Assembly (NCBI GenBank): GCA_030272155.1
Contig: CP126206.1
Span: 3,100,001-3,164,000 of the forward strand
Origin: Tetradesmus obliquus
Lineage: Eukaryota; Chlorophyta; Chlorophyceae; Sphaeropleales; Scenedesmaceae
Length of the DNA stretch: 64,000 nt
Reading direction: 5' to 3'
Shown here: positions 1 through 64,000 of the stretch, in pieces
Numbering within the stretch: the first letter of the stretch is position 1
Layout of the letters: the number at the start of each line of letters is the position of its first letter
Notes under the pieces: model-generated
The model's database searches: none
The model's input: the letters and a program-made list of their open reading frames with translations, nothing else
Told to the model about the DNA's origin: nothing
Made by a program: the position numbers and the translations under genes

Positions 1-1200
1 AAGAGGAACGCCACAACTGAGTTGTTTCAGAACATGTTCTCGATCCAAAGGTTCACTGCCAGCACATTTTGGAACCGTCGCTTCACTGCCAGGACAACCG
101 CATGCAGCCAATACGAGCAGGTGCAGCAGGAGGGGGCACCACAAGTTGATGCACGATTGTCACGAGTACCGTAGGAGCCGGATGTGGCGGACAACCCGCA
201 TTTTCTACAAGCTGAGAATCTACGGCGCTGTCCTGTCAAACACCTGCTGCATTGCTGCTGTGTACTGCCATTCTTGCAGGCTGCAGGTTGGGAGCTGCTG
301 CACGGCACCTGTCACTGACCTGCCGCGCTGCTGCTGTGTCCCGCCTCTTCCTGCAATCTGAAGGGTGCCACCCGCGGCACTGCCCTTTCAAGCAACCGCC
401 TCCCTGCTGCTGTGTGCCGCTTCGCCACCACGCAGTCGTCCCCATGCTGCTGTGTCTTGCACCGCCTGTTGCCACCCACCTGCCATGCTGCTGATGTGTC
501 CCGCATATCTGGCAACCTGGAGGTTGCCATCTACCGCACTACTGCTGTGCCTCGCAGTGCCACTTCCTACCCACCTGCAGCGTTGCTGCACTGTGTGCTA
601 TCTTTTGTGCAAGCTGAAAGGGCGCCACCCGCGGCTGCTGTGTCCCGCAGCACACCATCACCCCCCTGCCGTGTTGCTGCACTGTTTGCTATATTTCCTG
701 CAAGCTGAACGGCGCCACCCACTTGCCACCCTGCTACTGTGTCTCACACTGCTTGTTGCCACCCACCTGCCGCGTTGCTGCTGTGTCCCGCCTTTCCTGC
801 AAGCTCAAGGGCGCCACCAACTGGCACAACTTGCTGCGTCTTGCAGTGACATTTCCTACCCACCTGCCGCATTGCTGCTGTGTCCCGCCTTTCCTGCAAG
901 CTGAAGAGCGCACCCCACTGCTGTGTTGCTGCCGACCCACTTGCCGCACTACTGCTGCATCGCGTGTCCCGGCTTGACCCACCTGCCGAACTGCTGCTGT
1001 GTCCCGCCTTTCCTGCAAGCTGAAGCGCGCCAACCGCGGCGGCTGTGCACACACTGCACCGTCACCCACCCATCTTTGCTGCAAGCTGCAGGGTGACCCA
1101 CAGCTTCTGTGTCCCGCAGCACACCATCACCCACCTGCCGTGTTGCTGCTGTGTCCCGCCTTTCCTGCAAGCTGAAGGGTGCTATCCGAGGCTTGTTGAG
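1..1200. repeat. Degenerate interspersed repeat array at the left edge
   Basis: The first 1.2 kb is built from imperfect copies of a roughly 50-60 base unit whose core reads TGCTGCTGTGTCCCGCC followed by TTTCCTGCAAGCTGAAGGG and a CCACCC linker. Clear copies lie near 310-375, 765-815, 860-910, 975-1030 and 1130-1185, with more decayed ones between. Frames stay open on both strands because the unit is low in stop codons, so open frames here are not evidence of a gene. The TTTCCTGCA core resembles a 3' splice-site tract, so this may be decayed reiterated exon-intron boundary sequence of a gene off the left edge. Confidence 0.6.
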
Positions 1201-1591
1201 GTGGCTGTATAGGGCACAAAGAAGCCCTGTTGCTCCCGCTGCTGCTGCCAGCCTGCAAACCCCCAAAAGGCAACACATGCGGCAGCCAAGAAGGCACAGT
1301 GGTACCATACATTATATATTATTCGGTGATGTACAATCCACGTAGCCTTGCGGCATGCTCAGTGTCGACTGCAGCAGGAGTGTAAGCATTGCTGCTGCAA
1401 TGGCTGCTGGAAGCTGGCGGCAGCAACTCAGCTGCCAGCAAAGGACGCTTGCTGTTGCTGCAAAACACAACTGCAAGGTCGTGAAGAAGCACGACTGACA
1501 GATTGAAAGGGGTTTGCTGTGTTACCGCTGCTGCGTCAGCGTCGCAGCCTTGCAGCAGAACATAGGCTGTGCAGGCACGCTGTAGATATGC
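1201..1591. other. 5' flank of the LSF1-like gene, nothing recognised
   Basis: No gene, RNA or repeat beyond scattered CTG triplets was recognised. It should contain the promoter and 5' leader of the LSF1-like gene if the proposed first exon is right. No convincing TATA box could be assigned. Confidence 0.3.
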
Positions 1592-3594
1592 ATGCTGCTA
1601 AAGCTGAGCACAAATCGGTCTAAGCAATCCACTTATTGTTCAACTGCATCTTGTATGTGCCACAGAGCTAAAATGCAGTCTGGCCATGAACAGCAGCAAC
1701 AGCAGCAGCACCAGCACCAGCAGCAGCACCACAGCAGCAATCCCCAGCTCACCAGGTCAGTCTTTCGCTGGCCATTTCACAATCTAATTATCTTTCGAGT
1801 ATGTCTAACTCTATCAGATGAAACTCATCAGAAGCAGCAGAGATTACAGCTCGGACGAAACGTGTGCAAGCGTGGCAGTTTCGAGCACTACGGCAACCAA
1901 ACCATGCGTGACGAATTAGCTTGGTTGCAGTTAGCAAGAAAACGTGGAAGTATTGAATCGATCGACTTCTGCAGCAAGATACGTGAGCGAAATGCCAGGG
2001 TATGAGGCCATGTGGCAAGGGGCTTGCTAGCAGAAGTACCCCGTGCATAGGTTATCGCAAAGAAGACGCGTTTATTGATCGAATTCACGAAACCGGATTC
2101 TCACAACCAATGAGTGTGCAGCGCTTGCTTTCCTTGCACGTTGCTTTCGGTGCTGTCCTTGCTCTCTCCGCTGCAGCATGAACAGAGCACAAAATGTCGT
2201 TGAGTCGTAGATAAAGCCTTCCCAGCAATGCAGAGCATGATCGGAGAAGCGGGCTGGCCTGGGCGGTCGGTTGGCCTGCATAAACGCTCTGCACGCCTGG
2301 CTCAGCAGCAGAAGGCAGCAGGATGGCGCATGCTGTGCTGCTCACGGCGCTGCAGAAGCCTTGCAACGAATGCCGGGATGCCCGAAAGGTGCGCAGGGCG
2401 GGGCTTTGCTGCTTGCTGATGCAGCATGTGCACATGCTGCTGTGAGTGTTGCAAGTACAAGTGCAGCAGCAGGACAGGGTGGTGCTGAGTGGGGCATGAT
2501 GTCCAGGCGCTGCTGGGTAGCTGGAACAGCGGCAGCTGGTTTAACATAAAATCTGATCAGAAGGTGACTAATCGGGCTTATCAGCGACAGCAGCAGCAAC
2601 AAAGGAGTACCTGCTGCGCCCTGTCGTGGCAGTGGCGCACCCTTCAGCGCATCTGTGGGAATACATTCATCAAGAGCATCAGGCAATGCACGAAACACTC
2701 TGATGCAGCCGTATTAGAAAGGTCTGAAGTTGCAGTTAAGCTTAGCTTAGGTGTAGTACACCTATGCGTTGCCACACTCCAGCTACAGCAGCAGCATGCG
2801 GTTTACCAGCAGCTAGCGGTGCCCGCTTGGCACAGGCACATGGCTACAAGAAAATGGCGACATTCAAGCATAGCTCGCGCGGGTCAGCAGCAGAAACAGG
2901 CAGTGACACGACACACCAGTCAATCCAGCAGCAGCGGCAGCAGCAGCAGCAACAGCCACAGTGAAGCAGCAGCAAGGAGTCACACACACTGCTGCTGCAT
3001 ACGCTGTGCTGCATGCCGTATGCCTCTTCTGCACACACCTATCATACAGTGCTGTGTGAAATGACACGCAGCAGTGAGGGCAGTGCGAGCATGCTTCCAA
3101 ACGGGTGCTTGAGCTCGCCCTGTAAACACAGCAACTTGTTGTGCTGTGGACAGGGTATCATGACGTACCTGCACTATGCAGCAGCGCAGCAGCAAGCAGT
3201 GCGGGCAGCAGGACAGTTTGCTCTCTCTGCAGTAGCAGTCACAGCTGCAGCAGCAGCAGCAGCAGCAGCAGAAGTTGGCTCTCTCTGCAGCTGCAGCAGC
3301 AAGCAGTGCGGGCTGCAGGGCAGTTGGCTCTCTCTGCAGCAGCAGTCACAGCTGCAGCGGGACGTTCCGACCCGCACCGCCGCTGTCACAGCAGTGATTC
3401 TGATTGTGGCAGCTCTGCGGGACCGTACAAGCTCTTGCCTCCACAGAACGGAACGGTAGCAGCTGCAGTGCTAACATGTCGCTGCTGCTGTTGCTACCGC
3501 AGGTCGCGAGTTTTTACTGACAAGAAAGTACAGCTTCAGCCTGGCAAAGCTTATGTTGTTTGTTCTGGACAAGCCGATCCGGTGCTTGACACAC

Positions 3595-3625
<31 letters not shown>

Positions 3626-5372
3626 CACAGGCCGCCCTTCTCTTCACAAGAAGAGTACAGCTTCAGCTTAACACAGCTCATGGTTGTTTTGGACAAGCCG
3701 ATTGGTCTCACCCTGGCGCCAGACCCTACAACTGGCCACATGTACGTGCAGCACATTGAGGCGGGCATGTCAGCAGCAGAGAGCAAGCTGGTGCTGGTGA
3801 GTTGGCGTCGCTTTGTTTTTGCTTCTTGTCCCTATTTGGTGTCTGTTTCTGTGGTTCTTTTGGTCCTTGTTTTGGCACAACTTGCAGGGTTTTGAAGTCA
3901 TTCACTGACAAGCTGATTGGCCGGACCCTACCATGGGGCACATGTACGTGCAGCACATTGAAGCGGGAATGTCAGCAGCAGAGAGCAAGCTGGTGCTGGT
4001 GAGTTGGCGTCGCTTTGTTTTTGCTTCTTGTCCCTATTTGGTGTGTGTTTCTGTGGTTCTTTTGGTCTTTGTTTTGGCACAACTTGCAGGGTTTTGAAGT
4101 CATTTGTGACAAGCTGATTGGCCGGACCCTACCATGGGGCATATGTACTTGCAGCACATTAAAGCGGGAATGTCAGCAGCAGAGAGCAAGCTGGTGCTGG
4201 TGAGTTGGCGGTGTGGGCCTTTCCTTGTGGCTACACGTCATGTCCCCTCTGATGCTCCAGCTGCTGTTTCATCTAGGTTTTGTGCTGCGTGTCCTGTCAC
4301 TGCAGTCCTGTGTTGCAGGTGGATTGCCCATATCTCTACTGAAGTTCACCGGGTCTGCTCCTGCTGCCGCCGCTGCTTCTGCTGCCAGGTTGGTGACCGG
4401 CTGCTGTCCTGCAGCGCTGTGTTTGGCGATGAGATGTGGCATGCACAGGACTTGCAGCGCACGCGGTGGGCCATCAACAACAGGCCCGGCAAGGTGAGCG
4501 AGCGAGGCAGCAGCAGCGCAGCGCATGGACATCACTCCCCAGGGGGTAAGGCGGGTCAGCAATGCTGTCAGGTTTCGGGGGTGTGCCGTGTGTTTGGCGA
4601 CGGGATGTGGCATGCTCAGGACCTGCAGCGCACCCGCTGGGCTATCAACAACAGGCCAGGCAAGGTGTGTGAGAGAGAGGTTGCAGCGCGAAGCAACAGC
4701 ACTCGTGGCAGAATGAGCCATGTCATGCTGTGCATTGCTGCTGTTTGTTAGGGCACTGTTGGCCATCAACAGCAGGACGGGCGGCAAAATCCTGTACCAC
4801 GTTTGTTGTCAGGGCGGGTTTCAGGGTTCAGTCCAGGTGTTGCAGTGTTTTGGTGACGAGATATGGCACGCACAGGACCTGCAGCGCACCCGCTGGGCCA
4901 TCAACAGCAGGCCAGGCAAGGTGTGTGAGAGAGAGGTTGCAGCGCGAAGCAACAGCACTCGTGGCAGAATGTGTCATGGCATGCTGTGCATTGCTGCTGT
5001 TTGTTAGGGCACTTTTGGCCATCAGCAGCAGGCCTTGCGACGTCAGGAGGGCCGCCAAAACCCTGTTTCAGGGTTGTTGTCAGGGCGGGTTTAGGGTTCG
5101 GTCCGGGTGTTGCAGTGCCGAGTTTGGCGACGAGATGTGGCACGCGCAGGACCTGCAGCGCACCCGGTGGGCCATCAACAGCAGGCCAGGCAAGGTGAGA
5201 CAACAGCCGTGTTACCTTGAGCGTTCATGCAGTCAATTGCATGCTTGGATGCACTGTTGGGCATCCGAAGCTTGCCGCACTGGTTGGACAGCTGCCGTAA
5301 GCCGTCCTGGTAAGCTGCTGATTTGGTCAACACTGCTGCTGCATGTGCTGCTGCTGCTGCCGCTGCTGCATG

Positions 5373-5418
<46 letters not shown>

Positions 5419-6770
5419 TGAAGCTGGTTCTGGAGCGTGGCAGTGGCAACCGTCATAAGCTATTATGAACCTTCTGCTTGCACTGCTGCTGCTGCTGCTG
5501 CTGCTAATGCTGCTGCTGCTGCTGCTGCTGCAGGTCAAGCTGGTGCTGGAGCGCGGCACTGGCAGCTTGCCGCCTTGGTACCTGCAGGGCAGGGAGGGCA
5601 TCGCCAGCTGGGAGGTGCGGTTGGGCAGGGGCAGGGGCAGGTGCTTTTGTGTTTGAACCCCGTTGCTGTTGACTGGAGGCTGCACACCAGTACCTGCAGG
5701 CCAGGGGGGCATTGCCAGCTGGGCTAGTGGTGTTCCATGGTGTGCCTTTGGCGTTCCGATGTGGTTTGTTGAACTTGGCGCTGTAACTGGTTGTTGCACA
5801 ACGCTACCCAAATGTCAACACCTTGGAAAAGCATTCTGGATTTTTGTATGCTTGCAGGTGCCTGAGGTGCAGCTGCCGATACGCTTCGCTGCCCCTGTTG
5901 GTGGGGAGTTGGTGGAGAGCCTGCCTGGTGCGGGGCACTGCCTGAGTGTCAGCTTCAGCCGCTGCATGAACCCAACAGCAGCAGAGCAGGTGCGCTTCTT
6001 TGCGCGCGGCAGGGTTTTCAATGCACAGACAGCACGTTCTTCTTGGGATAATGAAAGTTTCAAATTAATTCAAGCTGATGCTGCTCTTGAGAAGGGCCGC
6101 ACAGTGTTTCGTTTGTGCACTTAGTTGTCGTTGGCAATAGTGGGCTGTGGAGAGCTTGCCTGGGGCAAGGCGCTGCCTGAGCCCTTAGCTTCAGCCCTGC
6201 TGCGACCGTGGTGCTGCGGAACAGGCCAAAAACAGGCCAAAAACATCAGGACAAAACACGCCAAAAACAACAGGCCGAAAACAACCGGCCAAAACAGGCC
6301 AAAAACAACAGGCCGAAAACAACAGGCCAAAACACGCCAAAAACAACAGGCCGAAAACAACAGGCCAAAACAGGCCAAAAAGCGTGGCGCGCCTTGTTGG
6401 GTCACATATCTGCAGCAGGAATGCTCTTGTTCAAGTACACGCTGTTGCGGCGAAAAGGTCAAGGTTTGGTCTGACGCTGCTACTGCTGCAGGTGCGCCCG
6501 CATGGAGTGCTGCGCTGCTGGCACGGCTGCATCATGGCTGCTTGACCATGACATGCACTGATACCACCTCACGCCTACTGCTGCTTCTGCTGCCGCAGGT
6601 GCGCCCGCACGCGATGCGGCCGGGGCTGCTGGCACGGCGCCAACGCGCTGAGCAGCTGTCACGGCAGCTGGTGGAAACAACCGCTTCGCCGGAAGTAGAC
6701 ATTTCATCGCCTCTCAGCAGGTGAGGGGAGATTCAACAATAGTATATACATTTGATACTGTTGTGCTTGC

Positions 6771-6805
<35 letters not shown>

Positions 6806-6919
6806 TGTCACGGCAGCTGGTGGAAACAACCGCTTCGCCGGAAGTAGACATTTCATCGCCTCTCAGCAGGTGAGGGGAGATTCAACAATAGTATATACAT
6901 TTGATACTGTTGTGCTTGC

Positions 6920-6954
<35 letters not shown>

Positions 6955-7684
6955 TGTCACGGCAGCTGGTGGAAACAACCGCTTCGCCGGAAGTAGACAT
7001 TTTATCGCCTCTCAGCAGGTGAGGGGAGATTCAACAATAGTAAATACATTTGATACTGTTGTGCTTGCGCAGCAGCAGCAGCAGCAGCAGCAGAAGCTGT
7101 CACGGCAGCTGGTGGAAACAACAGTTTCGCCGGAAGTAGACGTCTCATCGCCTCTCAGCAGGTCAGGGGCAGGGAGGTTCCTTGCTTGCCGTGTCATGCT
7201 TTGTCAATGCATCATCCTCCCTCAGTAGACAACAGTTGTGTTGCAGCTGCTTCTCTTCAGCTCCGTTTTATCAATGCGGCTTCGTGTATATCTGCCTTCA
7301 TGCTTATCATTGCTGCTGTGTAGGCTGCTGACAGGGCGGGATGGTGCACACGTCCAGATTGGTGTGTCAGGCAGCCCCCTACCACCCGGCGGCACAACAA
7401 ACGTACTGCTGTTGTGCTGCCATTTTGGTGTCTTATACAGCTCACAAAGCTGATTTTAGTTGCAATGTAACACGAAGATAACTTCTCGCCACACAAAACT
7501 ACGCTGCTGCTCCTGCTGTTATGTGTTTGCTCTTCAGGCTGCTGACAGGTCGGGATGGAGCACACTTCCAGATTGGTGTATCAGGCAGCCCCCTACCACC
7601 CGGCCGCACAACAAACGTACTGCCATTTAGGCGGCACGGCAGCAGCAGCGGCAGCAGCACACCTAACCCGGGTGCCAACAGCAA

Positions 7685-7728
<44 letters not shown>

Positions 7729-10057
7729 GTGGAGGGACCAGCATACCATCGAGTCCCCACAACACGAACAATGTACAAAGTAACAACAGCAGCAGCAGCA
7801 AGGCTGCAACAGCAGGCGACGCAAGCAGCAGCAGCAGCAGCGCCGGCGGTGCCAGCAACGGCAGCAGTAAGCAGGGCAGCAGCGCGCCGACGCCTGCTGC
7901 TGCTGCTGCCGCTGCTGCTGCTTGGGGTGGGTCTGCTGCTGGCCCTGGTGGCGGTGTAGTGCCCATGAGGGACAAGAAGGTGAGGTTTCAGGGTTGTGGG
8001 TTTTTTTTGGGGGGGGGGGGGGGGGGACAAGAAGGTGAGGGTTCAGGGTTTTGGGTTTCTTGGGGGACAAGAAGGTGAGGGTTGGGGGTCTAAAAAGGGT
8101 GATGCTCAGGTGGTGCTGCTGCTGCTTGCCCTGGGCGGAGGTGTGGTACCCATGAGGGACAAGAAGGTGAGGGTTCAGGGTTTTGGGTTTCTTGGGGGAC
8201 AAGAAGGTGAGGGTTTGGGTTTTATGTATGCAGCCTGGTGTGGTACCCATGCACGACAATAAGGTGAGGGTTTGGGTTTCATCAACAGGGTGGTGCTCAG
8301 GTGGTGGTGCTGCTGCTGGCCCTGGCGGAGGTGTGGTGCCCATGCGTGACAAGAAGGTGAGGGTTTGGGGTTTTGGGTTTCTTGGGGGACAAGAATGTGA
8401 GGGTTTGGGTTTTATGTATGCGGCCTGGTGTGGTACCCATGCAGGACAATAAGGTGAGGGTTTGGGTTTCATCAATAGGGTGGTGCTCAGGTGGTGCTGC
8501 TGCTGCTGGCCCTGGCGGAGGTGTGGTACCCATGAGGGACAAGAAGGTGAGGGCCAGGGCTTATCAGTTCATTGTAAACATGTTTGTTGGGGTTCTGCGG
8601 TGGGTGTGTTGCTGTTGTATGTTGTGATGCATCTGTCCCTGCAGGTGGTGCAAGTACTTCCCTGGCTGCTGGTCAGCGTTGGCCGCCTCAACATCGCAGA
8701 CCCCACACTCCAAACCCTGAGTAACCCCGTGTTTGCACTTTGCTCTCAAAGGTGCATGCTCTTGTATATGCTGCATGCAGGTGGTGCAAGTACTGCCCTG
8801 GCTGCTTGTTAGTAACGGTCGCCTCAACAGCGCAGACCTCGCCCATTCAACAAATCACACACAACTGGCGAACTTGCAAACAACACCGAAACAAACAGCC
8901 TTTTGCGATATCTTGACTGTTGCTGCGTCTGGTGCGGTGCCTTGCTGTGTGCAGGTGGTGCAGGTACTGCCCTGGCTGCTGGTCAGCAACGGCCGCCTCA
9001 ACAGCGCAGACCTCACCCGCCTTGCCACCACCCGGGCCCTCGGCTGCCTGCTTGAAATGCGGCTAACCCTAAACCACGAGGGTTTACTATGCCCCGTTGG
9101 ATCTCAGCCGCCGCCTTTTAGTTTGCCAGCTGCACCTGTGCCACCGACACTGTCACCTTCGACAGTCCCTGCTCCTGCACCAGTCGAGCCACCACCGCTG
9201 CCGCCTGAGCAGCAGCAGCAGCAACAGCAGGAACAAGAGGAACAGCAGCAGCAGCAGCAGCAGTTAGATCAGCAGCAGCAGCAGCAAGCGGCAGCAGATG
9301 CTGGTGCATTAGCAGCTGGTTTAGTCGGTATGGCTGGGCCAGATGTCGGCTTTGCGAGTGCAGCCGCCGCTGCAGCAGCAGTGGCAGCAGCAGCAGCCGG
9401 CGGCGACGGCGACGGCCAAAACCCCAGCAGCAGTAGCAGCCAAAACCCTAGCAGCCAAAACCCTAACGAGCCGAGTCCGCTGACGCTGCAGGCGCATGCA
9501 ATTTTGCACTGCATTGCAGATCTGCAAAGATTGGCAGTTCGGAGGGAGTGGACACCAAAAGGGGGCACAGCTTGGCGGCAGCAGCTGTATCAGCGGGCGC
9601 CTTCCCCTTTTGCTCCTGGCACCTCACCATTTCTGCCGCGGCAGCAGCAGCTGCAGCAGCAGGGCTTGGGGTTGGGTTTAGCAGGCAGCAGCACCACACC
9701 CAGCAGCATTGCCGGCAGCAGCAGCAGCAGTGGCAGCAGCAGCAGCGGTACGCCCCCACAGGGTTCCTTCGTTGCTCCGGCTGGAGCTGCTGCTGCTGGC
9801 AGCAGCAGCAGCAGTAGTATAGGCAGCAGTACCACCAGCAGCAGCATCGGCAGCAGCAGCAGCAGCAGTGCCGGCGGTTTAGGGTTTAGGCAGCCGAGCA
9901 GTCAGCTGCTGCTAAGCTGTGATGAGGGGGCCTGGGGTTTAGTGGGGCTGATGCTGGTGTCCTGGCTGCACTGGCACTGTGGGGTGTCCCAGGCAACAGC
10001 AGTGGAGTCTGTCAGCAGAGCACTGGGGCTGACACTGAACGAGGTGAGCTGAGGTGG

Positions 10058-10091
<34 letters not shown>

Positions 10092-11115
10092 TGGTGGAGG
10101 TGATGGTGGTGTGACTGGCGTGGTTGTTTGATTGGCTGCTGTTTGGCTGGGCTGGGCAGTTGTCACCACGTGTCAATTTTTGTCGTGATATTGCCGGGTG
10201 CTGTGGGGTTTGGTGGGGCTGGTGGTGGTGTCCTGGCTGCACTGGCACTGCGGGGTGCCCCAGGCAACAGGTGTTGAGTCTATGAGCAGAGCACTGGGGC
10301 TGACACTGAACGAGGTGAGCAGTAGTGCTGCTGCTGCTGGGTGGTGGAGGTGATGGTGGTGTGACTGGCATGGTTGTTTGATTTGGCTGCTGTTTGGCTG
10401 GGCAGAGCACTGGGGCTGACACTGAACGAGGTGAGCAGTAGCGCTGCCAGGAAGTGGCCGTAACCCAGTTGGTGCTTACCTGGATCGCACCGGCAGATGC
10501 TAGTGGTGCGCGCCAAGGAGCGCTTCAACGTTGGCAGCAACGCCAATTATAGCTATAAAACCCCACAAACCTATGTGTCTCAACGCTAAAACCTGTTGTT
10601 GCTGTTGGCATCGACCCTGCAGGCAGTGCTGGACGGGGTGCAGCGGCTGCTGGTGGTGCGGGCCAAGGAGCGCGACCACCCACCCAGCTGACACCAACAT
10701 TCGTTTGCACAACCTTCTAAAACCTGCTGCTGCCGTCCCTTAAACCCTCGCATGCAGGCAGTGCTGGATGAGGTGCAGCGGCTGCTGGTGGTGCGGGCAA
10801 AGGATCGCTTCAGCCGGCTGATGCTCAACTGGCCCTACGGGGGAGGCAGCGCAGAGGTGTGTGTGACTGGGAGAAGTAGGGTGTGTACCTGGCTACATGC
10901 ATGTTGATGCATGGCTTCTTCATTTCAGTGCAATGCCAGCCAATCTTGCTGGTGTCGCAACCAGCAGCTTGTGCGCGTGCTCAACCGCTGTGTCAAAGTG
11001 GTTGTGAAGTGAGCTTAGGGTGAGCCAGGCAGCGCTTCATCGGGAGGCAGCGCTGAGGTGTGTGTGACTGGCAGAAGCTGAAGGGGGCTTATTTGGCTGC
11101 ATGCATGTCTATGGC

Positions 11116-11209
<94 letters not shown>

Positions 11210-12533
11210 GTTATTATCATTTGGCTGCATGCATGTCTATGCGGGCCTCCTTTGCGTCTCAGTGCCACGCTGGCCGGTGTACCTTGTCATACCGCAGCCA
11301 AGTAGCGCTGATGTACAGATTGCCTTTCTTAGTCTGCCTATCTGTCTTCAGCGGCTGTGTTGTTTCTTACTGTCTCTGATCTTATCCTGTTGTGCAGGTC
11401 TCCGGTGACTTGGTGGGCGGCTGGACGCAGCGTGTGGCGATGCGGCGCTGCCTCAGCCCCGACGGCTGCCTGGGCGCCAGCAAAGGTGGGGCAGATTGTC
11501 ACTGGCGACTAACAACCAGGAGCCAGATCAATGCCAACAATGATGCTGATGGAGTGCAGACGGCAAGTCAAAGCTTTGGTGCAGCGGCCAACACCCCAGC
11601 TTTTGAAACGACGAGCGCACGCCATCATGGAGTGATTCGAGCGGAAGGGTTTGCACCCCACAGACTACTACCACAAGCCCGCACTGGACACGGTCACGTG
11701 TGTTATCCTGGTGTTTTTTATGCAGGCCACTTCTATCTAGAGCTGAAGGGCCTGCACCCGGGGCGCTGCCACTACAAGTCCACGCCTGCTACTGCTGCAT
11801 TCAACCCGCTGTCTGTGTCTTACTATTTTTTTGCGCAGGCCACTTCTACCTTGAGCTGAAAGGGCTGCACCCGGGGCGCTACCACTACAAGTTCATCATC
11901 GACAACAACTGGGACGTGGACCCTGCAGCACCCAAAACCCTGGACTCCGAGGTGGGCAGAACCCTGCTTGGCACAGATCTGCTGCGCTGTCGCATGATAT
12001 TTTGTGCTGCAAGTTCATCATCGACAACAACTGGGACGTGGACCCCGCAGCACCCAAAACCCTGGACTCAGAGGTGCACAAAACCCTGTGACAAACAGGT
12101 TGCATAGTTGTGGGTATGTGTGTCATGTTGACGCTTGCTACCGTCTGCTGTGCTGTGCTGCTGCTGCTGCCGCTTGCTGCTGCTGTCAGATTGCCATCCG
12201 TTGCTGTGCTAGCCTTGTATATGTTGCCCTGCTGCTGCCGGAAGCCATGTGCCTTGAAGCTGAACTCCAGTTTTGCTGCTGCTGCAGGGCAACTGGAACA
12301 ATTTGCTGGATGCGGACAGCGGCACCCACAACCCAGGCGCCGTGCTCTGCTGACGATTGCTGCTACTGCTGCTGCTGCTGCTGCTGCAGGGCAACTGGAA
12401 CAACGTGCTGGATGTGGTGCCACCCCCTCGCATCGAGAGTGCCGAGGAGGAGGCACATTTCGCTGCACTGCATGCAATGGCGCTGGCTTTTGAGCGCAAG
12501 CTGCGGGTGGTCAGCAGCATCGGCGGCAACTAG
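1592..12533 (+). CDS. LSF1: LSF1-like plastid phosphoglucan phosphatase homologue (PDZ + DSP + CBM48)
   Basis: The exon model is 1592-1755, 3631-3796, 4389-4493, 5534-5614, 5858-5989, 6599-6720, 7538-7979, 8955-10043, 10758-10856, 11398-11485, 11839-11951 and 12390-12533. All phases agree and give 914 aa. Exon 1 is tentative: Ser/Thr/Lys/Arg-rich, without acidic residues early on, like a chloroplast transit peptide. Residues 70-160 form a PDZ domain (LDKPIGLTLAP, then VGDRLL and FGDEMW). A dual-specificity-phosphatase-like region follows from residue 405, split by long Gln/Ala/Ser runs. Its P-loop reads CDEGAWG at 726-732, so the CX5R arginine is missing, and SWLHW follows. Residues about 790-880 are a CBM48 glycogen-binding fold (GDLVGGW, GRYHYKFIIDNNW, GNWNNVLDVV). 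Plant LSF1 has this PDZ-DSP-CBM order and acts at starch granules in starch degradation, mainly as a scaffold for beta-amylases. Many exons have extra copies in the introns. Family assignment is strong; exact exon choice is weaker. Confidence 0.82.
3508..4199 (+). repeat. LSF1 PDZ exon triplicated with its intron
   Basis: The PDZ exon ending at 3796 recurs at about 3905-3998 and 4105-4199, and its donor GTGAGTTGG repeats at 3797, 3999 and 4200, a period of 201-202 bases that includes the following intron. The second and third copies read GACAAGCTGATTGG where the first reads GACAAGCCGATTGG and have lost bases, so the PDZ frame is broken in them. A fourth, more decayed 5' copy lies at 3508-3585. 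Confidence 0.85.
4389..5195 (+). repeat. Four copies of the LSF1 FGDEMW exon
   Basis: The PDZ alpha-helix exon is complete at 4389-4493 (VGDRLL to RPGK). Shortened copies follow at 4572-4664, 4846-4920 and about 5117-5195. The first three are open, begin after an AG, end before GT and run phase 0 to phase 0, giving 35, 31 and 25 residues. The fourth is displaced by one base at its 5' end. Only the first carries the VGDRLL segment needed for a normal PDZ fold. Confidence 0.8.
5325..5533 (+). repeat. (CTG)n tracts and an extra KLVLERG half-exon
   Basis: Two CTG runs flank a partial copy (about 5419-5455) of the LSF1 exon that begins GTCAAGCTGGTGCTGGAGCG at 5534. The partial copy has an acceptor AG but no usable donor. 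The CTG tracts serve as polypyrimidine-like sequence ahead of the acceptors. Confidence 0.7.
6224..6385 (+). repeat. Short tandem repeat, AACAGGCCAAAAAC family
   Basis: About nine variants of a 17-18 base unit, AACAGGCC followed by AAAACA or GAAAACA, are arranged head to tail in an LSF1 intron. The tract is A-rich and lacks T almost completely on the + strand, unlike its CTG-rich surroundings. Confidence 0.85.
6599..7161 (+). repeat. Four-copy exon cluster in LSF1 (SRQLVETTASPEVD)
   Basis: The exon 6599-6720 is followed by three shorter copies at 6775-6869, 6924-7018 and 7073-7161, with unit spacing of about 142-149 bases. Each extra copy has its own (CAG)n acceptor, an open frame ending in SSPLSR and a donor (GTGAGG, GTGAGG, GTCAGG). 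Lengths 122, 95, 95 and 89 all equal 3n+2, so every copy starts in phase 0 and ends in phase 2 and only one can be used at a time. Confidence 0.9.
7320..7430 (+). repeat. Partial upstream copy of the LSF1 LLTGRDG exon
   Basis: The segment from the AG at 7329 encodes LLTGRDGAHVQIG and the following PLPPGGTTNV, closely matching the exon that starts at 7538. It diverges after about 90 bases into a stretch without a donor, so it looks like a truncated duplicate. Confidence 0.8.
7940..8548 (+). repeat. Reiterated exon 3' ends (VVPMRDKK donors) with G-rich spacer
   Basis: The last codons of the LSF1 exon ending at 7979 (GTGCCCATGAGGGACAAGAA and donor GTGAGG) recur near 8150-8168, 8340-8358 and 8530-8548, with weaker versions near 8240 and 8440. 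The spacers are rich in GGGTTTGGGTTT and include a run of eighteen G at 8009-8026. Each copy supplies an alternative 5' splice site. Confidence 0.8.
8646..9020 (+). repeat. Three copies of the LSF1 LPWLLVS exon start
   Basis: The sequence encoding VVQVLPWLLVS occurs after an acceptor AG at about 8646, 8780 and 8955. Only the third leads into the long open exon running to 10043. The first two are truncated after 60-80 bases and have no clear donor. Confidence 0.85.
10190..10856 (+). repeat. Extra copies of LSF1 phosphatase-region exon ends
   Basis: The 3' part of the exon ending at 10043 (SWLHWHCGV to LTLNE and donor) is repeated at about 10203-10317, and its last 30 bases again at about 10404-10433. 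The next exon (VQRLLVVRAK) is present partly at about 10500-10530 and 10621-10670 and fully at 10758-10856. Only the last copy continues into the CBM48 start (LMLNWPYGG). Confidence 0.85.
11094..11241 (+). repeat. (ATT)n microsatellite flanked by a direct repeat
   Basis: About 31 uninterrupted ATT units run from 11117 to 11209 in an LSF1 intron. They are bracketed by two copies of GGCTGCATGCATGTCTATG at about 11095 and 11226. Open frames across it encode only poly-Ile, poly-Tyr or poly-Asn and are not genes. Confidence 0.95.
11723..12340 (+). repeat. Duplicated CBM48 exons of LSF1
   Basis: The exon encoding HFYLELKGLHPG is present partly at about 11724-11780 and fully at 11839-11951. Its 3' half (FIIDNNWDVDPAAPK) recurs at about 12012-12072 with its donor region. 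The start of the last exon (GNW) appears partly at about 12286-12320 before the used copy at 12390. Confidence 0.8.
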
Positions 12534-13443
12534 ATGCAGTGCAGCGGCAGCGGTGGCAGCACCTGTCGCAGCCGCAGCAGCATTTGGATCATTGGCCGGA
12601 CCCGCAGTGGAGGTGGCAGCAGCATTTGCAGCACCTTCGGCATCTGATTAACCAGCGGCGGCGGCTCTTTTTGCTTTTGAGCGCCAGCTGCGCGTTGTCA
12701 GCAGCATCGGCGGCAACTGGTTGCAAGGGAACAGTGGCAGCAACAGCAGCACCTGTGGCGATTGGGTTTTTTGCAGCATCGGCGGTAACTGGATGCTGCG
12801 CAAGTCTGTCTGCAGATGTATGTAGAGGATTATGGTGGCAGGACTGGCAGGGTCCAGCAATGAACCTACCTTGGCAAGCCTTGCATTGAAAGAACCTCTG
12901 ATTTCACCAAGTTCGAAGACACCAAGGCCCAGCGAATAAAGGAGACAGACGCAATGCCGCCATCCGTTGAAGTGCGTTAAGAACAACGTGAACATGTTCG
13001 TGGCTTCACAATGTGCTGCAACTGTTACACTGGGTTTGACCACGTCGATTGATATGCTGTGCAATGTGTGCGGTACACATTCGCATCAGCGCACCAGCAG
13101 AGCCTTAGCATATTGATCGTGCCGACATCATTAAGCTGTGTGCTGGTTTTAAGCATCGCTACTTGGTCAAGTTGCGCTCGACAGTTACGCAGGGTGCTGA
13201 TGGTCTTCAGGGTATGGCCCGCCGACGATTCGCACAACGAAATAGTTAGCTAGGTACTACGAAGTTGTGATGAGTTGAGTGAGTGCTCATACCACTGGCA
13301 GCTGGTCTGCAGCACTGCTACTGCTGCTACTACAGCTAGTGCTGGTCCTACTGCTTCTCGCCTCTACTTCTCCTGACCCCTGGTGATGCCGCACGTATTG
13401 TCGGTTACATGCGGTTTGGCCTAGATAAGTCACTTCTAGACCC
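12534..13443 (+). other. LSF1 3' region with repeated terminal-exon fragments
   Basis: Two decayed copies of the LSF1 terminal exon (the segment encoding VVSSIGGN and the following AGCGGCAG-rich trailer) lie at about 12660-12760 and 12770-12800. The rest, about 12800-13440, shows no gene or repeat that could be supported. The next gene starts at 13444 on the same strand. Confidence 0.5.
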
Positions 13444-14610
13444 ATGGCCGACCTCAGGATTTCAGCTGCTGTAGAAGCAGCTGTAGCACAGGCAGCAGCA
13501 GTAGCCAGGACGACAAGTCCTGGTGTAGTGGAGCAACTTGATGCAGGCAGCCTGAAACCGAAAGGGGCCAGCTTACACAGCGGCCTATGTAGAACCCAAT
13601 TAGATGCTGCAGGCCACAGCGTCAGACAGGTGTTCAAGACTGCTGTTGGAGCAGCTGTCGCTGCTGACATGACTCGGCTTGCAGTGTACAGCCTGGATGT
13701 GTCGCCGCAGCAGCTAACCTTTCGACCTGAGATTTACCAGCTGCAGCAGGTGGGGGAATGGGCAGCGCTGCTGCAGCAGCGGCAGCCCGGCTCACCAGTG
13801 GCAGCGTGGGACACAGAAACAGCAGCAGAGGTGGCAGCCAGGGCATCAGCAGAACGCGCGGCAGTCAGCGCTGCTGCAGAAGCAGCAGCAGCTGCCCAGC
13901 TAGCATCGCCAGCAGTGGCACAGGAGCTTGAGGGGAGCAAGGGAAACGCCATATCTGTGAAGCACGGTGCTGACAGGGATGTTGGCTCTTGGCGGGTGCA
14001 ACTCAGGCATCAAGACCAGTTCTTGGTGGTGCACTTCAAAAGCCGTCTTGAGGCATGTTGTGCTGCTGACATGGGGCACCTTGCACTGTACGGCCCTTGG
14101 GCGAGCAGGCCCAACCTTCCTGCAGCCACCTACACGCCGCAGCAGGTGGCAGCATGGCGGCAGCTGCTGCAAGCATGGCGAGTCAGCAGGGCGGCAAGTG
14201 ATGAGCCCCCTGCGCCAGCTGGATGCGCGGTGGAATGTGCAGCAGATGCAGAGCCATAGCAGCAGCAGCAGAGGTGGCGCTTAATGCTGCGCCAGCAGAA
14301 GCTGCGCTGTATGATGGACAGCAGCAGCAGCCTTACGGCAGTTGGGTGAACCGTTCGTCACGAATAGGCTGGCTTGCACTACTGAAGCAGACAGGAGATA
14401 CCAAGCTTCCCTTCAGGAAACGTGTGCAGACTGGTGTGCAGGCTGCTTGTGCAGTCGATCTGGCACGCCTAGCCATGTGGGGTGGCACTACAGAGGCGGC
14501 AGCAGCACTTAAACCTTCCTGCAAGCATCTACACGCAGCAGCAGGTGGCAGCCATGGCAGCGTGGCTGCAGCTCAGGGCGCCTGGACTGCAGCTGGCTGC
14601 GTTCGAGCCG

Positions 14611-14644
<34 letters not shown>

Positions 14645-16209
14645 CAACAACCGCGGGGCCTCCTGCCAAACTGTTGAAGATGGTCGCGCGTGGGAAGCAG
14701 CAGGCTAGGCTGCAAAGAGCAGCAGATGCAGCTGTAACAGATGCAGCGGCAGCAACGCAGGCAGCAGCTCACATCAGCAGCAGCGCTGATGGGACGCCAT
14801 TTGACTGGAATGTGGTGTTTTCCAGAGGTGTGTACCGGGTGACACTCGCTGCTGGTGGTGACACCTATGCCAGAAGTTACAGCAGCCGCCTGCATGCTGC
14901 CTGTGCTGCTGACCTGGCACAGCTGGCCCTGGGCCGCGCTGCTAAAAACCTGCCAGCTGAAAGCTACACAGCACAGCAGGTGGCAGTCATGCGGCAGCTG
15001 CTGCAGTTTGAGCGGCCGAGCTTCAAACCGGCAGCAGCGAGCAGCAGCACCCGTTTGGAGGCGGCTGCTCAACTGCAGCCTCTTGAGGCTGCAGCAAGAG
15101 CTGCGGCAGCAGCTGCTGCAGCCGCAGCAGCCGAGGCAGCACCAGAGCAAGTAGCTGCATACCGTGCAGCTAGCCAGCAGCAGCAGCAGCAGCAGCAGAG
15201 GCCCGCCTGCTGCCAGCCCAACAAACTGCGTTGGGGGATGACAGTGAGCCTGGCAAAGTCCCGACGCACGTTTCTAAAGATGACCTTCAGCGATGCTGCT
15301 GCTGCCGCGTGTGCTGCTGACCTGGCACGCTTAGCCATGCAGATGAGTCAACCCCACCGAGTGACCTTCAACTTCCCGCCGCACATCTACAACAGGCAGC
15401 AGCTGGCAGCCTTTGGCGCGCTGCTGGCTGCACGCTTCCCTGGGGTGCCGCTGTCAGTAGCTGCACTGGCAGGCAGCGGCAGCAGCAGTGACAGCAGCAG
15501 CAGAAATGCAGCCGCCAGCAGCAGCAGCAGCAGCAAGAGCAGCAGGAAGGTCATCACTGACCATGACAGCAGTGCGGCTCGCACAGTTGTAGGCAGCAGC
15601 AGTAAAGCTGCTGCTGGAGTGGGCAGCAGCATTGAGGCTGCCATGGGAGGGGCCAGCAGCAGGGCTGAGGTTCAGCAGCACCAGCAGCAGCGTCAAGCAG
15701 TGGTGGCTGCTGCAGTAGTGCTGATGTCCCCAGATGCATTACAGCTGGGCCGGGAGCTGCAGCCGGGCAAGAGCACACTGTGGCCAGTCACACCCTCAGC
15801 AGCAGCAGGAGCAGCAGCAGGCAGCCTCTCAACAGGCGAGCAGCCAGCATCACATGTGATTGGCAGCAGGCTGGCAGGGATGCAGCATGGTAGGTGGCCA
15901 GGCTCGCACCTAGTAGGGCAGCTGCTGCTGCAGCAGCAGCAGCAGCTGGCATGGCCGCTGCTGAAACATTGGGCAGCTAGCCCGGTAGCTTGCTGCAGCA
16001 GCACTGTCATCAGTGGCATCAGCAGCTGCAGCAGCAGCAGCAGCCGGTTGGTAGCTGTGAAAGCAGCAAGGCTGGTGGCAGCACGAGCACCACCAGCAGC
16101 AGCAGCAGCGGCGGCAGCAGCAACCGCAGCCGGAGTGTTGTTGTGTGGGCAGGGAGGTTCATGGCAGCACCGGCAGCAGCAGCGGCAGCAGGGTCAATTT
16201 GTGCTGTAG
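13444..16209 (+). CDS. Protein with about five AP2/ERF-like repeats; frame broken
   Basis: The ATG at 13444 opens a frame to 14259. The protein continues in another frame over about 14270-14500 and returns to the first frame from about 14500 to the stop at 16209. It contains about five copies of one module: a short beta-like stretch, then AA-CAADLARLA, then (L/F)NxPxxxY and QQVAA. Their ADL/NFP centres fall near 13660-13740, 14050-14150, 14440-14550, 14900-14980 and 15300-15400. The helix-plus-LNFP-Y pattern resembles degenerate AP2/ERF DNA-binding domains (AARAYDLAAL, LNFP); that is an inference. Linkers are poly-Ala, poly-Gln and poly-Ser, and the C-terminal third is low complexity. The third module is cut between two frames near 14490-14515. 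This could be an assembly error, a small intron or a real lesion. No introns are needed elsewhere, unlike the neighbours. Confidence 0.5.
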
Positions 16210-17395
16210 CTGAAACATGCTGGTATGCACTGTTACGCCATTGGCAGGCAGCTAACACTGTTGTCTGTTGGCTTGGGCAGTGACAAGCATGGCTCTGCAC
16301 GGCAGCAGCTGCTGCTGATGGTATTAACACTCACATGTACCATACATATCATATAACATTGCACTACAATGTGGCATAAGGGATGACTTGTTGTAGATAT
16401 TTCTGCACACCGCGGCAACATTGCTCAAGCATATACTTCAACCCCTTGTATTCCCTGAAGCGGTGTAAAACATTTACGTCATTTGGTCAACTGTCAATGT
16501 CGCGATGGCGGCAGCACCACTGGCTCCCTGTCTGCTGTTTGCATCAGCATGCATTGTGTGCATCTATATCAAGACACCACAGGATGCGGCACTTGCCTGC
16601 CCTCTGCTGGGAGGCCATGTTGCACATGCTGGCCCCATGCCAGCAACATGGAGTTGCCTTGTGGTTGTGGTTGTGTGCTCTTTGCGGCTGGTGGTGTTGT
16701 TACGGCTCAGCGGGGCATGGCGCCTGATGTTACTATCATGGCTTTCTTGCTGACATATTGATGATCATGAGGCTGTTCACAACAGTGAGGATGCTGGTGG
16801 ATGGTTTAGGTGGGCAAGTGGTGCCAGCTATGCCGCACCACAAGCACTCTTGATCAGGGCGTGCCGCACGCAGACTCCGCATGTATATGTATAAGACCCG
16901 TCACAGAACTTCAACTTGCGCAGTTCATTGTGTATTTGTGCACCAGATATTGCATTGTTTCGGTCATTTAAAATGCAATTGCCGCTCCTCTGGGGCGCGC
17001 AAGCTGACAGGGCACGGAGGAAACACCCGCATGTTGCCGCAAGCGGCTTCTGCTGCGTTGCTGCAGTGGATAGTGGTTGTCATGCTCGCATCAACTGCGT
17101 TCTGGGCACACACGGAAGATGAATTGTCGGGGCTGATGGCGTTTATGCTATGGCATGGTGGGTAATATGATGATGGTCATTTGTAAGGCAGTCTCCCCTG
17201 CTGGTGTGGCCACAGCACAGGCATGGTTGTGCTGCAGGTACGGTGTTGCTGTCATGATGACCAGCTTGCAGCTGACCCGAGTGCATCTGCACACACAGTG
17301 CAGACAGCAGGTGGACTTTCGAGCCTCGTCTGCTGCAGATTGCTTCCTTTCTGCATCTGTGTGCACTTTGGCTGATGTGCTGTAGGATGGGTGTA
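16210..17395. other. Intergenic, no gene recognised
   Basis: Open frames here are short, overlap on both strands and show no domain. One segment at 17135-17180 (gctatggc then atgatgatgg) resembles stretches at 41400-41450 and 63445-63490, suggesting an unidentified dispersed repeat. Confidence 0.4.
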
Positions 17396-18097
17396 GCTCA
17401 GCAAAGGGGGCGCTGACTCCCCTTAGATGCTGTCACACCCCTTGTAGCAGAGGGGTAAACAATGGGAGTTAGTAAATGTAACACGAAAGAAATATTTCTA
17501 CATGCCTCAGAGGGATAACTGTGTGCTAACTTCCACTAACTTCCAACATATTCCAAAAAGGGTGGAAAATCAGCGGAAGTTGGGAGGTAAAATCCAGTGG
17601 GCAGGGTAGAAACCGGGGAAGTTGGGAGCTAGTGGGATTTAGTGGCAAGGCAAAAGCAGGGAGTTAGTGCAAACAGCCAAGGGGTTTGGGGAGTTAGCTG
17701 CTGAAGACATGGACAGGGCACCTGTAACTGCCACAGGTCCCCTGGGCCCCTCCTTGCAAGGACCAATTGGGGTGTCTGCGCCCTGCAATTGATGTCAAAT
17801 AACACTAGTGGCTTGGCAACTACTAACTTCCTGGCTTGTGTCACTAACTTCCCTTAGAATCCCCTAAATTCCTGAAATGCACCTTTTGGGGGGAAGTTAG
17901 GAGGTAAAACCCACTGGGAGACCCCAAAATCATGGAAGTTGGGAGTTAGCAGAGGTTTGTTTTTCCACTATGTTGATTTGGCCCCTTTAGACCATGTACA
18001 CAGCTGTGCAAGCAGAATCACTAACTTCCACCGTTTACCCCTCCGCTACAAGGGGTGTGACAGGAGTTAAGGGGAGTCAACAGGACCTTGCTCAGCA
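17396..18097. mobile_element. Non-autonomous hAT-like DNA transposon (MITE)
   Basis: The element 17404-18089 (686 bp) is flanked by the 8-bp direct repeat GCTCAGCA at 17396-17403 and 18090-18097. Its ends are imperfect inverted repeats of about 70 bp starting AAGG. The best-conserved inner part reads TGTCACACCCCTTGTAGC on the left and its complement on the right. The interior holds many short copies of GGAAGTTGGGAG and, in reverse, ACTAACTTCC, as expected for subterminal transposase-binding repeats. There is no transposase frame. An 8-bp target duplication is characteristic of the hAT superfamily. Composition differs sharply from the CAG-rich surroundings. Confidence 0.85.
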
Positions 18098-18455
18098 GCA
18101 GTTGGCAACCTGCAATGACCATGTAACTGTCACCTAGCTGCGGGCAGTGGGCACACACGTTGTGAGTGAAACAGTGGACTCAGATGGCAGACTTTGCTAC
18201 TACGCTGAATGCGAGCCAGCTTCTGGGACACAGGCAGCAGCAATGACAGCGTTGATGGCTGTACGAGCAAACCTTGTTCTGCGGATGACAACACCGTGAG
18301 CAACATCTCCACCCTCAGGCCATCGGCGAACCCCTCTGTTGCACTTTGCTCATATTGGTTTTGCACAGCGTGCGTGAGCGTTGGTGCTGTGTGACACAGA
18401 ATTCCTTGCATTCTCAACCTAGCGCAGCATCTCAAGGAGCTGACAACGCGGAAAC
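18098..18455. other. 5' flank of the DGAT2 gene
   Basis: No gene or repeat is visible. This stretch separates the hAT-like element from the DGAT2 start codon and should hold the DGAT2 promoter and leader. The transposon therefore sits within about 370 bases of the start codon. Confidence 0.4.
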
Positions 18456-21400
18456 ATGATTGACACTGGAACTGGACAGACGCCGGTCAATGTGCGGTGA
18501 GTGATGCAAGCAAGGGCGCTGGTGCCACCGAGGCTGCCCGTTTCATGCCCAAATGCAGGCCGCCCAAGTTCAGCTAGCACAATTTATGCCGTCAAGCCAG
18601 CTGTTTCGCAGTGCCAGCAGGACAGCAGGCTAGACTATGGCCGGCTGGTTGCTGCTTGGTGTCAGCAACCAGCAAGTTGCCAACGCCCACTGCCTGCCAG
18701 CAAGTACAAAACGTAGCAAGCCCTGCTGTCGGTACACACAACGTCCAGTTGTTGGCGAATTTTTATTGCAGCTAAGCCACCAATGTGCAGCCACTTGCAG
18801 GCAGTGCCACAGTAGATGCTGGGCGGTTGCAACAGATGAAACATTTGCTGCATCGGCAACAGGCATCAACATACCTGCAGCCACAGTGAAGCAGCCCTAA
18901 TCCTTAGAGGTTGATTCAAACCAGCAGTTGACTTCGTGCATGCAGCAGTCCATCACATGTCAGAAGCGGGCCCCACCAGTAGTCACTGCTGGATGTGGCA
19001 TGCAGTGCACTGGCTGGCTCCTGCTTCATCTGCCTACTGCCTGGTATCAACCTTGCTGCGCACGTGCCTACCCTATTGCCTATCCCACGCGCACGCGTAC
19101 CTCATATATCCTGCAAGCATCTTTGTCCCATCATGCAAACACATCCATGTGCTTGTGTCGTGTGTGTCCTGCAGGGTTTATTCGGATGGCTTCAGCAAGG
19201 ACCACAAGCAGTCCTTCATCTCCTGGGCAGTGGCAGTAACCACCCTGACCATCTACACAGGCTGGATGCACGTGCTGATTGGCCTCATGCTTGCAAGCTT
19301 CTTCAGCAGGACCTGCCTGTATGTGCTGCTGGCAGTGTGGGCCACCACATTCCTTCCTGCAAAGCCAGTGCTGTGGAACGCCTTCTGCAGGTCTTGGGTG
19401 AGTGACATAGAGCTTGGGGGTTACGACGTAAGCCACACTGGTGTAGCAGAAGCGAGAGCACCGACTTGCGCAGTGCACAGCAGCAGGAGGTGGCTTCGCA
19501 TGCTGTGCCGTGCCACGGAACGCTTGCAGCAGGTCATGGGTGGGTGATGCGCGGCGGCAGCAGCGGCATGGAACGTTGCGGCACAGCAGCAGTGGCAATG
19601 GCGTGCGTAAGGCTTACAGTTGCTGTCCTGCAAGCTCAAAAAGGGCTGAGCAAAGCGCGGGCACGTGCTGCAGCTGCTGCTTGCTCCTCATGCCTTGTGT
19701 GCTACTGCAAGCGCCCTCCAGCGCTGCACGCTCCTGCACGTCACTGCAAGCAAATTTCTTGCCGTGGAGTGTCCAGACGTAGCGCGGGACTTCTCCAGTC
19801 CAGCTGCCAGCTGCCCGAACGTTCCCTGCTGCTGCTTTCCTGCAAGCTTCCACCCAGCGCTGTGCCCCGCTGCGCCGCCCCTGCATCATGATTCTCAAAT
19901 GCTCTGCAGATCTTCCAGACGTGGCGCGAGTACTTCCAGTTCTCCTACCTCAACGAGTCCACGCTGGACCCTGCCAAGAACTACATCTTCGTGGAGTTCC
20001 CGCACGGCGTGTTCCCCATGTCCGAGCTGGTCGCGGGTGCGTTGCACTGGCAGGGTTTGGCAGCAGCAGTTTAGGAGCAACCAGGACATCAGGGGTGTGC
20101 AAATGAGCAGGCTTGTGCGCAGCAGGCTGGGGATTTGACCAGCGGTCACTGTGTTCCCCATGTCCGAGCTGGTGGCAGGTGCGTGGCAGCAGCAGCAGCC
20201 ACAGTAATGAACCGTATGCGCAGCTTGGCTGAGTGGCAGCGGGGTGGAGGTTGGCAAAAGTCGGTCTGCATGAGAGTAACAGCGGCTAACAAACAGCAAG
20301 CAGCTGCAAGAATGTGGAGCTTCCTCACGGCGTGTTCTCCAGGAGCGAGCTGGTGGCGGGGTGCGTTTGCAAATGGTCGACTGCAGAAGCTGGTATGCAG
20401 TGTTACAGTGACGGCTGGGCAGTGGCAGGTGGGGTAAAAAAAGTGCTGCTGCTCATTTCTCTGCTGCGCCCTGCTCTTCATTTTGTTGCAGGCACGCTGT
20501 GCCAGGCCATCTGGCCCTTCTTCAACATCTACGCGGTGGCTGCTTCTTTTGCATTGTCATCACAAGAGACCTCACATGCATTGAAGCTGCCTCCTGCCTC
20601 GTCTGTTTCCTGCAGGCACGCTGTGCCAGGCCATCTGGCCCTTCTTCAACATCTACGCGGTGGCTGCCAGCAGCGTGTTCTCCATCCCCTTCTGGCGCCA
20701 CTTCATCGCGTGGCTGGGCGGCGTGCCTGCCACACCCGGCAACTTCAAGAAGGTCTTGAAGAAGGGCAGTGTGGCTGTGATCGTGGGCGGCATTGCAGAG
20801 ATGTACATGCAGGTGATTGCTTTTGCTGCTGTCTGTCCTTTCGTGTTTCTTGCTTCCCCAGTTGTGTTTTGGGCCTGGGGATGATCTGAGGGCGCCACTC
20901 CATCGCGTGGCTGGTCGGCGCGCTTGCCACGCCCGGCAACTTCAAGAAGGTGCTCAAGAAGGCAGCATGGCGGTCATTGTGGGCGGCATTGCAGAGATGT
21001 ACATGCAGGTATGTTTTGGTGTTGCTGTTGTGTCGTGTTCTGCCTGTTTTCATGCTTTTTTAAGCAGAGAGGTGGCACCAGGTCGCCTGGCTGGGCGGCA
21101 GATTTTGACACTCTCACTGTTGCCTGCCCTCATGCATGCTCACTTGTTATCTTTACCCCCCCCCCCCCCACACACACACACACACACACACCAACAGCAC
21201 AAGCGCAAGGAGCGCATCAAGCTGCTGGAGCGCAAGGGCTTCGTGCGCATCGCGGTGGAGGCGGGGCTGGACGGCGGCATCATCCCTGTGTACCACTTTG
21301 GCAACACGCAGGTGAGGGCATGCAGCATGAATCAGGCTGGCAGCAGCAGAAGCAGCAGTGACGGTCTTGGCGCCAGCACCGCCACATCCCGCTTGGGTGA

Positions 21401-22071
21401 GCTCTGTGTGCTGTCAAAAGCATGTTTGAGTTGCAGCGAGTATGCCGAGGCTGTTTTGAATGCAGGACAGCAGCTGCAAGCAGCGGTGCCTGCAGCAGCA
21501 CTGGCAGTGCTGGCGCCAGTACCTGAGATCAGTGCATGAAATGTCATGTTCACTTTGCGACTGTTGCATGCCTTGACCTGACAGAGCCAACTTCCTGCTT
21601 TTCCGGCGCGGCCTGTTTCTGTCACCCCTGCAGGTGTTTGACTTCTGGCCACAGTCGCTGTCGGGCTTTGCGCGCAAGCAGCGCGCGGGGCTGGGGCTGC
21701 TGGTGGGGCGCTGGGGCACGCCGCTGCCGCGCAAGGTGGGCTGGGCTTGCGTTTTATGGAGTGAGACTTAACCTGCAGCATCGATAAGCGTAAGCATAAG
21801 CACGCCGCTGCCGCGCAAGGTGGGATGGGCTTGTGCTTGGAAGCTGCTGCGTGCTTCAGCACTTTGGATCTTGTCTGCAGCTGATGCATGGCCTTGTAGC
21901 ACCGCAGCATGGCCGCGCGCAATGGCGGGGGCAGATTGCCGGCAATGCTGTGAACTGGAGTCGTGGCGTCATCCCGTGCATGTTAGCATGGGACTCCTGT
22001 CGACCCTGCGGCGCGGATGTGTGAAGAGGATGCTGCTGCTGCTTCTGACACTGCTGCTGCTGCTGTTGACA

Positions 22072-22110
<39 letters not shown>

Positions 22111-23200
22111 CGACATCCTAATGTCTGCTGCTGTATTCCAACTTTCTTGCTGCTGCAGGTGCCGCTGTACATGGTGAGCGGCACGCCCATCCCCGTGCCG
22201 CAGGTGGACAAGGCTGACACGGAGAAGTTCAACAAGACGGTGGACGAGGTGCACGCCAAGGTGGTGGCGCAGCTGCAGGAGTTGTACGACAGGCACAAGG
22301 CCAGCTACGGTGAGTGCTGAGCCTGTGTGCAGTACTCAACTCGTGTTACCTTGAAGGAAGCTTAGGGTATGTTTGGTGTGATGTGGCGTGCCGAGGTAAT
22401 GTGCCGAGGTTTGGCGCAGCTTCTGGAGCTGTACGACAGGCACAAGGCCAGCTACGGTGAGCCTGGTGCTGCTTGCCTAACTGTTGTTGTCTGCAAAGGT
22501 GGAGTGAAGTTGCAGGCATACGGAAGAGCGTGTGCATGGCGCAGCTGCAGGAGCTGTACGACAGGCACAGGCTAGCTACGGTGAGCCTCGCAGCATACAT
22601 CACAGCTGTGTGTTTGCAAAAGTATGGACCAGACGCTGAGGTGGTTATGTCAAGCGCTGCAGGAGCTGTACGGCAGGCACAGGTCCAGGTACGGTGAGCG
22701 CTGAGCATGCGTGTGTACTCAGAGGAGCCTTAGGTAATGTTTGGTGTGGTGTGGTGTGGTGTGCCGAGGCGTATGCGGAGGTTTGGCGCAGCTGCAGGAG
22801 CTGCACGACAGGCACAAGGCCAGCTACGGTGAGTTGTCAGCCTGCTCTTACTCTTGAATAGTGTAGAGTCATGTGCTGAGGTTCAGATGGTGAGGTATGC
22901 TTGCTTTATTGTCGCCTGTGTGCATGCTGGTGATGAGTGCTGAATAATGTCGCCAGGACATTGCGCGTTTGCAGGGAATGTCCAGTGCAGCAGCTCTCTT
23001 GGCTGCATTGCCTGTTCCAGGCAGGGGGCTGCCTCTCTGCTTATCATGTCCCCAGATCCAGCGTTGCATTGCGCGTCTGCATCTGTTCTTTACCTGGTTA
23101 CCTGGTGTGTCAAATCTGTCTAACACCGTCCCTGTTCTGCTGTGTGCTTTCGCTGCTGGTGAATGCAGGCTGGGCTGACCGCCCGCTGGTCATCGAGTGA
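18456..23200 (+). CDS. DGAT2: Diacylglycerol O-acyltransferase type 2
   Basis: Exons 18456-18496, 19175-19397, 19910-20036, 20616-20812, 21198-21311, 21634-21735, 22159-22309 and 23169-23200 join in phase to 328 aa. The enzyme transfers an acyl group from acyl-CoA to diacylglycerol, the last step of triacylglycerol synthesis, at the ER or plastid envelope. Two hydrophobic segments lie at about 28-57 and 62-80. The catalytic block reads EFPHGVFPMSE with FPHG at 118-121, where many animal and fungal enzymes have HPHG. GGIAEM, KGFVRIAVEAG, GGIIPVYHFGN and the C-terminal GTPIPVP segment are all present. The length is normal for the family. The first exon is short, but its donor phase and reading (MIDTGTGQ) fit. 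Several introns hold truncated extra copies of exons, listed separately. Its neighbour LSF1 is also a carbon-storage gene. Confidence 0.92.
20140..20560 (+). repeat. Extra partial DGAT2 exons in intron 3
   Basis: Two decayed copies of the 3' end of the FPHG exon (VFPMSELVAG plus GTGCG donor) lie at about 20150-20180 and 20318-20365. The start of the next exon (TLCQAIWPFFN) appears truncated at 20492-20545 before the complete copy at 20616. Confidence 0.85.
20895..21010 (+). repeat. Partial duplicate of DGAT2 exon 4
   Basis: The 3' half of exon 4 (IAWLGG to AEMYMQ) is repeated, with its donor GTATGT, about 190 bases downstream of the used copy. A deletion after AAGAAGG shifts its frame, so it reads as a decayed copy. 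Confidence 0.85.
21158..21192 (+). repeat. Poly-C and (CA)n tract at a DGAT2 acceptor
   Basis: A run of about 12 C followed by about 11 CA units ends just before the CCAACAG acceptor of exon 5 and acts as its pyrimidine-rich tract. It is likely length-variable. Confidence 0.8.
22265..22840 (+). repeat. Five copies of the DGAT2 exon 7 end and donor
   Basis: The segment encoding QELYDRHKASYG followed by GGTGAG occurs at the used donor (22309) and again ending near 22456, 22579, 22694 and 22830. Each copy keeps a GGTGAG splice donor in essentially the same context, so four surplus 5' splice sites lie in intron 7. Confidence 0.88.
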
Positions 23201-24927
23201 AGGAGCAGCCAGCAAAAGTGCAGCAGCAGTGGCAGCCGCAGGAGTGGTTCATTAACCCTGCAGGGTGCCGTGTGACCCTAGGGACAAAGGGAGACAGCGG
23301 CAGCTTTCAGCGACAGCGTCTTGGTGGTGGCAGCACTGGGAAAGCTGATGTAGGCCGCCAGCACTGAGTGCAGATGTTATTGCGCGCGGCGATGCCACTG
23401 GTGATGGCGTGGCTTCCTTTGCAGTTGATGTTCTGTTGCAGCCAGCACAGCTGTGCGCATGCCTGCGCATATGCTATAGGAGCGCTGCAGTTGAAACCAG
23501 GTTGGGGTGTGCTGATGCAGTAGTGAGCTAGCAGCAACAAGCAATGTGCAGGGGTGAACATCAGTGCTGCAGCTGTCTAGCTGAAGCATTGCAAAGTTAC
23601 ACTTGTAACCATTCTGAAGTCATTGAATTTGGAACCCCGGCATCGAGCGTTATAGCAGCACGTGCCGCTCAGCATGGTGTTGCCCTCATATAAAACTGTC
23701 ATATCATATGTTGTGCAGGTGCAGCGACCCGTGTAAAAGGCCTTGTACACCCTATTGTCTTCCATGCAATTCTTTATACCCTAGGGCCTTTCGAGTACTG
23801 CTGGTGCATCAGCCATATGACGATGGCAGTCAACAGCGGTCAGTACATCACCTGGAAGAAAATAATAAAAATAAATCAATCATGAACAAAAAAAAATGGT
23901 CTGCAGCGCTCGGTGTGTTGGTGACGGGCGAGGCCGTTTCAAGCCAGGCAATCATGGCCAAGGTTTCAGGCTATTTTAGCACTACCGCACACAAAGGACA
24001 GCTAGATGCAAACAAAATACAATACAATCATTTGTTGGTCAATATGTCGCCTCAAAGAACCGCACAGGCTGTACAAGCAACTTGTCACAACCGGGCCGCG
24101 TGTGATGTGTGCTGCGATCTACGCCGGAGCTACCCAGAGCGCAACATCGCAGGCAGCAGCCCGCCATACAACTTATCTGAATTATCAACCTCTACTGAGT
24201 GATTCCTAGCCGCCTGTTCAGTCACTCACGCTGGTGACATATCGCCAAAACAGGCCTTTGAACATTTGTTTCCTCTGGCTGACGTTACACAGCCACGCCA
24301 TCAAGTTCTAATCTGTACAATAGCCAACAGAGATAAATTGCAAGATAAGAACGTATCGTTCTGGCTGTGTGCACTCACCTGCTGCTCCACTTCGGATCGC
24401 ACCGGCCCGTCACAGCCTCAAGTAGTTCGTCCTGCAAGAGGGCAACACAAGATGCAGATCCTCAAGAGCATAAGAAACAGCTGGTCTGCAAGGCTGATAC
24501 CTGCTCTTCCAGTGAGTGTTCTGAACAGCAGTGCATGAGCAGCAGCAGCTGATGGGGAGGCACCATGCAGGCTGCCGAGCAGCAGCACAGCACATAGAGC
24601 CAGCAGCTGGCAGACTACTTCGCCGCGTAAATGCCATGCACATCATTGTGTTCATGCTTGAAATGTGGAAGCTACAGCACTGGGGTGGGCTCTTACAACT
24701 GTGCAGGAGTATACACTCAGTGTATAGTATACCGTTTACACGACATGTCGGCAATGACAGGCTGGCAGGCTGGCAGCAAACAGCCCCTCAGATGCTGTTG
24801 TAGCTGGATTGCTGCATCTGTGGAAAGCTACAGGCCTCAGAATGCGACATGCACTCAGTAACAACCGTATTTGACCTCTGTGTATCTGCAGAATGCTTTG
24901 CAGCAGCAAGCCCAACAACAGCATATC
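23201..24927. other. DGAT2 3' region and LRR gene 5' flank
   Basis: No gene with recognisable content is seen in these 1.7 kb. The stretch 23640-24540 is less CAG-rich and more AT-rich than its surroundings. A 5' non-coding or short coding exon of the next LRR gene may lie here, since an acceptor-like CTGCAG at 24886-24891 precedes its open frame. Confidence 0.4.
23604..23608 (+). terminator. Candidate TGTAA polyadenylation signal for DGAT2
   Basis: TGTAA is the usual green-algal polyadenylation signal. This copy lies about 400 bases after the DGAT2 stop codon. The assignment rests only on the motif and position. Confidence 0.3.
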
Positions 24928-26416
24928 ATGCCAGCAGCAGCAGCAACAGCCACCAGCAGCGGCAGCAGCAGCAGCGATGCTGGCATGAGCTGCAGCATTG
25001 TTTGTGACGATGCAGTCGTGCTGCAGCCTGCTACTTCAAACATATCGCCAGCACAGCAGCAGCCAGCGCCAGTCAGCAGAGTAGCAGCAGTTTTTCCTGG
25101 TTACCATAGTGATGATGAAGAGCTGCCTGGTGATGTTCACGGTGATCTTCCCAGCAGCAAAAGCAAAGTTCTCACCGGGAACTTTGGTGTGAAGTGGCAC
25201 CAAGCAGAGTTAGATCTGGAGAGTCAGCAGCAGCCAAAGCAAGCCGCTGCAGCAGCAAACAACAGCAGCAGTACCGGTAGCAGCAATGTGGCTTCACTGC
25301 AGCATGCTGCTTCAGCAGCATGGCTAGCAGCACACAGGCATGCCGCTGCTGCTGGCCGCTATGCGTCAATGTTAGCAGATCTGGCTGCGGTTGCAGGAGC
25401 CGCAGCAATACACCAAATGCAGGCTGCGCAGCGGAAGGCGCGAGCTGCAGCGCGGGACTTTGCACAGGTATACATGAGCTGCTGGCCTCATGTTGCTGGT
25501 GTTGTGCAGCTGTCATGGAACAGTATAGCTTGTCAGCTGTGTACAGTCATGCATGGCATCCATCACTGCCGTTGCCGCAATCTAAATAATACTTGCTGCT
25601 GCCGCTTTTCTCAACAACAGGTGCTGCGCAGCCGCAAGCCCCAGACTGCTTGCTGCGACAAGTCCCGCGGCTGCATTCTTCTTTGGAGCCTCCTCGCCCT
25701 CGCAGCGCTTGGCTTGGTGCTGGGCCTAGTACTCGGACTGGCATATGGGACGCGGCGCAGTGGCTTGCGGCATGGGCGAAGTGACATGCCTTGGGCTCCG
25801 CCCGGGTTTGTGTTCACTGGTGATGCCCAGCTTGATGCTTTGCTGCAGCTGAAGGCGGCTCTGGACCCGACTGGTGTGCTGGATGGGGTCTGGGAGAGGG
25901 ACAGCGGCAGGCAGTGCGGCTTCTGCAGGTGGGTGACCCCTGAAAGTAGGGGCTTTGTTCACAGAAGTATATGACAGAGTGAACCAGTAGGAGAGAAGCG
26001 CTGAAGTATTCAAAGCTATCACAAAGGAAAGAGTTGGCGAGGCAGCAGTGTCAGCTGTGTGAATTGGTTATTGAATGATCACTGAAACAGTGTTGGTCTT
26101 GTGTACTGCAACCCTGCAGGTGGAGGCATGTGGAGTGTGATGCACCAGGGCGGCTGGTGACAGCGGTCAACCTGACCACAGACGATTATGACGTCATGCT
26201 GTCAGGAGTGCTGCCACCAGGCTCAGTGCTGCGAGGCTTGACTGGACTGCAGAAAATCGACATCAGGTAGGTTCATGTATATTCATGAAAGGCACTTGTT
26301 ATCAGTGCATTACAGCACGGCTGGCTTCCGGCGAAACGGATTAGTGCAACGATACATAAGCAATGACCTGCTGCTGCTGTTGCTGCTGCTGCTGGTGCTG
26401 CTGCTGCTGCTGCTGT

Positions 26417-26461
<45 letters not shown>

Positions 26462-27297
26462 AGGTACCACTACTTGTCAGGCCCGCTGTGGGGTGACTGG
26501 TGGAGCCTGCCACGGCTGCAAGTGATCCGGCTGGACAACAACGCACTCACAGGTGAGGCCAGGAACAGTGCTGCTTTGCATTCTTTGCACAAGAACATAT
26601 TGCAGCTAGTGCAAACATGCTCTTGCTGTGGCATGACTAAAGGACGTTGCCCAGGCTGCAAGTGATCCGGCTGGACAACAATGCACTCGCAGGCAAGTCA
26701 GCTCAACCCATCAGCGGTATGTACAAGTAGTTTGTGTCAACAGGACCTTGCTTTGTGCACCGTCAAACGTGCTAGCATGGCATGCGCCACCACACGACCA
26801 GCATGCACCGAGCTGTGCTGTCTGCTGTGTTCTCGCAGGCACGCTGCCGGCTGCATGGTCAAACTTTGGGTCAAACCTGAGGGTGCTCACCCTGTGGCAC
26901 AACAGCCTGACGGTGAGGGATGCGCAGCCAACTGCTGTTGATTGCTGGCTCAGTTCGTGCCAGTTATGACCAGTCCAGCTAGGCGCATGCCTTGCTGCAG
27001 CACTCATTTCTGAGTGATGTGCGCTGGTTTTGATGAAAAGGCATGCACGCCGACGCTGTGCGACAACAGCCTCTCGATCTGGCGCTACTAACCACCTGCT
27101 CAGTACATGATCAGTACATGAGGCGCAGCCAGTAATGTATCACTGAACATCTGGGCATGTGGCGTGATTTCATGTGTGGTTGGCAATTGCAGGGCTCCCT
27201 TCCGCCATCCTGGTCCGCGCTGACGAGCCTCAACCACCTAGATCTTTCTTTCAACGCCCTAATCGGAACCCTGCCTGCAGCCTGGTCAAGCCTAGGC

Positions 27298-27349
<52 letters not shown>

Positions 27350-29254
27350 GCAGCAGCAGCAGCAGCAGTGCCGGGGGGCTGCAGCAGCTGTGGCTTGATG
27401 TGAACCAGCTGACAGGGACACTGCCGGCTAGCTGGGGTGGCTTTGGTGCGCTGGAGGTGCTGTTTCTCTCTGAGAACAAACTGACAGGAACGCTGCCGGA
27501 GGCATGGGCTGACATGAGGCAGGTAGGGTTTTGGTGTTTGAACCATTAAACCTGCAGCCAAGGTGGAGCGGGGTTCACACACTTGAGGTGCTGTTTCTCT
27601 CTGAGAACAAACTGGTGTAGCACCCAGGCACAGCTGAGGTGCTGGAGATGCTGTCACACTTGACTAGCTCTTGAAGCAGGGTGCGGTCCCTTCCAAGTGC
27701 TGTCATTTGTTGTGTGCTGTTTGCAGCTGTGGGGGCTGGCAGTGGAGTGCCACAGCCTCACTGGCAGCCTGCCTGTTGCAAAACAGTTTGCATGGCGTAC
27801 CGTGTACTGGCCTGTGTACCTGAAGTGTTGGAAGTTCTTTTCCTTCCCTTATTTAGGCACAGAAGAGAATAGGCTAAAGCAGGCTTGCCTGCTTTTGCTG
27901 CGTAAGACTGGTAACTTTATGTGTGGGAAGTCGTGTGCAGCTGCAGGAGCCATGAGTGGAGTACGACAGCCTGGGCGGCTGCACCTCTGTCGTTCTGCTT
28001 GATGATTTGGCCGTGTGTCTCAGAACACTAACATCACGGTCTGCACCTTGTTGATTGCAGCTGCGGGGGCTATGGGCAAAGTACAACAGCCTGGACTGCA
28101 GTCTGCCTGCTGCTGTACGTGTGTGCTGATGTGTGTATTGCAATGTAATGTGGGTCTCTTTGCAGCTGCGCGAGCTCTGAGCTGAGTACAACAGCCTGGC
28201 CGGCTGCATCTTTGCTGCCTGAACATTGGACCATCTGTCAATCAACAGTGATCGCAACACTGCCATCTGTTGTACTGTGCCTGTGCAGCTGCGGGAGCTC
28301 TGGGCGGAGTACAACAGCCTGGCTGGCAGCCTGCCTGAGGCCATTTTTCTTCGCTAGACAACAATGTGTTGTGTGCCGTGCTGTGTTGCTTGCAGCTGAG
28401 GGAGCTCTGGGCGGAATACAACCGCTTGAGTGGCAGTCTGCCTGAGGCCTACTACAAGCTGGGCAAGCTGCAGAAGCTGGTGCTGAACAACAACTCACTG
28501 CAAGGTGGGATTTTGTCGATGATGGTAGTGGTCGATGATCATGCAATGCGGGGTGTAGCAGGTCAATGCGGGGTGTAGCAGTTCAATGCGGGGTGTAGCA
28601 GTTCAATGCGGGGTGTAGCAGTTCAATGCGGGGTGTAGCAGTTCAATGCGGGGTGTAGCAGTTCAATCAAACCCCTTGTGTGCATGCGTGGTGCATCATA
28701 GACCAGGGTGCATCGTGTTGCTGATACCTCAGCCGCAGTCTGCCTGGGGCTTACTACAAGCTGGGGAAGCTGCAGAAGCTGGTGCTGAACAACAACTCGC
28801 TGCAAGGTGGGGTTGAACGCAGGGTGTTGATGTATGAGCATAAAGTGTGGGGTGCAGCGACTCATCTCTACCCTTTTAGACAGAAGTGTTGAGGCATAGG
28901 CCAGGGTGCAATCACCATCACCGCCGCCTACACGCGCCTCAACGCAGTGCACCTGTTTGGCAAGCAAGCCTGAGCGGCTTCATTCCGCCTAGCTGGGGCA
29001 AAACAATTGAATTATAGACAAGTGATTCTACTTTTGTGCTGCGCCTGCTGCTATTTTCAGGCACCATCCCTGCTGCTTACACGCGTCTCACATCGTTGAA
29101 CGCTGTGTACTTGTTTGGAAACGAAGCCCTGAGCGGCTGCATGCCGCACAGTTGGGAGCAACAGCTAGAGGCTGTGTCTTTTGATGTGGACTACTTTTTG
29201 CTGGAAGGGACTGGGCTGCAAGGATTTGGCAACTGCACAGGTGCTGCAGTCTAA
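24928..29254 (+). CDS. Type II membrane LRR protein, paralogue 1
   Basis: Exons 24928-25467, 25621-25928, 26120-26266, 26464-26552, 26839-26912, 27193-27522, 28396-28504 and 29061-29254 give 596 aa in phase. Residues 1-180 are low-complexity and Ala/Ser-rich. A single transmembrane helix lies at about 198-222 (WSLLALAALGLVLG). Then comes an LRR N-cap, FTGDAQLDALLQLKAALDP with CGFCRWRHVECD, and about eight plant-type repeats of the LxxLxLxxNxLTGxLP kind. A poly-Ser insert from a CAG tract sits at 27300-27370. The end (FGNEALSGCMP to GTGLQGFGN) is shared with the paralogues. There is no kinase or other signalling domain. A basic, cysteine-containing stretch before the helix suggests N-inside topology with the LRRs outside. 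A role in recognition or the cell wall is possible but unproven. The start is the first ATG in the open exon and is uncertain. Confidence 0.8.
27590..28345 (+). repeat. Reiterated LRR exon starts (LRELWAEYN)
   Basis: The acceptor and first codons of the exon at 28396 (LRELWAEYNRLSGSLPEA) recur in decayed form near 27726, 27940, 28060, 28165 and 28288. All follow a TTGCAG- or GTGCAG-like acceptor and lose the frame or the donor within 60 bases. The copy at 28288 is closest to the used one but ends in a stop. Confidence 0.8.
28541..28660 (+). repeat. 20-bp perfect tandem repeat, six copies
   Basis: Six head-to-tail units of the form TTCAATGCGGGGTGTAGCAG lie directly after the donor of the exon ending at 28504. 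The copies are almost identical, so expansion is recent. Confidence 0.95.
28730..28975 (+). repeat. Decayed copies of the last two LRR1 exons
   Basis: Positions 28735-28806 repeat the end of the exon at 28396-28504 (AYYKLGKLQKLVLNNNSLQ plus GGTGGGG donor). Positions 28915-28972 repeat part of the terminal exon (ITAAYTRLNAV-like, with FGK). Neither forms a complete exon. Confidence 0.75.
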
Positions 29255-29519
29255 GCAAGGTGCAGTGTGAGTGAGGAGGGGTAGCAGCAGTAGCAGCAGC
29301 AGCAGCAGCATCCTGGTTTCTGAGCTAATAGCTGTATCTTTCTTCACGACGCGTCCAGACACAGAGCAGAGCTCGCACTGCAACAAAGAAAAGGTTGCTG
29401 TTTTGAAGATCTTACAGCTGCCCAGTTGACTGCTGAACACATCCTGAACTTCCTGCAAGGAGGCTGATCAAGCAATGGATGTATCGTGTTTGTCTTCTGC
29501 TCTGATGTTCCTGCAACAG

Positions 29520-29587
29520 CAGCTGCTGCAAGCCCGGCCCCACATCCTGTGCAAACCGGATCCACCCAGCACCCAGCATCAGAGGAA

Positions 29588-29622
<35 letters not shown>

Positions 29623-31173
29623 AGCTTTGCTGCCTGCCCCACCCCATGCAGCCAATGTTAGCAGCCCACCAAGGACGCCCTCCACCAACACCAGCACGCG
29701 CACAACACCTGCTATCCCAAGTGTTTCACATGCTACAGCTGCTACAACTGTTAAAACTCCAAAGTCGCCACAGCAGCGCTTCCCTCCGCCCGTTCGAGCA
29801 CCCATCCCATCAATCCAGCGCCGCAACCCCCCAGTGCGCCCCAGGGTTCAGCCGCCGCGTAAACAATCCACTAAACCTCGAGCTGCACCACCTGCAGTGC
29901 CTAAACCCTGGCCGGCGGTGCTGAAGCCCAAACCGCGGTTCGTGCCAACTGGCGATCCTCAGCTTGATGCTTTGCTGCTGGCAAAGGAGGCCCTTGATGA
30001 GACAGGGGTGCTGGATAGAGAATGGAACAGAAAGAAGGGCTCCAGGCGAGGGTATTGCAAGTGAGCTCTCAACCCTGGCACTGCCCACTGGGTTTAGCAT
30101 CTGCACGCAGCACAGGGTTTGAGATGAGGTACTCAAAATAGGGCAGGGGGATGAGGCTTGTTGCAGCAAAGCTTGTGAGCAGGTGATACAAACCTGAGCC
30201 CAGCACACTCCTGGATCGCTGCTGCTGCTGCTGCAGATGGAAGTATGTTGTCTGCGATGCATCGCAACAATACGTGCAGAAGCTCAACCTGACAACAGGG
30301 CTGTATTATGTCATGGTGCTGGCTGGCAGCCTGCCTTCTGGTGCTGTGCTGAAGTGGCTGCCTGCACTCAGAGAGATTGATATCCGCATGCACTACATAC
30401 AAGGTGGGTGCTTTACTAGTAATCAATTACTAGTAATCAGTACTGAATGGAAGTGAAACTCATTGAATGACTGGCCTGAAAGGTGCTCACTGGCAGCCTG
30501 CCCCCTGGTGTGGCGTTGTTCAAACTGCCTGCCCTGAGGGAAATCGACATCCGCATGCACTGCATGCAAGGTGCACGCACGAGATGCTGATGTTTTGAAT
30601 CAACACTTGTTACATGTGCTTAGGGGCTCAGGGTTTTCAGCAGCCTGCCCCTCTGCGGCGGATTCCATCAACCACCACATTCAAGGAACCAACACATCTG
30701 CATGCACGTCTCAACAGATGTGCACAAGGCAGGTTATTTTGGATCTGACCCAGCTACTCTCCCAGCAACCCAGCTACTTATGTTGCTGTTGCGGTTGGTC
30801 CGGCCATGAACTGAAATTTATCCTGCAAAAAAAATAGTTTCGACCCGACTACCGGAAGCACTCTCATCAAAGGCAATGACAGGGACTGCTGAACATCATG
30901 TTGCACGAACCTACCTTCTCAGCTACTGCTGTTGCTGCTGCCGCCGCCGTCTGCCCTGCAAGTAATCTCCCCGCCGCTGGTCCCTGGACGTGAACAGTCA
31001 TTTACATACCAGAACAAAATTTCTGCTGTTGCTGCCGCTGCTGCCGCTGTCTTTCCTGCATGCGCCCTCCCCGCGGACTGGTCCATGCTGACTGTGCTTG
31101 CAAGTGCTGCGCTTCGACGCCAACCACCTGCAAGGCAGCCTGCCATTATCATTTACATACCTGAACAAAACCT

Positions 31174-31229
<56 letters not shown>

Positions 31230-31974
31230 GCTGTCTGCCCTGCAGGCACCCTCCCTGCCGACTGCTCCCTGCTCACTCACTTGCAAGTCATCCGCCTGGA
31301 TGCAAACCACCTGCAAGGAAGCCTGCCATTGTCGTTTACATACCTGACCAACACTTATGCTGCTGCTGCTGCTGCTACCATTGTATGCCCTGCAGGCACC
31401 ATCCCCACCGACTGGTCCCTGCTCACCCGCCTGCAGGTTATCCGCCTTGACGCCAACCATCTGCAAGGTAGCCTGCCAGCGTCAATTGTAGCCCTCAGCA
31501 GGCTCAGTGTGCTCACGCTGTCCGACAATGCACTAACCGGGCCGTTACCACCGGCTTGGGGAGGACTCAGGGCTATGGCTCATCTGGACCTCTCCTTCAA
31601 CAAATTCACAGTGAGTAGCTGATGCCTGGTACCGCCCTGCTTGTGCCCTAGGGTGCAAGCGGACAGATAGAGGGCGTGGAGCCCAGGGCCGCCGCCCCTG
31701 GCCACACACGCCTTCTCCAGCCTTGACTTACCCAGGAGCTGCAGAGCTGCCTGGGTAGCCACTCACTCAGTCATGCCTGGTGTGCTGCGACACTTGGGTT
31801 GTTGGTGGCACATTCAGTGCCAAAAATTCAGTTGCTGGTGGCACCAAGATTTACATTGTGTGCCCATTGCTGCTGCCTGCAGGGCATGCTGCCTCCCTCC
31901 CGGAGTGGCATGAGCCACATCAAGCAGACACACTGCAAAAGATGTCAAGCACGTCCCAGGCATGCACCCCAACA

Positions 31975-32008
<34 letters not shown>

Positions 32009-32878
32009 TGGCTCCTGCTGCGGCTGATCCTGCTGCTGCCGCTGCCTGCAGGGCACGCTGCCTCCCTCCTGGAGCGGCATGAGCCAAATCAAGCAGGCCT
32101 ACCTGGACGTGAACAGCCTCACAGGTGAACACGCTGAGGTGATGTCACAGCACTGCAGCATACCGTGCCATGCCCCCGGGTAGCATTCAGTGTGTCTATG
32201 CATGCATGAGCCGCATCAAGCAGGCCTACCTGGATGTGAACAACCTCACAGGTGAGGCGCGGCTCTGCAGCTTTTGTAAACGCATGACCTACTAGGTCTA
32301 GCTAGTAGCTGCCAAGGCTGCTTGATACAAGCAGGCCTATCTGGATGTGAACAGCCTAATCCTCACAGGCGAGGTGCGGCACATCATGTCGTTGTCCCCA
32401 TCAGGTGTATCTGTTGCTTTGCCGAATGCAGCAAAGCAGCTGAGTATAGCACCCGGCTGCTGTTCCTCACGCAGGATGGATCCCCGGATCTTGGTCAGCC
32501 TGGTCCCAAGTTGAGAAGCTGTACCTGGCGGAAAACGCCCTCACGGGCCCACTGCCAGCTTCATTCAGCAGCATGACCTCCCTACAGGAGCTGTCACTGG
32601 AATATAACAAGTTACGTGGCAGCCTGCCTCCTGAATGGGGTCCAGGTTTAAGCCGGCTTGAGAAGCTCACCCTGAACACCAATGCACTAGAGGGCGTAAT
32701 CCCATCATCATGGGGTAATGGGATGACGGGGTTATGCTACGTGTACATGTATGGCAACAAGGGGCTCCAGGGCTGCCTGCCTAGGGTTTGGCGGGCAAGG
32801 CTGAACCCTGGTGCTGTGGCGAGTGTGCAGTACTGGGTGTTTGATGGAACACGTCTGCAGGGATTCTGTGCTGTTTAG
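29520..32878 (+). CDS. LRR protein, paralogue 2 (5' end unresolved)
   Basis: Exons about 29520-30060, 30237-30403, 31396-31610, 32052-32124 and 32475-32878 join in phase to at least 465 aa. The first part is Pro/Gln-rich (PPVRPRVQPPRK). The LRR N-cap FVPTGDPQLDALLLAKEAL, with GYCKWKYVVCD, matches the paralogues, followed by LREIDIRMHYIQG and about seven plant-type LRRs (LTLSDNALTGPLPPAW, LEKLYLAENALTGPLP). It ends with GLQGCLP and GTRLQGFCAV. No transmembrane helix was found upstream of the N-cap, unlike the two paralogues, so either an upstream exon was missed or the protein is secreted or soluble. The frame is open upstream of 29520, but no start codon could be fixed. It lies 270 bases after paralogue 1 in the same direction, consistent with tandem duplication. 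Confidence 0.72.
30480..30575 (+). repeat. Duplicate of the LRR2 REIDIRMH exon
   Basis: A partial copy of the exon ending at 30403 (GSLPPGVALFKLPALREIDIRMH-like, with CAAGGTGCAC at its end) follows 80 bases downstream. Its donor is weak. Confidence 0.75.
30950..31395 (+). repeat. Reiterated LRR2 exon starts with (CTG)n acceptors
   Basis: Two decayed copies (about 31035-31165 and 31235-31345) of the exon starting at 31396 precede it. Each contains the LQVIRLDANHLQGSLP motif and a CTG-rich tract ahead of a CTGCAGGCACC-type acceptor. Neither has a usable donor at the right place. Confidence 0.8.
31870..32365 (+). repeat. Copies of the LRR2 IKQAYLDVNSLTG exon
   Basis: The exon 32052-32124 has an upstream partial copy at about 31880-31945 and downstream partial copies at about 32205-32251 and 32328-32370. 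The 32205-32251 copy keeps an open reading (IKQAYLDVNNLTG) and a GTGAGG donor, but its acceptor is poor. Confidence 0.75.
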
Positions 32879-34298
32879 TTGTATGTGTGTTGAGTCTGTT
32901 GGTGAGTGGCTGCTGTGCAGTGCGCAGTGCCTGGTATTGCCTCCTTGATGGCACACTGTGTTTGAAACTGCGTTGGTCAACCTCATGAGGACTTCAGTTG
33001 CTGTTTGAACAGAGGAATTGAGTGCTTCTCGGGACACATGCGCAGGGTTTCAAGTAATATTTGTGAATTCATGTGCGTTAAAGTTCAGCTCTTTGACAGG
33101 ATCCAACGGTGCTGGGTTCGCGGCTGCAGTGGCCAGTGCACCGTCCTCAATTCAGGTTGGGTGCTCGTTAGGACACAGATGCACGGCCCTTGCCAAGGTT
33201 AGTCCCAAGCTGTTGCGTGATTGCTGCTGTTGTATTCCTAGGTAGCGTGTGGGGCGCCGCCGGCGCCAGGGGTGTCTCATCATGGCAACGTTGCTATTGC
33301 TCAAATGGCAACATGGTTATCCCTATTCAAGAGTAGTAGAAGAGGGGCCCCTCTCCTACTACTGTAGGACAGTACGACACGGTGTCTCATCATGATGAGG
33401 AGCTCCTCCTTCCTTGAGGAAATGGGTTTAAACCTGTGACAGTGATGCGGCTGTTGTCGACAACAGATTGTTTTTGTTGCAACAATTCTGTGACAAGGTT
33501 GTGGCTGGTGAAAGTTGGCTGGTGTAAGCAGGCCTGCATGCGCATCATGTGCATCATGAGAGTCTCTCGTGCCTCATGCTGCACCTATGGCTGCCATTGA
33601 ATTTTCACCAGCGCGTTTCGCTATTGTGTCTAGGCAGTTTGAAGTCCAGCTGGCCTGCAGCTTGCGGCCGCCGCACTGCCGCAGTGTCGGGCAGTGTTGC
33701 CAACATTGCCGGGCAATGCAGGCCGCTGTGGCACAGCATGTTAGCAAATATAACGCTGAGGGCATGCACAAAATTCAGATCTGTAACCGAGTTGCGGTCG
33801 ACGGTGGGACGGTTCAGGAGTCGTATTGACAACACAGCTGCTGGTCCCCAAGTTATGTCATCCTGCTGACACCACATGGGCACGCAGTGGGGAGGGTTAC
33901 GGCAGCGGGCAGCAACTCTCACGAATGTTCGGACTTCAAAAGATGTTCGCCCCGCACATTTAAAGTTTATACTGGGCCAGCAGGCACAAACGCAGCTCTT
34001 TACGGCGCGCTACCTGTTGCCGACAGACCTTCACTGTGTTTTGAAGGAAAGCATCTCACCATCCGCTCCGCATCCAGTGAATTAGACAAGACGTTCTTAG
34101 GAGGTTCTAGGAGTCTGCTTCAAGCATAAAAGCCAATGCTGTAGGGTCATCATGGCTCTGCCGCTGCGGGTGTGAACTGCCGCTTATCGCTGGCCCAGCA
34201 GTACATGTCTCAAACAAATCTGTAAGTTCAAAGTGAGTTTGATTGAGCTTCCAGTCATCGACACGATGGCACTGCTGCAGCGCTGGGTGTGCTGACAG
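32879..34298. other. Intergenic, no gene recognised
   Basis: Nothing with domain content was found. A near-perfect 32-bp palindrome lies at 33332-33363, between two copies of GGTGTCTCATCATG at about 33269 and 33380. The 5' exons of the next gene are probably in the right-hand part but could not be placed. Confidence 0.4.
33332..33363. repeat. 32-bp near-perfect palindrome
   Basis: AGTAGTAGAAGAGGGG is followed directly by its reverse complement with one mismatch, giving a spacer-less hairpin. A 14-bp direct repeat, GGTGTCTCATCATG, lies on each side, which may mark a small mobile or excised element. Confidence 0.7.
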
Positions 34299-35024
34299 CA
34301 GCAGCTTGACGAGCAGCAGAGAGAGCTGCGGAAAGAAGGCAGCAATCTACGCATGGATAAGGCCACAATCCAGCGCCTGCAGAAGAAACTAAGCTTGCAA
34401 CGCCTGCAAGCTAGCACCCTACAGCAGGAGAACAGCCAGCTGCAAGCCAAGTGAGCGCAGCAGCATACTCTGCTGTCCTCCTGCAAGCTATAACACTGTG
34501 TGCCTTGCCTGCTGCAGCAGCGCACAGTAGCTGCGCCGTGTGCATGCGCACGTGTTGCAGCTGGGTTAAACATAAAGTACATATGCACTGCACTTCCTTG
34601 CCAAGCCAAGTAAGCAGCAGCGACTCCGCTGTCCTCCTTGCTGGAGACTCCTGCAGGCTGTGACACTGGCTGCACCATGCGTAGTTGATGAAGCTACTGT
34701 AACACAAAACACACATACATACGTGCTGCACTTCCCTGCACCTCCTCAGCATGTGACTGCTGGTGACTGATGATACCCGCATGTTGATCCCGCTGCTGCT
34801 GCTGTTGACCTGCCACTTGCAGGCATGCAATCCTGTCAGCCTACTGCGGTTGCTTGGCATGGCTGCGCAATCTTGCTTGCAGCGAGCTACTGTTGGACGA
34901 ACACGAGGAGCAGCAGCAGCAGCAGGGTGGGCTGCCTATGGCAATGGAGATAGACCTGTCAACGCCTGAGGAGCTACTGCTCTTGCAGGAACTAGAGCAG
35001 TACCTTCCTGCGCAGCCGCACGGT

Positions 35025-35071
<47 letters not shown>

Positions 35072-35196
35072 CTCTGCTGTGAAGAGCCACTGGCTACTGC
35101 TGCCTGAGACAGCATGCGGCACCAGCTGCCTTGCAGACAGCAGTCATGGCGCTGACACACAACGGCAGAACCACCTGCAACAGCCACAACAAGACA

Positions 35197-35257
<61 letters not shown>

Positions 35258-37007
35258 GGGTGGCAGCAGCACCTGGCCGGACTCTTCAGGGCTCAGCAGC
35301 CGTAGCGGCAGCGGCAGCGGCAGTGGGCATTTTGGTTTTGATGTAACCCATGGCTTCCGCTGCTGGGACGCACCAGGAGATGCAGCAGCAGCAACAGCAG
35401 CAGCTGGCCGTGGTGTTGCTGCTGCTGCTGCTGCTACTGCTGATGGCAGTATGGAGGATGCTACTGTGTCGCCCGAGGGTGATGTGCTGGCACTGTTCAG
35501 CAGGGTCTACTCCATGCCAATGTTCCCTGGTGAGCACGCTGCTGCTGCTGCTGCTGCTGCTGCTGTGGTTTGGGTTTCAAGGCTTTGGTTGGAGATGTAA
35601 CGTTTGGATCTAGGGTTTAGAAGTTGCTGGTGCTGCTGCTGTCGCTCTGCTGCCCACTGCTGCTGCTGTCACCCTGCTGCCCACTGCTGCTATGTGTTGT
35701 CCCTATGCGTGCAGGTGCTGCCGACATGCAACTGGCCGATGCTGCTGCTGTGTACAACGAGCTTGTGCGCGAGCTGTCGCTCAATTTGACGCTGCACAGA
35801 GCCCATGTGGATCACCCCACCCCCATGCGGCTGCCACTGCCAGGCAACCGGCCTCCACTGGACAACATACGCGCCGCCTTTGATAAGTAAGCGAGTCTCA
35901 GGGTTTACCTTTATGTTTGTATCTATACTCCTCAGCAGACATGTCACATGTCTGCCGCCGCTTAACAGCACAACGCAGTGCGGTTGACTAGTGAGCCGCA
36001 CACGGTCGAGTCTTGCGCTGCACACACATGTGCAGCATGTGGAGCATCCTTTGCCACGCAGCTGCCACTGCCTGAGGGCCGGCCGCCACTGGACGACATA
36101 CGCGCCGCCTTTGACAAGTAAGCGAGTCTTAGGGTTTACCTTTGGGTTTGTATCTACCTTTAGGTTTGTATCTATACTCCTCAGCAGACGTGGCACATGT
36201 CTGCCGCCGCTTAACAGCATGGTGCAGTGCATTTGACTAGTGAGCCGCACGTGGTCGAGTTTTGTGCTGCGCACGGCGCATGTGGAGCAACCTTTTTCCT
36301 CGCAGCTGCCACTGCCTGAGGGCAGTGCAAATCTGTGTGTTTAAGGCGTGACATTGGTTATGCTAGCATAACCTTCTTCCTCACAATACGCAATGTGGCT
36401 GCAATCTGCGAATATCTGGGCATGAATGCAGTATTCTAAGCAGTGTTGGTGACAGCATTCTACACATTTTCAGTGCAGATGGCTGGCTGAACATGCTTCG
36501 CTGGCTCAACAGAAGGCTGCAACAGACGCTAGCCCACGCAGCTGCCACTGCCTGAGGATCGGCTGCCGCTTGACAACATAAGGATGGCCGTGTCAGCGGC
36601 AGCACCGCCTCTACTTGGTTGTGCTTCTGCAGCAGACCTTCCGTCATCGCCTTTCCTGCCAGCTTTGTTGTATATGACATGTACAGCCTCGCTCTGCCAC
36701 ATCACCCTGCACAACATTGCTGCCACATCACCCTGCACAACATTGCTGCCACATCACCCTGCACAACATTGCTGCCACATCACCCTGCACAACATTGCTG
36801 CCACATCACCCTGCACAACATTGCTGCCACATCACCCTGCACAACATTGCTGCCTGCCTGACGGACTGTCCGTACTGCTGCTGCTGCTGCTGGTTCTGCC
36901 GTCCACAGCTTCCATGTGCTTCAACAGGAGTGCCTCACTGAACCAGCTGCAACACTGCTGCCGTCTACAGCTTCCATGTGCTTCAACAGGATTGCCTGCC
37001 TGCCGTG

Positions 37008-37092
<85 letters not shown>

Positions 37093-38384
37093 TACTTCAA
37101 CATGATCGCCTCACTCAACCAGCTGCACAGTCAAAATGGCATGCTGATGTCGATGGGTCTGGTGAACTATGCAGACCCCAGTGCAGAGCTGCTGCCGGTG
37201 AGTGTTACATTGATGTTATACCATGTTGTGGCGAGATTTTAGTTATTCATACACAATGGCACGCAGATGTCGATGGGGCTGGTGAACTATGCAGATCCCA
37301 GCGCCGAGTTGCTGCCGGTGAGTGTTACATGAATGTTATACCATGTTATAAAGATAATTAAGTCATTCATACACAATGACATGCTGATGTCGATGGGGCT
37401 GGTGCATTATGGAAACGCCCGTGCTGAGCTGCTGCTGGTGAGTTCATCAGGGACGTTATGACACTCACTAATGATACACGTTATAATGACAATGGCTGCA
37501 TGGTGTGCCGCCACCCTGTGAGTGATACGCTCTCAGTGTCGCACAAGGACGGTTGCACATAGCACTCTGCGCACGTGCACATCCCCTGCTTGGTCTCCAA
37601 ACCGACCTCACTCTTTTGCGTGCCCATAGTCTTACTCTTTTCCGTGCCTTCACTCACTATTCCTGCAGGCGTTCAACCTGCAGCAGCACATTCAGCACGT
37701 GCGCCTGGTGGGGCTTAGTGCTGACTTGCTATTTATTTTCCATGCCCAGTATCATTTTTGTCTGTGCCCCCACTTGTTCTGCAGGAGCACAACCTGCAGC
37801 AGCACATTCAGCACGTGCGCCTGGTGGGGCTCAGCGCTCAGCAGCAGCAACAGATTGCTGCCGGCTGGTCGGTGTTTGTCGGCCTGATGGATCCAGTGCT
37901 GCAGGTGCGGTTCATTTGCCTTGTCAGTATGTCGTGTGTGCTATGGTTTTCAATGGAATGTTGGACTTTTTGAAATACAGTTTGAAGTACATTTGAAATA
38001 CTACTGGCAGCCCAGCCGGCTGTGCGATGTCTGTCGGCCTGATGGATTTGATGCTGCAGGTGCGTCACTTTTTTGGGGTCATTGAGACAATTTCTGTTCA
38101 TGTGTGTTATTTGGGATGCTGGGGTGTGAGACGTTTAAGGTTCTATTGGCAGCCGGCAGCGCAGTGCGGGTTGGGCTGCTTGATCCGGTGCTGCAGGTGC
38201 GGCTTGTTTACCAGCCACCCAGGAAGATGGTCAGATTCTGGCACTGCTGTAAAGCAACAGCAATGGCTGGACCAGGACACAGTTGACTGCTCGATTGAGC
38301 CAAGTTTATTGCAGCTGGTGACACAGCATCTGATCTGTTTCTGCGCAGCTACTGCTGCTGTCCCCGGTGCCTAATCTGTTTCTG

Positions 38385-38451
<67 letters not shown>

Positions 38452-40034
38452 GCTGCTGCCACTGCTGTTGCGCTGTGATTCTCTGCTCCTATGCTGCACG
38501 GCTGCAGGAATTGCGACAGCTGCAGCTGGAAACTGACAGCACACCAGGCGCAGCAGCAGCAGCAGCAGCTGATGAACCGTGTGGCCCAGCTGGTGCTGGT
38601 TGCACGAGCAGCAAACAGAACAACAGCAGTAGCAACAAGCACAGCTGTTCAGCACAGCTGCATGGCCTGGCGAACAGCAGCGCTGGTACCAGCGATCCCA
38701 CACAAGCAGGAGAAGCAGCAGCAGCAGCAGCAGGTGGCGCTTCCTCCATGACCACTATGGAGGGCTACAAAGCTCATAGGTGAGCAGCCTCATGCCATGC
38801 CAGGCCCGTCAACACTTACATCTGATGCATTGCTCAAGCCTCCAGGGTCTGCTGCCTGCATGCATGCCATATTTGGGGTTACGCTGCTTGCATGGATTTG
38901 CTCTGCTTGCTGTGGCTATACCAGCAGGAGCAGCAGAGACCACACACGTTTGTGCTATGTGATCGCCATCGAACCGGATCCATCGCATGTTTTCATGGCC
39001 GCAGGGAGGCGCTGCACCAGCAGGAGCAGCGCGCAGCGCAGCTGCGGCGGCTGCTGCAGAAGGACATGCTCATCAAGGCTGCCTTTGTGTGCTACACCTT
39101 TGGGCGCTTCAAGTATTCTCAGGTACGCAGGTAAATGGCATATGCATTAGGCAGTGCATGTTGTGTAAGGCCTGCCTTTAGCTGCAGAAGGACAGGCTCA
39201 TCAAGGCGGCCTTTGTGTGCTACACCTTTGGGCGCTTCAAGTATTCTCAGGTACGCAGGTAAATGGCATATGCATTGGGCAGTGCATGTTGTGTAAGGCC
39301 TGCCTTTAGCTGCAGAAGGACATGCTCATCAAGGCTGCCTTTGTGTGCTACACCTTTGGGCGCTTCAAGTATGCTCAGGTACGTAGGTAAATGGCATATG
39401 CATTAAGCAGTGCATGTTGTGTAAGGCTGCCTTTGTGTGCCACACCTTTGGGCGCTTCAAGTACTCCAGGTGATGGCAGCACGCCTTCTGTTGAATTTGA
39501 ACACGACAACTGCAGGTTGGCGTTATGCTGTTGCTGCTGCTAAGTTTAGCATGCCTGCTGCTGCCGTGTCCTGCTCCCAGCAGGCCAAGCTACACATCAC
39601 CTTGGTGCTGCTGCTGCTGCTGCTGCCTTTTCCCATTCTTCTCATAACATCAATGCATTGTGGCTTTGCTCCCTGCTGCTGCTACCCTCTTTGCAGCTGG
39701 CGAAGCTGCACGTCAGCATGTACCCCTGGCAGCCCTATTCACGGTGCTGCTGCTGCTGCTGCTGCCTGTTTTACAGCTGGCCAAGCTGCACGTCACCATG
39801 TACCCCTGGCAGCCAAACCACGGCACAGTAGTGAGGGCAGTCATGAAGATCATGGAAGAGGATGCAGCCCTGCAGCAGCAGCAGCAGCAAAAGCAGCCTG
39901 GTGATGGGGCGCAGCAGCTGCAGCAGCTGCTGCAGCAGCTGCCGCCGCTGCCTCACCAGCTGCAGCAGCCCAAAAAGAAGAAGAAGAAGCACCTCCCGCC
40001 GATTCGAAAGCGCAGGCAGCAGCGGCGGCTGTGA
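34299..40034 (+). CDS. bZIP-like protein with leucine zipper (5' end unresolved)
   Basis: Exons 34299-34450, 34883-35529, 35715-35886, 37092-37197, 37785-37904, 38508-38779, 39005-39122 and 39777-40034 join in phase to 614 aa. The first visible exon is a coiled coil (LRKEGSNLRMDKATIQRLQ, LQQENSQLQ) like the zipper half of a bZIP domain. A basic DNA-binding half was not found and may be in an upstream exon. Poly-Ala runs follow. The middle and C-terminal parts (LVRELSLNLT, LVGLSAQQQQQIAAGW, LMDPVLQELRQLQ, AAQLRRLLQKD) have the layout of chlorophyte bZIP C-terminal regions, which is an inference. The protein ends in a run of lysines and KRRQQRRL, a likely nuclear localisation signal. Its introns carry several exon copies with intact splice sites, described separately. 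A nuclear transcription factor is the best guess. Confidence 0.6.
34451..34700 (+). repeat. Duplicated segment after the zipper exon
   Basis: The stretch from the donor at 34451 (CAAGTGAGCGCAGCAG to a run ending TAACACTG) recurs at about 34606-34672 as CAAGTAAGCAGCAGCG to TGACACTGG. It is another local duplication centred on a splice donor. Confidence 0.6.
35887..36595 (+). repeat. Copies of the RPPLDNIRAAFDK exon end
   Basis: The last 60 bases of the exon ending at 35886, with donor GTAAGC, recur almost intact at about 36056-36126 and in part near 36305-36335 and 36537-36585. The surrounding intron (TTACCTTTATGTTTGTATC, AGACATGTCACATGTCTG) is duplicated too, giving a unit of about 240 bases. 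Confidence 0.85.
36697..36852 (+). repeat. 26-bp perfect tandem repeat, six copies
   Basis: Six near-identical head-to-tail units built from CCACATCACCCTGCACAACA and TTGCTG lie in an intron of the bZIP-like gene. The unit is not a multiple of three. Confidence 0.95.
37005..37089 (+). repeat. (CTG)28 tract before a splice acceptor
   Basis: An uninterrupted run of about 28 CTG triplets ends at CCAG, the acceptor of the exon at 37092. A shorter CTG run precedes the exon at 38508 (38382-38450). Confidence 0.95.
37267..37317 (+). other. In-frame 51-nt cassette copy of the MSMGLVNYADPS exon
   Basis: This copy repeats the last 17 codons of the exon ending at 37197. It has its own acceptor CACGCAG and donor GTGAGT, and is 51 bases in phase 0 at both ends, so inclusion would add 17 residues without changing frame. 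A third copy at about 37387-37439 keeps the donor but has CTG in place of the acceptor AG. Confidence 0.75.
39188..39250 (+). other. In-frame 63-nt cassette exon copy 1 (KDRLIKAAFVCYTFG)
   Basis: This repeats the last 21 codons of the exon ending at 39122, between acceptor CTGCAG and donor GTACGC. Its length is 63 bases in phase 0 at both ends. The reading is complete (KDRLIKAAFVCYTFGRFKYS and a final Q). Inclusion would add one 21-residue repeat. Confidence 0.78.
39316..39378 (+). other. In-frame 63-nt cassette exon copy 2 (KDMLIKAAFVCYTFG)
   Basis: This is a second full copy of the 63-base cassette with acceptor CTGCAG and donor GTACGT, again phase 0 to 0 and open. It differs from the used exon only at about two codons. 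A fourth, truncated copy lies at about 39427-39470. Confidence 0.78.
39695..39745 (+). repeat. Truncated copy of the last bZIP-like exon
   Basis: The start of the terminal exon (LAKLHVSMYPWQP) appears after a TTTGCAG acceptor at about 39697 and breaks off at a CTG run before the complete copy at 39777. Confidence 0.85.
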
Positions 40035-42777
40035 TGCGCGAGGCGCGATTAGGACAGTGATGCTGACGCTGCTGAATGCGATGGAAGGTCAAAGCTGGTG
40101 TCTGCGATGGTAAGCGAGGGCAGCATCGGCGGCTGTGATGCCCATGCAATATACATTGCATCTGGCATTTGTCCAACAAAAGTGACTCCCCTTGCACCTC
40201 TTTTTTGTGAGCCCTCTGGCACATGACCGCCTGTGAATTCTACTGAGTGATCAGTACCTGATGCAGTTTGCCTAAGGCAGTGGCTGTATGAGCTCTCCAA
40301 AACACAGCTGCCTGTGCATCACAATGTGTGATTGATATCTGATGCTGAAGACATAGATATCTGAGGTATGATCAGTAACGCAATCATGCTGTTGATTATG
40401 AAGCGCGCGCGGAAAGGTTGCTGGCGCAGATGAGCCTGCTGCAGCACTTTGTGCATCGTGACATATTTGTGGCGTGGCATTAGTATTGTGCGGCTAGCAT
40501 TTGACTAACAGCGGCAGCAGCGGCAGTAACAGCTGCTGCTGCGGCTGTTGCTGCGGGCTGAGCAACAAGCAGCTGGCAGTGGCATGCAATCAGCATGCTG
40601 GCAGTGGTATGCAATCAGCATGCAGCTCTGTTGTAGGAGTGCGCAGGCAGCTCATCATGATGCGGTTTCCAACAGTGTTGTGGCGGTTCACCATTTTCGA
40701 CAGTGTTGTGGTGTTATATTGTTTCTCCAACAGTGTTGTGATGGTACATTAGGAGCTGCAGGCAGTAGAATGCAATCAGCAAGTTGCTGTCCTGCACAAG
40801 GGGTAGCTGCATGTGGCTGTCCTGCAGGGCAGAGAACTGCAGTCAGTGCCGTGCCAACCAGTGTTGTGGTTGTGTACTCAATGCATCTGAACCAGGAGCA
40901 TGCGTCTGTGTTCAGACGGATATCACAAAGTGGATGGGGTTGCAGGCTCAACAGCAACACACAAACACAGTGTTTGGTCTGTCACTTCAACAACTGCATG
41001 AGTAGGTACGGTTTGGTTGGCTGCGGCATATGCATTCTCTATGCAGCGGGCCTGGGTCCAGTGAGACACGTTGGCATTTGGTGCGGCGCTTTGGCTCAGT
41101 CAGACATCTGAGACACTTGATTCATCAGGAAGCTCGAATGGCACGTGCACCTCAGCATTGGCTGTCAAATGCTTGCTTGCTGCTTGTTGATGGCCAACAA
41201 TCCAGTCAATCTTGACATTCTCGTTGGGCTCTGGCACAGCGCCCCTGGTCACTGGCTCAACTGCACCTGTTGCACATTATTTGTTGCACACAAGGCGGCA
41301 CTTTGCTGGCATGTGATTGAATTGCCAGAACTCGGACTGTGTTGCGTTGCTCGAGGGCGGCGCTGCGGCACTGCAGTGGCCGCAGCTGCGGCACTCTGGG
41401 GCCCTGATGGCGTTGATGCTATGGCTCGATGGCTAAAATGATGATGATTGGGCGGCACTGCATGGCAGATGTCACAGCGCATATCAGATATTGGGTTGTT
41501 GTAGAGCGGCACATACGGCACTTGGCTGGTCGTGTGCTTCAAGTGGCAGGACCCCAGAGTTGTGTTGTCACAAGGCATTTCAAAAGGACAGATCACCTAT
41601 TCAGCTATCTTTTCATATAAGCTGGGTTGTTGTAGAGCTGGGATGTTGTAGGTTACCACTGCACGTTCCTAAGGAAGGCAGCACCCCAAAGCTGTTAAGG
41701 GTTTGGTGTTGATCCACCATCACAGGTGTGCAATGTAGACTTAGAAGTCCTGGTGTCGAAGTGAGGTCTGTATCTCCTGCAAGGTGGGTCTGCGCCCTGT
41801 TCTTAATTGCCAGCAGGGGGAGCAAAAACCTACTGGCTGGCCACACAGCTGCGCCCTGTTTGGCAGTTCTGCGGCCTCTGCAGCCCCGTTGACAAATTCC
41901 TTGTAACAAGTGGCCATTTCAAGCCAGTTCCTTGTTTAGGTGGATAGTGGCTGGCCAATGAGCCTGTCATTGGCCTGAACACAGGCTGTGTTCCTGCCGT
42001 GTCACACACAGATCATTGATTGCCGGAGCAGCATCAATTGGGTTGACAGCTGGCAGGCCCTCAGGCTGACCACGTTCCTTCTGTTACAACGGGACCAGTG
42101 CCTGTTTCTGCGCCAATGCCGAGCTAAAAACAACGACGAGCTCATTGGGCAGCCAGCGGATCCATAAACCGCAACTGCACATCAAACAAGGATCAACAGC
42201 ATGCAGCGTCATAATCACCATATTCAACAGAGCTGCGTGCCCTCTGCAGCAGTGGCCAGGCATGTGAATTCACATTTCGAAATGGAAGCCATTATCAGAA
42301 GCAGTCGTGAGAGCATAGCAGGCTGGCCCTCTCAAAAAAATCATCAAAGAGTACAGTCTGTGCAATTAACTGGCTGCAGCGCAAGGCAGCAGCCATGCAA
42401 AGTGACCACAACAAAACACAACGGTGCATTGCAGACTAGCATTGCTGATGATGTCGGTAGGTTCCTATAGTTATGAATCCAGCACAGCATGCATACGTGC
42501 ATATACGTACGTCATGCACATATGCACATCATATATGCAATATGCACATGTCGCTGTATGTACATTACCGCTGAGCAGCCAAGACACATATATTGCATTA
42601 TGTGCAGACATGTACGTTCTGGTTCAAAGCGTGATGGCATGCATGCTTAATGACATGCTCCCGCTGCTGCTGCTGCTGCTGCTGCTGCTGCCCAGCAACA
42701 GTGTTCAACAGCCTCATCACGCACTGGCAGGCCCCTTGATCAAACATAGTCCTTCAGCCCACTGTCACCGAGCACAA
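40035..42777. other. Intergenic, no gene recognised
   Basis: No exon chain or domain could be supported in 2.7 kb. Small local repeats include GGCATGCAATCAGCATG twice near 40580 and 40612 and CAACAGTGTTGTG three times in 40670-40745. The segment 41400-41450 resembles 17135-17180 and 63445-63490. Confidence 0.4.
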
Positions 42778-42932
42778 AATATGTCCACCAAGAACCCGGG
42801 GGACACCTGCAGCTATGTCTTAAGGCTGGCTGGGACACATGCCTGCCTGCTCTCCCAGCTGCACCGCTGCTGTGCTGCTGCTGAGCAACAAAAGCATGCG
42901 GCACCCGCAGGGCACTGCAATACCTTCACTTC

Positions 42933-42988
<56 letters not shown>

Positions 42989-43130
42989 TGTGGCAGCAAC
43001 AGCAGCTGCCGGCCATACTGCGGGAGTCTTTTTCAGCAGAAGCCCTTGAGCCCAGTGGCATCCAGTACAAAATCGTCCACAGAGAACCCAGGGGACACCT
43101 GCAGCTGCGTCCCAAGGCTGGCTGGGACAC
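42778..43130 (-). pseudogene. Two extra copies of the terminal LRR3 exon
   Basis: Downstream of LRR paralogue 3 on the minus strand, its terminal exon (SLGTQLQVSPGFSVDDF, then LDATGLKGFC) recurs at 43033-43130, including a TGA stop in the same place, and in shorter form at 42778-42835. CAG runs separate the copies. Use of either would need splicing past the regular terminal exon. Confidence 0.8.
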
Positions 43131-43279
43131 TTGCCTGCCTGCTCTCCCAACTGCACAGCTGCTGTGATGCTGCTGAGCGACAAAAGCATGTGGCACCCCC
43201 AGGGGCACTGCAATACCGTCACTCACAGCAGCAGCAGCAGCAGCAACAGCAGCTGGCGGCCATGCTGCAGAAATCGTCC

Positions 43280-45587
43280 TCAGCAAAAGCCCTTCAGGCC
43301 AGTGGCATCCAGCACAAAATCATCCACAGAGAACCCGGGGGACACCTGCAGCTGCGTCCCAAGGCTGGCTGGGACACAGCCTGTCAGTCCCGGGTTGTTG
43401 TACAGGTACAGGTCGGTCAGGGCCTTGAGATTAGCAAAAGAGGCCGGGACGGTTCCTGCAGGTAAGCAGTGCAGCAGCAGTGCATGACAGATATCAGCCC
43501 CGGGTTGTTGTAGAGGTACAGGTCGGTCAGGGCCTTCAGGTTGGCAAAGGAGGCCGGGACAGTTGCTGCATGCAAAGGGGCAGTCCAGCAGCAGCAGCGG
43601 CAGCAGCAGCAGCAACAACAGCAGGACTGGTGTCATACCAAGGCTGTTGTTAGATTTGTACAAATATAGGTCAGTCAGGGCTTAGAGGTTGGCAAAGGAC
43701 GCCGGGACAGTTCCTGCAACCAGGCAGTGCAGCAGCAGCAATGCAGGACAGTGTTGTGCTCTGAGACAGCTGTGCACACACCAGCAAGTACCAAACCTGA
43801 GTATTTGCTGGAGGCCGGGACGGTTCCTGCAAACATGCAGTGCAGCAGCAGTGCGGGCCAGGTTTTGACAATGGGGCCCAACCAACCGGGGTTGGTGATA
43901 GAAAGAACTTGTTTAGGTACACCTAAACCCTAAACCCTAAACCTAAACCTCAAAAAACTGGATCAGCACCTCAAAGACAAGCTGTTGTACATGTGCAGGA
44001 GCAAAACTTTGCTGCCGACACAAACGGAATCAAATGCGCATGCACCCCTGTCACTCATTGCACAAGCCGTGCACACCACACACATAGTGTTTAAGAAGCT
44101 GATGGTTTCTGCAAGCAAGCGTGTGTGGACCTGTACCTTTCAGCGCGTTGTCGTTGAGTGCCAGTTTCTCCAGGTGGCTCATCTTGCCCCAGCTCTCAGG
44201 CAGCGGGCCCTGCAAGCAGCAGCAGCAGCAGCAACAGAGGCAGCAGCAGCAGCAGTTAGTATATCTCTGCAACAGAATTAAACTTCCCCAGCACACAAAG
44301 CATTGTAGCAGACTTGCACAGCATACCCGCAAACTGTCAACACAGCTCACCTCGCAGCTGTTGCACTTGGCCCACAGCTGCCTCTGAGCAAGCATCTCAT
44401 CAACACTCCAACCAGTAGGCTTGATGAACAGCCAACGCACAAACACAACAGCCGCAAAAACAATACAAAAATCACCTCACCTCAAAGCCGTTATATTCCG
44501 CCCACAACTCCCTCATAGCAGGCCACTGCGCTCCAACATCTGGAAGGGGGCCTTCAAGGCGGTTTTCAGACACCAGCAGGTGCTGCAGGGACGTTAGCGC
44601 ACCCCATGCTTCTGGCAGCGGACCTGGACAGCAGCAGCAGCGGCAGGATCCATTTGGTGAGTGACCGACGTCTGGCAGCGGGCCCTCCAGCCTGATTTGA
44701 GACACCATCAGACGCTGCAGGGACGTCGGTGCACCCCACGTCTCTGGCAGCGGACCTGTACACAGCAGCAGCAGCAGCAGCAGCAGTGGTTCAAGCAGGC
44801 GCGGGAACAGCATTAAGGATCACAGCAAATGTAACAGCTAAAGCACCAGCAAAAGAACAACAATAACAGGTAACGTGTTGGACCTGTCAGCCAATGTGTT
44901 GCACCTATCAAGAGCAGCACACTCCTCAGCCTTCCGCCTTTGGACCCGTCACAGCCCAGACGTCAGCAGCATTGGGACTGAGGAACATTGCAAAATGACC
45001 AGGAAAGTGACAGGAACAGTGAAACAGTGTAACCGCAGCAAGTAACGGAGCTGTCAGCTGGTTGACATCCAGCAGCCAGCTCCCTCTGCCCAGTGCCCTT
45101 GGACCCCAGAAAAAGCCCTGGCCAGCAGGTAGCAAGGAGGAATTTACAAAGCAACACAAAAAAAACATCAAATGTAACAGAAATAACATCAGAAACACAC
45201 CTGTCAGCTGGTTGACATCCAGCAGCAGCTCCCTCAGTCCAGTGCCTTGGGAGCCCATGCCAGCCTCACTCAGCAGGAAATGCCATGGCAAACTTTGCAA
45301 AGTAACACGTCAGTGACGCCCATAATAACATAGATAACACGAGTGACTCACCTGTCAGCTGGTTGACGTCCAGCAGCAGCTCCCTCAGCCCAGCGCCCTT
45401 GGAGCCCATGCCTGCCCACATCAGCAGAAGGAGCTCTAAGACGTTTTAATGTCACATGAAATGAACATATAAAAAGTAACACAAGTAACATTAGAAGCTC
45501 ACCTGTCAGCTGGTTGACGTCCAGCAGCAGTTCCCTCAGCCCGGTGCCCTTGGAGCCCAATCCGGCCCATGCATCAGGCAGCGGCCT

Positions 45588-45626
<39 letters not shown>

Positions 45627-46066
45627 GCAGCAGCAGCAGAGGCAGCAGCACCAACAGCAGAGAGGTTTATGAACCTCCAACACCTGTCAACATGAAACGT
45701 GTTGCCGTATGACATAACTCCAGCTACAAAGCCCTGCACTCTACACGCCTTCCATGCGCACAGCACACCAGATCGACAGGTACAGCTACTTCAGCACTAC
45801 CAAGTCAGCCCAGGCCTCCTGCAGTGTCGCAGACAGGCCACCTCACGCCAACTCCGACCCCTAACATTTCAGCCGCTTTCAGCACTTCTTAAGACCTGAT
45901 GCATAGTACAACTCACCCCTCAAGCCCGTTATATGAAAGATCCAGTTTCTCCATCACGACCAGGTCTTCCCATGCCTCCGGTAGTGTCCCAGACAGGTCG
46001 TTGTCCCATAGGGACAGCTCTTTGAGGCTGGGACCCAGCTTGGCCCAGGACTCTGGCAGCGTGCCT

Positions 46067-46114
<48 letters not shown>

Positions 46115-46223
46115 GCAGCAGCGGCAGCAGCAGCAGTGGTGTGACAGGGTCTCCCACAGGGACGGCTCCTTAAGGCTGGGACCCAGATCTGCTTAGGACG
46201 CAGGCAGCGTCCCTGCAACAGCA

Positions 46224-46264
<41 letters not shown>

Positions 46265-49200
46265 CAATCAATTCACTTCAAGGTTGCACATTCTTACATC
46301 AGCACGCAGCAACACCTAGCACTGCCACTCTCTGCCGCACTCCTTACACCGAACTTCAAACCCAAGTTCCCGCCCTTACCGTTCAGGAAGTTCTGGGACA
46401 GCTTTATCACCTCCAGCTGTCCCCCGAGTGTGCCCCAGTCAGCAAGGCAAGCCTCCTTTGATCGCATTCATGCGGATGTCATTTGACATCATGTCATTCA
46501 TTTGACATCATTCATTTGACATCATGTCATTTGACATCATGTCATTCATTTGACATCATGTCATTTGACATCATGTCATTCATGCGGATGTCATTTGATC
46601 GCATTCATGCGGATGTCAACCACACGCAGGCCAGGAAGACCCTTGAATGCCGCTGCTAACCACAAATTGTCAGGCCATGCACATTTTCACACTGAACACT
46701 CCTGCCCTCACCATTGAGAAAGTTCTGGGACAGCTTGATGACCTCCAGTTGTCCAGCCAGTGTGCCCCAGTCAGCAGGCAAGCCTCCTTTGATTGCGTTC
46801 ATGCGGATGTCAATCACACGCAAGCCAGGAAGACCCTTGAACGCTGCTGCTGGTGGCAGGGTCCCAGTCAGCACCATCACGTAGGAATCCGTCGTCAGGT
46901 TGACCTGTTAATAACATGAACATGAAAAGTGACAGTAGCAACATATGTAACAAGCGGCTCAGGAGGAAACGTTGACATGGCAGCAGCCAGCACTGCGGAA
47001 GCTGGGCAATATCACATGAAGGTGCTTTGCAATTACTAAGGTCGTCTTTGGAAGCTGGCCAATACCACATGAGCATACAAGGCCCCAGCCAGGGCGATGC
47101 TGCTGCTCTTTCTTGTAAGAGAGAGGAAGGTTACATGTATACATGTAGATCTACATGTAGGCCCTGGCTTTCATCTGCTGTTGCTCACCATCTCCACCAC
47201 CTCTCCCGTGCTGTCGCAGCCGATGTACTTCCAGCTGCAGTAGCCGCGGTTCCTGCCGCCCTCCTCTGTCCATTCCTGCAAACGCAGCGCAGACACAGTC
47301 CTTGTCTGTTCAAAGCAGGTTATGCTGTTATAGTTGCAGTAGCCGCGGCTCTTGCCGCTCTCCTCAGTCCACTCCTACAGTGCACCATGTGCAGAAAAGT
47401 GTGCAGCAGCGCAGGCACATGTCAGATTTGAGATGTCGGTGTTCTGAAGTCAGTCGCAGTAGCCGCGGTTCTTGCCGCTCTCCTCTGTCCATTCCTGCAA
47501 ACGCAACAGCGCAGACACAGTCCTTGTCAGTTCAAAGCAGGTTATGATCTTAAAGTTGCAGTAGCCGCGGTTCGTGCCGCTCTCCTCTGTCCACCCCTAC
47601 AGTGCACCATCTGCAAACGCAGCAGCGCAGACACATGCCTCGTCAGCTCCCTGCTGGTTGCGCTGTTAAGTTGCAGTAGCCGCGGTTCTTGCCGCTCTCC
47701 TCTGTCCACTCCTACAGCAATGCAATGCAGGATAGTGTCCAATCCACAGGCTTGACTGGCAATATTTGCTTCATCTGCGGTTACAGTGATTCCGGCCACA
47801 GCACAGCAGGTGCATATCCTTGTGCACCGACAAGTTGGAGTGCAGCTTTCAGCTGCAGTAGCGAAGCCAGCTGGCCTACCCACAGTAATCAAAGTAACAT
47901 ACAAGTAACAGTAACAGACCAGGCAAATGCCCACACCATGTCAAGAACACCTCCAGGTTCCAATGCAGCCTTCAGCTGCAGCAATGAAGCCAGCTGGCCT
48001 GCCGTCACCAGCCTCAGCAGCAGCAGCACTACCACATGGTCCCTTTCTCATTGTCTCACCGTGTCAAGAACACCTGCAGGGTCCAGCGCAGCCTTCAGCT
48101 GCAGCAGTGACGCCAGCTGCCCTCTGTCACCAGCCTCAGCAGCATCAACAGCAGCAGATGAAAAAACAGCACAGCCAAACAAATCAACACTGCTTTGATG
48201 CACACACACACACACACCTTGTCGAGTACACCTCCAGGGTCCAGTGCAGCTTTCAGCTGCAGCAACGATGACAGCTGGCCCGCGTCGCCGGCCTCAGCAG
48301 CTGTCACCTTGTGCGCAGCAGCAGGCAGCACACTGCTTGTGCGCGGCTTGTAGGTTGACCTGGCTTTGCCGCCATGAGCAGCCTTACCGCCTGTACCAGC
48401 GCAGGAGAAAGAAAGGCAGCAGTAAGCACCAGCGAGGGCAGACAACTGAGTCTTATGTCAACAATAGGCAGCCAAAACCAGCAGGCAGCACAGTGCTTGT
48501 GCGCGGCTTGTACGTTGACCTGGCCTTGCCACCATCAGCAGGGCCACCTGTATGGTATGATGATGAGGAACGAGCACAACACACTCGGGCGGCAGCACAT
48601 AATGAGATTGCTGGCGCAGGACGCAACAACATCAACAGACACAAGAATAAAGCAGTTTGCAGCAGTGAACCACCACCTTTTGCAAAGCAACAGCGGGGCT
48701 GCTGCTATTACGCCGGCAGCACAACAGCAGCAGCAGCGGCAGCAGGGAGGACGCACCTTCTTTCTCTTCCACACTGCTAGCAACTGCAGGTGTTGGCTGT
48801 GGTGTTGGCCCATATCGAGGCTCGGATGTGTGCACTGCTGCTGCTGCTGCTGCTGCTGCTGTCGTGCCATGCGCCATGCTGGTGTGTGCTGCAGCGGTGG
48901 CATGTGTGCCTGCATGCATGCAGCACACCACCTGCCACTGGCTGTGTGCATGTTGTTTACACACATGTGCCACTATCACGGCTGCACATCTGCTGCACAA
49001 AGGACGACAGCGCTCTCACCAGCACCACTCACACTGCAGCATGTACTGTGTAAAGGGCACTGGTCCGCAGAAGCACCCACCTGCTGCCCCGCTTGTGCCA
49101 AGTCCGATACCCAACCCCAGTGCCAGCGCCAGCACCTCCAGCAACACTGTTGCTGGCAGCAGCACTAGGTGAGCACACTCTGGCACACAAACTCTAACAC

Positions 49201-50024
49201 CCCCACATGCTTCCACATACCTGCGGTGCCCCTTGTTCCAAGCCCAACGCCAAGACCCAGAGCCAGTGCCAGCACCGCCAGCAGCAGCAGCACAAGGCTA
49301 GACACAGCTTAAACATTCAATTCTCACAGCCACCCACCCGCGGCGCCCTTTGCACCAAGCCCAATGCCCAGCCCCAGTGCCAGCGCCAGCACCGCCAGCA
49401 GCAGCAGCAGCACTAGGTGAGCACACCGGAACGCAACACAAAGCCTAACACCCCCACCTGCCTCCACATACCTGCAGTTCCCCTTGTTCCAAGCCCAATA
49501 CCCAGCCCCAGGGCCAACGCCAGCACCGCCAGCAGCAGCAGCAGCACCAGCAGCAGCCGGCGGCGGCTCCAGAATTCCTGCCGCAGCACAGCGGAGGGTT
49601 TAAGGGCCCTGAGGGCCGCAAAACCCTTCTTGGGCTGGGGCTTGGCTGCTGCTGCTGCTGCTGCTGCCGGGTGCTGCCCCTCCAGGTCAATGTGTTCCCA
49701 GGCATCTTGAAACACCATCACCTGCAGTCAACAGCAGGATCCTCAGCACGTCCCGTACTTTTCACAATCAAGTCAAGACTCAACAGTAGACGAGGCCGCG
49801 CCACGGTGCTGCATTGCAGAATAAAGGAAGAGGTAGGAGAAAGGAATAGTATTTCAAGAAAGACACACCTTGGCAGGCGCCTTCAGGCCAGGTGCAGCAG
49901 GCTTGTCCTTTGCTGCCTGGTCGGCTGGTGCTGCTGCTGCAGCATCACCCACAATCTCGCTGAGAGGCAGATGCTGCTGCTGCATGGATGCCTTCTCAGC
50001 TCTGGCTTGCTCACTATCAGACAT
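43280..50024 (-). CDS. Type II membrane LRR protein, paralogue 3
   Basis: Minus-strand exons 50024-49869, 49721-49472, 48390-48218, 47275-47189, 46904-46712, 46064-45917, 45585-45503, 44623-44481, 44209-44137 and 43455-43280 join in phase to 493 aa. Residues 1-52 (MSDSEQARAEK) are hydrophilic. A basic stretch (WSRRR) precedes one transmembrane helix at about 108-130 (LLVLLLLLAVLALALG). The LRR N-cap follows (LLQLKAALDPGGVLD, EWTEEGGRNRGYCSWKYIGCD), then about eight plant-type LRRs (LRVIDIRMNAIKGGLP, LKELSLWDNDLSGTLP, LRELLLDVNQLTG). It ends in DATGLKGFC. The architecture matches paralogues 1 and 2, in opposite orientation. No kinase is present. The introns are full of exon copies. The ATG at 50024 is the likely start, since it opens the exon in phase; an upstream ATG in the same frame is possible. 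Confidence 0.83.
43485..43835 (-). repeat. Copies of the LRR3 terminal-exon start
   Basis: The segment encoding TVPASFANLKALTDLYLYNN, preceded by an acceptor, occurs in the used exon (43455) and again upstream in the gene at about 43490-43570, 43640-43715 and, much reduced, 43805-43835. The 43490-43570 copy is almost identical but lacks a donor. Confidence 0.8.
43919..43951. repeat. Interstitial telomere-type repeats (CCCTAAA)
   Basis: The sequence ACCTAAACCCTAAACCCTAA continues into further CCTAAA units. CCCTAAA is the complement of the plant/green-algal telomere unit TTTAGGG. It lies in an intron of LRR paralogue 3. Confidence 0.85.
44640..44760 (-). repeat. Extra copy of the LRR3 GPLPEAWGALTSLQ exon
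   Basis: On the minus strand, 44757 to about 44650 encodes GPLPETWGAPTSLQRL and EGPLPDVG, a close match to the start of the exon 44623-44481. It has an acceptor (GTACAG) but is cut off after PDVG without a clear donor. Confidence 0.8.
45040..45411 (-). repeat. Reiterated LRELLLDVNQLTG exons of LRR3
   Basis: Downstream of the used exon 45585-45503 on the minus strand are three more copies encoding LRELLLDVNQLTG. The first, 45411-45352, has acceptor GGGCAG, donor GTGAGT and 60 bases in a compatible phase, so it could add a 20-residue LRR in frame. The second (about 45260-45195) keeps a GTGTGT donor but not the acceptor. The third (about 45120-45045) has an inserted base. Confidence 0.8.
46215..46262. 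repeat. (CAG)n tracts near LRR3 acceptors
   Basis: CAG runs at 46065-46135 and 46215-46262, and at 45583-45640, are CTG runs on the coding strand directly upstream of splice acceptors. The 46140-46210 segment between the first two is a partial copy of the GPSLKELSLWDN exon. Confidence 0.85.
46375..46640 (-). repeat. Decayed copy of the LRR3 IDIRMNAIKGG exon with TGACATCA repeats
   Basis: The segment 46380-46470 and 46590-46640 matches parts of the exon 46904-46712 (QLEVIKLSQNFLNG and VDIRMNAI). It is split by about 110 bases of tandem TTTGACATCATGTCATTCA units, apparently expanded from the exon's own GCGGATGTC sequence. Confidence 0.8.
47340..47712 (-). repeat. Four extra copies of the EWTEE-GYC exon start
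   Basis: On the minus strand the codons for EWTEESGKNRGYCN recur at about 47712, 47597, 47496 and 47376 before the used exon at 47275. Acceptors vary (CTGTAG or TGCAG) and none of the extra copies has a donor, so they look like incomplete duplicates of an acceptor plus about 45 coding bases. Confidence 0.85.
47800..48150 (-). repeat. Copies of the LRR3 N-cap exon end (LKAALDPGGVLD)
   Basis: Decayed copies of the segment encoding QLSSLLQLKAALDPGGVLD lie at about 48130-48055, 48000-47930 and 47875-47835, following the used exon 48390-48218 on the minus strand. A separate partial copy of that exon's start (GGKARSTYKPRTS) is at about 48535-48480. Confidence 0.75.
49075..49415 (-). repeat. Three extra copies of the LRR3 transmembrane exon core
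   Basis: The codons for LAVLALALGLGIGLGT recur at about 49413-49335, 49293-49219 and 49150-49078 after the used exon 49721-49472. All three keep a GTGGGT or GTATGT donor at the equivalent point. They would give a shortened exon containing only the helix. Confidence 0.83.
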
Positions 50025-52116
50025 CAGTGACAGTGGCCTGTTGTCTCCTTGTTTTGTGTAGTTGTCGCGGAGGCGACTTGGTGCCGAATCCTGTGGAGGC
50101 AGGGTTGCAAGAGGGTGTGTTGTGTCATGACACATAAACACTGGCATGCCCCGGTGTCATTATTTGCAGCTTCTGTTGCCATGTGATGAGGCTGTTATGT
50201 TATGAGGTTGCCATCTGATGAGGCGCTCATCAACTGAGTCGGATTTAGTAACTATTGGTGGGCAAATTTTATTCTTATTGGATCTTTTGGGGGCTGGCAG
50301 CCTGACCTCCAGGCAGCCTGGGGGTCAGCAATGCCTTGAAGGCAGGGCTGGGCGTTAGGGGACTAGGAAGCACTACTTAAACATGATGAACTCATAGTGC
50401 ATGATGACAAAAACTGGAAGTTATACGTATGCTAATGCCTGCAGTAAGAGCGCCGGCGTCACGTGGCCGCAACACAATTGTTGCAACATGCTGTTGGCCC
50501 ATGGATGGCGGCAGCAGCAGCTGCTGCACCCACACAATCGCGCTGTACTGGTCAGCTGTTTGTCATTTTCAGCTATAGTTTTCATAATTTGGCTCATTTA
50601 AGATTCATTTGCAAGGGTATTTGGCAGCAAAGCTTGCTCTGCCAGCTCGAGTGCGATTGCTTGTACTGGCCACTGCCTTGACTCTTTGCTCACCGAAAGC
50701 GGTGTCTTTGTGAAGACAAGACGTCACAATAATAATTGGTGGTAATATCAACGAAAACTGAGGTGCACAATTTGCGGATCGAGCGCTTGTCGCGCGATTG
50801 CAGCTCTGTAGCTGTAATCCCTATCGCATGCTCTGTGATCGTAGTTGCGAGTAAGTGAGCGTTGCTATGCACAAAACAGTACTTGCGGCACACAGAAGCC
50901 ACAATCTTGGTATGGATCGCCGGGGCACGTACGCAGTGTTGCTTACTCAGCGTGCCATTATGGTGAGCACGCGGACCAGATGTGGCCTGTTGCGAGTGCC
51001 AAGCAACTGCAAGCATGTCTTCCGGAATCTGCTGAATCACAATGTTTATGTTGAAACAGTAGTTTCTGTTATGTTCGCAGAACAGTGCACATTACAGGGC
51101 ACCGTGCTAGTGCCAGGTGCTGCTGCTAGTGCCCACATGCATATGCTGCAGTGCGGGGAAGCTGCTGCAGCTGCAAACGCCTAGCAAGGCCATGAAATGC
51201 AGCCTTGGTATGGAACATGCTTAGCATATATTCAGACGGTGTTCTTGAGACGTCTGACCCACCTGTGTGTAGTGAGTACAGCCTCGAAGGCAGGCTGGCA
51301 CTCAGTGCCCTGCAGTGACTGCAGGCATGTAGAGCAGATGTGGAGGCCAGAGCCGGTGCCGCTGCTGATGCTAGCCTGCACTACAGCCTGCACCACGAGC
51401 CGGTGCTGCTGCTGATGCCGGCCTGCACTACAGCCTGCACCACGAGCAGGTGCTGCTGCTGATGCCGGCGTGCACTAAGGCCTGCACTACAGCCTGCACT
51501 ACAGCCTGCACTACAGCCTGCACCACGAGCCGGTGCTGCTGCTGATGCCAACCTGCACTACAGCCTGCACCACGAGCCGGTGCCGCTGCTGATGCTAGCC
51601 TGCACTACAGCCTGCACTACAGCCTGCACAGCGAGCCGGTGCTGCTGCTGATGCCAACCTGCGCTACAACCTGCACCACGAGCAGGTGCTGCTGCTGATG
51701 CTAGCCTGCGCTGCATGCTGGCGCATGCAGAAGTGCCGCCTGGCCCTGCGGTGTTACGGTCGTAACAGGCCCGCCACAGGCGCAGCACCGCTAGCCAGAT
51801 GTTTCCATGCTGTACTTACAGCTGCAGCACCGCAGACAACCAACATCCATGAACAGCTGCTGCTGTACAGTGTCATTGCGGTGCTGCTCCGGGTGCCCTG
51901 GTCAAACAATGCTCTCAGAATGCCGGTTGTTTGTTGGTTCGTCCTGCAGCTAGTGTGAATGCATCTGCCAGGCTTGTGCTGTTGAGCGTATGGTGTGGGC
52001 GGGTGCTGGTGCTGGTGGTGCAGCAAGTCGTGGCTACGGTTGCACTGAAGCTGCAGGAAATCTCAACATCGCGTTCACACAGTAAAGGCCATGCACACAC
52101 CACTTACCAGTAACCC
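50025..52116. other. Intergenic between the divergent LRR3 and LRR-PGG genes
   Basis: The 5' flank of LRR3 (minus) lies at the left. No gene with domain content was found. A 40-44 base tandem repeat fills 51350-51715. The rest is of ordinary composition. Confidence 0.4.
51350..51715 (+). repeat. 40-44 bp imperfect tandem repeat
   Basis: About eight units combine GCCTGCACTACA with CACGAGCCGGTGCTGCTGCT and GATGC. An inner 12-base subunit, GCCTGCACTACA, is itself repeated up to four times near 51478-51522. Open frames on both strands follow from the repeat and are not evidence for a gene. Confidence 0.9.
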
Positions 52117-52416
52117 TATGGGGGCGGTTTATTTGAGACTGAGACACCCAGTTAATCTGTGGAGGGGTACAACCGCTTACCGGGGGTCAAGCTCTTGCCT
52201 ACACGCTGATCAAAGTCACTTGCCGCTCACCCCCCCCCCCCCCCCCCCCCCTCCCTCCCCTGGTAGGCTTTTCCCACCTGTTCAGTGTGCTGACTGGCAG
52301 TGACCACTTTGCTTCCCGCTTATCCCCCCTGGAGCGCATGAATTTCGAGCTCGCTTGTCGCTTACCCCCCCTTCATATTAACTCGGTGTCTCAGTCTCAA
52401 ATAAACCGCCCCCTAT
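52117..52416. mobile_element. 294-bp MITE with 37-bp inverted repeats and TAT target duplication
   Basis: Element 52120-52413 has terminal inverted repeats of 37 bases (52120-52156 and 52377-52413) with one mismatch, starting GGGGGCGGTTTATTTGAGAC. The bases TAT stand on both sides (52117-52119 and 52414-52416). There is no coding capacity. The interior has C-rich blocks, including 22 C at 52230-52251. A three-base duplication with G-rich ends suggests the PIF/Harbinger (Tourist-like) group; this is an inference. Confidence 0.85.
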
Positions 52417-53035
52417 GTTACTTGAGTGGTTACAGGTGTTACTTGCTGTAACTAAATCACTTTCAGTAACCCCCGCGTAGCAGCATAGCCGATCCTAAAA
52501 ACATATCCACGTTTATTGCATGCAACGTATTCGGTTGAGCGATGCTTTGCTCATCTGAACTGCAGTCGCCGGCACCTGATAGCGGGGGTACTCATTGATC
52601 GCACTTGCTGGCTCGTCCCAGGCGATTGTTGCTGCCCACCTGGTGTTTTTGAAAACTAACACTAATTTGTCAGGCTTTCTATGCCCTGTGCTACCAGCCC
52701 ATTCTGCAACTTGGCCTTTGCCACTCTGAGTTCAAGTCACGTGACTCTCGCTCCAAGTGTGCACACTTGGAGCGAGAGTGCCACAATGCAAATCGCATGC
52801 CGGCCAAGCATCGTTAGTCGCTAATCACGTGCATATCGGGTTCCATCCATGTCAAGGTAGCCGAGAAGCTGCTTTGACAGTGCTGCAGTTCAGTCTCAGA
52901 GTTCAGCTGTGCACAACACCCGCTAGGCTGTGTGCATGCTACAGCTGCATGGCATGGCAGTACCTATACGTACTTACAGCACCTGCACGCACGAAGAACA
53001 TTAAAACTAAATGACGTCGTTTGCCTTTCCTGCAG
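52417..53035. other. 5' flank of the LRR-PGG gene
   Basis: No gene was recognised except possible unplaced 5' exons of the next gene. It contains a perfect 36-bp palindrome at 52744-52779. Confidence 0.4.
52744..52779. repeat. Perfect 36-bp palindrome
   Basis: ACTCTCGCTCCAAGTGTG is followed immediately by its exact reverse complement, with no spacer. It lies about 290 bases before the first placed exon of the LRR-PGG gene. Confidence 0.95.
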
Positions 53036-55522
53036 GAGGACAGCAACGAGGTGCTAGCAGCCACAAGAATGAACATCTGCAACATTCGCTGTGCAGAGGT
53101 AGGCATGCAGCTGCTGTCCAGTCTACACGCACTGCCTGCGCGGCTGTCATGCGTTGTGCGTGGTTGACATGCTGCACATGCGTGCAAGCTTCCTATCAAA
53201 AGATACTTGGAAGGAATGCCTCAAAAAAAACTTGCATGCTGCACTTGCTTGACGTCTTCCGCAGGAGGTCCAGTCCAGCCTGGCGGCTCGCACTGAATGC
53301 GAATGTGTTGAGATCAGTGACTTCTTAGATGTGCCAGACCAGGTGTGGGGCCAAAAACAGTTGCTGCAGCTGTTGCTGGTCAACGGAGGTTTCACGTGCT
53401 TGTCAGAACAGCTTGGGCAGCTGCAGGAGCTGCAGGTACTCGAGCTGTTTTGTTGCCACCAGCTAACAAGCCCGCCCGCATGCATCGGGCAGCTATCAGC
53501 ATTGACACGCCTCAGAGCTCAATGGTGCAGCGGCCTGCAGCAGCTGCCAGAAACCATCGGGCAGCTCTCAAACCTGAGGAGTCTGGTGGTGGACTGCTGC
53601 AACAGACTGCAGCAGCTGCCGGCGTCCCTTGGGCAGCTGTCGAAACTGCAGATATTGAAGGTGCAAAGCAGCAGCCTGAAGCAGCTGCCAGACACCATTG
53701 GGCGCCTTTCAGCATTGCAGGAGCTGGACGTGCGTGCAGCGAGCAGCTTGAAGCGGCTGCCGAGCAGCGTTGGGCAGCTGTCAAGCCTACGCAAGCTGAC
53801 TGTGGGTGAGTGCAGCGGCCTGCAGCAGCTGCCAGAAACCTTCGGGCAGCTGTCAATGTTGCAGACGTTGACTGTGAGCTGGTGTCGCAGCCTGCGGCAG
53901 CTACCAGACACCATCGGGCGGCTCTCAGCGCTGCAGGCTTTAGATTTGAGCCTGTGCAGTAGCCTGTGGCTGCTGCCAGAATCCATTGTGCAGCTGTCAC
54001 AGCTGCAGACGCTGTGCGTGGGCTCCTGCAGCAGCCTGCAGCAGCTGCCGTACTCCATCCAGCGGCTCTCAGCCCTGCAGACGCTAGATGCGAGGGAGTG
54101 CAGCAGCCTGCAGCAGCTGCCGTACAATATTGGCTTGCTGCCAGCGCTGCAGGTGCTGCACCTGCAGGGCTGTAGCAGCTTGGCAGCACTGCCAGAGCAG
54201 CTGCAGCTCTGCAGGTTGCAGAGGCTGGTGCTTGATAGCTGCACGCAGCTAGGCGGCCTTCCCGAGCTGCTGGGAATGCACAGCCTGAGGAAGCCGCAGC
54301 TGTCAGGCTGCAGTACCCTAGAGCAGCTGCCGGAGTCGCTGGCGGAGCTTACAGCATTGATGATAATCAGACTGGCTCGATGCAGCAGCCTGTCACGGCT
54401 GCCTGCATACATGGACCGAATGAAGGGCTGGACATCAGCTTTTGTCACAGCCTGGATGCGTTGCCCAGGCGCATGCCAGCCAGTCTGCAGCTGCTGGATT
54501 TGTCCCACTGCCGCCATGCAGACAAGCTCGCCGAGCAGCTCATAGATCTGGCGGAGCAGATGCCAAATGCCAAGGTTGTGCTGAAGGGTTGGGGTGCACT
54601 GGGCACGCAGCAGCATGACCAGACACTGCAATTTCTGTTTGGGCAGTCGTTGCGCGGCTTGGTTCCGCAGCTGCGGACAGAGACGACAGTGAAGCGGCTT
54701 CTGACAGACAGCGAAACCATCATATCTTCACTGGAGCGGCTGTCATGGCTGGCGGTGCTGCTAGCTGCTACTACTTTCACTGCTGCTGTGGCACCGCCGG
54801 GCGGATACAACAGCGGGTTGCTGTTCCTGCCTTATAGCAATGCAGACTGCAGAGTCAGCAGCAGCAGCAGCGGCAGCAGCGGCAGCAGCCGCATCAGCAG
54901 CAGCAGTGTAGGTGCCCAGGACATCAATGGCAGCTGCATTCAGGCGCCTGATACGTGCAGTGATGGGCTTGCTTGCAGGGCGCAGGTTAGTGCTAACAGG
55001 CTCCGGGCCTTCTTTGTGCTGGATCTGCTGTCATTCGGCTTCTCCATGGCATTGGTACTGTTTGTGGTGGCGTGCAGCATGCCACGCAAGATCGGCGTGC
55101 AGTCTGCACGCTATGCGGGTCTCATATGGATGTCACTAGTAACAGCTTCGCTGCTGATGGCAATTGCAGTGGGGTACGGCATGGGGGCTGTAGTAGCAGG
55201 AGTTCTGGCAGTGTACCCGGCAGCGCTTGAGTTGGACGTGTGGGCTCCGTTGTGTATTACAACAGCAACAACATGCGGCGCGTTCTGGGGGCTGGTGGTG
55301 CGGTGGAAGGCGATGTGGCCTGGCGTTGATGCAATTCGTGCAGGGCTGCGGCATGCCTGCGATGAGGCAGGCTTCAAGCGGGCGGCTGAAGAGCTGCGAG
55401 CAGCAGCAGGGAAAGCAGCTTTTGCATTTGGAGATGTGTGGGGTTCGGGCAGTCAAACCATGCGGCCTCTGGTCAAGCAGCTGCAGCGGCAGCAGCGTGG
55501 TAATTCAGGTGGGGTGGTGTAA
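53036..55522 (+). CDS. LRR protein fused to a C-terminal PGG membrane domain; one frame break
   Basis: Exons 53036-53098 and 53265-55522 are placed; the 5' end is open. From about 53400 to 54540 run some 15 LRRs of 23-24 residues (LSxLQxLxxxxCSSLQQLPxxIGQ), the cysteine-containing type seen in plant resistance proteins. After a link (TVKRLLTDSETIISSLERL), a PGG domain begins: SWLAVLLAATTFTAAVAPPG then GY, followed by three more hydrophobic helices (FFVLDLLSFGFSMALVLFVV, then two at about 55110-55290). PGG domains normally follow ankyrin repeats in plants, so an LRR-PGG pairing is unusual. At about 54425-54432 the frame shifts by -1: RLPAYMDRMKG continues as LDISFCHSL only after re-reading one base. 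This is an assembly error, a recent deletion or a true frameshift. No NB-ARC or TIR domain is visible. A cytoplasmic sensor anchored by its C-terminus is a possible role. Confidence 0.75.
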
Positions 55523-56850
55523 GCCGCTGCTGCTGGTGCCACAGGCACCGGGCGCTGGCCAGCATGGTAATGGTGGACACAGCAGCAGCATGTTGTCTGG
55601 GTCAAATGTTGATCGCACTGTCCTGCAATGCTGTCTGTGTTGAACCAGGACAACAGTATCTTTCTTGAGAAAGCCTTTCAAATTATCATCATCTGGAATC
55701 GTTACATGTGGGTCCTGGCACCATCTTTTGCGTGAGCCTTACACACAGAAAAGGGGCATTTTTCCCTGAGCGTGCGGCCCGGCCGATCTGCGGTTCATGC
55801 AGGGCTGCGGCATGCCTGGGATGAGGCAGGCTTCAAGCGGGCGGCTGAAAAGCTGCGAGCAGCAGCAGGGAAAGCATTTGGAAATGTGTGGGGTTCGGGC
55901 AGTCAAACCATGCGGCCTCTGGTCAAGCAGCTGCAGCGGCAGCAGCGTGGTAATTCAGGTGGGGTGGTGTAAGCCGCTGCTGCTGGTGCCACAGGCACCG
56001 GGCACTGCCAGCATGGTGGTGGTGGACACAGCAGCAGCATGTTGTCTGAGTCAAATGTTGATCGCACTGTCCTGCATTGCTGTCTGTGTTGAACCAGGAC
56101 AACAGTATATTTCTTGAGGAAGCCTTTCAAATCATCGTCATCTGGGATGGTTACATGTGGGTCCTGGCACCATCTTTTGTGTGAGCCTTACGCACAGGAA
56201 AGAGGCATTTTCTCTGAGCGTGCGGCCCGGCCGATCTGCGGTTCATGCAGGGCTGCGGCATGCCTGGGATGAGGCAGGCTTCAAGCGGCAGCTGAAAAGC
56301 TGCGAGCAGCAGCAGCACCAGCAGCTGCAAAGTTTGCAAAGCTGCTGGCAGCATGCAGGCAAGGGAGGGAGGTTCCAACACAACAGCAGCAGCAGCAGCA
56401 GTGGGGTCATTTGGCTGGGGTGGTGTAGCAGGCTGTTGCTCGTGGCGCTGGTGTGGACCAGCACAACAGCGGCAGCTCGAGGTGTTGGTTGATGCTTAGG
56501 CTTGAATGTTGAGCACGCGTTGGTGGAGGGCAATGTGGCCTGGCTCCACAGCTGTTAATGCAGAGTTGGCGCATGCTTGAGTTGAGCAGGCTTCAGAGGG
56601 CCAGCTAGAAAGCTGCAAGCAGCGCCAGCAGCAGCAGCTGCTGCCAGCAAATGATTTGACTGGCTGCTGCATGCAGGCCAGGTGTCGGGGCGCCAGCCCA
56701 GCAGCTGCGGCGGCAGCAGCGTGGATAGTTGGCTGGGGTTGTGCAGCACGCTGCCCGCAGCGCCTCAGAAGCAGAAGTGGGCCAGCATGGCAGCAGCAGC
56801 TGCAGCTTGCAGGAGTACAGCCAGCATAGAATGTAACAGCAGCAGCTTGC
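55325..56850 (+). repeat. Tandem duplication of the LRR-PGG gene 3' end
   Basis: The C-terminal coding end (GLRHACDEAGFKRAAEEL to GNSGGVV and stop) with its trailer recurs at about 55785-56150 and 56235-56500, a period of about 450 bases, and again in decayed form at about 56520-56850. The second copy is open to the same stop; the third loses the frame. All carry the ACCAGGACAACAGTAT trailer or traces of it. Confidence 0.88.
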
Positions 56851-58138
56851 GGTCATTTTTTCTAGTCATGAATGGGGTTGCACTTCTTGTCATGCAGCAC
56901 ACCAGCTGCGCAGCTGCATGCATGTTTGACAGCAGCAGCATCGCCGCCAGGCTGGGGCTGTGAGCAATGTGAGTACGCATTTTGTTGCAGTTTGCTATTG
57001 CAGAGTAGGGTGCCTGCAACGTTTAATGAAAGCTGGCGCTGGCGGTGCTGGTGCACCAGCACGTGCTGGTTGGCAGCAACCGTTCCGGCCAACCAGAAGA
57101 GCAGGAATACTGTTCTTGAAATAGTGCGCTAACGTGGGTGTTGGTTTCATATGATGTTATGCAGTACACCAGCTTCCATGCCAAAGTAATGTTGACCGCT
57201 GGCCGTTGGTTGTGTGTCAGATGAGCAGAGGACACAAGCCTTGAAGGAATGCCGTTGCTGCTGACAATTGCTGCGGTCCTGGTCAAAACTGACACTGCGG
57301 ATCTGTCATGCTGTTGAGGTGTGCTTGACGCGTTGTGAACATGTTGCTGTATCGGCATATATGATGTGGTTGACTGGACACTGGTGCAATCATTGACGCC
57401 ATGATGCACCATTGGCCAATGAACTGCAGGCCATATGCTCTTGTGAGCAAGCACTGGAACTGCATTGGTGGCGCTGGAGAGTTTGTTTGTTACAGCTTTA
57501 TGCTTCGTGTCACGAAACTGCTCGCTGCCGCACGAGTCTTGGAGTAGCAGCAAAGGCAGCAGCTGTTCAGCAGCAGCAGTAGCAGCAAGGCCACGTCAGC
57601 ATGCCACGCACTATCCCTGACCAAGCCCTATGCAGTGTCCACCGCTTTCATCGCGAATAAAACAGTCTGAGCTCATGCGATGTTGTTCAACCTTGCTGAA
57701 AGCGTAGCAGGACAGGCATACACAGTGTTTGCCGGCACGACGGCCTAAAGAAAGGCGCGTTTGCTGTGTAATCACAGCAGAAACGCAAATAGAGGTCGGC
57801 ATATTTGTTTTATTTGCGTTCAGGGGCACCTTGTCTGCGAGCCAAGCATTGTCATTGACCGCCTCTCCAATTCCGCTACTCTCCTTGGCCAGGCGTAAGG
57901 TGCAGGCTTCGCCCGTATTTGATTTGTTGTTCGTTTTCTTGAGCTCTCTCGCTTTACTCAAAACGATCGGTTGTCCTCAGAAAAAGTTGTTTCCCAGCAC
58001 GTTTCGCAAGAGCAGCAGGCTCACGTTCAGGGCCAGCTTTTGTGTTGATCCCCCTTGGATAGTCTATCAAACAATCATCGAGCAAAACTAGCAGGTCCTG
58101 TCGCTGTCGGAGGTGTCGAAGAGATAGCAATCAGCCTC
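56851..58138. other. Intergenic, 5' flank of the RING-CH gene
   Basis: No gene supported. A minus-strand open frame at 57023-57553 shows no domain and is treated as chance. The right part (57600-58138), with lower CAG content, should be the leader and promoter of the RING-CH gene. Confidence 0.4.
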
Positions 58139-60589
58139 ATGAGCTTGTGCGACGGGCACAAGGAGCGGCGCGCTTCTGGCGTGCGAGTTTCGGTTCTAGC
58201 AGAGGTGGGGAAGCTGCAGCAGGCGGAGATCTGTGCTTGCTGCACTGCTGGGAGAGGCCCCCTCGTGCTCAACACAGCCCTTGCCCGTGCAGGCGGACGA
58301 CGACCTGCCAATTTGCTGGATATGCCTCGGCCATTCTGAGCCTGACAGGCCACTCACGCACCCCTGTCGGTGCCCAAGCTGGTGCCATGCCACCTGTGTG
58401 AGTGTGGGGGATAGGGAGCGTACTCGCCCAGCACCGGATCGCTGGCTTCGGGGTACCTCAACAGACAGTTCGATTGTCTGACGCGGTTTTCTTCCTGTTG
58501 CAGGTCGCAAGATGGCAGCTGCAGAGCGCAGGCACGAGGTACGTAGTTTTGGCTGCTTCTGCGTGGCCTGTAGACAGCCCTGTGTCGTGCTCAGCTCGCA
58601 TGACTGCAGTAGGTTGATAAGTAGCTGTTACCAAGGCCTTGCTGCGCTGCTGTCTGCAGGCGTGAGAAGTTCTGCGACTTCTGCAGCTGCGAGCTTCCCG
58701 ACTGGAAGAGCGTGCTCACGCCCACGCCAGCCCCGACAGCCCCAGCCGTGATGAACGTCAACTTCGACAACAAAACGTACAGTTTCCAGGTGCTGCCAGG
58801 CGCAGATGGCTACAGGCAGTTCACTGAGGCCATCCGCAAGGCATTCCACCTGCCAGACGACTCTGAGCTCAACATAACATTCACCTGCGACGAGCCGAGC
58901 TCAGGTTGGTGGTAGCTGGTGGTGCTTTATGTTTGTTTCTGCTGTTTGGCGCTGTCAGCTGTCTGTGCAGGCCTGCGGTGCCTGCGTGCTGCCTGTGTGC
59001 AGTGACAGCAGCAGCGCAGCAGCAGCGCAGCATCGCATGCGATGGCATTATGCAGGCAAGGCAAGGTGTTTTCAGCTGCTTGTTGTAACGATCAATGTTT
59101 AACAAGCTCTGCTCAAGGCTGGTGCTGTTACCTGCTGTGCCTGCAAGCATTCGTAGCACAGCTTGCTGCTCAGCTAGCCAATGCCCCGGCGCAGCTCCGA
59201 GCAGTGTTGTTCGGTGGCGGCAGCAGTCGCGGCACCAAGACACAAGCTTGTTACAATGACTGCATCATTATTTGGCCTGTTTTACCGTGCATGTGTACCT
59301 GTTTCGACCGCGTACAGTGTTTCCTGCAAGCGCGGCATGCATGCATTGTCGCACCGTCTTGAGCTTGAGCTTGTCACCCATCCCGCTGCAGTGCATTTAC
59401 ACATCCTCTCTGCAAAGAGCATACCTATCTTTGCGTGTGTGTCATGCTCTGTGCAGTTTGATGTTCACTCTACCAATACTCCCAACTCGTCACTCAGTTC
59501 TTGCCCCTTTCTGCTTCCTTTCCCAGCAGGCAGCCATCTCACGCTGTCCGGCCCCGGGGCTTATGACGCAGCAGTAGTTTCAAACCTATATGCATTTGTT
59601 GTTCTGCTTTCTGTTCCTTTCCCAGCAGGCAGCCTTCTCACCCTTTCGGGGCCCGGGGCTTATGACGCAGCAGCAGCAGCAACTGAACTCTGCACTCGTT
59701 GTTTCGTTTTCCGCTTGCTTTCCCAGCAGGGAGCCTTCTCACGCTGTCAGGCCCCGGGGCTTACGACGCAGCCGTGCACTGCGCCTCAGTCTCTGCAGCA
59801 CGCCGCAGCACCAGCGGCAGCGGCAGTACAACCGACAGCACATCCGGCAGTACAACTGGCGAGCCACACTCACACCCGCTGGGTGGGCCCTCATCTGCCC
59901 CTGCATCACCCACACACGCAGCACGGCAGCAGCTGCAGCAGCAGCAGCATGCACTGCTGCAGCAGCACGCACTTGGGGGTGACGGCAGCGGCAGCAACAC
60001 TCAGCAGCAGCAGCAGCAGCTGTGCCCGGCCAACCTGCAGCAGGATGCAGCAGCAATGCACGAAGCAGCAGCCAGCGGCAGGGGTCATGAGACCGCACCA
60101 GCAGCACCGCAGCACGCCAGCCCAAACAGGCACAGCAGCAGCAGCAGCAGCAGTGACATAATCAGCCGCCGGGCGAGCAGCAGCAGCAGCAGCGGCAGCA
60201 GCAGCGGCATGGCGCCAGCAGATGAGCTGCAGAGCCCTTCAAGCACCAGCAGCACTGAGCAGCAGCAGCAGCAGCACACGATCATGCACGATGTGCTGCA
60301 TCCGCTGTCTTCGCTGTTCCATTCTGGCGCTCAGAGCTCCCGTGTTTCTGAGGCAGGCTCTGATGAGCATGTCAGCAGCAGCAGCGCAGCAGCAGCAGCA
60401 GCAGGGGAGCTTGGCAGGGGCAGCAGCAGCAGCAGCTCCATCAGCAGGACGTCTGTCTCTGGCGCCAGCAGCAGCGGCAGCAGCAGCAGCGGCGAGGCCA
60501 GCAACGGCAGCAGCAGCAGCAGCAGGCGCAGCCAGGGCTTCGGGCGCAAGCTGCGCGACGCCATTGCAGACATGCTGATCAGCAAGTAA
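58139..60589 (+). CDS. RING-CH (MARCH-type) E3 ligase with PB1-like domain
   Basis: Exons 58139-58204, 58293-58397, 58504-58538, 58660-58904 and 59730-60589 join in phase to 436 aa. The RING-CH zinc ligands are C30, C33 (CWIC), C47, C49 (CRC), H54, C57, C74 and C77 (CDFC), a C4HC3 order with VARWQLQSAGTR between the sixth and seventh. Residues about 90-175 (MNVNFDNKTYSFQVLPGADG, LNITFTCDEPSSGSLLTLSG, PGAYDAAV) resemble a PB1 ubiquitin-like fold. The last 250 residues are Gln/Ser/Ala-rich and end in a basic helix (RKLRDAIADMLISK). No transmembrane helix is seen, unlike classic MARCH proteins, so this is a soluble ligase. It should transfer ubiquitin from an E2; the PB1-like part may choose partners. 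The ATG at 58139 gives a short basic leader in phase with the zinc domain. Confidence 0.85.
59520..59690 (+). repeat. Two extra copies of the PB1 exon start (LTLSGPGAYDAA)
   Basis: The start of the last RING-CH exon, GGCAGCC or GGAGCC then CTCACGCTGTC to TATGACGCAGCAG, recurs at about 59529-59576 and 59628-59680 with the preceding intron (TTTCCCAGCAG). Both copies end in a stop or lack a donor. The period is about 100 bases. Confidence 0.88.
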
Positions 60590-63500
60590 GGCTGCTATTT
60601 TGTCATTTAACATGTTATAACAAGGCACCTGGCTGCAGTTGGCGGGCTACGCTCCGGAGGTGGCAGTGGTGCTTTGTACATGCTGTATCTGGCTGTGCCA
60701 TGCGTCTCCAGCAGCATTGTCACAGTGGTGCAGTACACATGGTAGAGAATAGTAATGGCAGTACATGTGTACTGCGCATGGTAGAGAAGCCCGTTGCAGT
60801 ATGTTGTACATTGGCTGGCATGTACTCTACGGTTGCTGCGGTGTTGGGTTGGAATGCTGGCTGGCTGCGTGGCTGGTCGCCTGTCCAGCTGCCTGGCTGT
60901 CTGGCTGGTCGGCTGGTCAACTGGCTCCTGGTGTAGTTATGCATCCTGCATGTTCGACTAGCTTTTGTTATGCCGTTGTCATGTGCATGTTGCTCTGCAT
61001 CGTACACAGGCATGTTGCTTTGCGTCGTACGCAGGCATGTTGTGTTGTGTGGCATGTTGCGGCGCAGCAGAGGGAGATGCCTCATCTCGCTGTACCTTGC
61101 ATTGCTTGCCATGTGCTACATCTTCTGAGGTTTTGTCGCACGTGCACAGGGTTAAGGGTTGTGTTGGGTTCACGGTACGGGGTGTGGTGTAACATGCTTG
61201 GCGCTCAAGTTTGACAGCACGCACGAACCCAGGTGTTGGGGTGTTCTGGGGGTGGCTGCAGGCGGCTTGCGTAACAGGTCTGCACGAATGCATGATCTGA
61301 TTTGCATTGTCGTACGCAGCGCAGCGCAGCACAACAGTTGTGTGATGCTGTGTAGAGCGGCGTCGGCCTGCTGCTGTCCTGCAGGAATTTTTCTTGGCAC
61401 AGCAGCTGTCTGTCCCTCAAGTGCGATTGAGAACGTGTTGTAATCGGGCAGCAGCGTCTTGCGCTTCTGCTGCTGCTAGAGCAGCAGAGAAGGTTGCAGA
61501 TGCAGCAAGCTTGCTTGTGCATGTGCAGCCGGCTCACTGCAAAGCCGGCTGGCTGTTGTGTGTGATGTTGCGTTTTGCTGCGCTAGCATGTTGGGTGCGC
61601 CTGCTGTCGTGTGCAGTACAGTGTGTACTGCTTGCCTGCGGTACAATGTGTACTGCCTGCCTGCAGAACATGCACATGGGGTGTCACATGCAGTACGTTT
61701 GTACTGCCTGCCTGCAGTACAGGCACATGGGCAACCAGGTGCATGTGTGTACTGCCTGCGTGCTGTTCGAACCTGTGTGATGGCTCTTGATGTATACAAC
61801 TCACTTTTCAGGTGCGTATTAATGTGCAGTTAGGGCAACATGGCTGCAGCAGCGCTGGGTTGCACTGCTCAGTTCTCCTGCCCGATTGCTTGCCTGATGC
61901 ACTCAAACGCTGTGGCAGTGTGCAGTACACATGATGGGCATCTGCCGAAACAGCTTCAAAGAGGGGGAAAGGCTGCACAAACCCTGTGTGGATTACGTGC
62001 ATCGTGCGCCCTGCGCTACTGTTCACTTGCATGCAGCAACACAGCAGTATAATGACATTGCGAGGCCCTCTGAAGCCTTGCCTTGTGTGCTGGTGCTGCA
62101 CGTGCTGTGTGTATTGGAGGCGTGTTGGGGAGACACCTCATGCAGCCCGCAGTGTGCTTGGCGTGCGTGCATGCTTTGTTGAAATGCGTGTACAGATGCA
62201 CCTCACCGACATCAATGCGATGCGTCCACGCCTTCACCATTACCTCCTGTGTTTGAGGTGCCGTCAGGCGCTTTGACCTGATTTTCCGCATCATGCCTTA
62301 GATGTGCTGCATGTGCCTTGTCAGGCCACGTATGCATGTCAGGGCAGCTGTACGTGTGTGTTTGTGCATAGAAACTCGAACGCCTAGTTCTGTACTTGTA
62401 CACAGTGTTCTGCAGCAGTTTCAGGCGTGGCTTACGGCGCTGCGCGCTGTACACGCAGCAAGGCGCATTGCCCCACCAAAGGTTCTAGTACCTTGTGCTG
62501 CTGCTAGTGCAGCAGCATGTATGCTTGCTTGGTTGCGCCTCTTTCGGCTTGCTTTGCTTTGCTTGCTGTGCATTTCATCACGCTAGGGGAGTGCCTTGCT
62601 GAACCCTACCTGCCCTGCTGCTTTGCCCGGCACTCGCAGCGGTTTAGCAGCAGCGGCATATGGCTGTGCTGTAGTCACATGCACCGCATTGTGCAGTTTT
62701 TGGTGTGCCGAGCAGGGCATGCAGGGCAAGGATTTGGCCACTCTCCAGACCTCAGTTGAGGTCAAGGATTTGCCTGTATTTGTGTTTGTGTGTATGTGTC
62801 CCTATGCGGGTGCAGGTGTGACTAACAAACCAGCATATGTGTTACATTTGTGTTTAGTTTTGTGTTACTAACTGTACCATCACGAGGCTGCAGGGGGCGG
62901 GGCTTCAGCCAGCATGGCCAGGCTGATGTGGCGCTGCATGTGTGTTACGTTTCCTTGTAACATGTTACATTCGGCAGCGCTGCGGCAGCCTGGCTCAATT
63001 GTGGCGGCATTGCTTCTGGCTGCTGAACATGACAGACTTGGATTGGTTTGCCTGTGTGGCGGCAGCAGCACAACAGAACCATTTCAACTTGAGGCACGCT
63101 GCGGCGGGCCAGCTGCTGCTGCTGTTGTCTTCAAATCACCGTATTTGGGTGGTTTTGCATGGGGTTTTTTTGGGGGGGGGGTTGGGAGGTTTGGGGGGTG
63201 TTTGGGGCTGACTACTTTGGTTTGTGTCAGATGCATGCTTCCTGCAGCAACTGCAGGAAGAGCAGCAGCAGTAGTGTGCTGGCTGCGTGCGTGTTGAACA
63301 AGTGTTGCGGCTGTGTAGTGCAGGTTTAGGGTTTGCATGTGGTGGCTGTCGCGTCAGGGCTTGATTCATCTGCTGTCCGTGTCATTTGACTTGCAGGGGG
63401 CGCAGCATAGCGCAGGCACATCAAGCATCACTCTTCGAACGATAGTTGTGGCGTTGCTGCTATGGCTTGATAGGTAACATGATGATGACTCTCTGAAGGG

Positions 63501-64000
63501 TAGTTTTTGCCTGGGGTGTCAAAACACGCTGCACTGCATGCAGGCCTAATCTGAAAGTGTGGGGTTGGTAGCAGCTGCTACTGATGCATCCACACACGCG
63601 TGTCATGTTTTCCACCTCGTGTTGCTGCTGTGGCATCCTATTCTTGTACTGCACGCTGCTGTGATGTGACTCACATCAGATGTGATACACGGGGCACGCC
63701 GCAGTTACACCATACAACATTGGCGTTGGTTGCAGCTGCAATGCTGTTGTCGCTTCGTGCCAGTTGTTGTGCCATGACATGCCGCGTGTGCCGTTCAGCT
63801 TTCACGTATCTCTCCGTGTAATCACTTTGCACAGCATGAAAATGTGTTATTGGAGTCCACATGTGTGTCTAAGCAGCTGCAGGGCATGGCTGAACTGTTG
63901 CTGTTCATTGTGCCAGGCGTCAACTTGCGACAGGGTGGATATGGCCGTATGTTGCCTAATTAACACGTGCGTTACCATCAGTACGTGCAGCATACACCGG
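60590..64000. other. No gene recognised to the right edge
   Basis: These 3.4 kb contain only short frames without domains. The composition is TG-rich, with many GCATGTTG, TGTACTGC and GTGTGC words, as in long 3' trailers or introns of this genome. A local repeat at 61614-61760 is listed separately. A run of G lies near 63168-63182. An exon of a gene beyond the edge may be present near 62960-63130 but could not be supported. Confidence 0.4.
61614..61760 (+). repeat. GTACA-TGTGTACTGCCTGCCTGCAG repeat
   Basis: Four imperfect units of about 35-45 bases share TGTGTACTGCCTGCCTGC and GTACA, giving small inverted repeats (GTACA and TGTAC). Frames across it encode repeated CLPA-like peptides and are not taken as coding. 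Confidence 0.8.

Follow-up and report, generated by a model that had tools for sequence, protein, structure and literature searches.

Why do unrelated genes on one stretch of the Tetradesmus obliquus genome carry what look like surplus exon ends in the introns beside their intact exons, and how could such copies arise and last? The stretch (64,000 nucleotides, C16:3100001-3164000, hereafter the window) belongs to an assembly of 104,662,953 bases in 17 contigs of 3-11 Mb. The original prediction, made from the letters of the window, described duplicated exons or exon ends in almost every gene and proposed a genome-wide duplication process, possibly linked to CAG/CTG runs. We followed it up in the window, in sampled stretches and in a set of genes that were selected rather than drawn at random, with reading frames from Pfam hits or codon usage; the regions analysed add up to about 0.36 Mb out of 104.66 Mb. 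The G+C content of the window is 56%, in agreement with the value of 57% given for T. obliquus in PMC5966456. The draft of strain UTEX 393 comprises about 108 Mb, and the four chromosomes stated there from older work are at odds with the 17 contigs of this assembly (PMC5255914).

The short-range repetition is real. Self-comparison of the window with simple repeats masked (E <= 1e-4) gave 138 direct and 6 inverted repeat pairs at distances up to 1 kb, which together contain 28.6% of its bases, whereas five of five dinucleotide shuffles gave no pair. The window count is inflated by ordinary LRR protein repeats (53483-54201). In twenty stretches of 10 kb, representing all 17 contigs, direct pairs number 158 and inverted pairs 11; direct pairs occur in 16 of the 20 stretches and are missing from L002, L008, L018 and L021. 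Some of this is repetition of another kind, as in L017, where five pairs account for 59% of the stretch. The offsets peak at 100-150 bases in the window and the samples alike, and many nearby direct units with few inverted ones are what neutral tandem duplication predicts. Short-range repetition is thus genome-wide but uneven. This supports the predicted local duplication process, on a scale of about 100-250 bases, and the copies extend to other contigs. A single array searched against the 104.66 Mb was found at one place, by a search that passes over very common words.

Within the window, where all features described lie on the forward (+) strand, the repeated units often begin at an acceptor or end at a donor-like site. 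An array at 3718..4210 (2.4 units of 202 bases, 94% matches in the tandem repeat finder) repeats an exon-like end followed by a GTGAG donor-like sequence, with 3718-4009 and 3920-4210 95% identical by self-blast, and another at 6651..7169 (3.5 units of 149 bases, 96% matches) repeats an exon-like end with GTGAGG. Three donor-side units of 120 bases at 37132..37443 each end in a GTGAG donor-like site, and three to four of 128 bases lie at 39053..39471 (96% matches). Acceptor-side copies occur at 7314..7623 (7314-7409 of 7528-7623, 92% by self-blast, with a non-homologous spacer), at 10618..10808 (10618-10673 of 10753-10808, 93% by self-blast) and at 37614..37838 (37614-37722 of 37736-37838, 80%). 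At 8640..9016, three copies (8640-8706, 8776-8838 and 8950-9016) are alike from TGCAG onwards and share no homology upstream of it; the changes specific to the copy at 8776 fall at third codon positions only (0, 0, 4 at positions 1, 2 and 3), and the copy at 8640 is decayed (1, 3, 2). Self-blast also revealed four related exon-like copies at 4410..5199 (near 4410, 4589, 4849 and 5111), in which pairs with a called frame differ by 0, 0, 5 (4848/5122), 0, 2, 4 (4592/5122) and 1, 2, 7 (4410/5111).

The clearest arrangement surrounds a complete exon at 11839..11951 (limits set by eye from the splice consensus), which contains an AMPK1_CBM domain at about 11862-11948 (Pfam E 3.2e-6; 27.7 bits, cut-off 26.8) and has weak PDB matches to AMPK beta (E 0.07). 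An upstream copy at 11714..11782 consists of the acceptor and the first half of this LSF1-like exon (88% to 11827-11895), a downstream copy at 12007..12088 of the second half and the donor (93% to 11885-11966), and the ranges copied on the two sides overlap by 11 bases. A DGAT2-like gene has an upstream acceptor-side copy at 20463..20667 (20463-20543 of 20586-20667, 90%). In three hand-picked sets (8640/8776/8950, 11714/11839/12007 and 20463/20586) the copies have a splice-site edge with no homology beyond it. Units of about 449 bases, with shorter decayed copies, lie by the LRR-PGG gene at 55335..56754, and three units of about 100 bases at 59507..59775 occupy the putative RING-CH region (tandem repeat finder and self-blast). 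Indels separate the copies, some of which are nearly identical and others decayed. The predicted inclusion of splice-site sequence and the predicted spectrum of decay both held in the window. Among the predicted gene names, family matches anchor AMPK1_CBM, which would fit LSF1, DAGAT (20817-21539), LRR (53253-54545) and PGG (54239-55522); the RING-CH assignment is putative.

For secure reading frames we turned to Pfam chaperonin (PF00118) hits outside the window. Nine genes, several in part and 51 kb in total, were taken from 9 of the 11 contigs with hits (C17 and C11 were left out). We entered 43 of 61 hit rows by hand, divided one long C15 hit by hand into two exons, and excluded as possible copies eight hits that overlapped a better hit in profile position, some of which are probably real exons. 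Copies were found for 23 of 34 exon domains in six of the nine genes, and none on the tested domains of the genes on C2, C8 and C4. From 74 copies we removed two rows at the C14 exon 2411, one a self-alignment and the other a real copy (2, 0, 1), and used 72.

These copies share a simple anatomy. Thirty lie upstream and consist of the acceptor and the exon start, and 42 lie downstream and consist of the exon end and the donor; 13 exons have copies on both sides and 10 of the 23 on one side only, with as many as six different versions of the same exon half in a single gene. The spacing has a median of 138 bases (quartiles 120 and 166, 5-95% range 104-245). Judged by eye, the outer edge is the splice site in nearly all copies, and AG is retained in 28 of the 30 upstream and GT in 39 of the 42 downstream copies. 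At most 35 bases are alignable outside the exon domain in 48 of the 72 copies, and at least 90 bases in 14 of the 36 nearest copies. The inner edges are abrupt and often common to several copies of one exon. Where copies flank both sides, the upstream inner end and the downstream inner start are separated by a median of 15 bases (permutation p 0.03), a weak result from 13 exons with hand-entered ends and one clear exception, a gap of 130. Overall, 77 of 147 repeat pairs touch exon domains, compared with 40.9 +- 6.2 when the annotation is rotated, an excess to which better survival of constrained sequence could add.

A copy made up of an exon fragment with a single splice site should not contribute to the protein, so free decay would be expected. 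We found instead that the 72 copies, those of one exon being non-independent observations, differ from their complete exons at 67, 68 and 325 sites at codon positions 1, 2 and 3 (69, 68 and 326 with the two removed rows), a third-position share of 0.707, with 316 silent and 144 non-silent differences. The share exceeds one half in 16 of 21 exons with at least 3 differences. Two of the 72 copies contain in-frame stops, and nine have indels that break the frame. Fast synonymous change confined to the complete exon does not account for this pattern, because the copies also differ from one another at third positions: their variable columns number 27/471, 39/469 and 110/469, a share of 0.625. Nor can base composition or CpG be the cause, as the third-position excess persists when CpG sites are left out (5.6, 7.8 and 20.7% variable).

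One alternative account of these data is that ordinary neutral duplications over one splice site are dead from birth and then decay, their apparent link to exons reflecting only tolerance and the better visibility of exonic sequence. It explains the one-splice-site geometry and the tandem units that align beyond the exon (14 of the 36 nearest copies), and it accommodates four copies, chosen post hoc, with evenly spread changes (11, 11, 10); a third-position class chosen in the same way gave 0, 4, 31, and our conclusions use the totals rather than such classes. Its difficulty lies in the reading frame. In simulations, a copy dead from birth beside a working exon gave third-position shares of 0.41-0.47, and 0.467 is, by our own reckoning, the maximum for snapshots of an evolving exon; the observed shares of 0.707 and, among copies (p=2e-5 against 0.467), 0.625 exceed both, and stops are few for dead sequence. 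The neutral reading is therefore already disfavoured, and we consider it unlikely. Many copies look as if they had been selected for an intact protein code, yet they seem to lie outside the finished message. This constraint, absent from the original prediction, is unexplained by plain duplication and decay.

Seven kinesin loci, picked from 135 hits, had copies in 5 of 32 exon domains and at two loci, and the other five had no direct pair whatever; one of the two copy-bearing loci was selected for its overlapping hits, the reason for which the C2 locus was picked, and three overlapping hits there were excluded from the exon list. On the exons tested, these two of seven kinesin loci and the six of nine chaperonin genes fall short of the predicted "almost every gene". 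The differences in 12 kinesin copies (12, 5, 32), 9 of them from one locus, and in four copies from an HSP90 gene in which 2 of 8 domains carry copies (2, 3, 10) sum to 14, 8 and 42 over 16 copies, a pool examined after the chaperonins. Beyond these conserved genes the signal is weaker. Codon-usage frame calls worked for 23 of 349 pairs: 10 of 137 in the window (13, 17, 46; 46/76 at third positions) and 13 of 212 in the samples (26, 24, 58; 58/108). The remaining window and sample pairs gave shares of 0.40 and 0.35, which is little signal. A frame-free test of periodicity over 300 pairs, some redundant, gave a z of 5.0, with 20 of 242 pairs strongly periodic where 7.4 were expected; 13 of these 20 come from chaperonin loci and 7 from the window and samples. 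That most pairs from the window and the samples are only weakly periodic fits neutral decay.

Codon constraint, retained splice sites and mostly diverged introns would also be expected if the copies were functional, serving as alternative exon ends in some transcripts with both protein and splice site under selection. This we regard as quite improbable. The copies are partial exons, and their inner edges have no excess of splice signals: GT lies no more than 5 bases away in 10 of 30 (background 0.25) and AG in 7 of 42 (0.26). An internal AGGT, which would permit seamless splicing, is common to copy and exon in only 17 of the 72, and neither signal is enriched. We would also expect inclusion of a copy to break the chaperonin domain. 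At the D1 processing protease gene (C3), two exons are identical to residues 247-300 (54 residues) and 301-361 (61 residues) of PDB 1FC6/1FC7, which we take to be the Scenedesmus obliquus enzyme, and by eye residues 197-247 are the same in the translated preceding exon. A decayed acceptor-side copy at about C3:3736749-3736796 is intronic and missing from this solved protein, the one gene in which the prediction that such copies could be a standing source of new exons was set against a solved structure.

The allele-like differences between copies could instead arise if the haplotypes of a heterozygous diploid had been laid end to end at short range by the assembly, and a related strain is likely diploid. 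We think such an artefact very unlikely in view of the up to six distinct versions that a single exon half has within a gene, the tandem units that contain intron and the occurrence on many contigs. Least probable of all, to our minds, is that instability of CAG/CTG runs beside acceptors drives the duplications, as had been suggested for the window. The runs are common and present in some units; among the 72 inner edges of the copies, 14 have a run no more than 60 bases away, compared with 526 of 2144 background windows (25%), and runs lie upstream of 8 of 30 acceptor copies. With no enrichment at copy edges, the proposed link failed this comparison. Gene conversion in a single lineage was rejected by argument, since it does not produce the low ratio of amino-acid-changing to silent differences. 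Polarity, in the sense of the nearest copy being younger, was weak in eight upstream arrays (nearest 8, 7, 39; farthest 13, 17, 33) and absent in 12 downstream arrays.

Arrays, splice-site edges and constraint on codons and splice sites were all observed, and in conserved genes they suggest that the copies gained much of their difference as parts of working genes. The routes that remain are versions that diverged as alleles before being set side by side, repeated exchange between unit and exon across haplotypes, or real use in transcripts. We favour, with a probability of about 0.45, a combination of local duplications across one splice site with exchange or capture between diverged functional exon versions. 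Units of about 100-250 bases would often be duplicated locally. Duplications within exons would be purged, and a unit straddling exactly one splice site would presumably be harmless at birth: the cell could go on using the splice site next to the complete exon, whether acceptor or donor, and the surplus exon end would become intron. The outcome would be arrays of acceptor and exon start upstream, and of exon end and donor downstream. Much of the difference between copy and exon would have arisen while each version sat in a working gene, on separate alleles or haplotypes; the versions may then have been joined by unequal crossing over, gene conversion or repair capture and later partly reshuffled.

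Incompatible site patterns give the exchange some direct support, on few sites: 13 of 21 pairs of informative sites in 11 arrays are incompatible with a tree, compared with a simulated mean of 3.0 (P 0.006). We infer that alleles are the exchange partners and that the alga is sufficiently heterozygous; for a related Scenedesmus strain, a passage of PMC7955037 describes a likely diploid with separated alleles and a haploid size of 103.4 Mbp. Several observations count against duplication with exchange. A third-position divergence of about 19% is very high for alleles within one species, and more than two versions of an exon half require repeated events. The frame-free periodicity is modest and comes mostly from chaperonin pairs, few pairs could be frame-called and the excess is weaker in the window and samples. 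The one-sided copies of 10 of the 23 exons, and the far-aligning nearest copies that plain tandem duplication predicts, tell in the same direction.

Several known systems share features with these arrays. Minisatellite (VNTR) arrays also consist of tandem units that exchange with one another, whereas each algal unit combines part of an exon with a splice site and is strongly diverged and coding-constrained. Tandem duplication of exons gives rise to mutually exclusive exons, extra intronic copies in which the reading frame is kept. Those are whole exons with acceptor and donor; the algal copies are partial, with inner edges that carry no splice signals. The AGGT intron gain described by Rogers likewise turns a local duplication of exon sequence into intron, but it requires an internal AGGT, which so few of the algal copies share that it cannot be the general rule. 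In potato, an RdRp gene contains a tandem duplication over an intron-exon boundary (PMC4974935). That was a single event that made an intron; the alga has many arrays, both kinds of splice site and codon constraint. Repair-mediated duplications in vertebrates (Pace et al. 2009, PMC2671141) are closely linked, reach 619 bp and can take in exons as well as the splice sites of introns. The algal spacing falls within such a range of up to several hundred bases; the alga differs from that description in its exon-end arrays, often several per exon, and in its third-position-biased differences. Among the literature matches listed, none reported such copies in Scenedesmaceae or a genome-wide codon-constrained swarm. 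Single boundary-crossing duplications are known; as far as our literature searches show, the dense packing of copies at exon ends and their codon constraint are new.

Whatever their origin, the arrays bear on the architecture of this genome. Passages of PMC5966456 give T. obliquus a mean intron length of 462 bases, compared with 230-302 in four other green algae, and a coding share of 15.7%, the lowest of the five algae in that table. Exon-end arrays could help to explain these long introns, and T. obliquus would be an example of intron inflation through local duplication if its copies are ordinary duplicates. Coding-like fragments of this kind could also be taken for exons by gene predictors. 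If the constraint reflects exchange with working exons, selection would act on sequence that is never translated, which would alter the interpretation of intron evolution, of gene models and of dN/dS in genomes of this kind. More speculatively, and we hold it doubtful, the introns may form a reservoir of interchangeable exon ends with working splice sites, traded again and again with other alleles or with the complete exon, through which selection would reach into introns and keep the spare ends coding; the exons of this alga would then be mosaics made by recombination and renewed out of the introns beside them.

Near-perfect minisatellites with 26- and 20-base units lie at window positions 36694-36854 and 28544-28667, respectively, together with a (TAT)35 run at 11116-11221. 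In L017, a sampled 10-kb stretch (G000:C16:1000001-1010000) compared with itself, five direct repeat pairs alone span 59% of the sequence, so that, as judged from this coverage, its repeat units are long and differ from the exon-end arrays. The S41 protease gene of L036, a stretch of contig C5, carries in translation one segment repeated several times in succession toward its 3′ end, possibly a further exon-end array.

On contig C8, two pairs of MutS_V matches (G000:C8:2613110-2613770 and 2846425-2847085), separated by ~233 kb, are identical in both scores and spacing, which suggests a recent large duplication on this contig. The assembly as a whole comprises 17 contigs of 3-11 Mb, whereas the genome note for strain UTEX 393 gives four chromosomes for T. 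obliquus (PMC5255914).

An HSP90 gene on C17 (G000:C17:247137-256862) extends across ~10 kb, and two of its matches overlap in profile position (370-417 and 387-415). The HSP90 gene at C2:1426052-1429359 is, by contrast, compact, and this difference may reflect two classes of genes, with long and with short introns.
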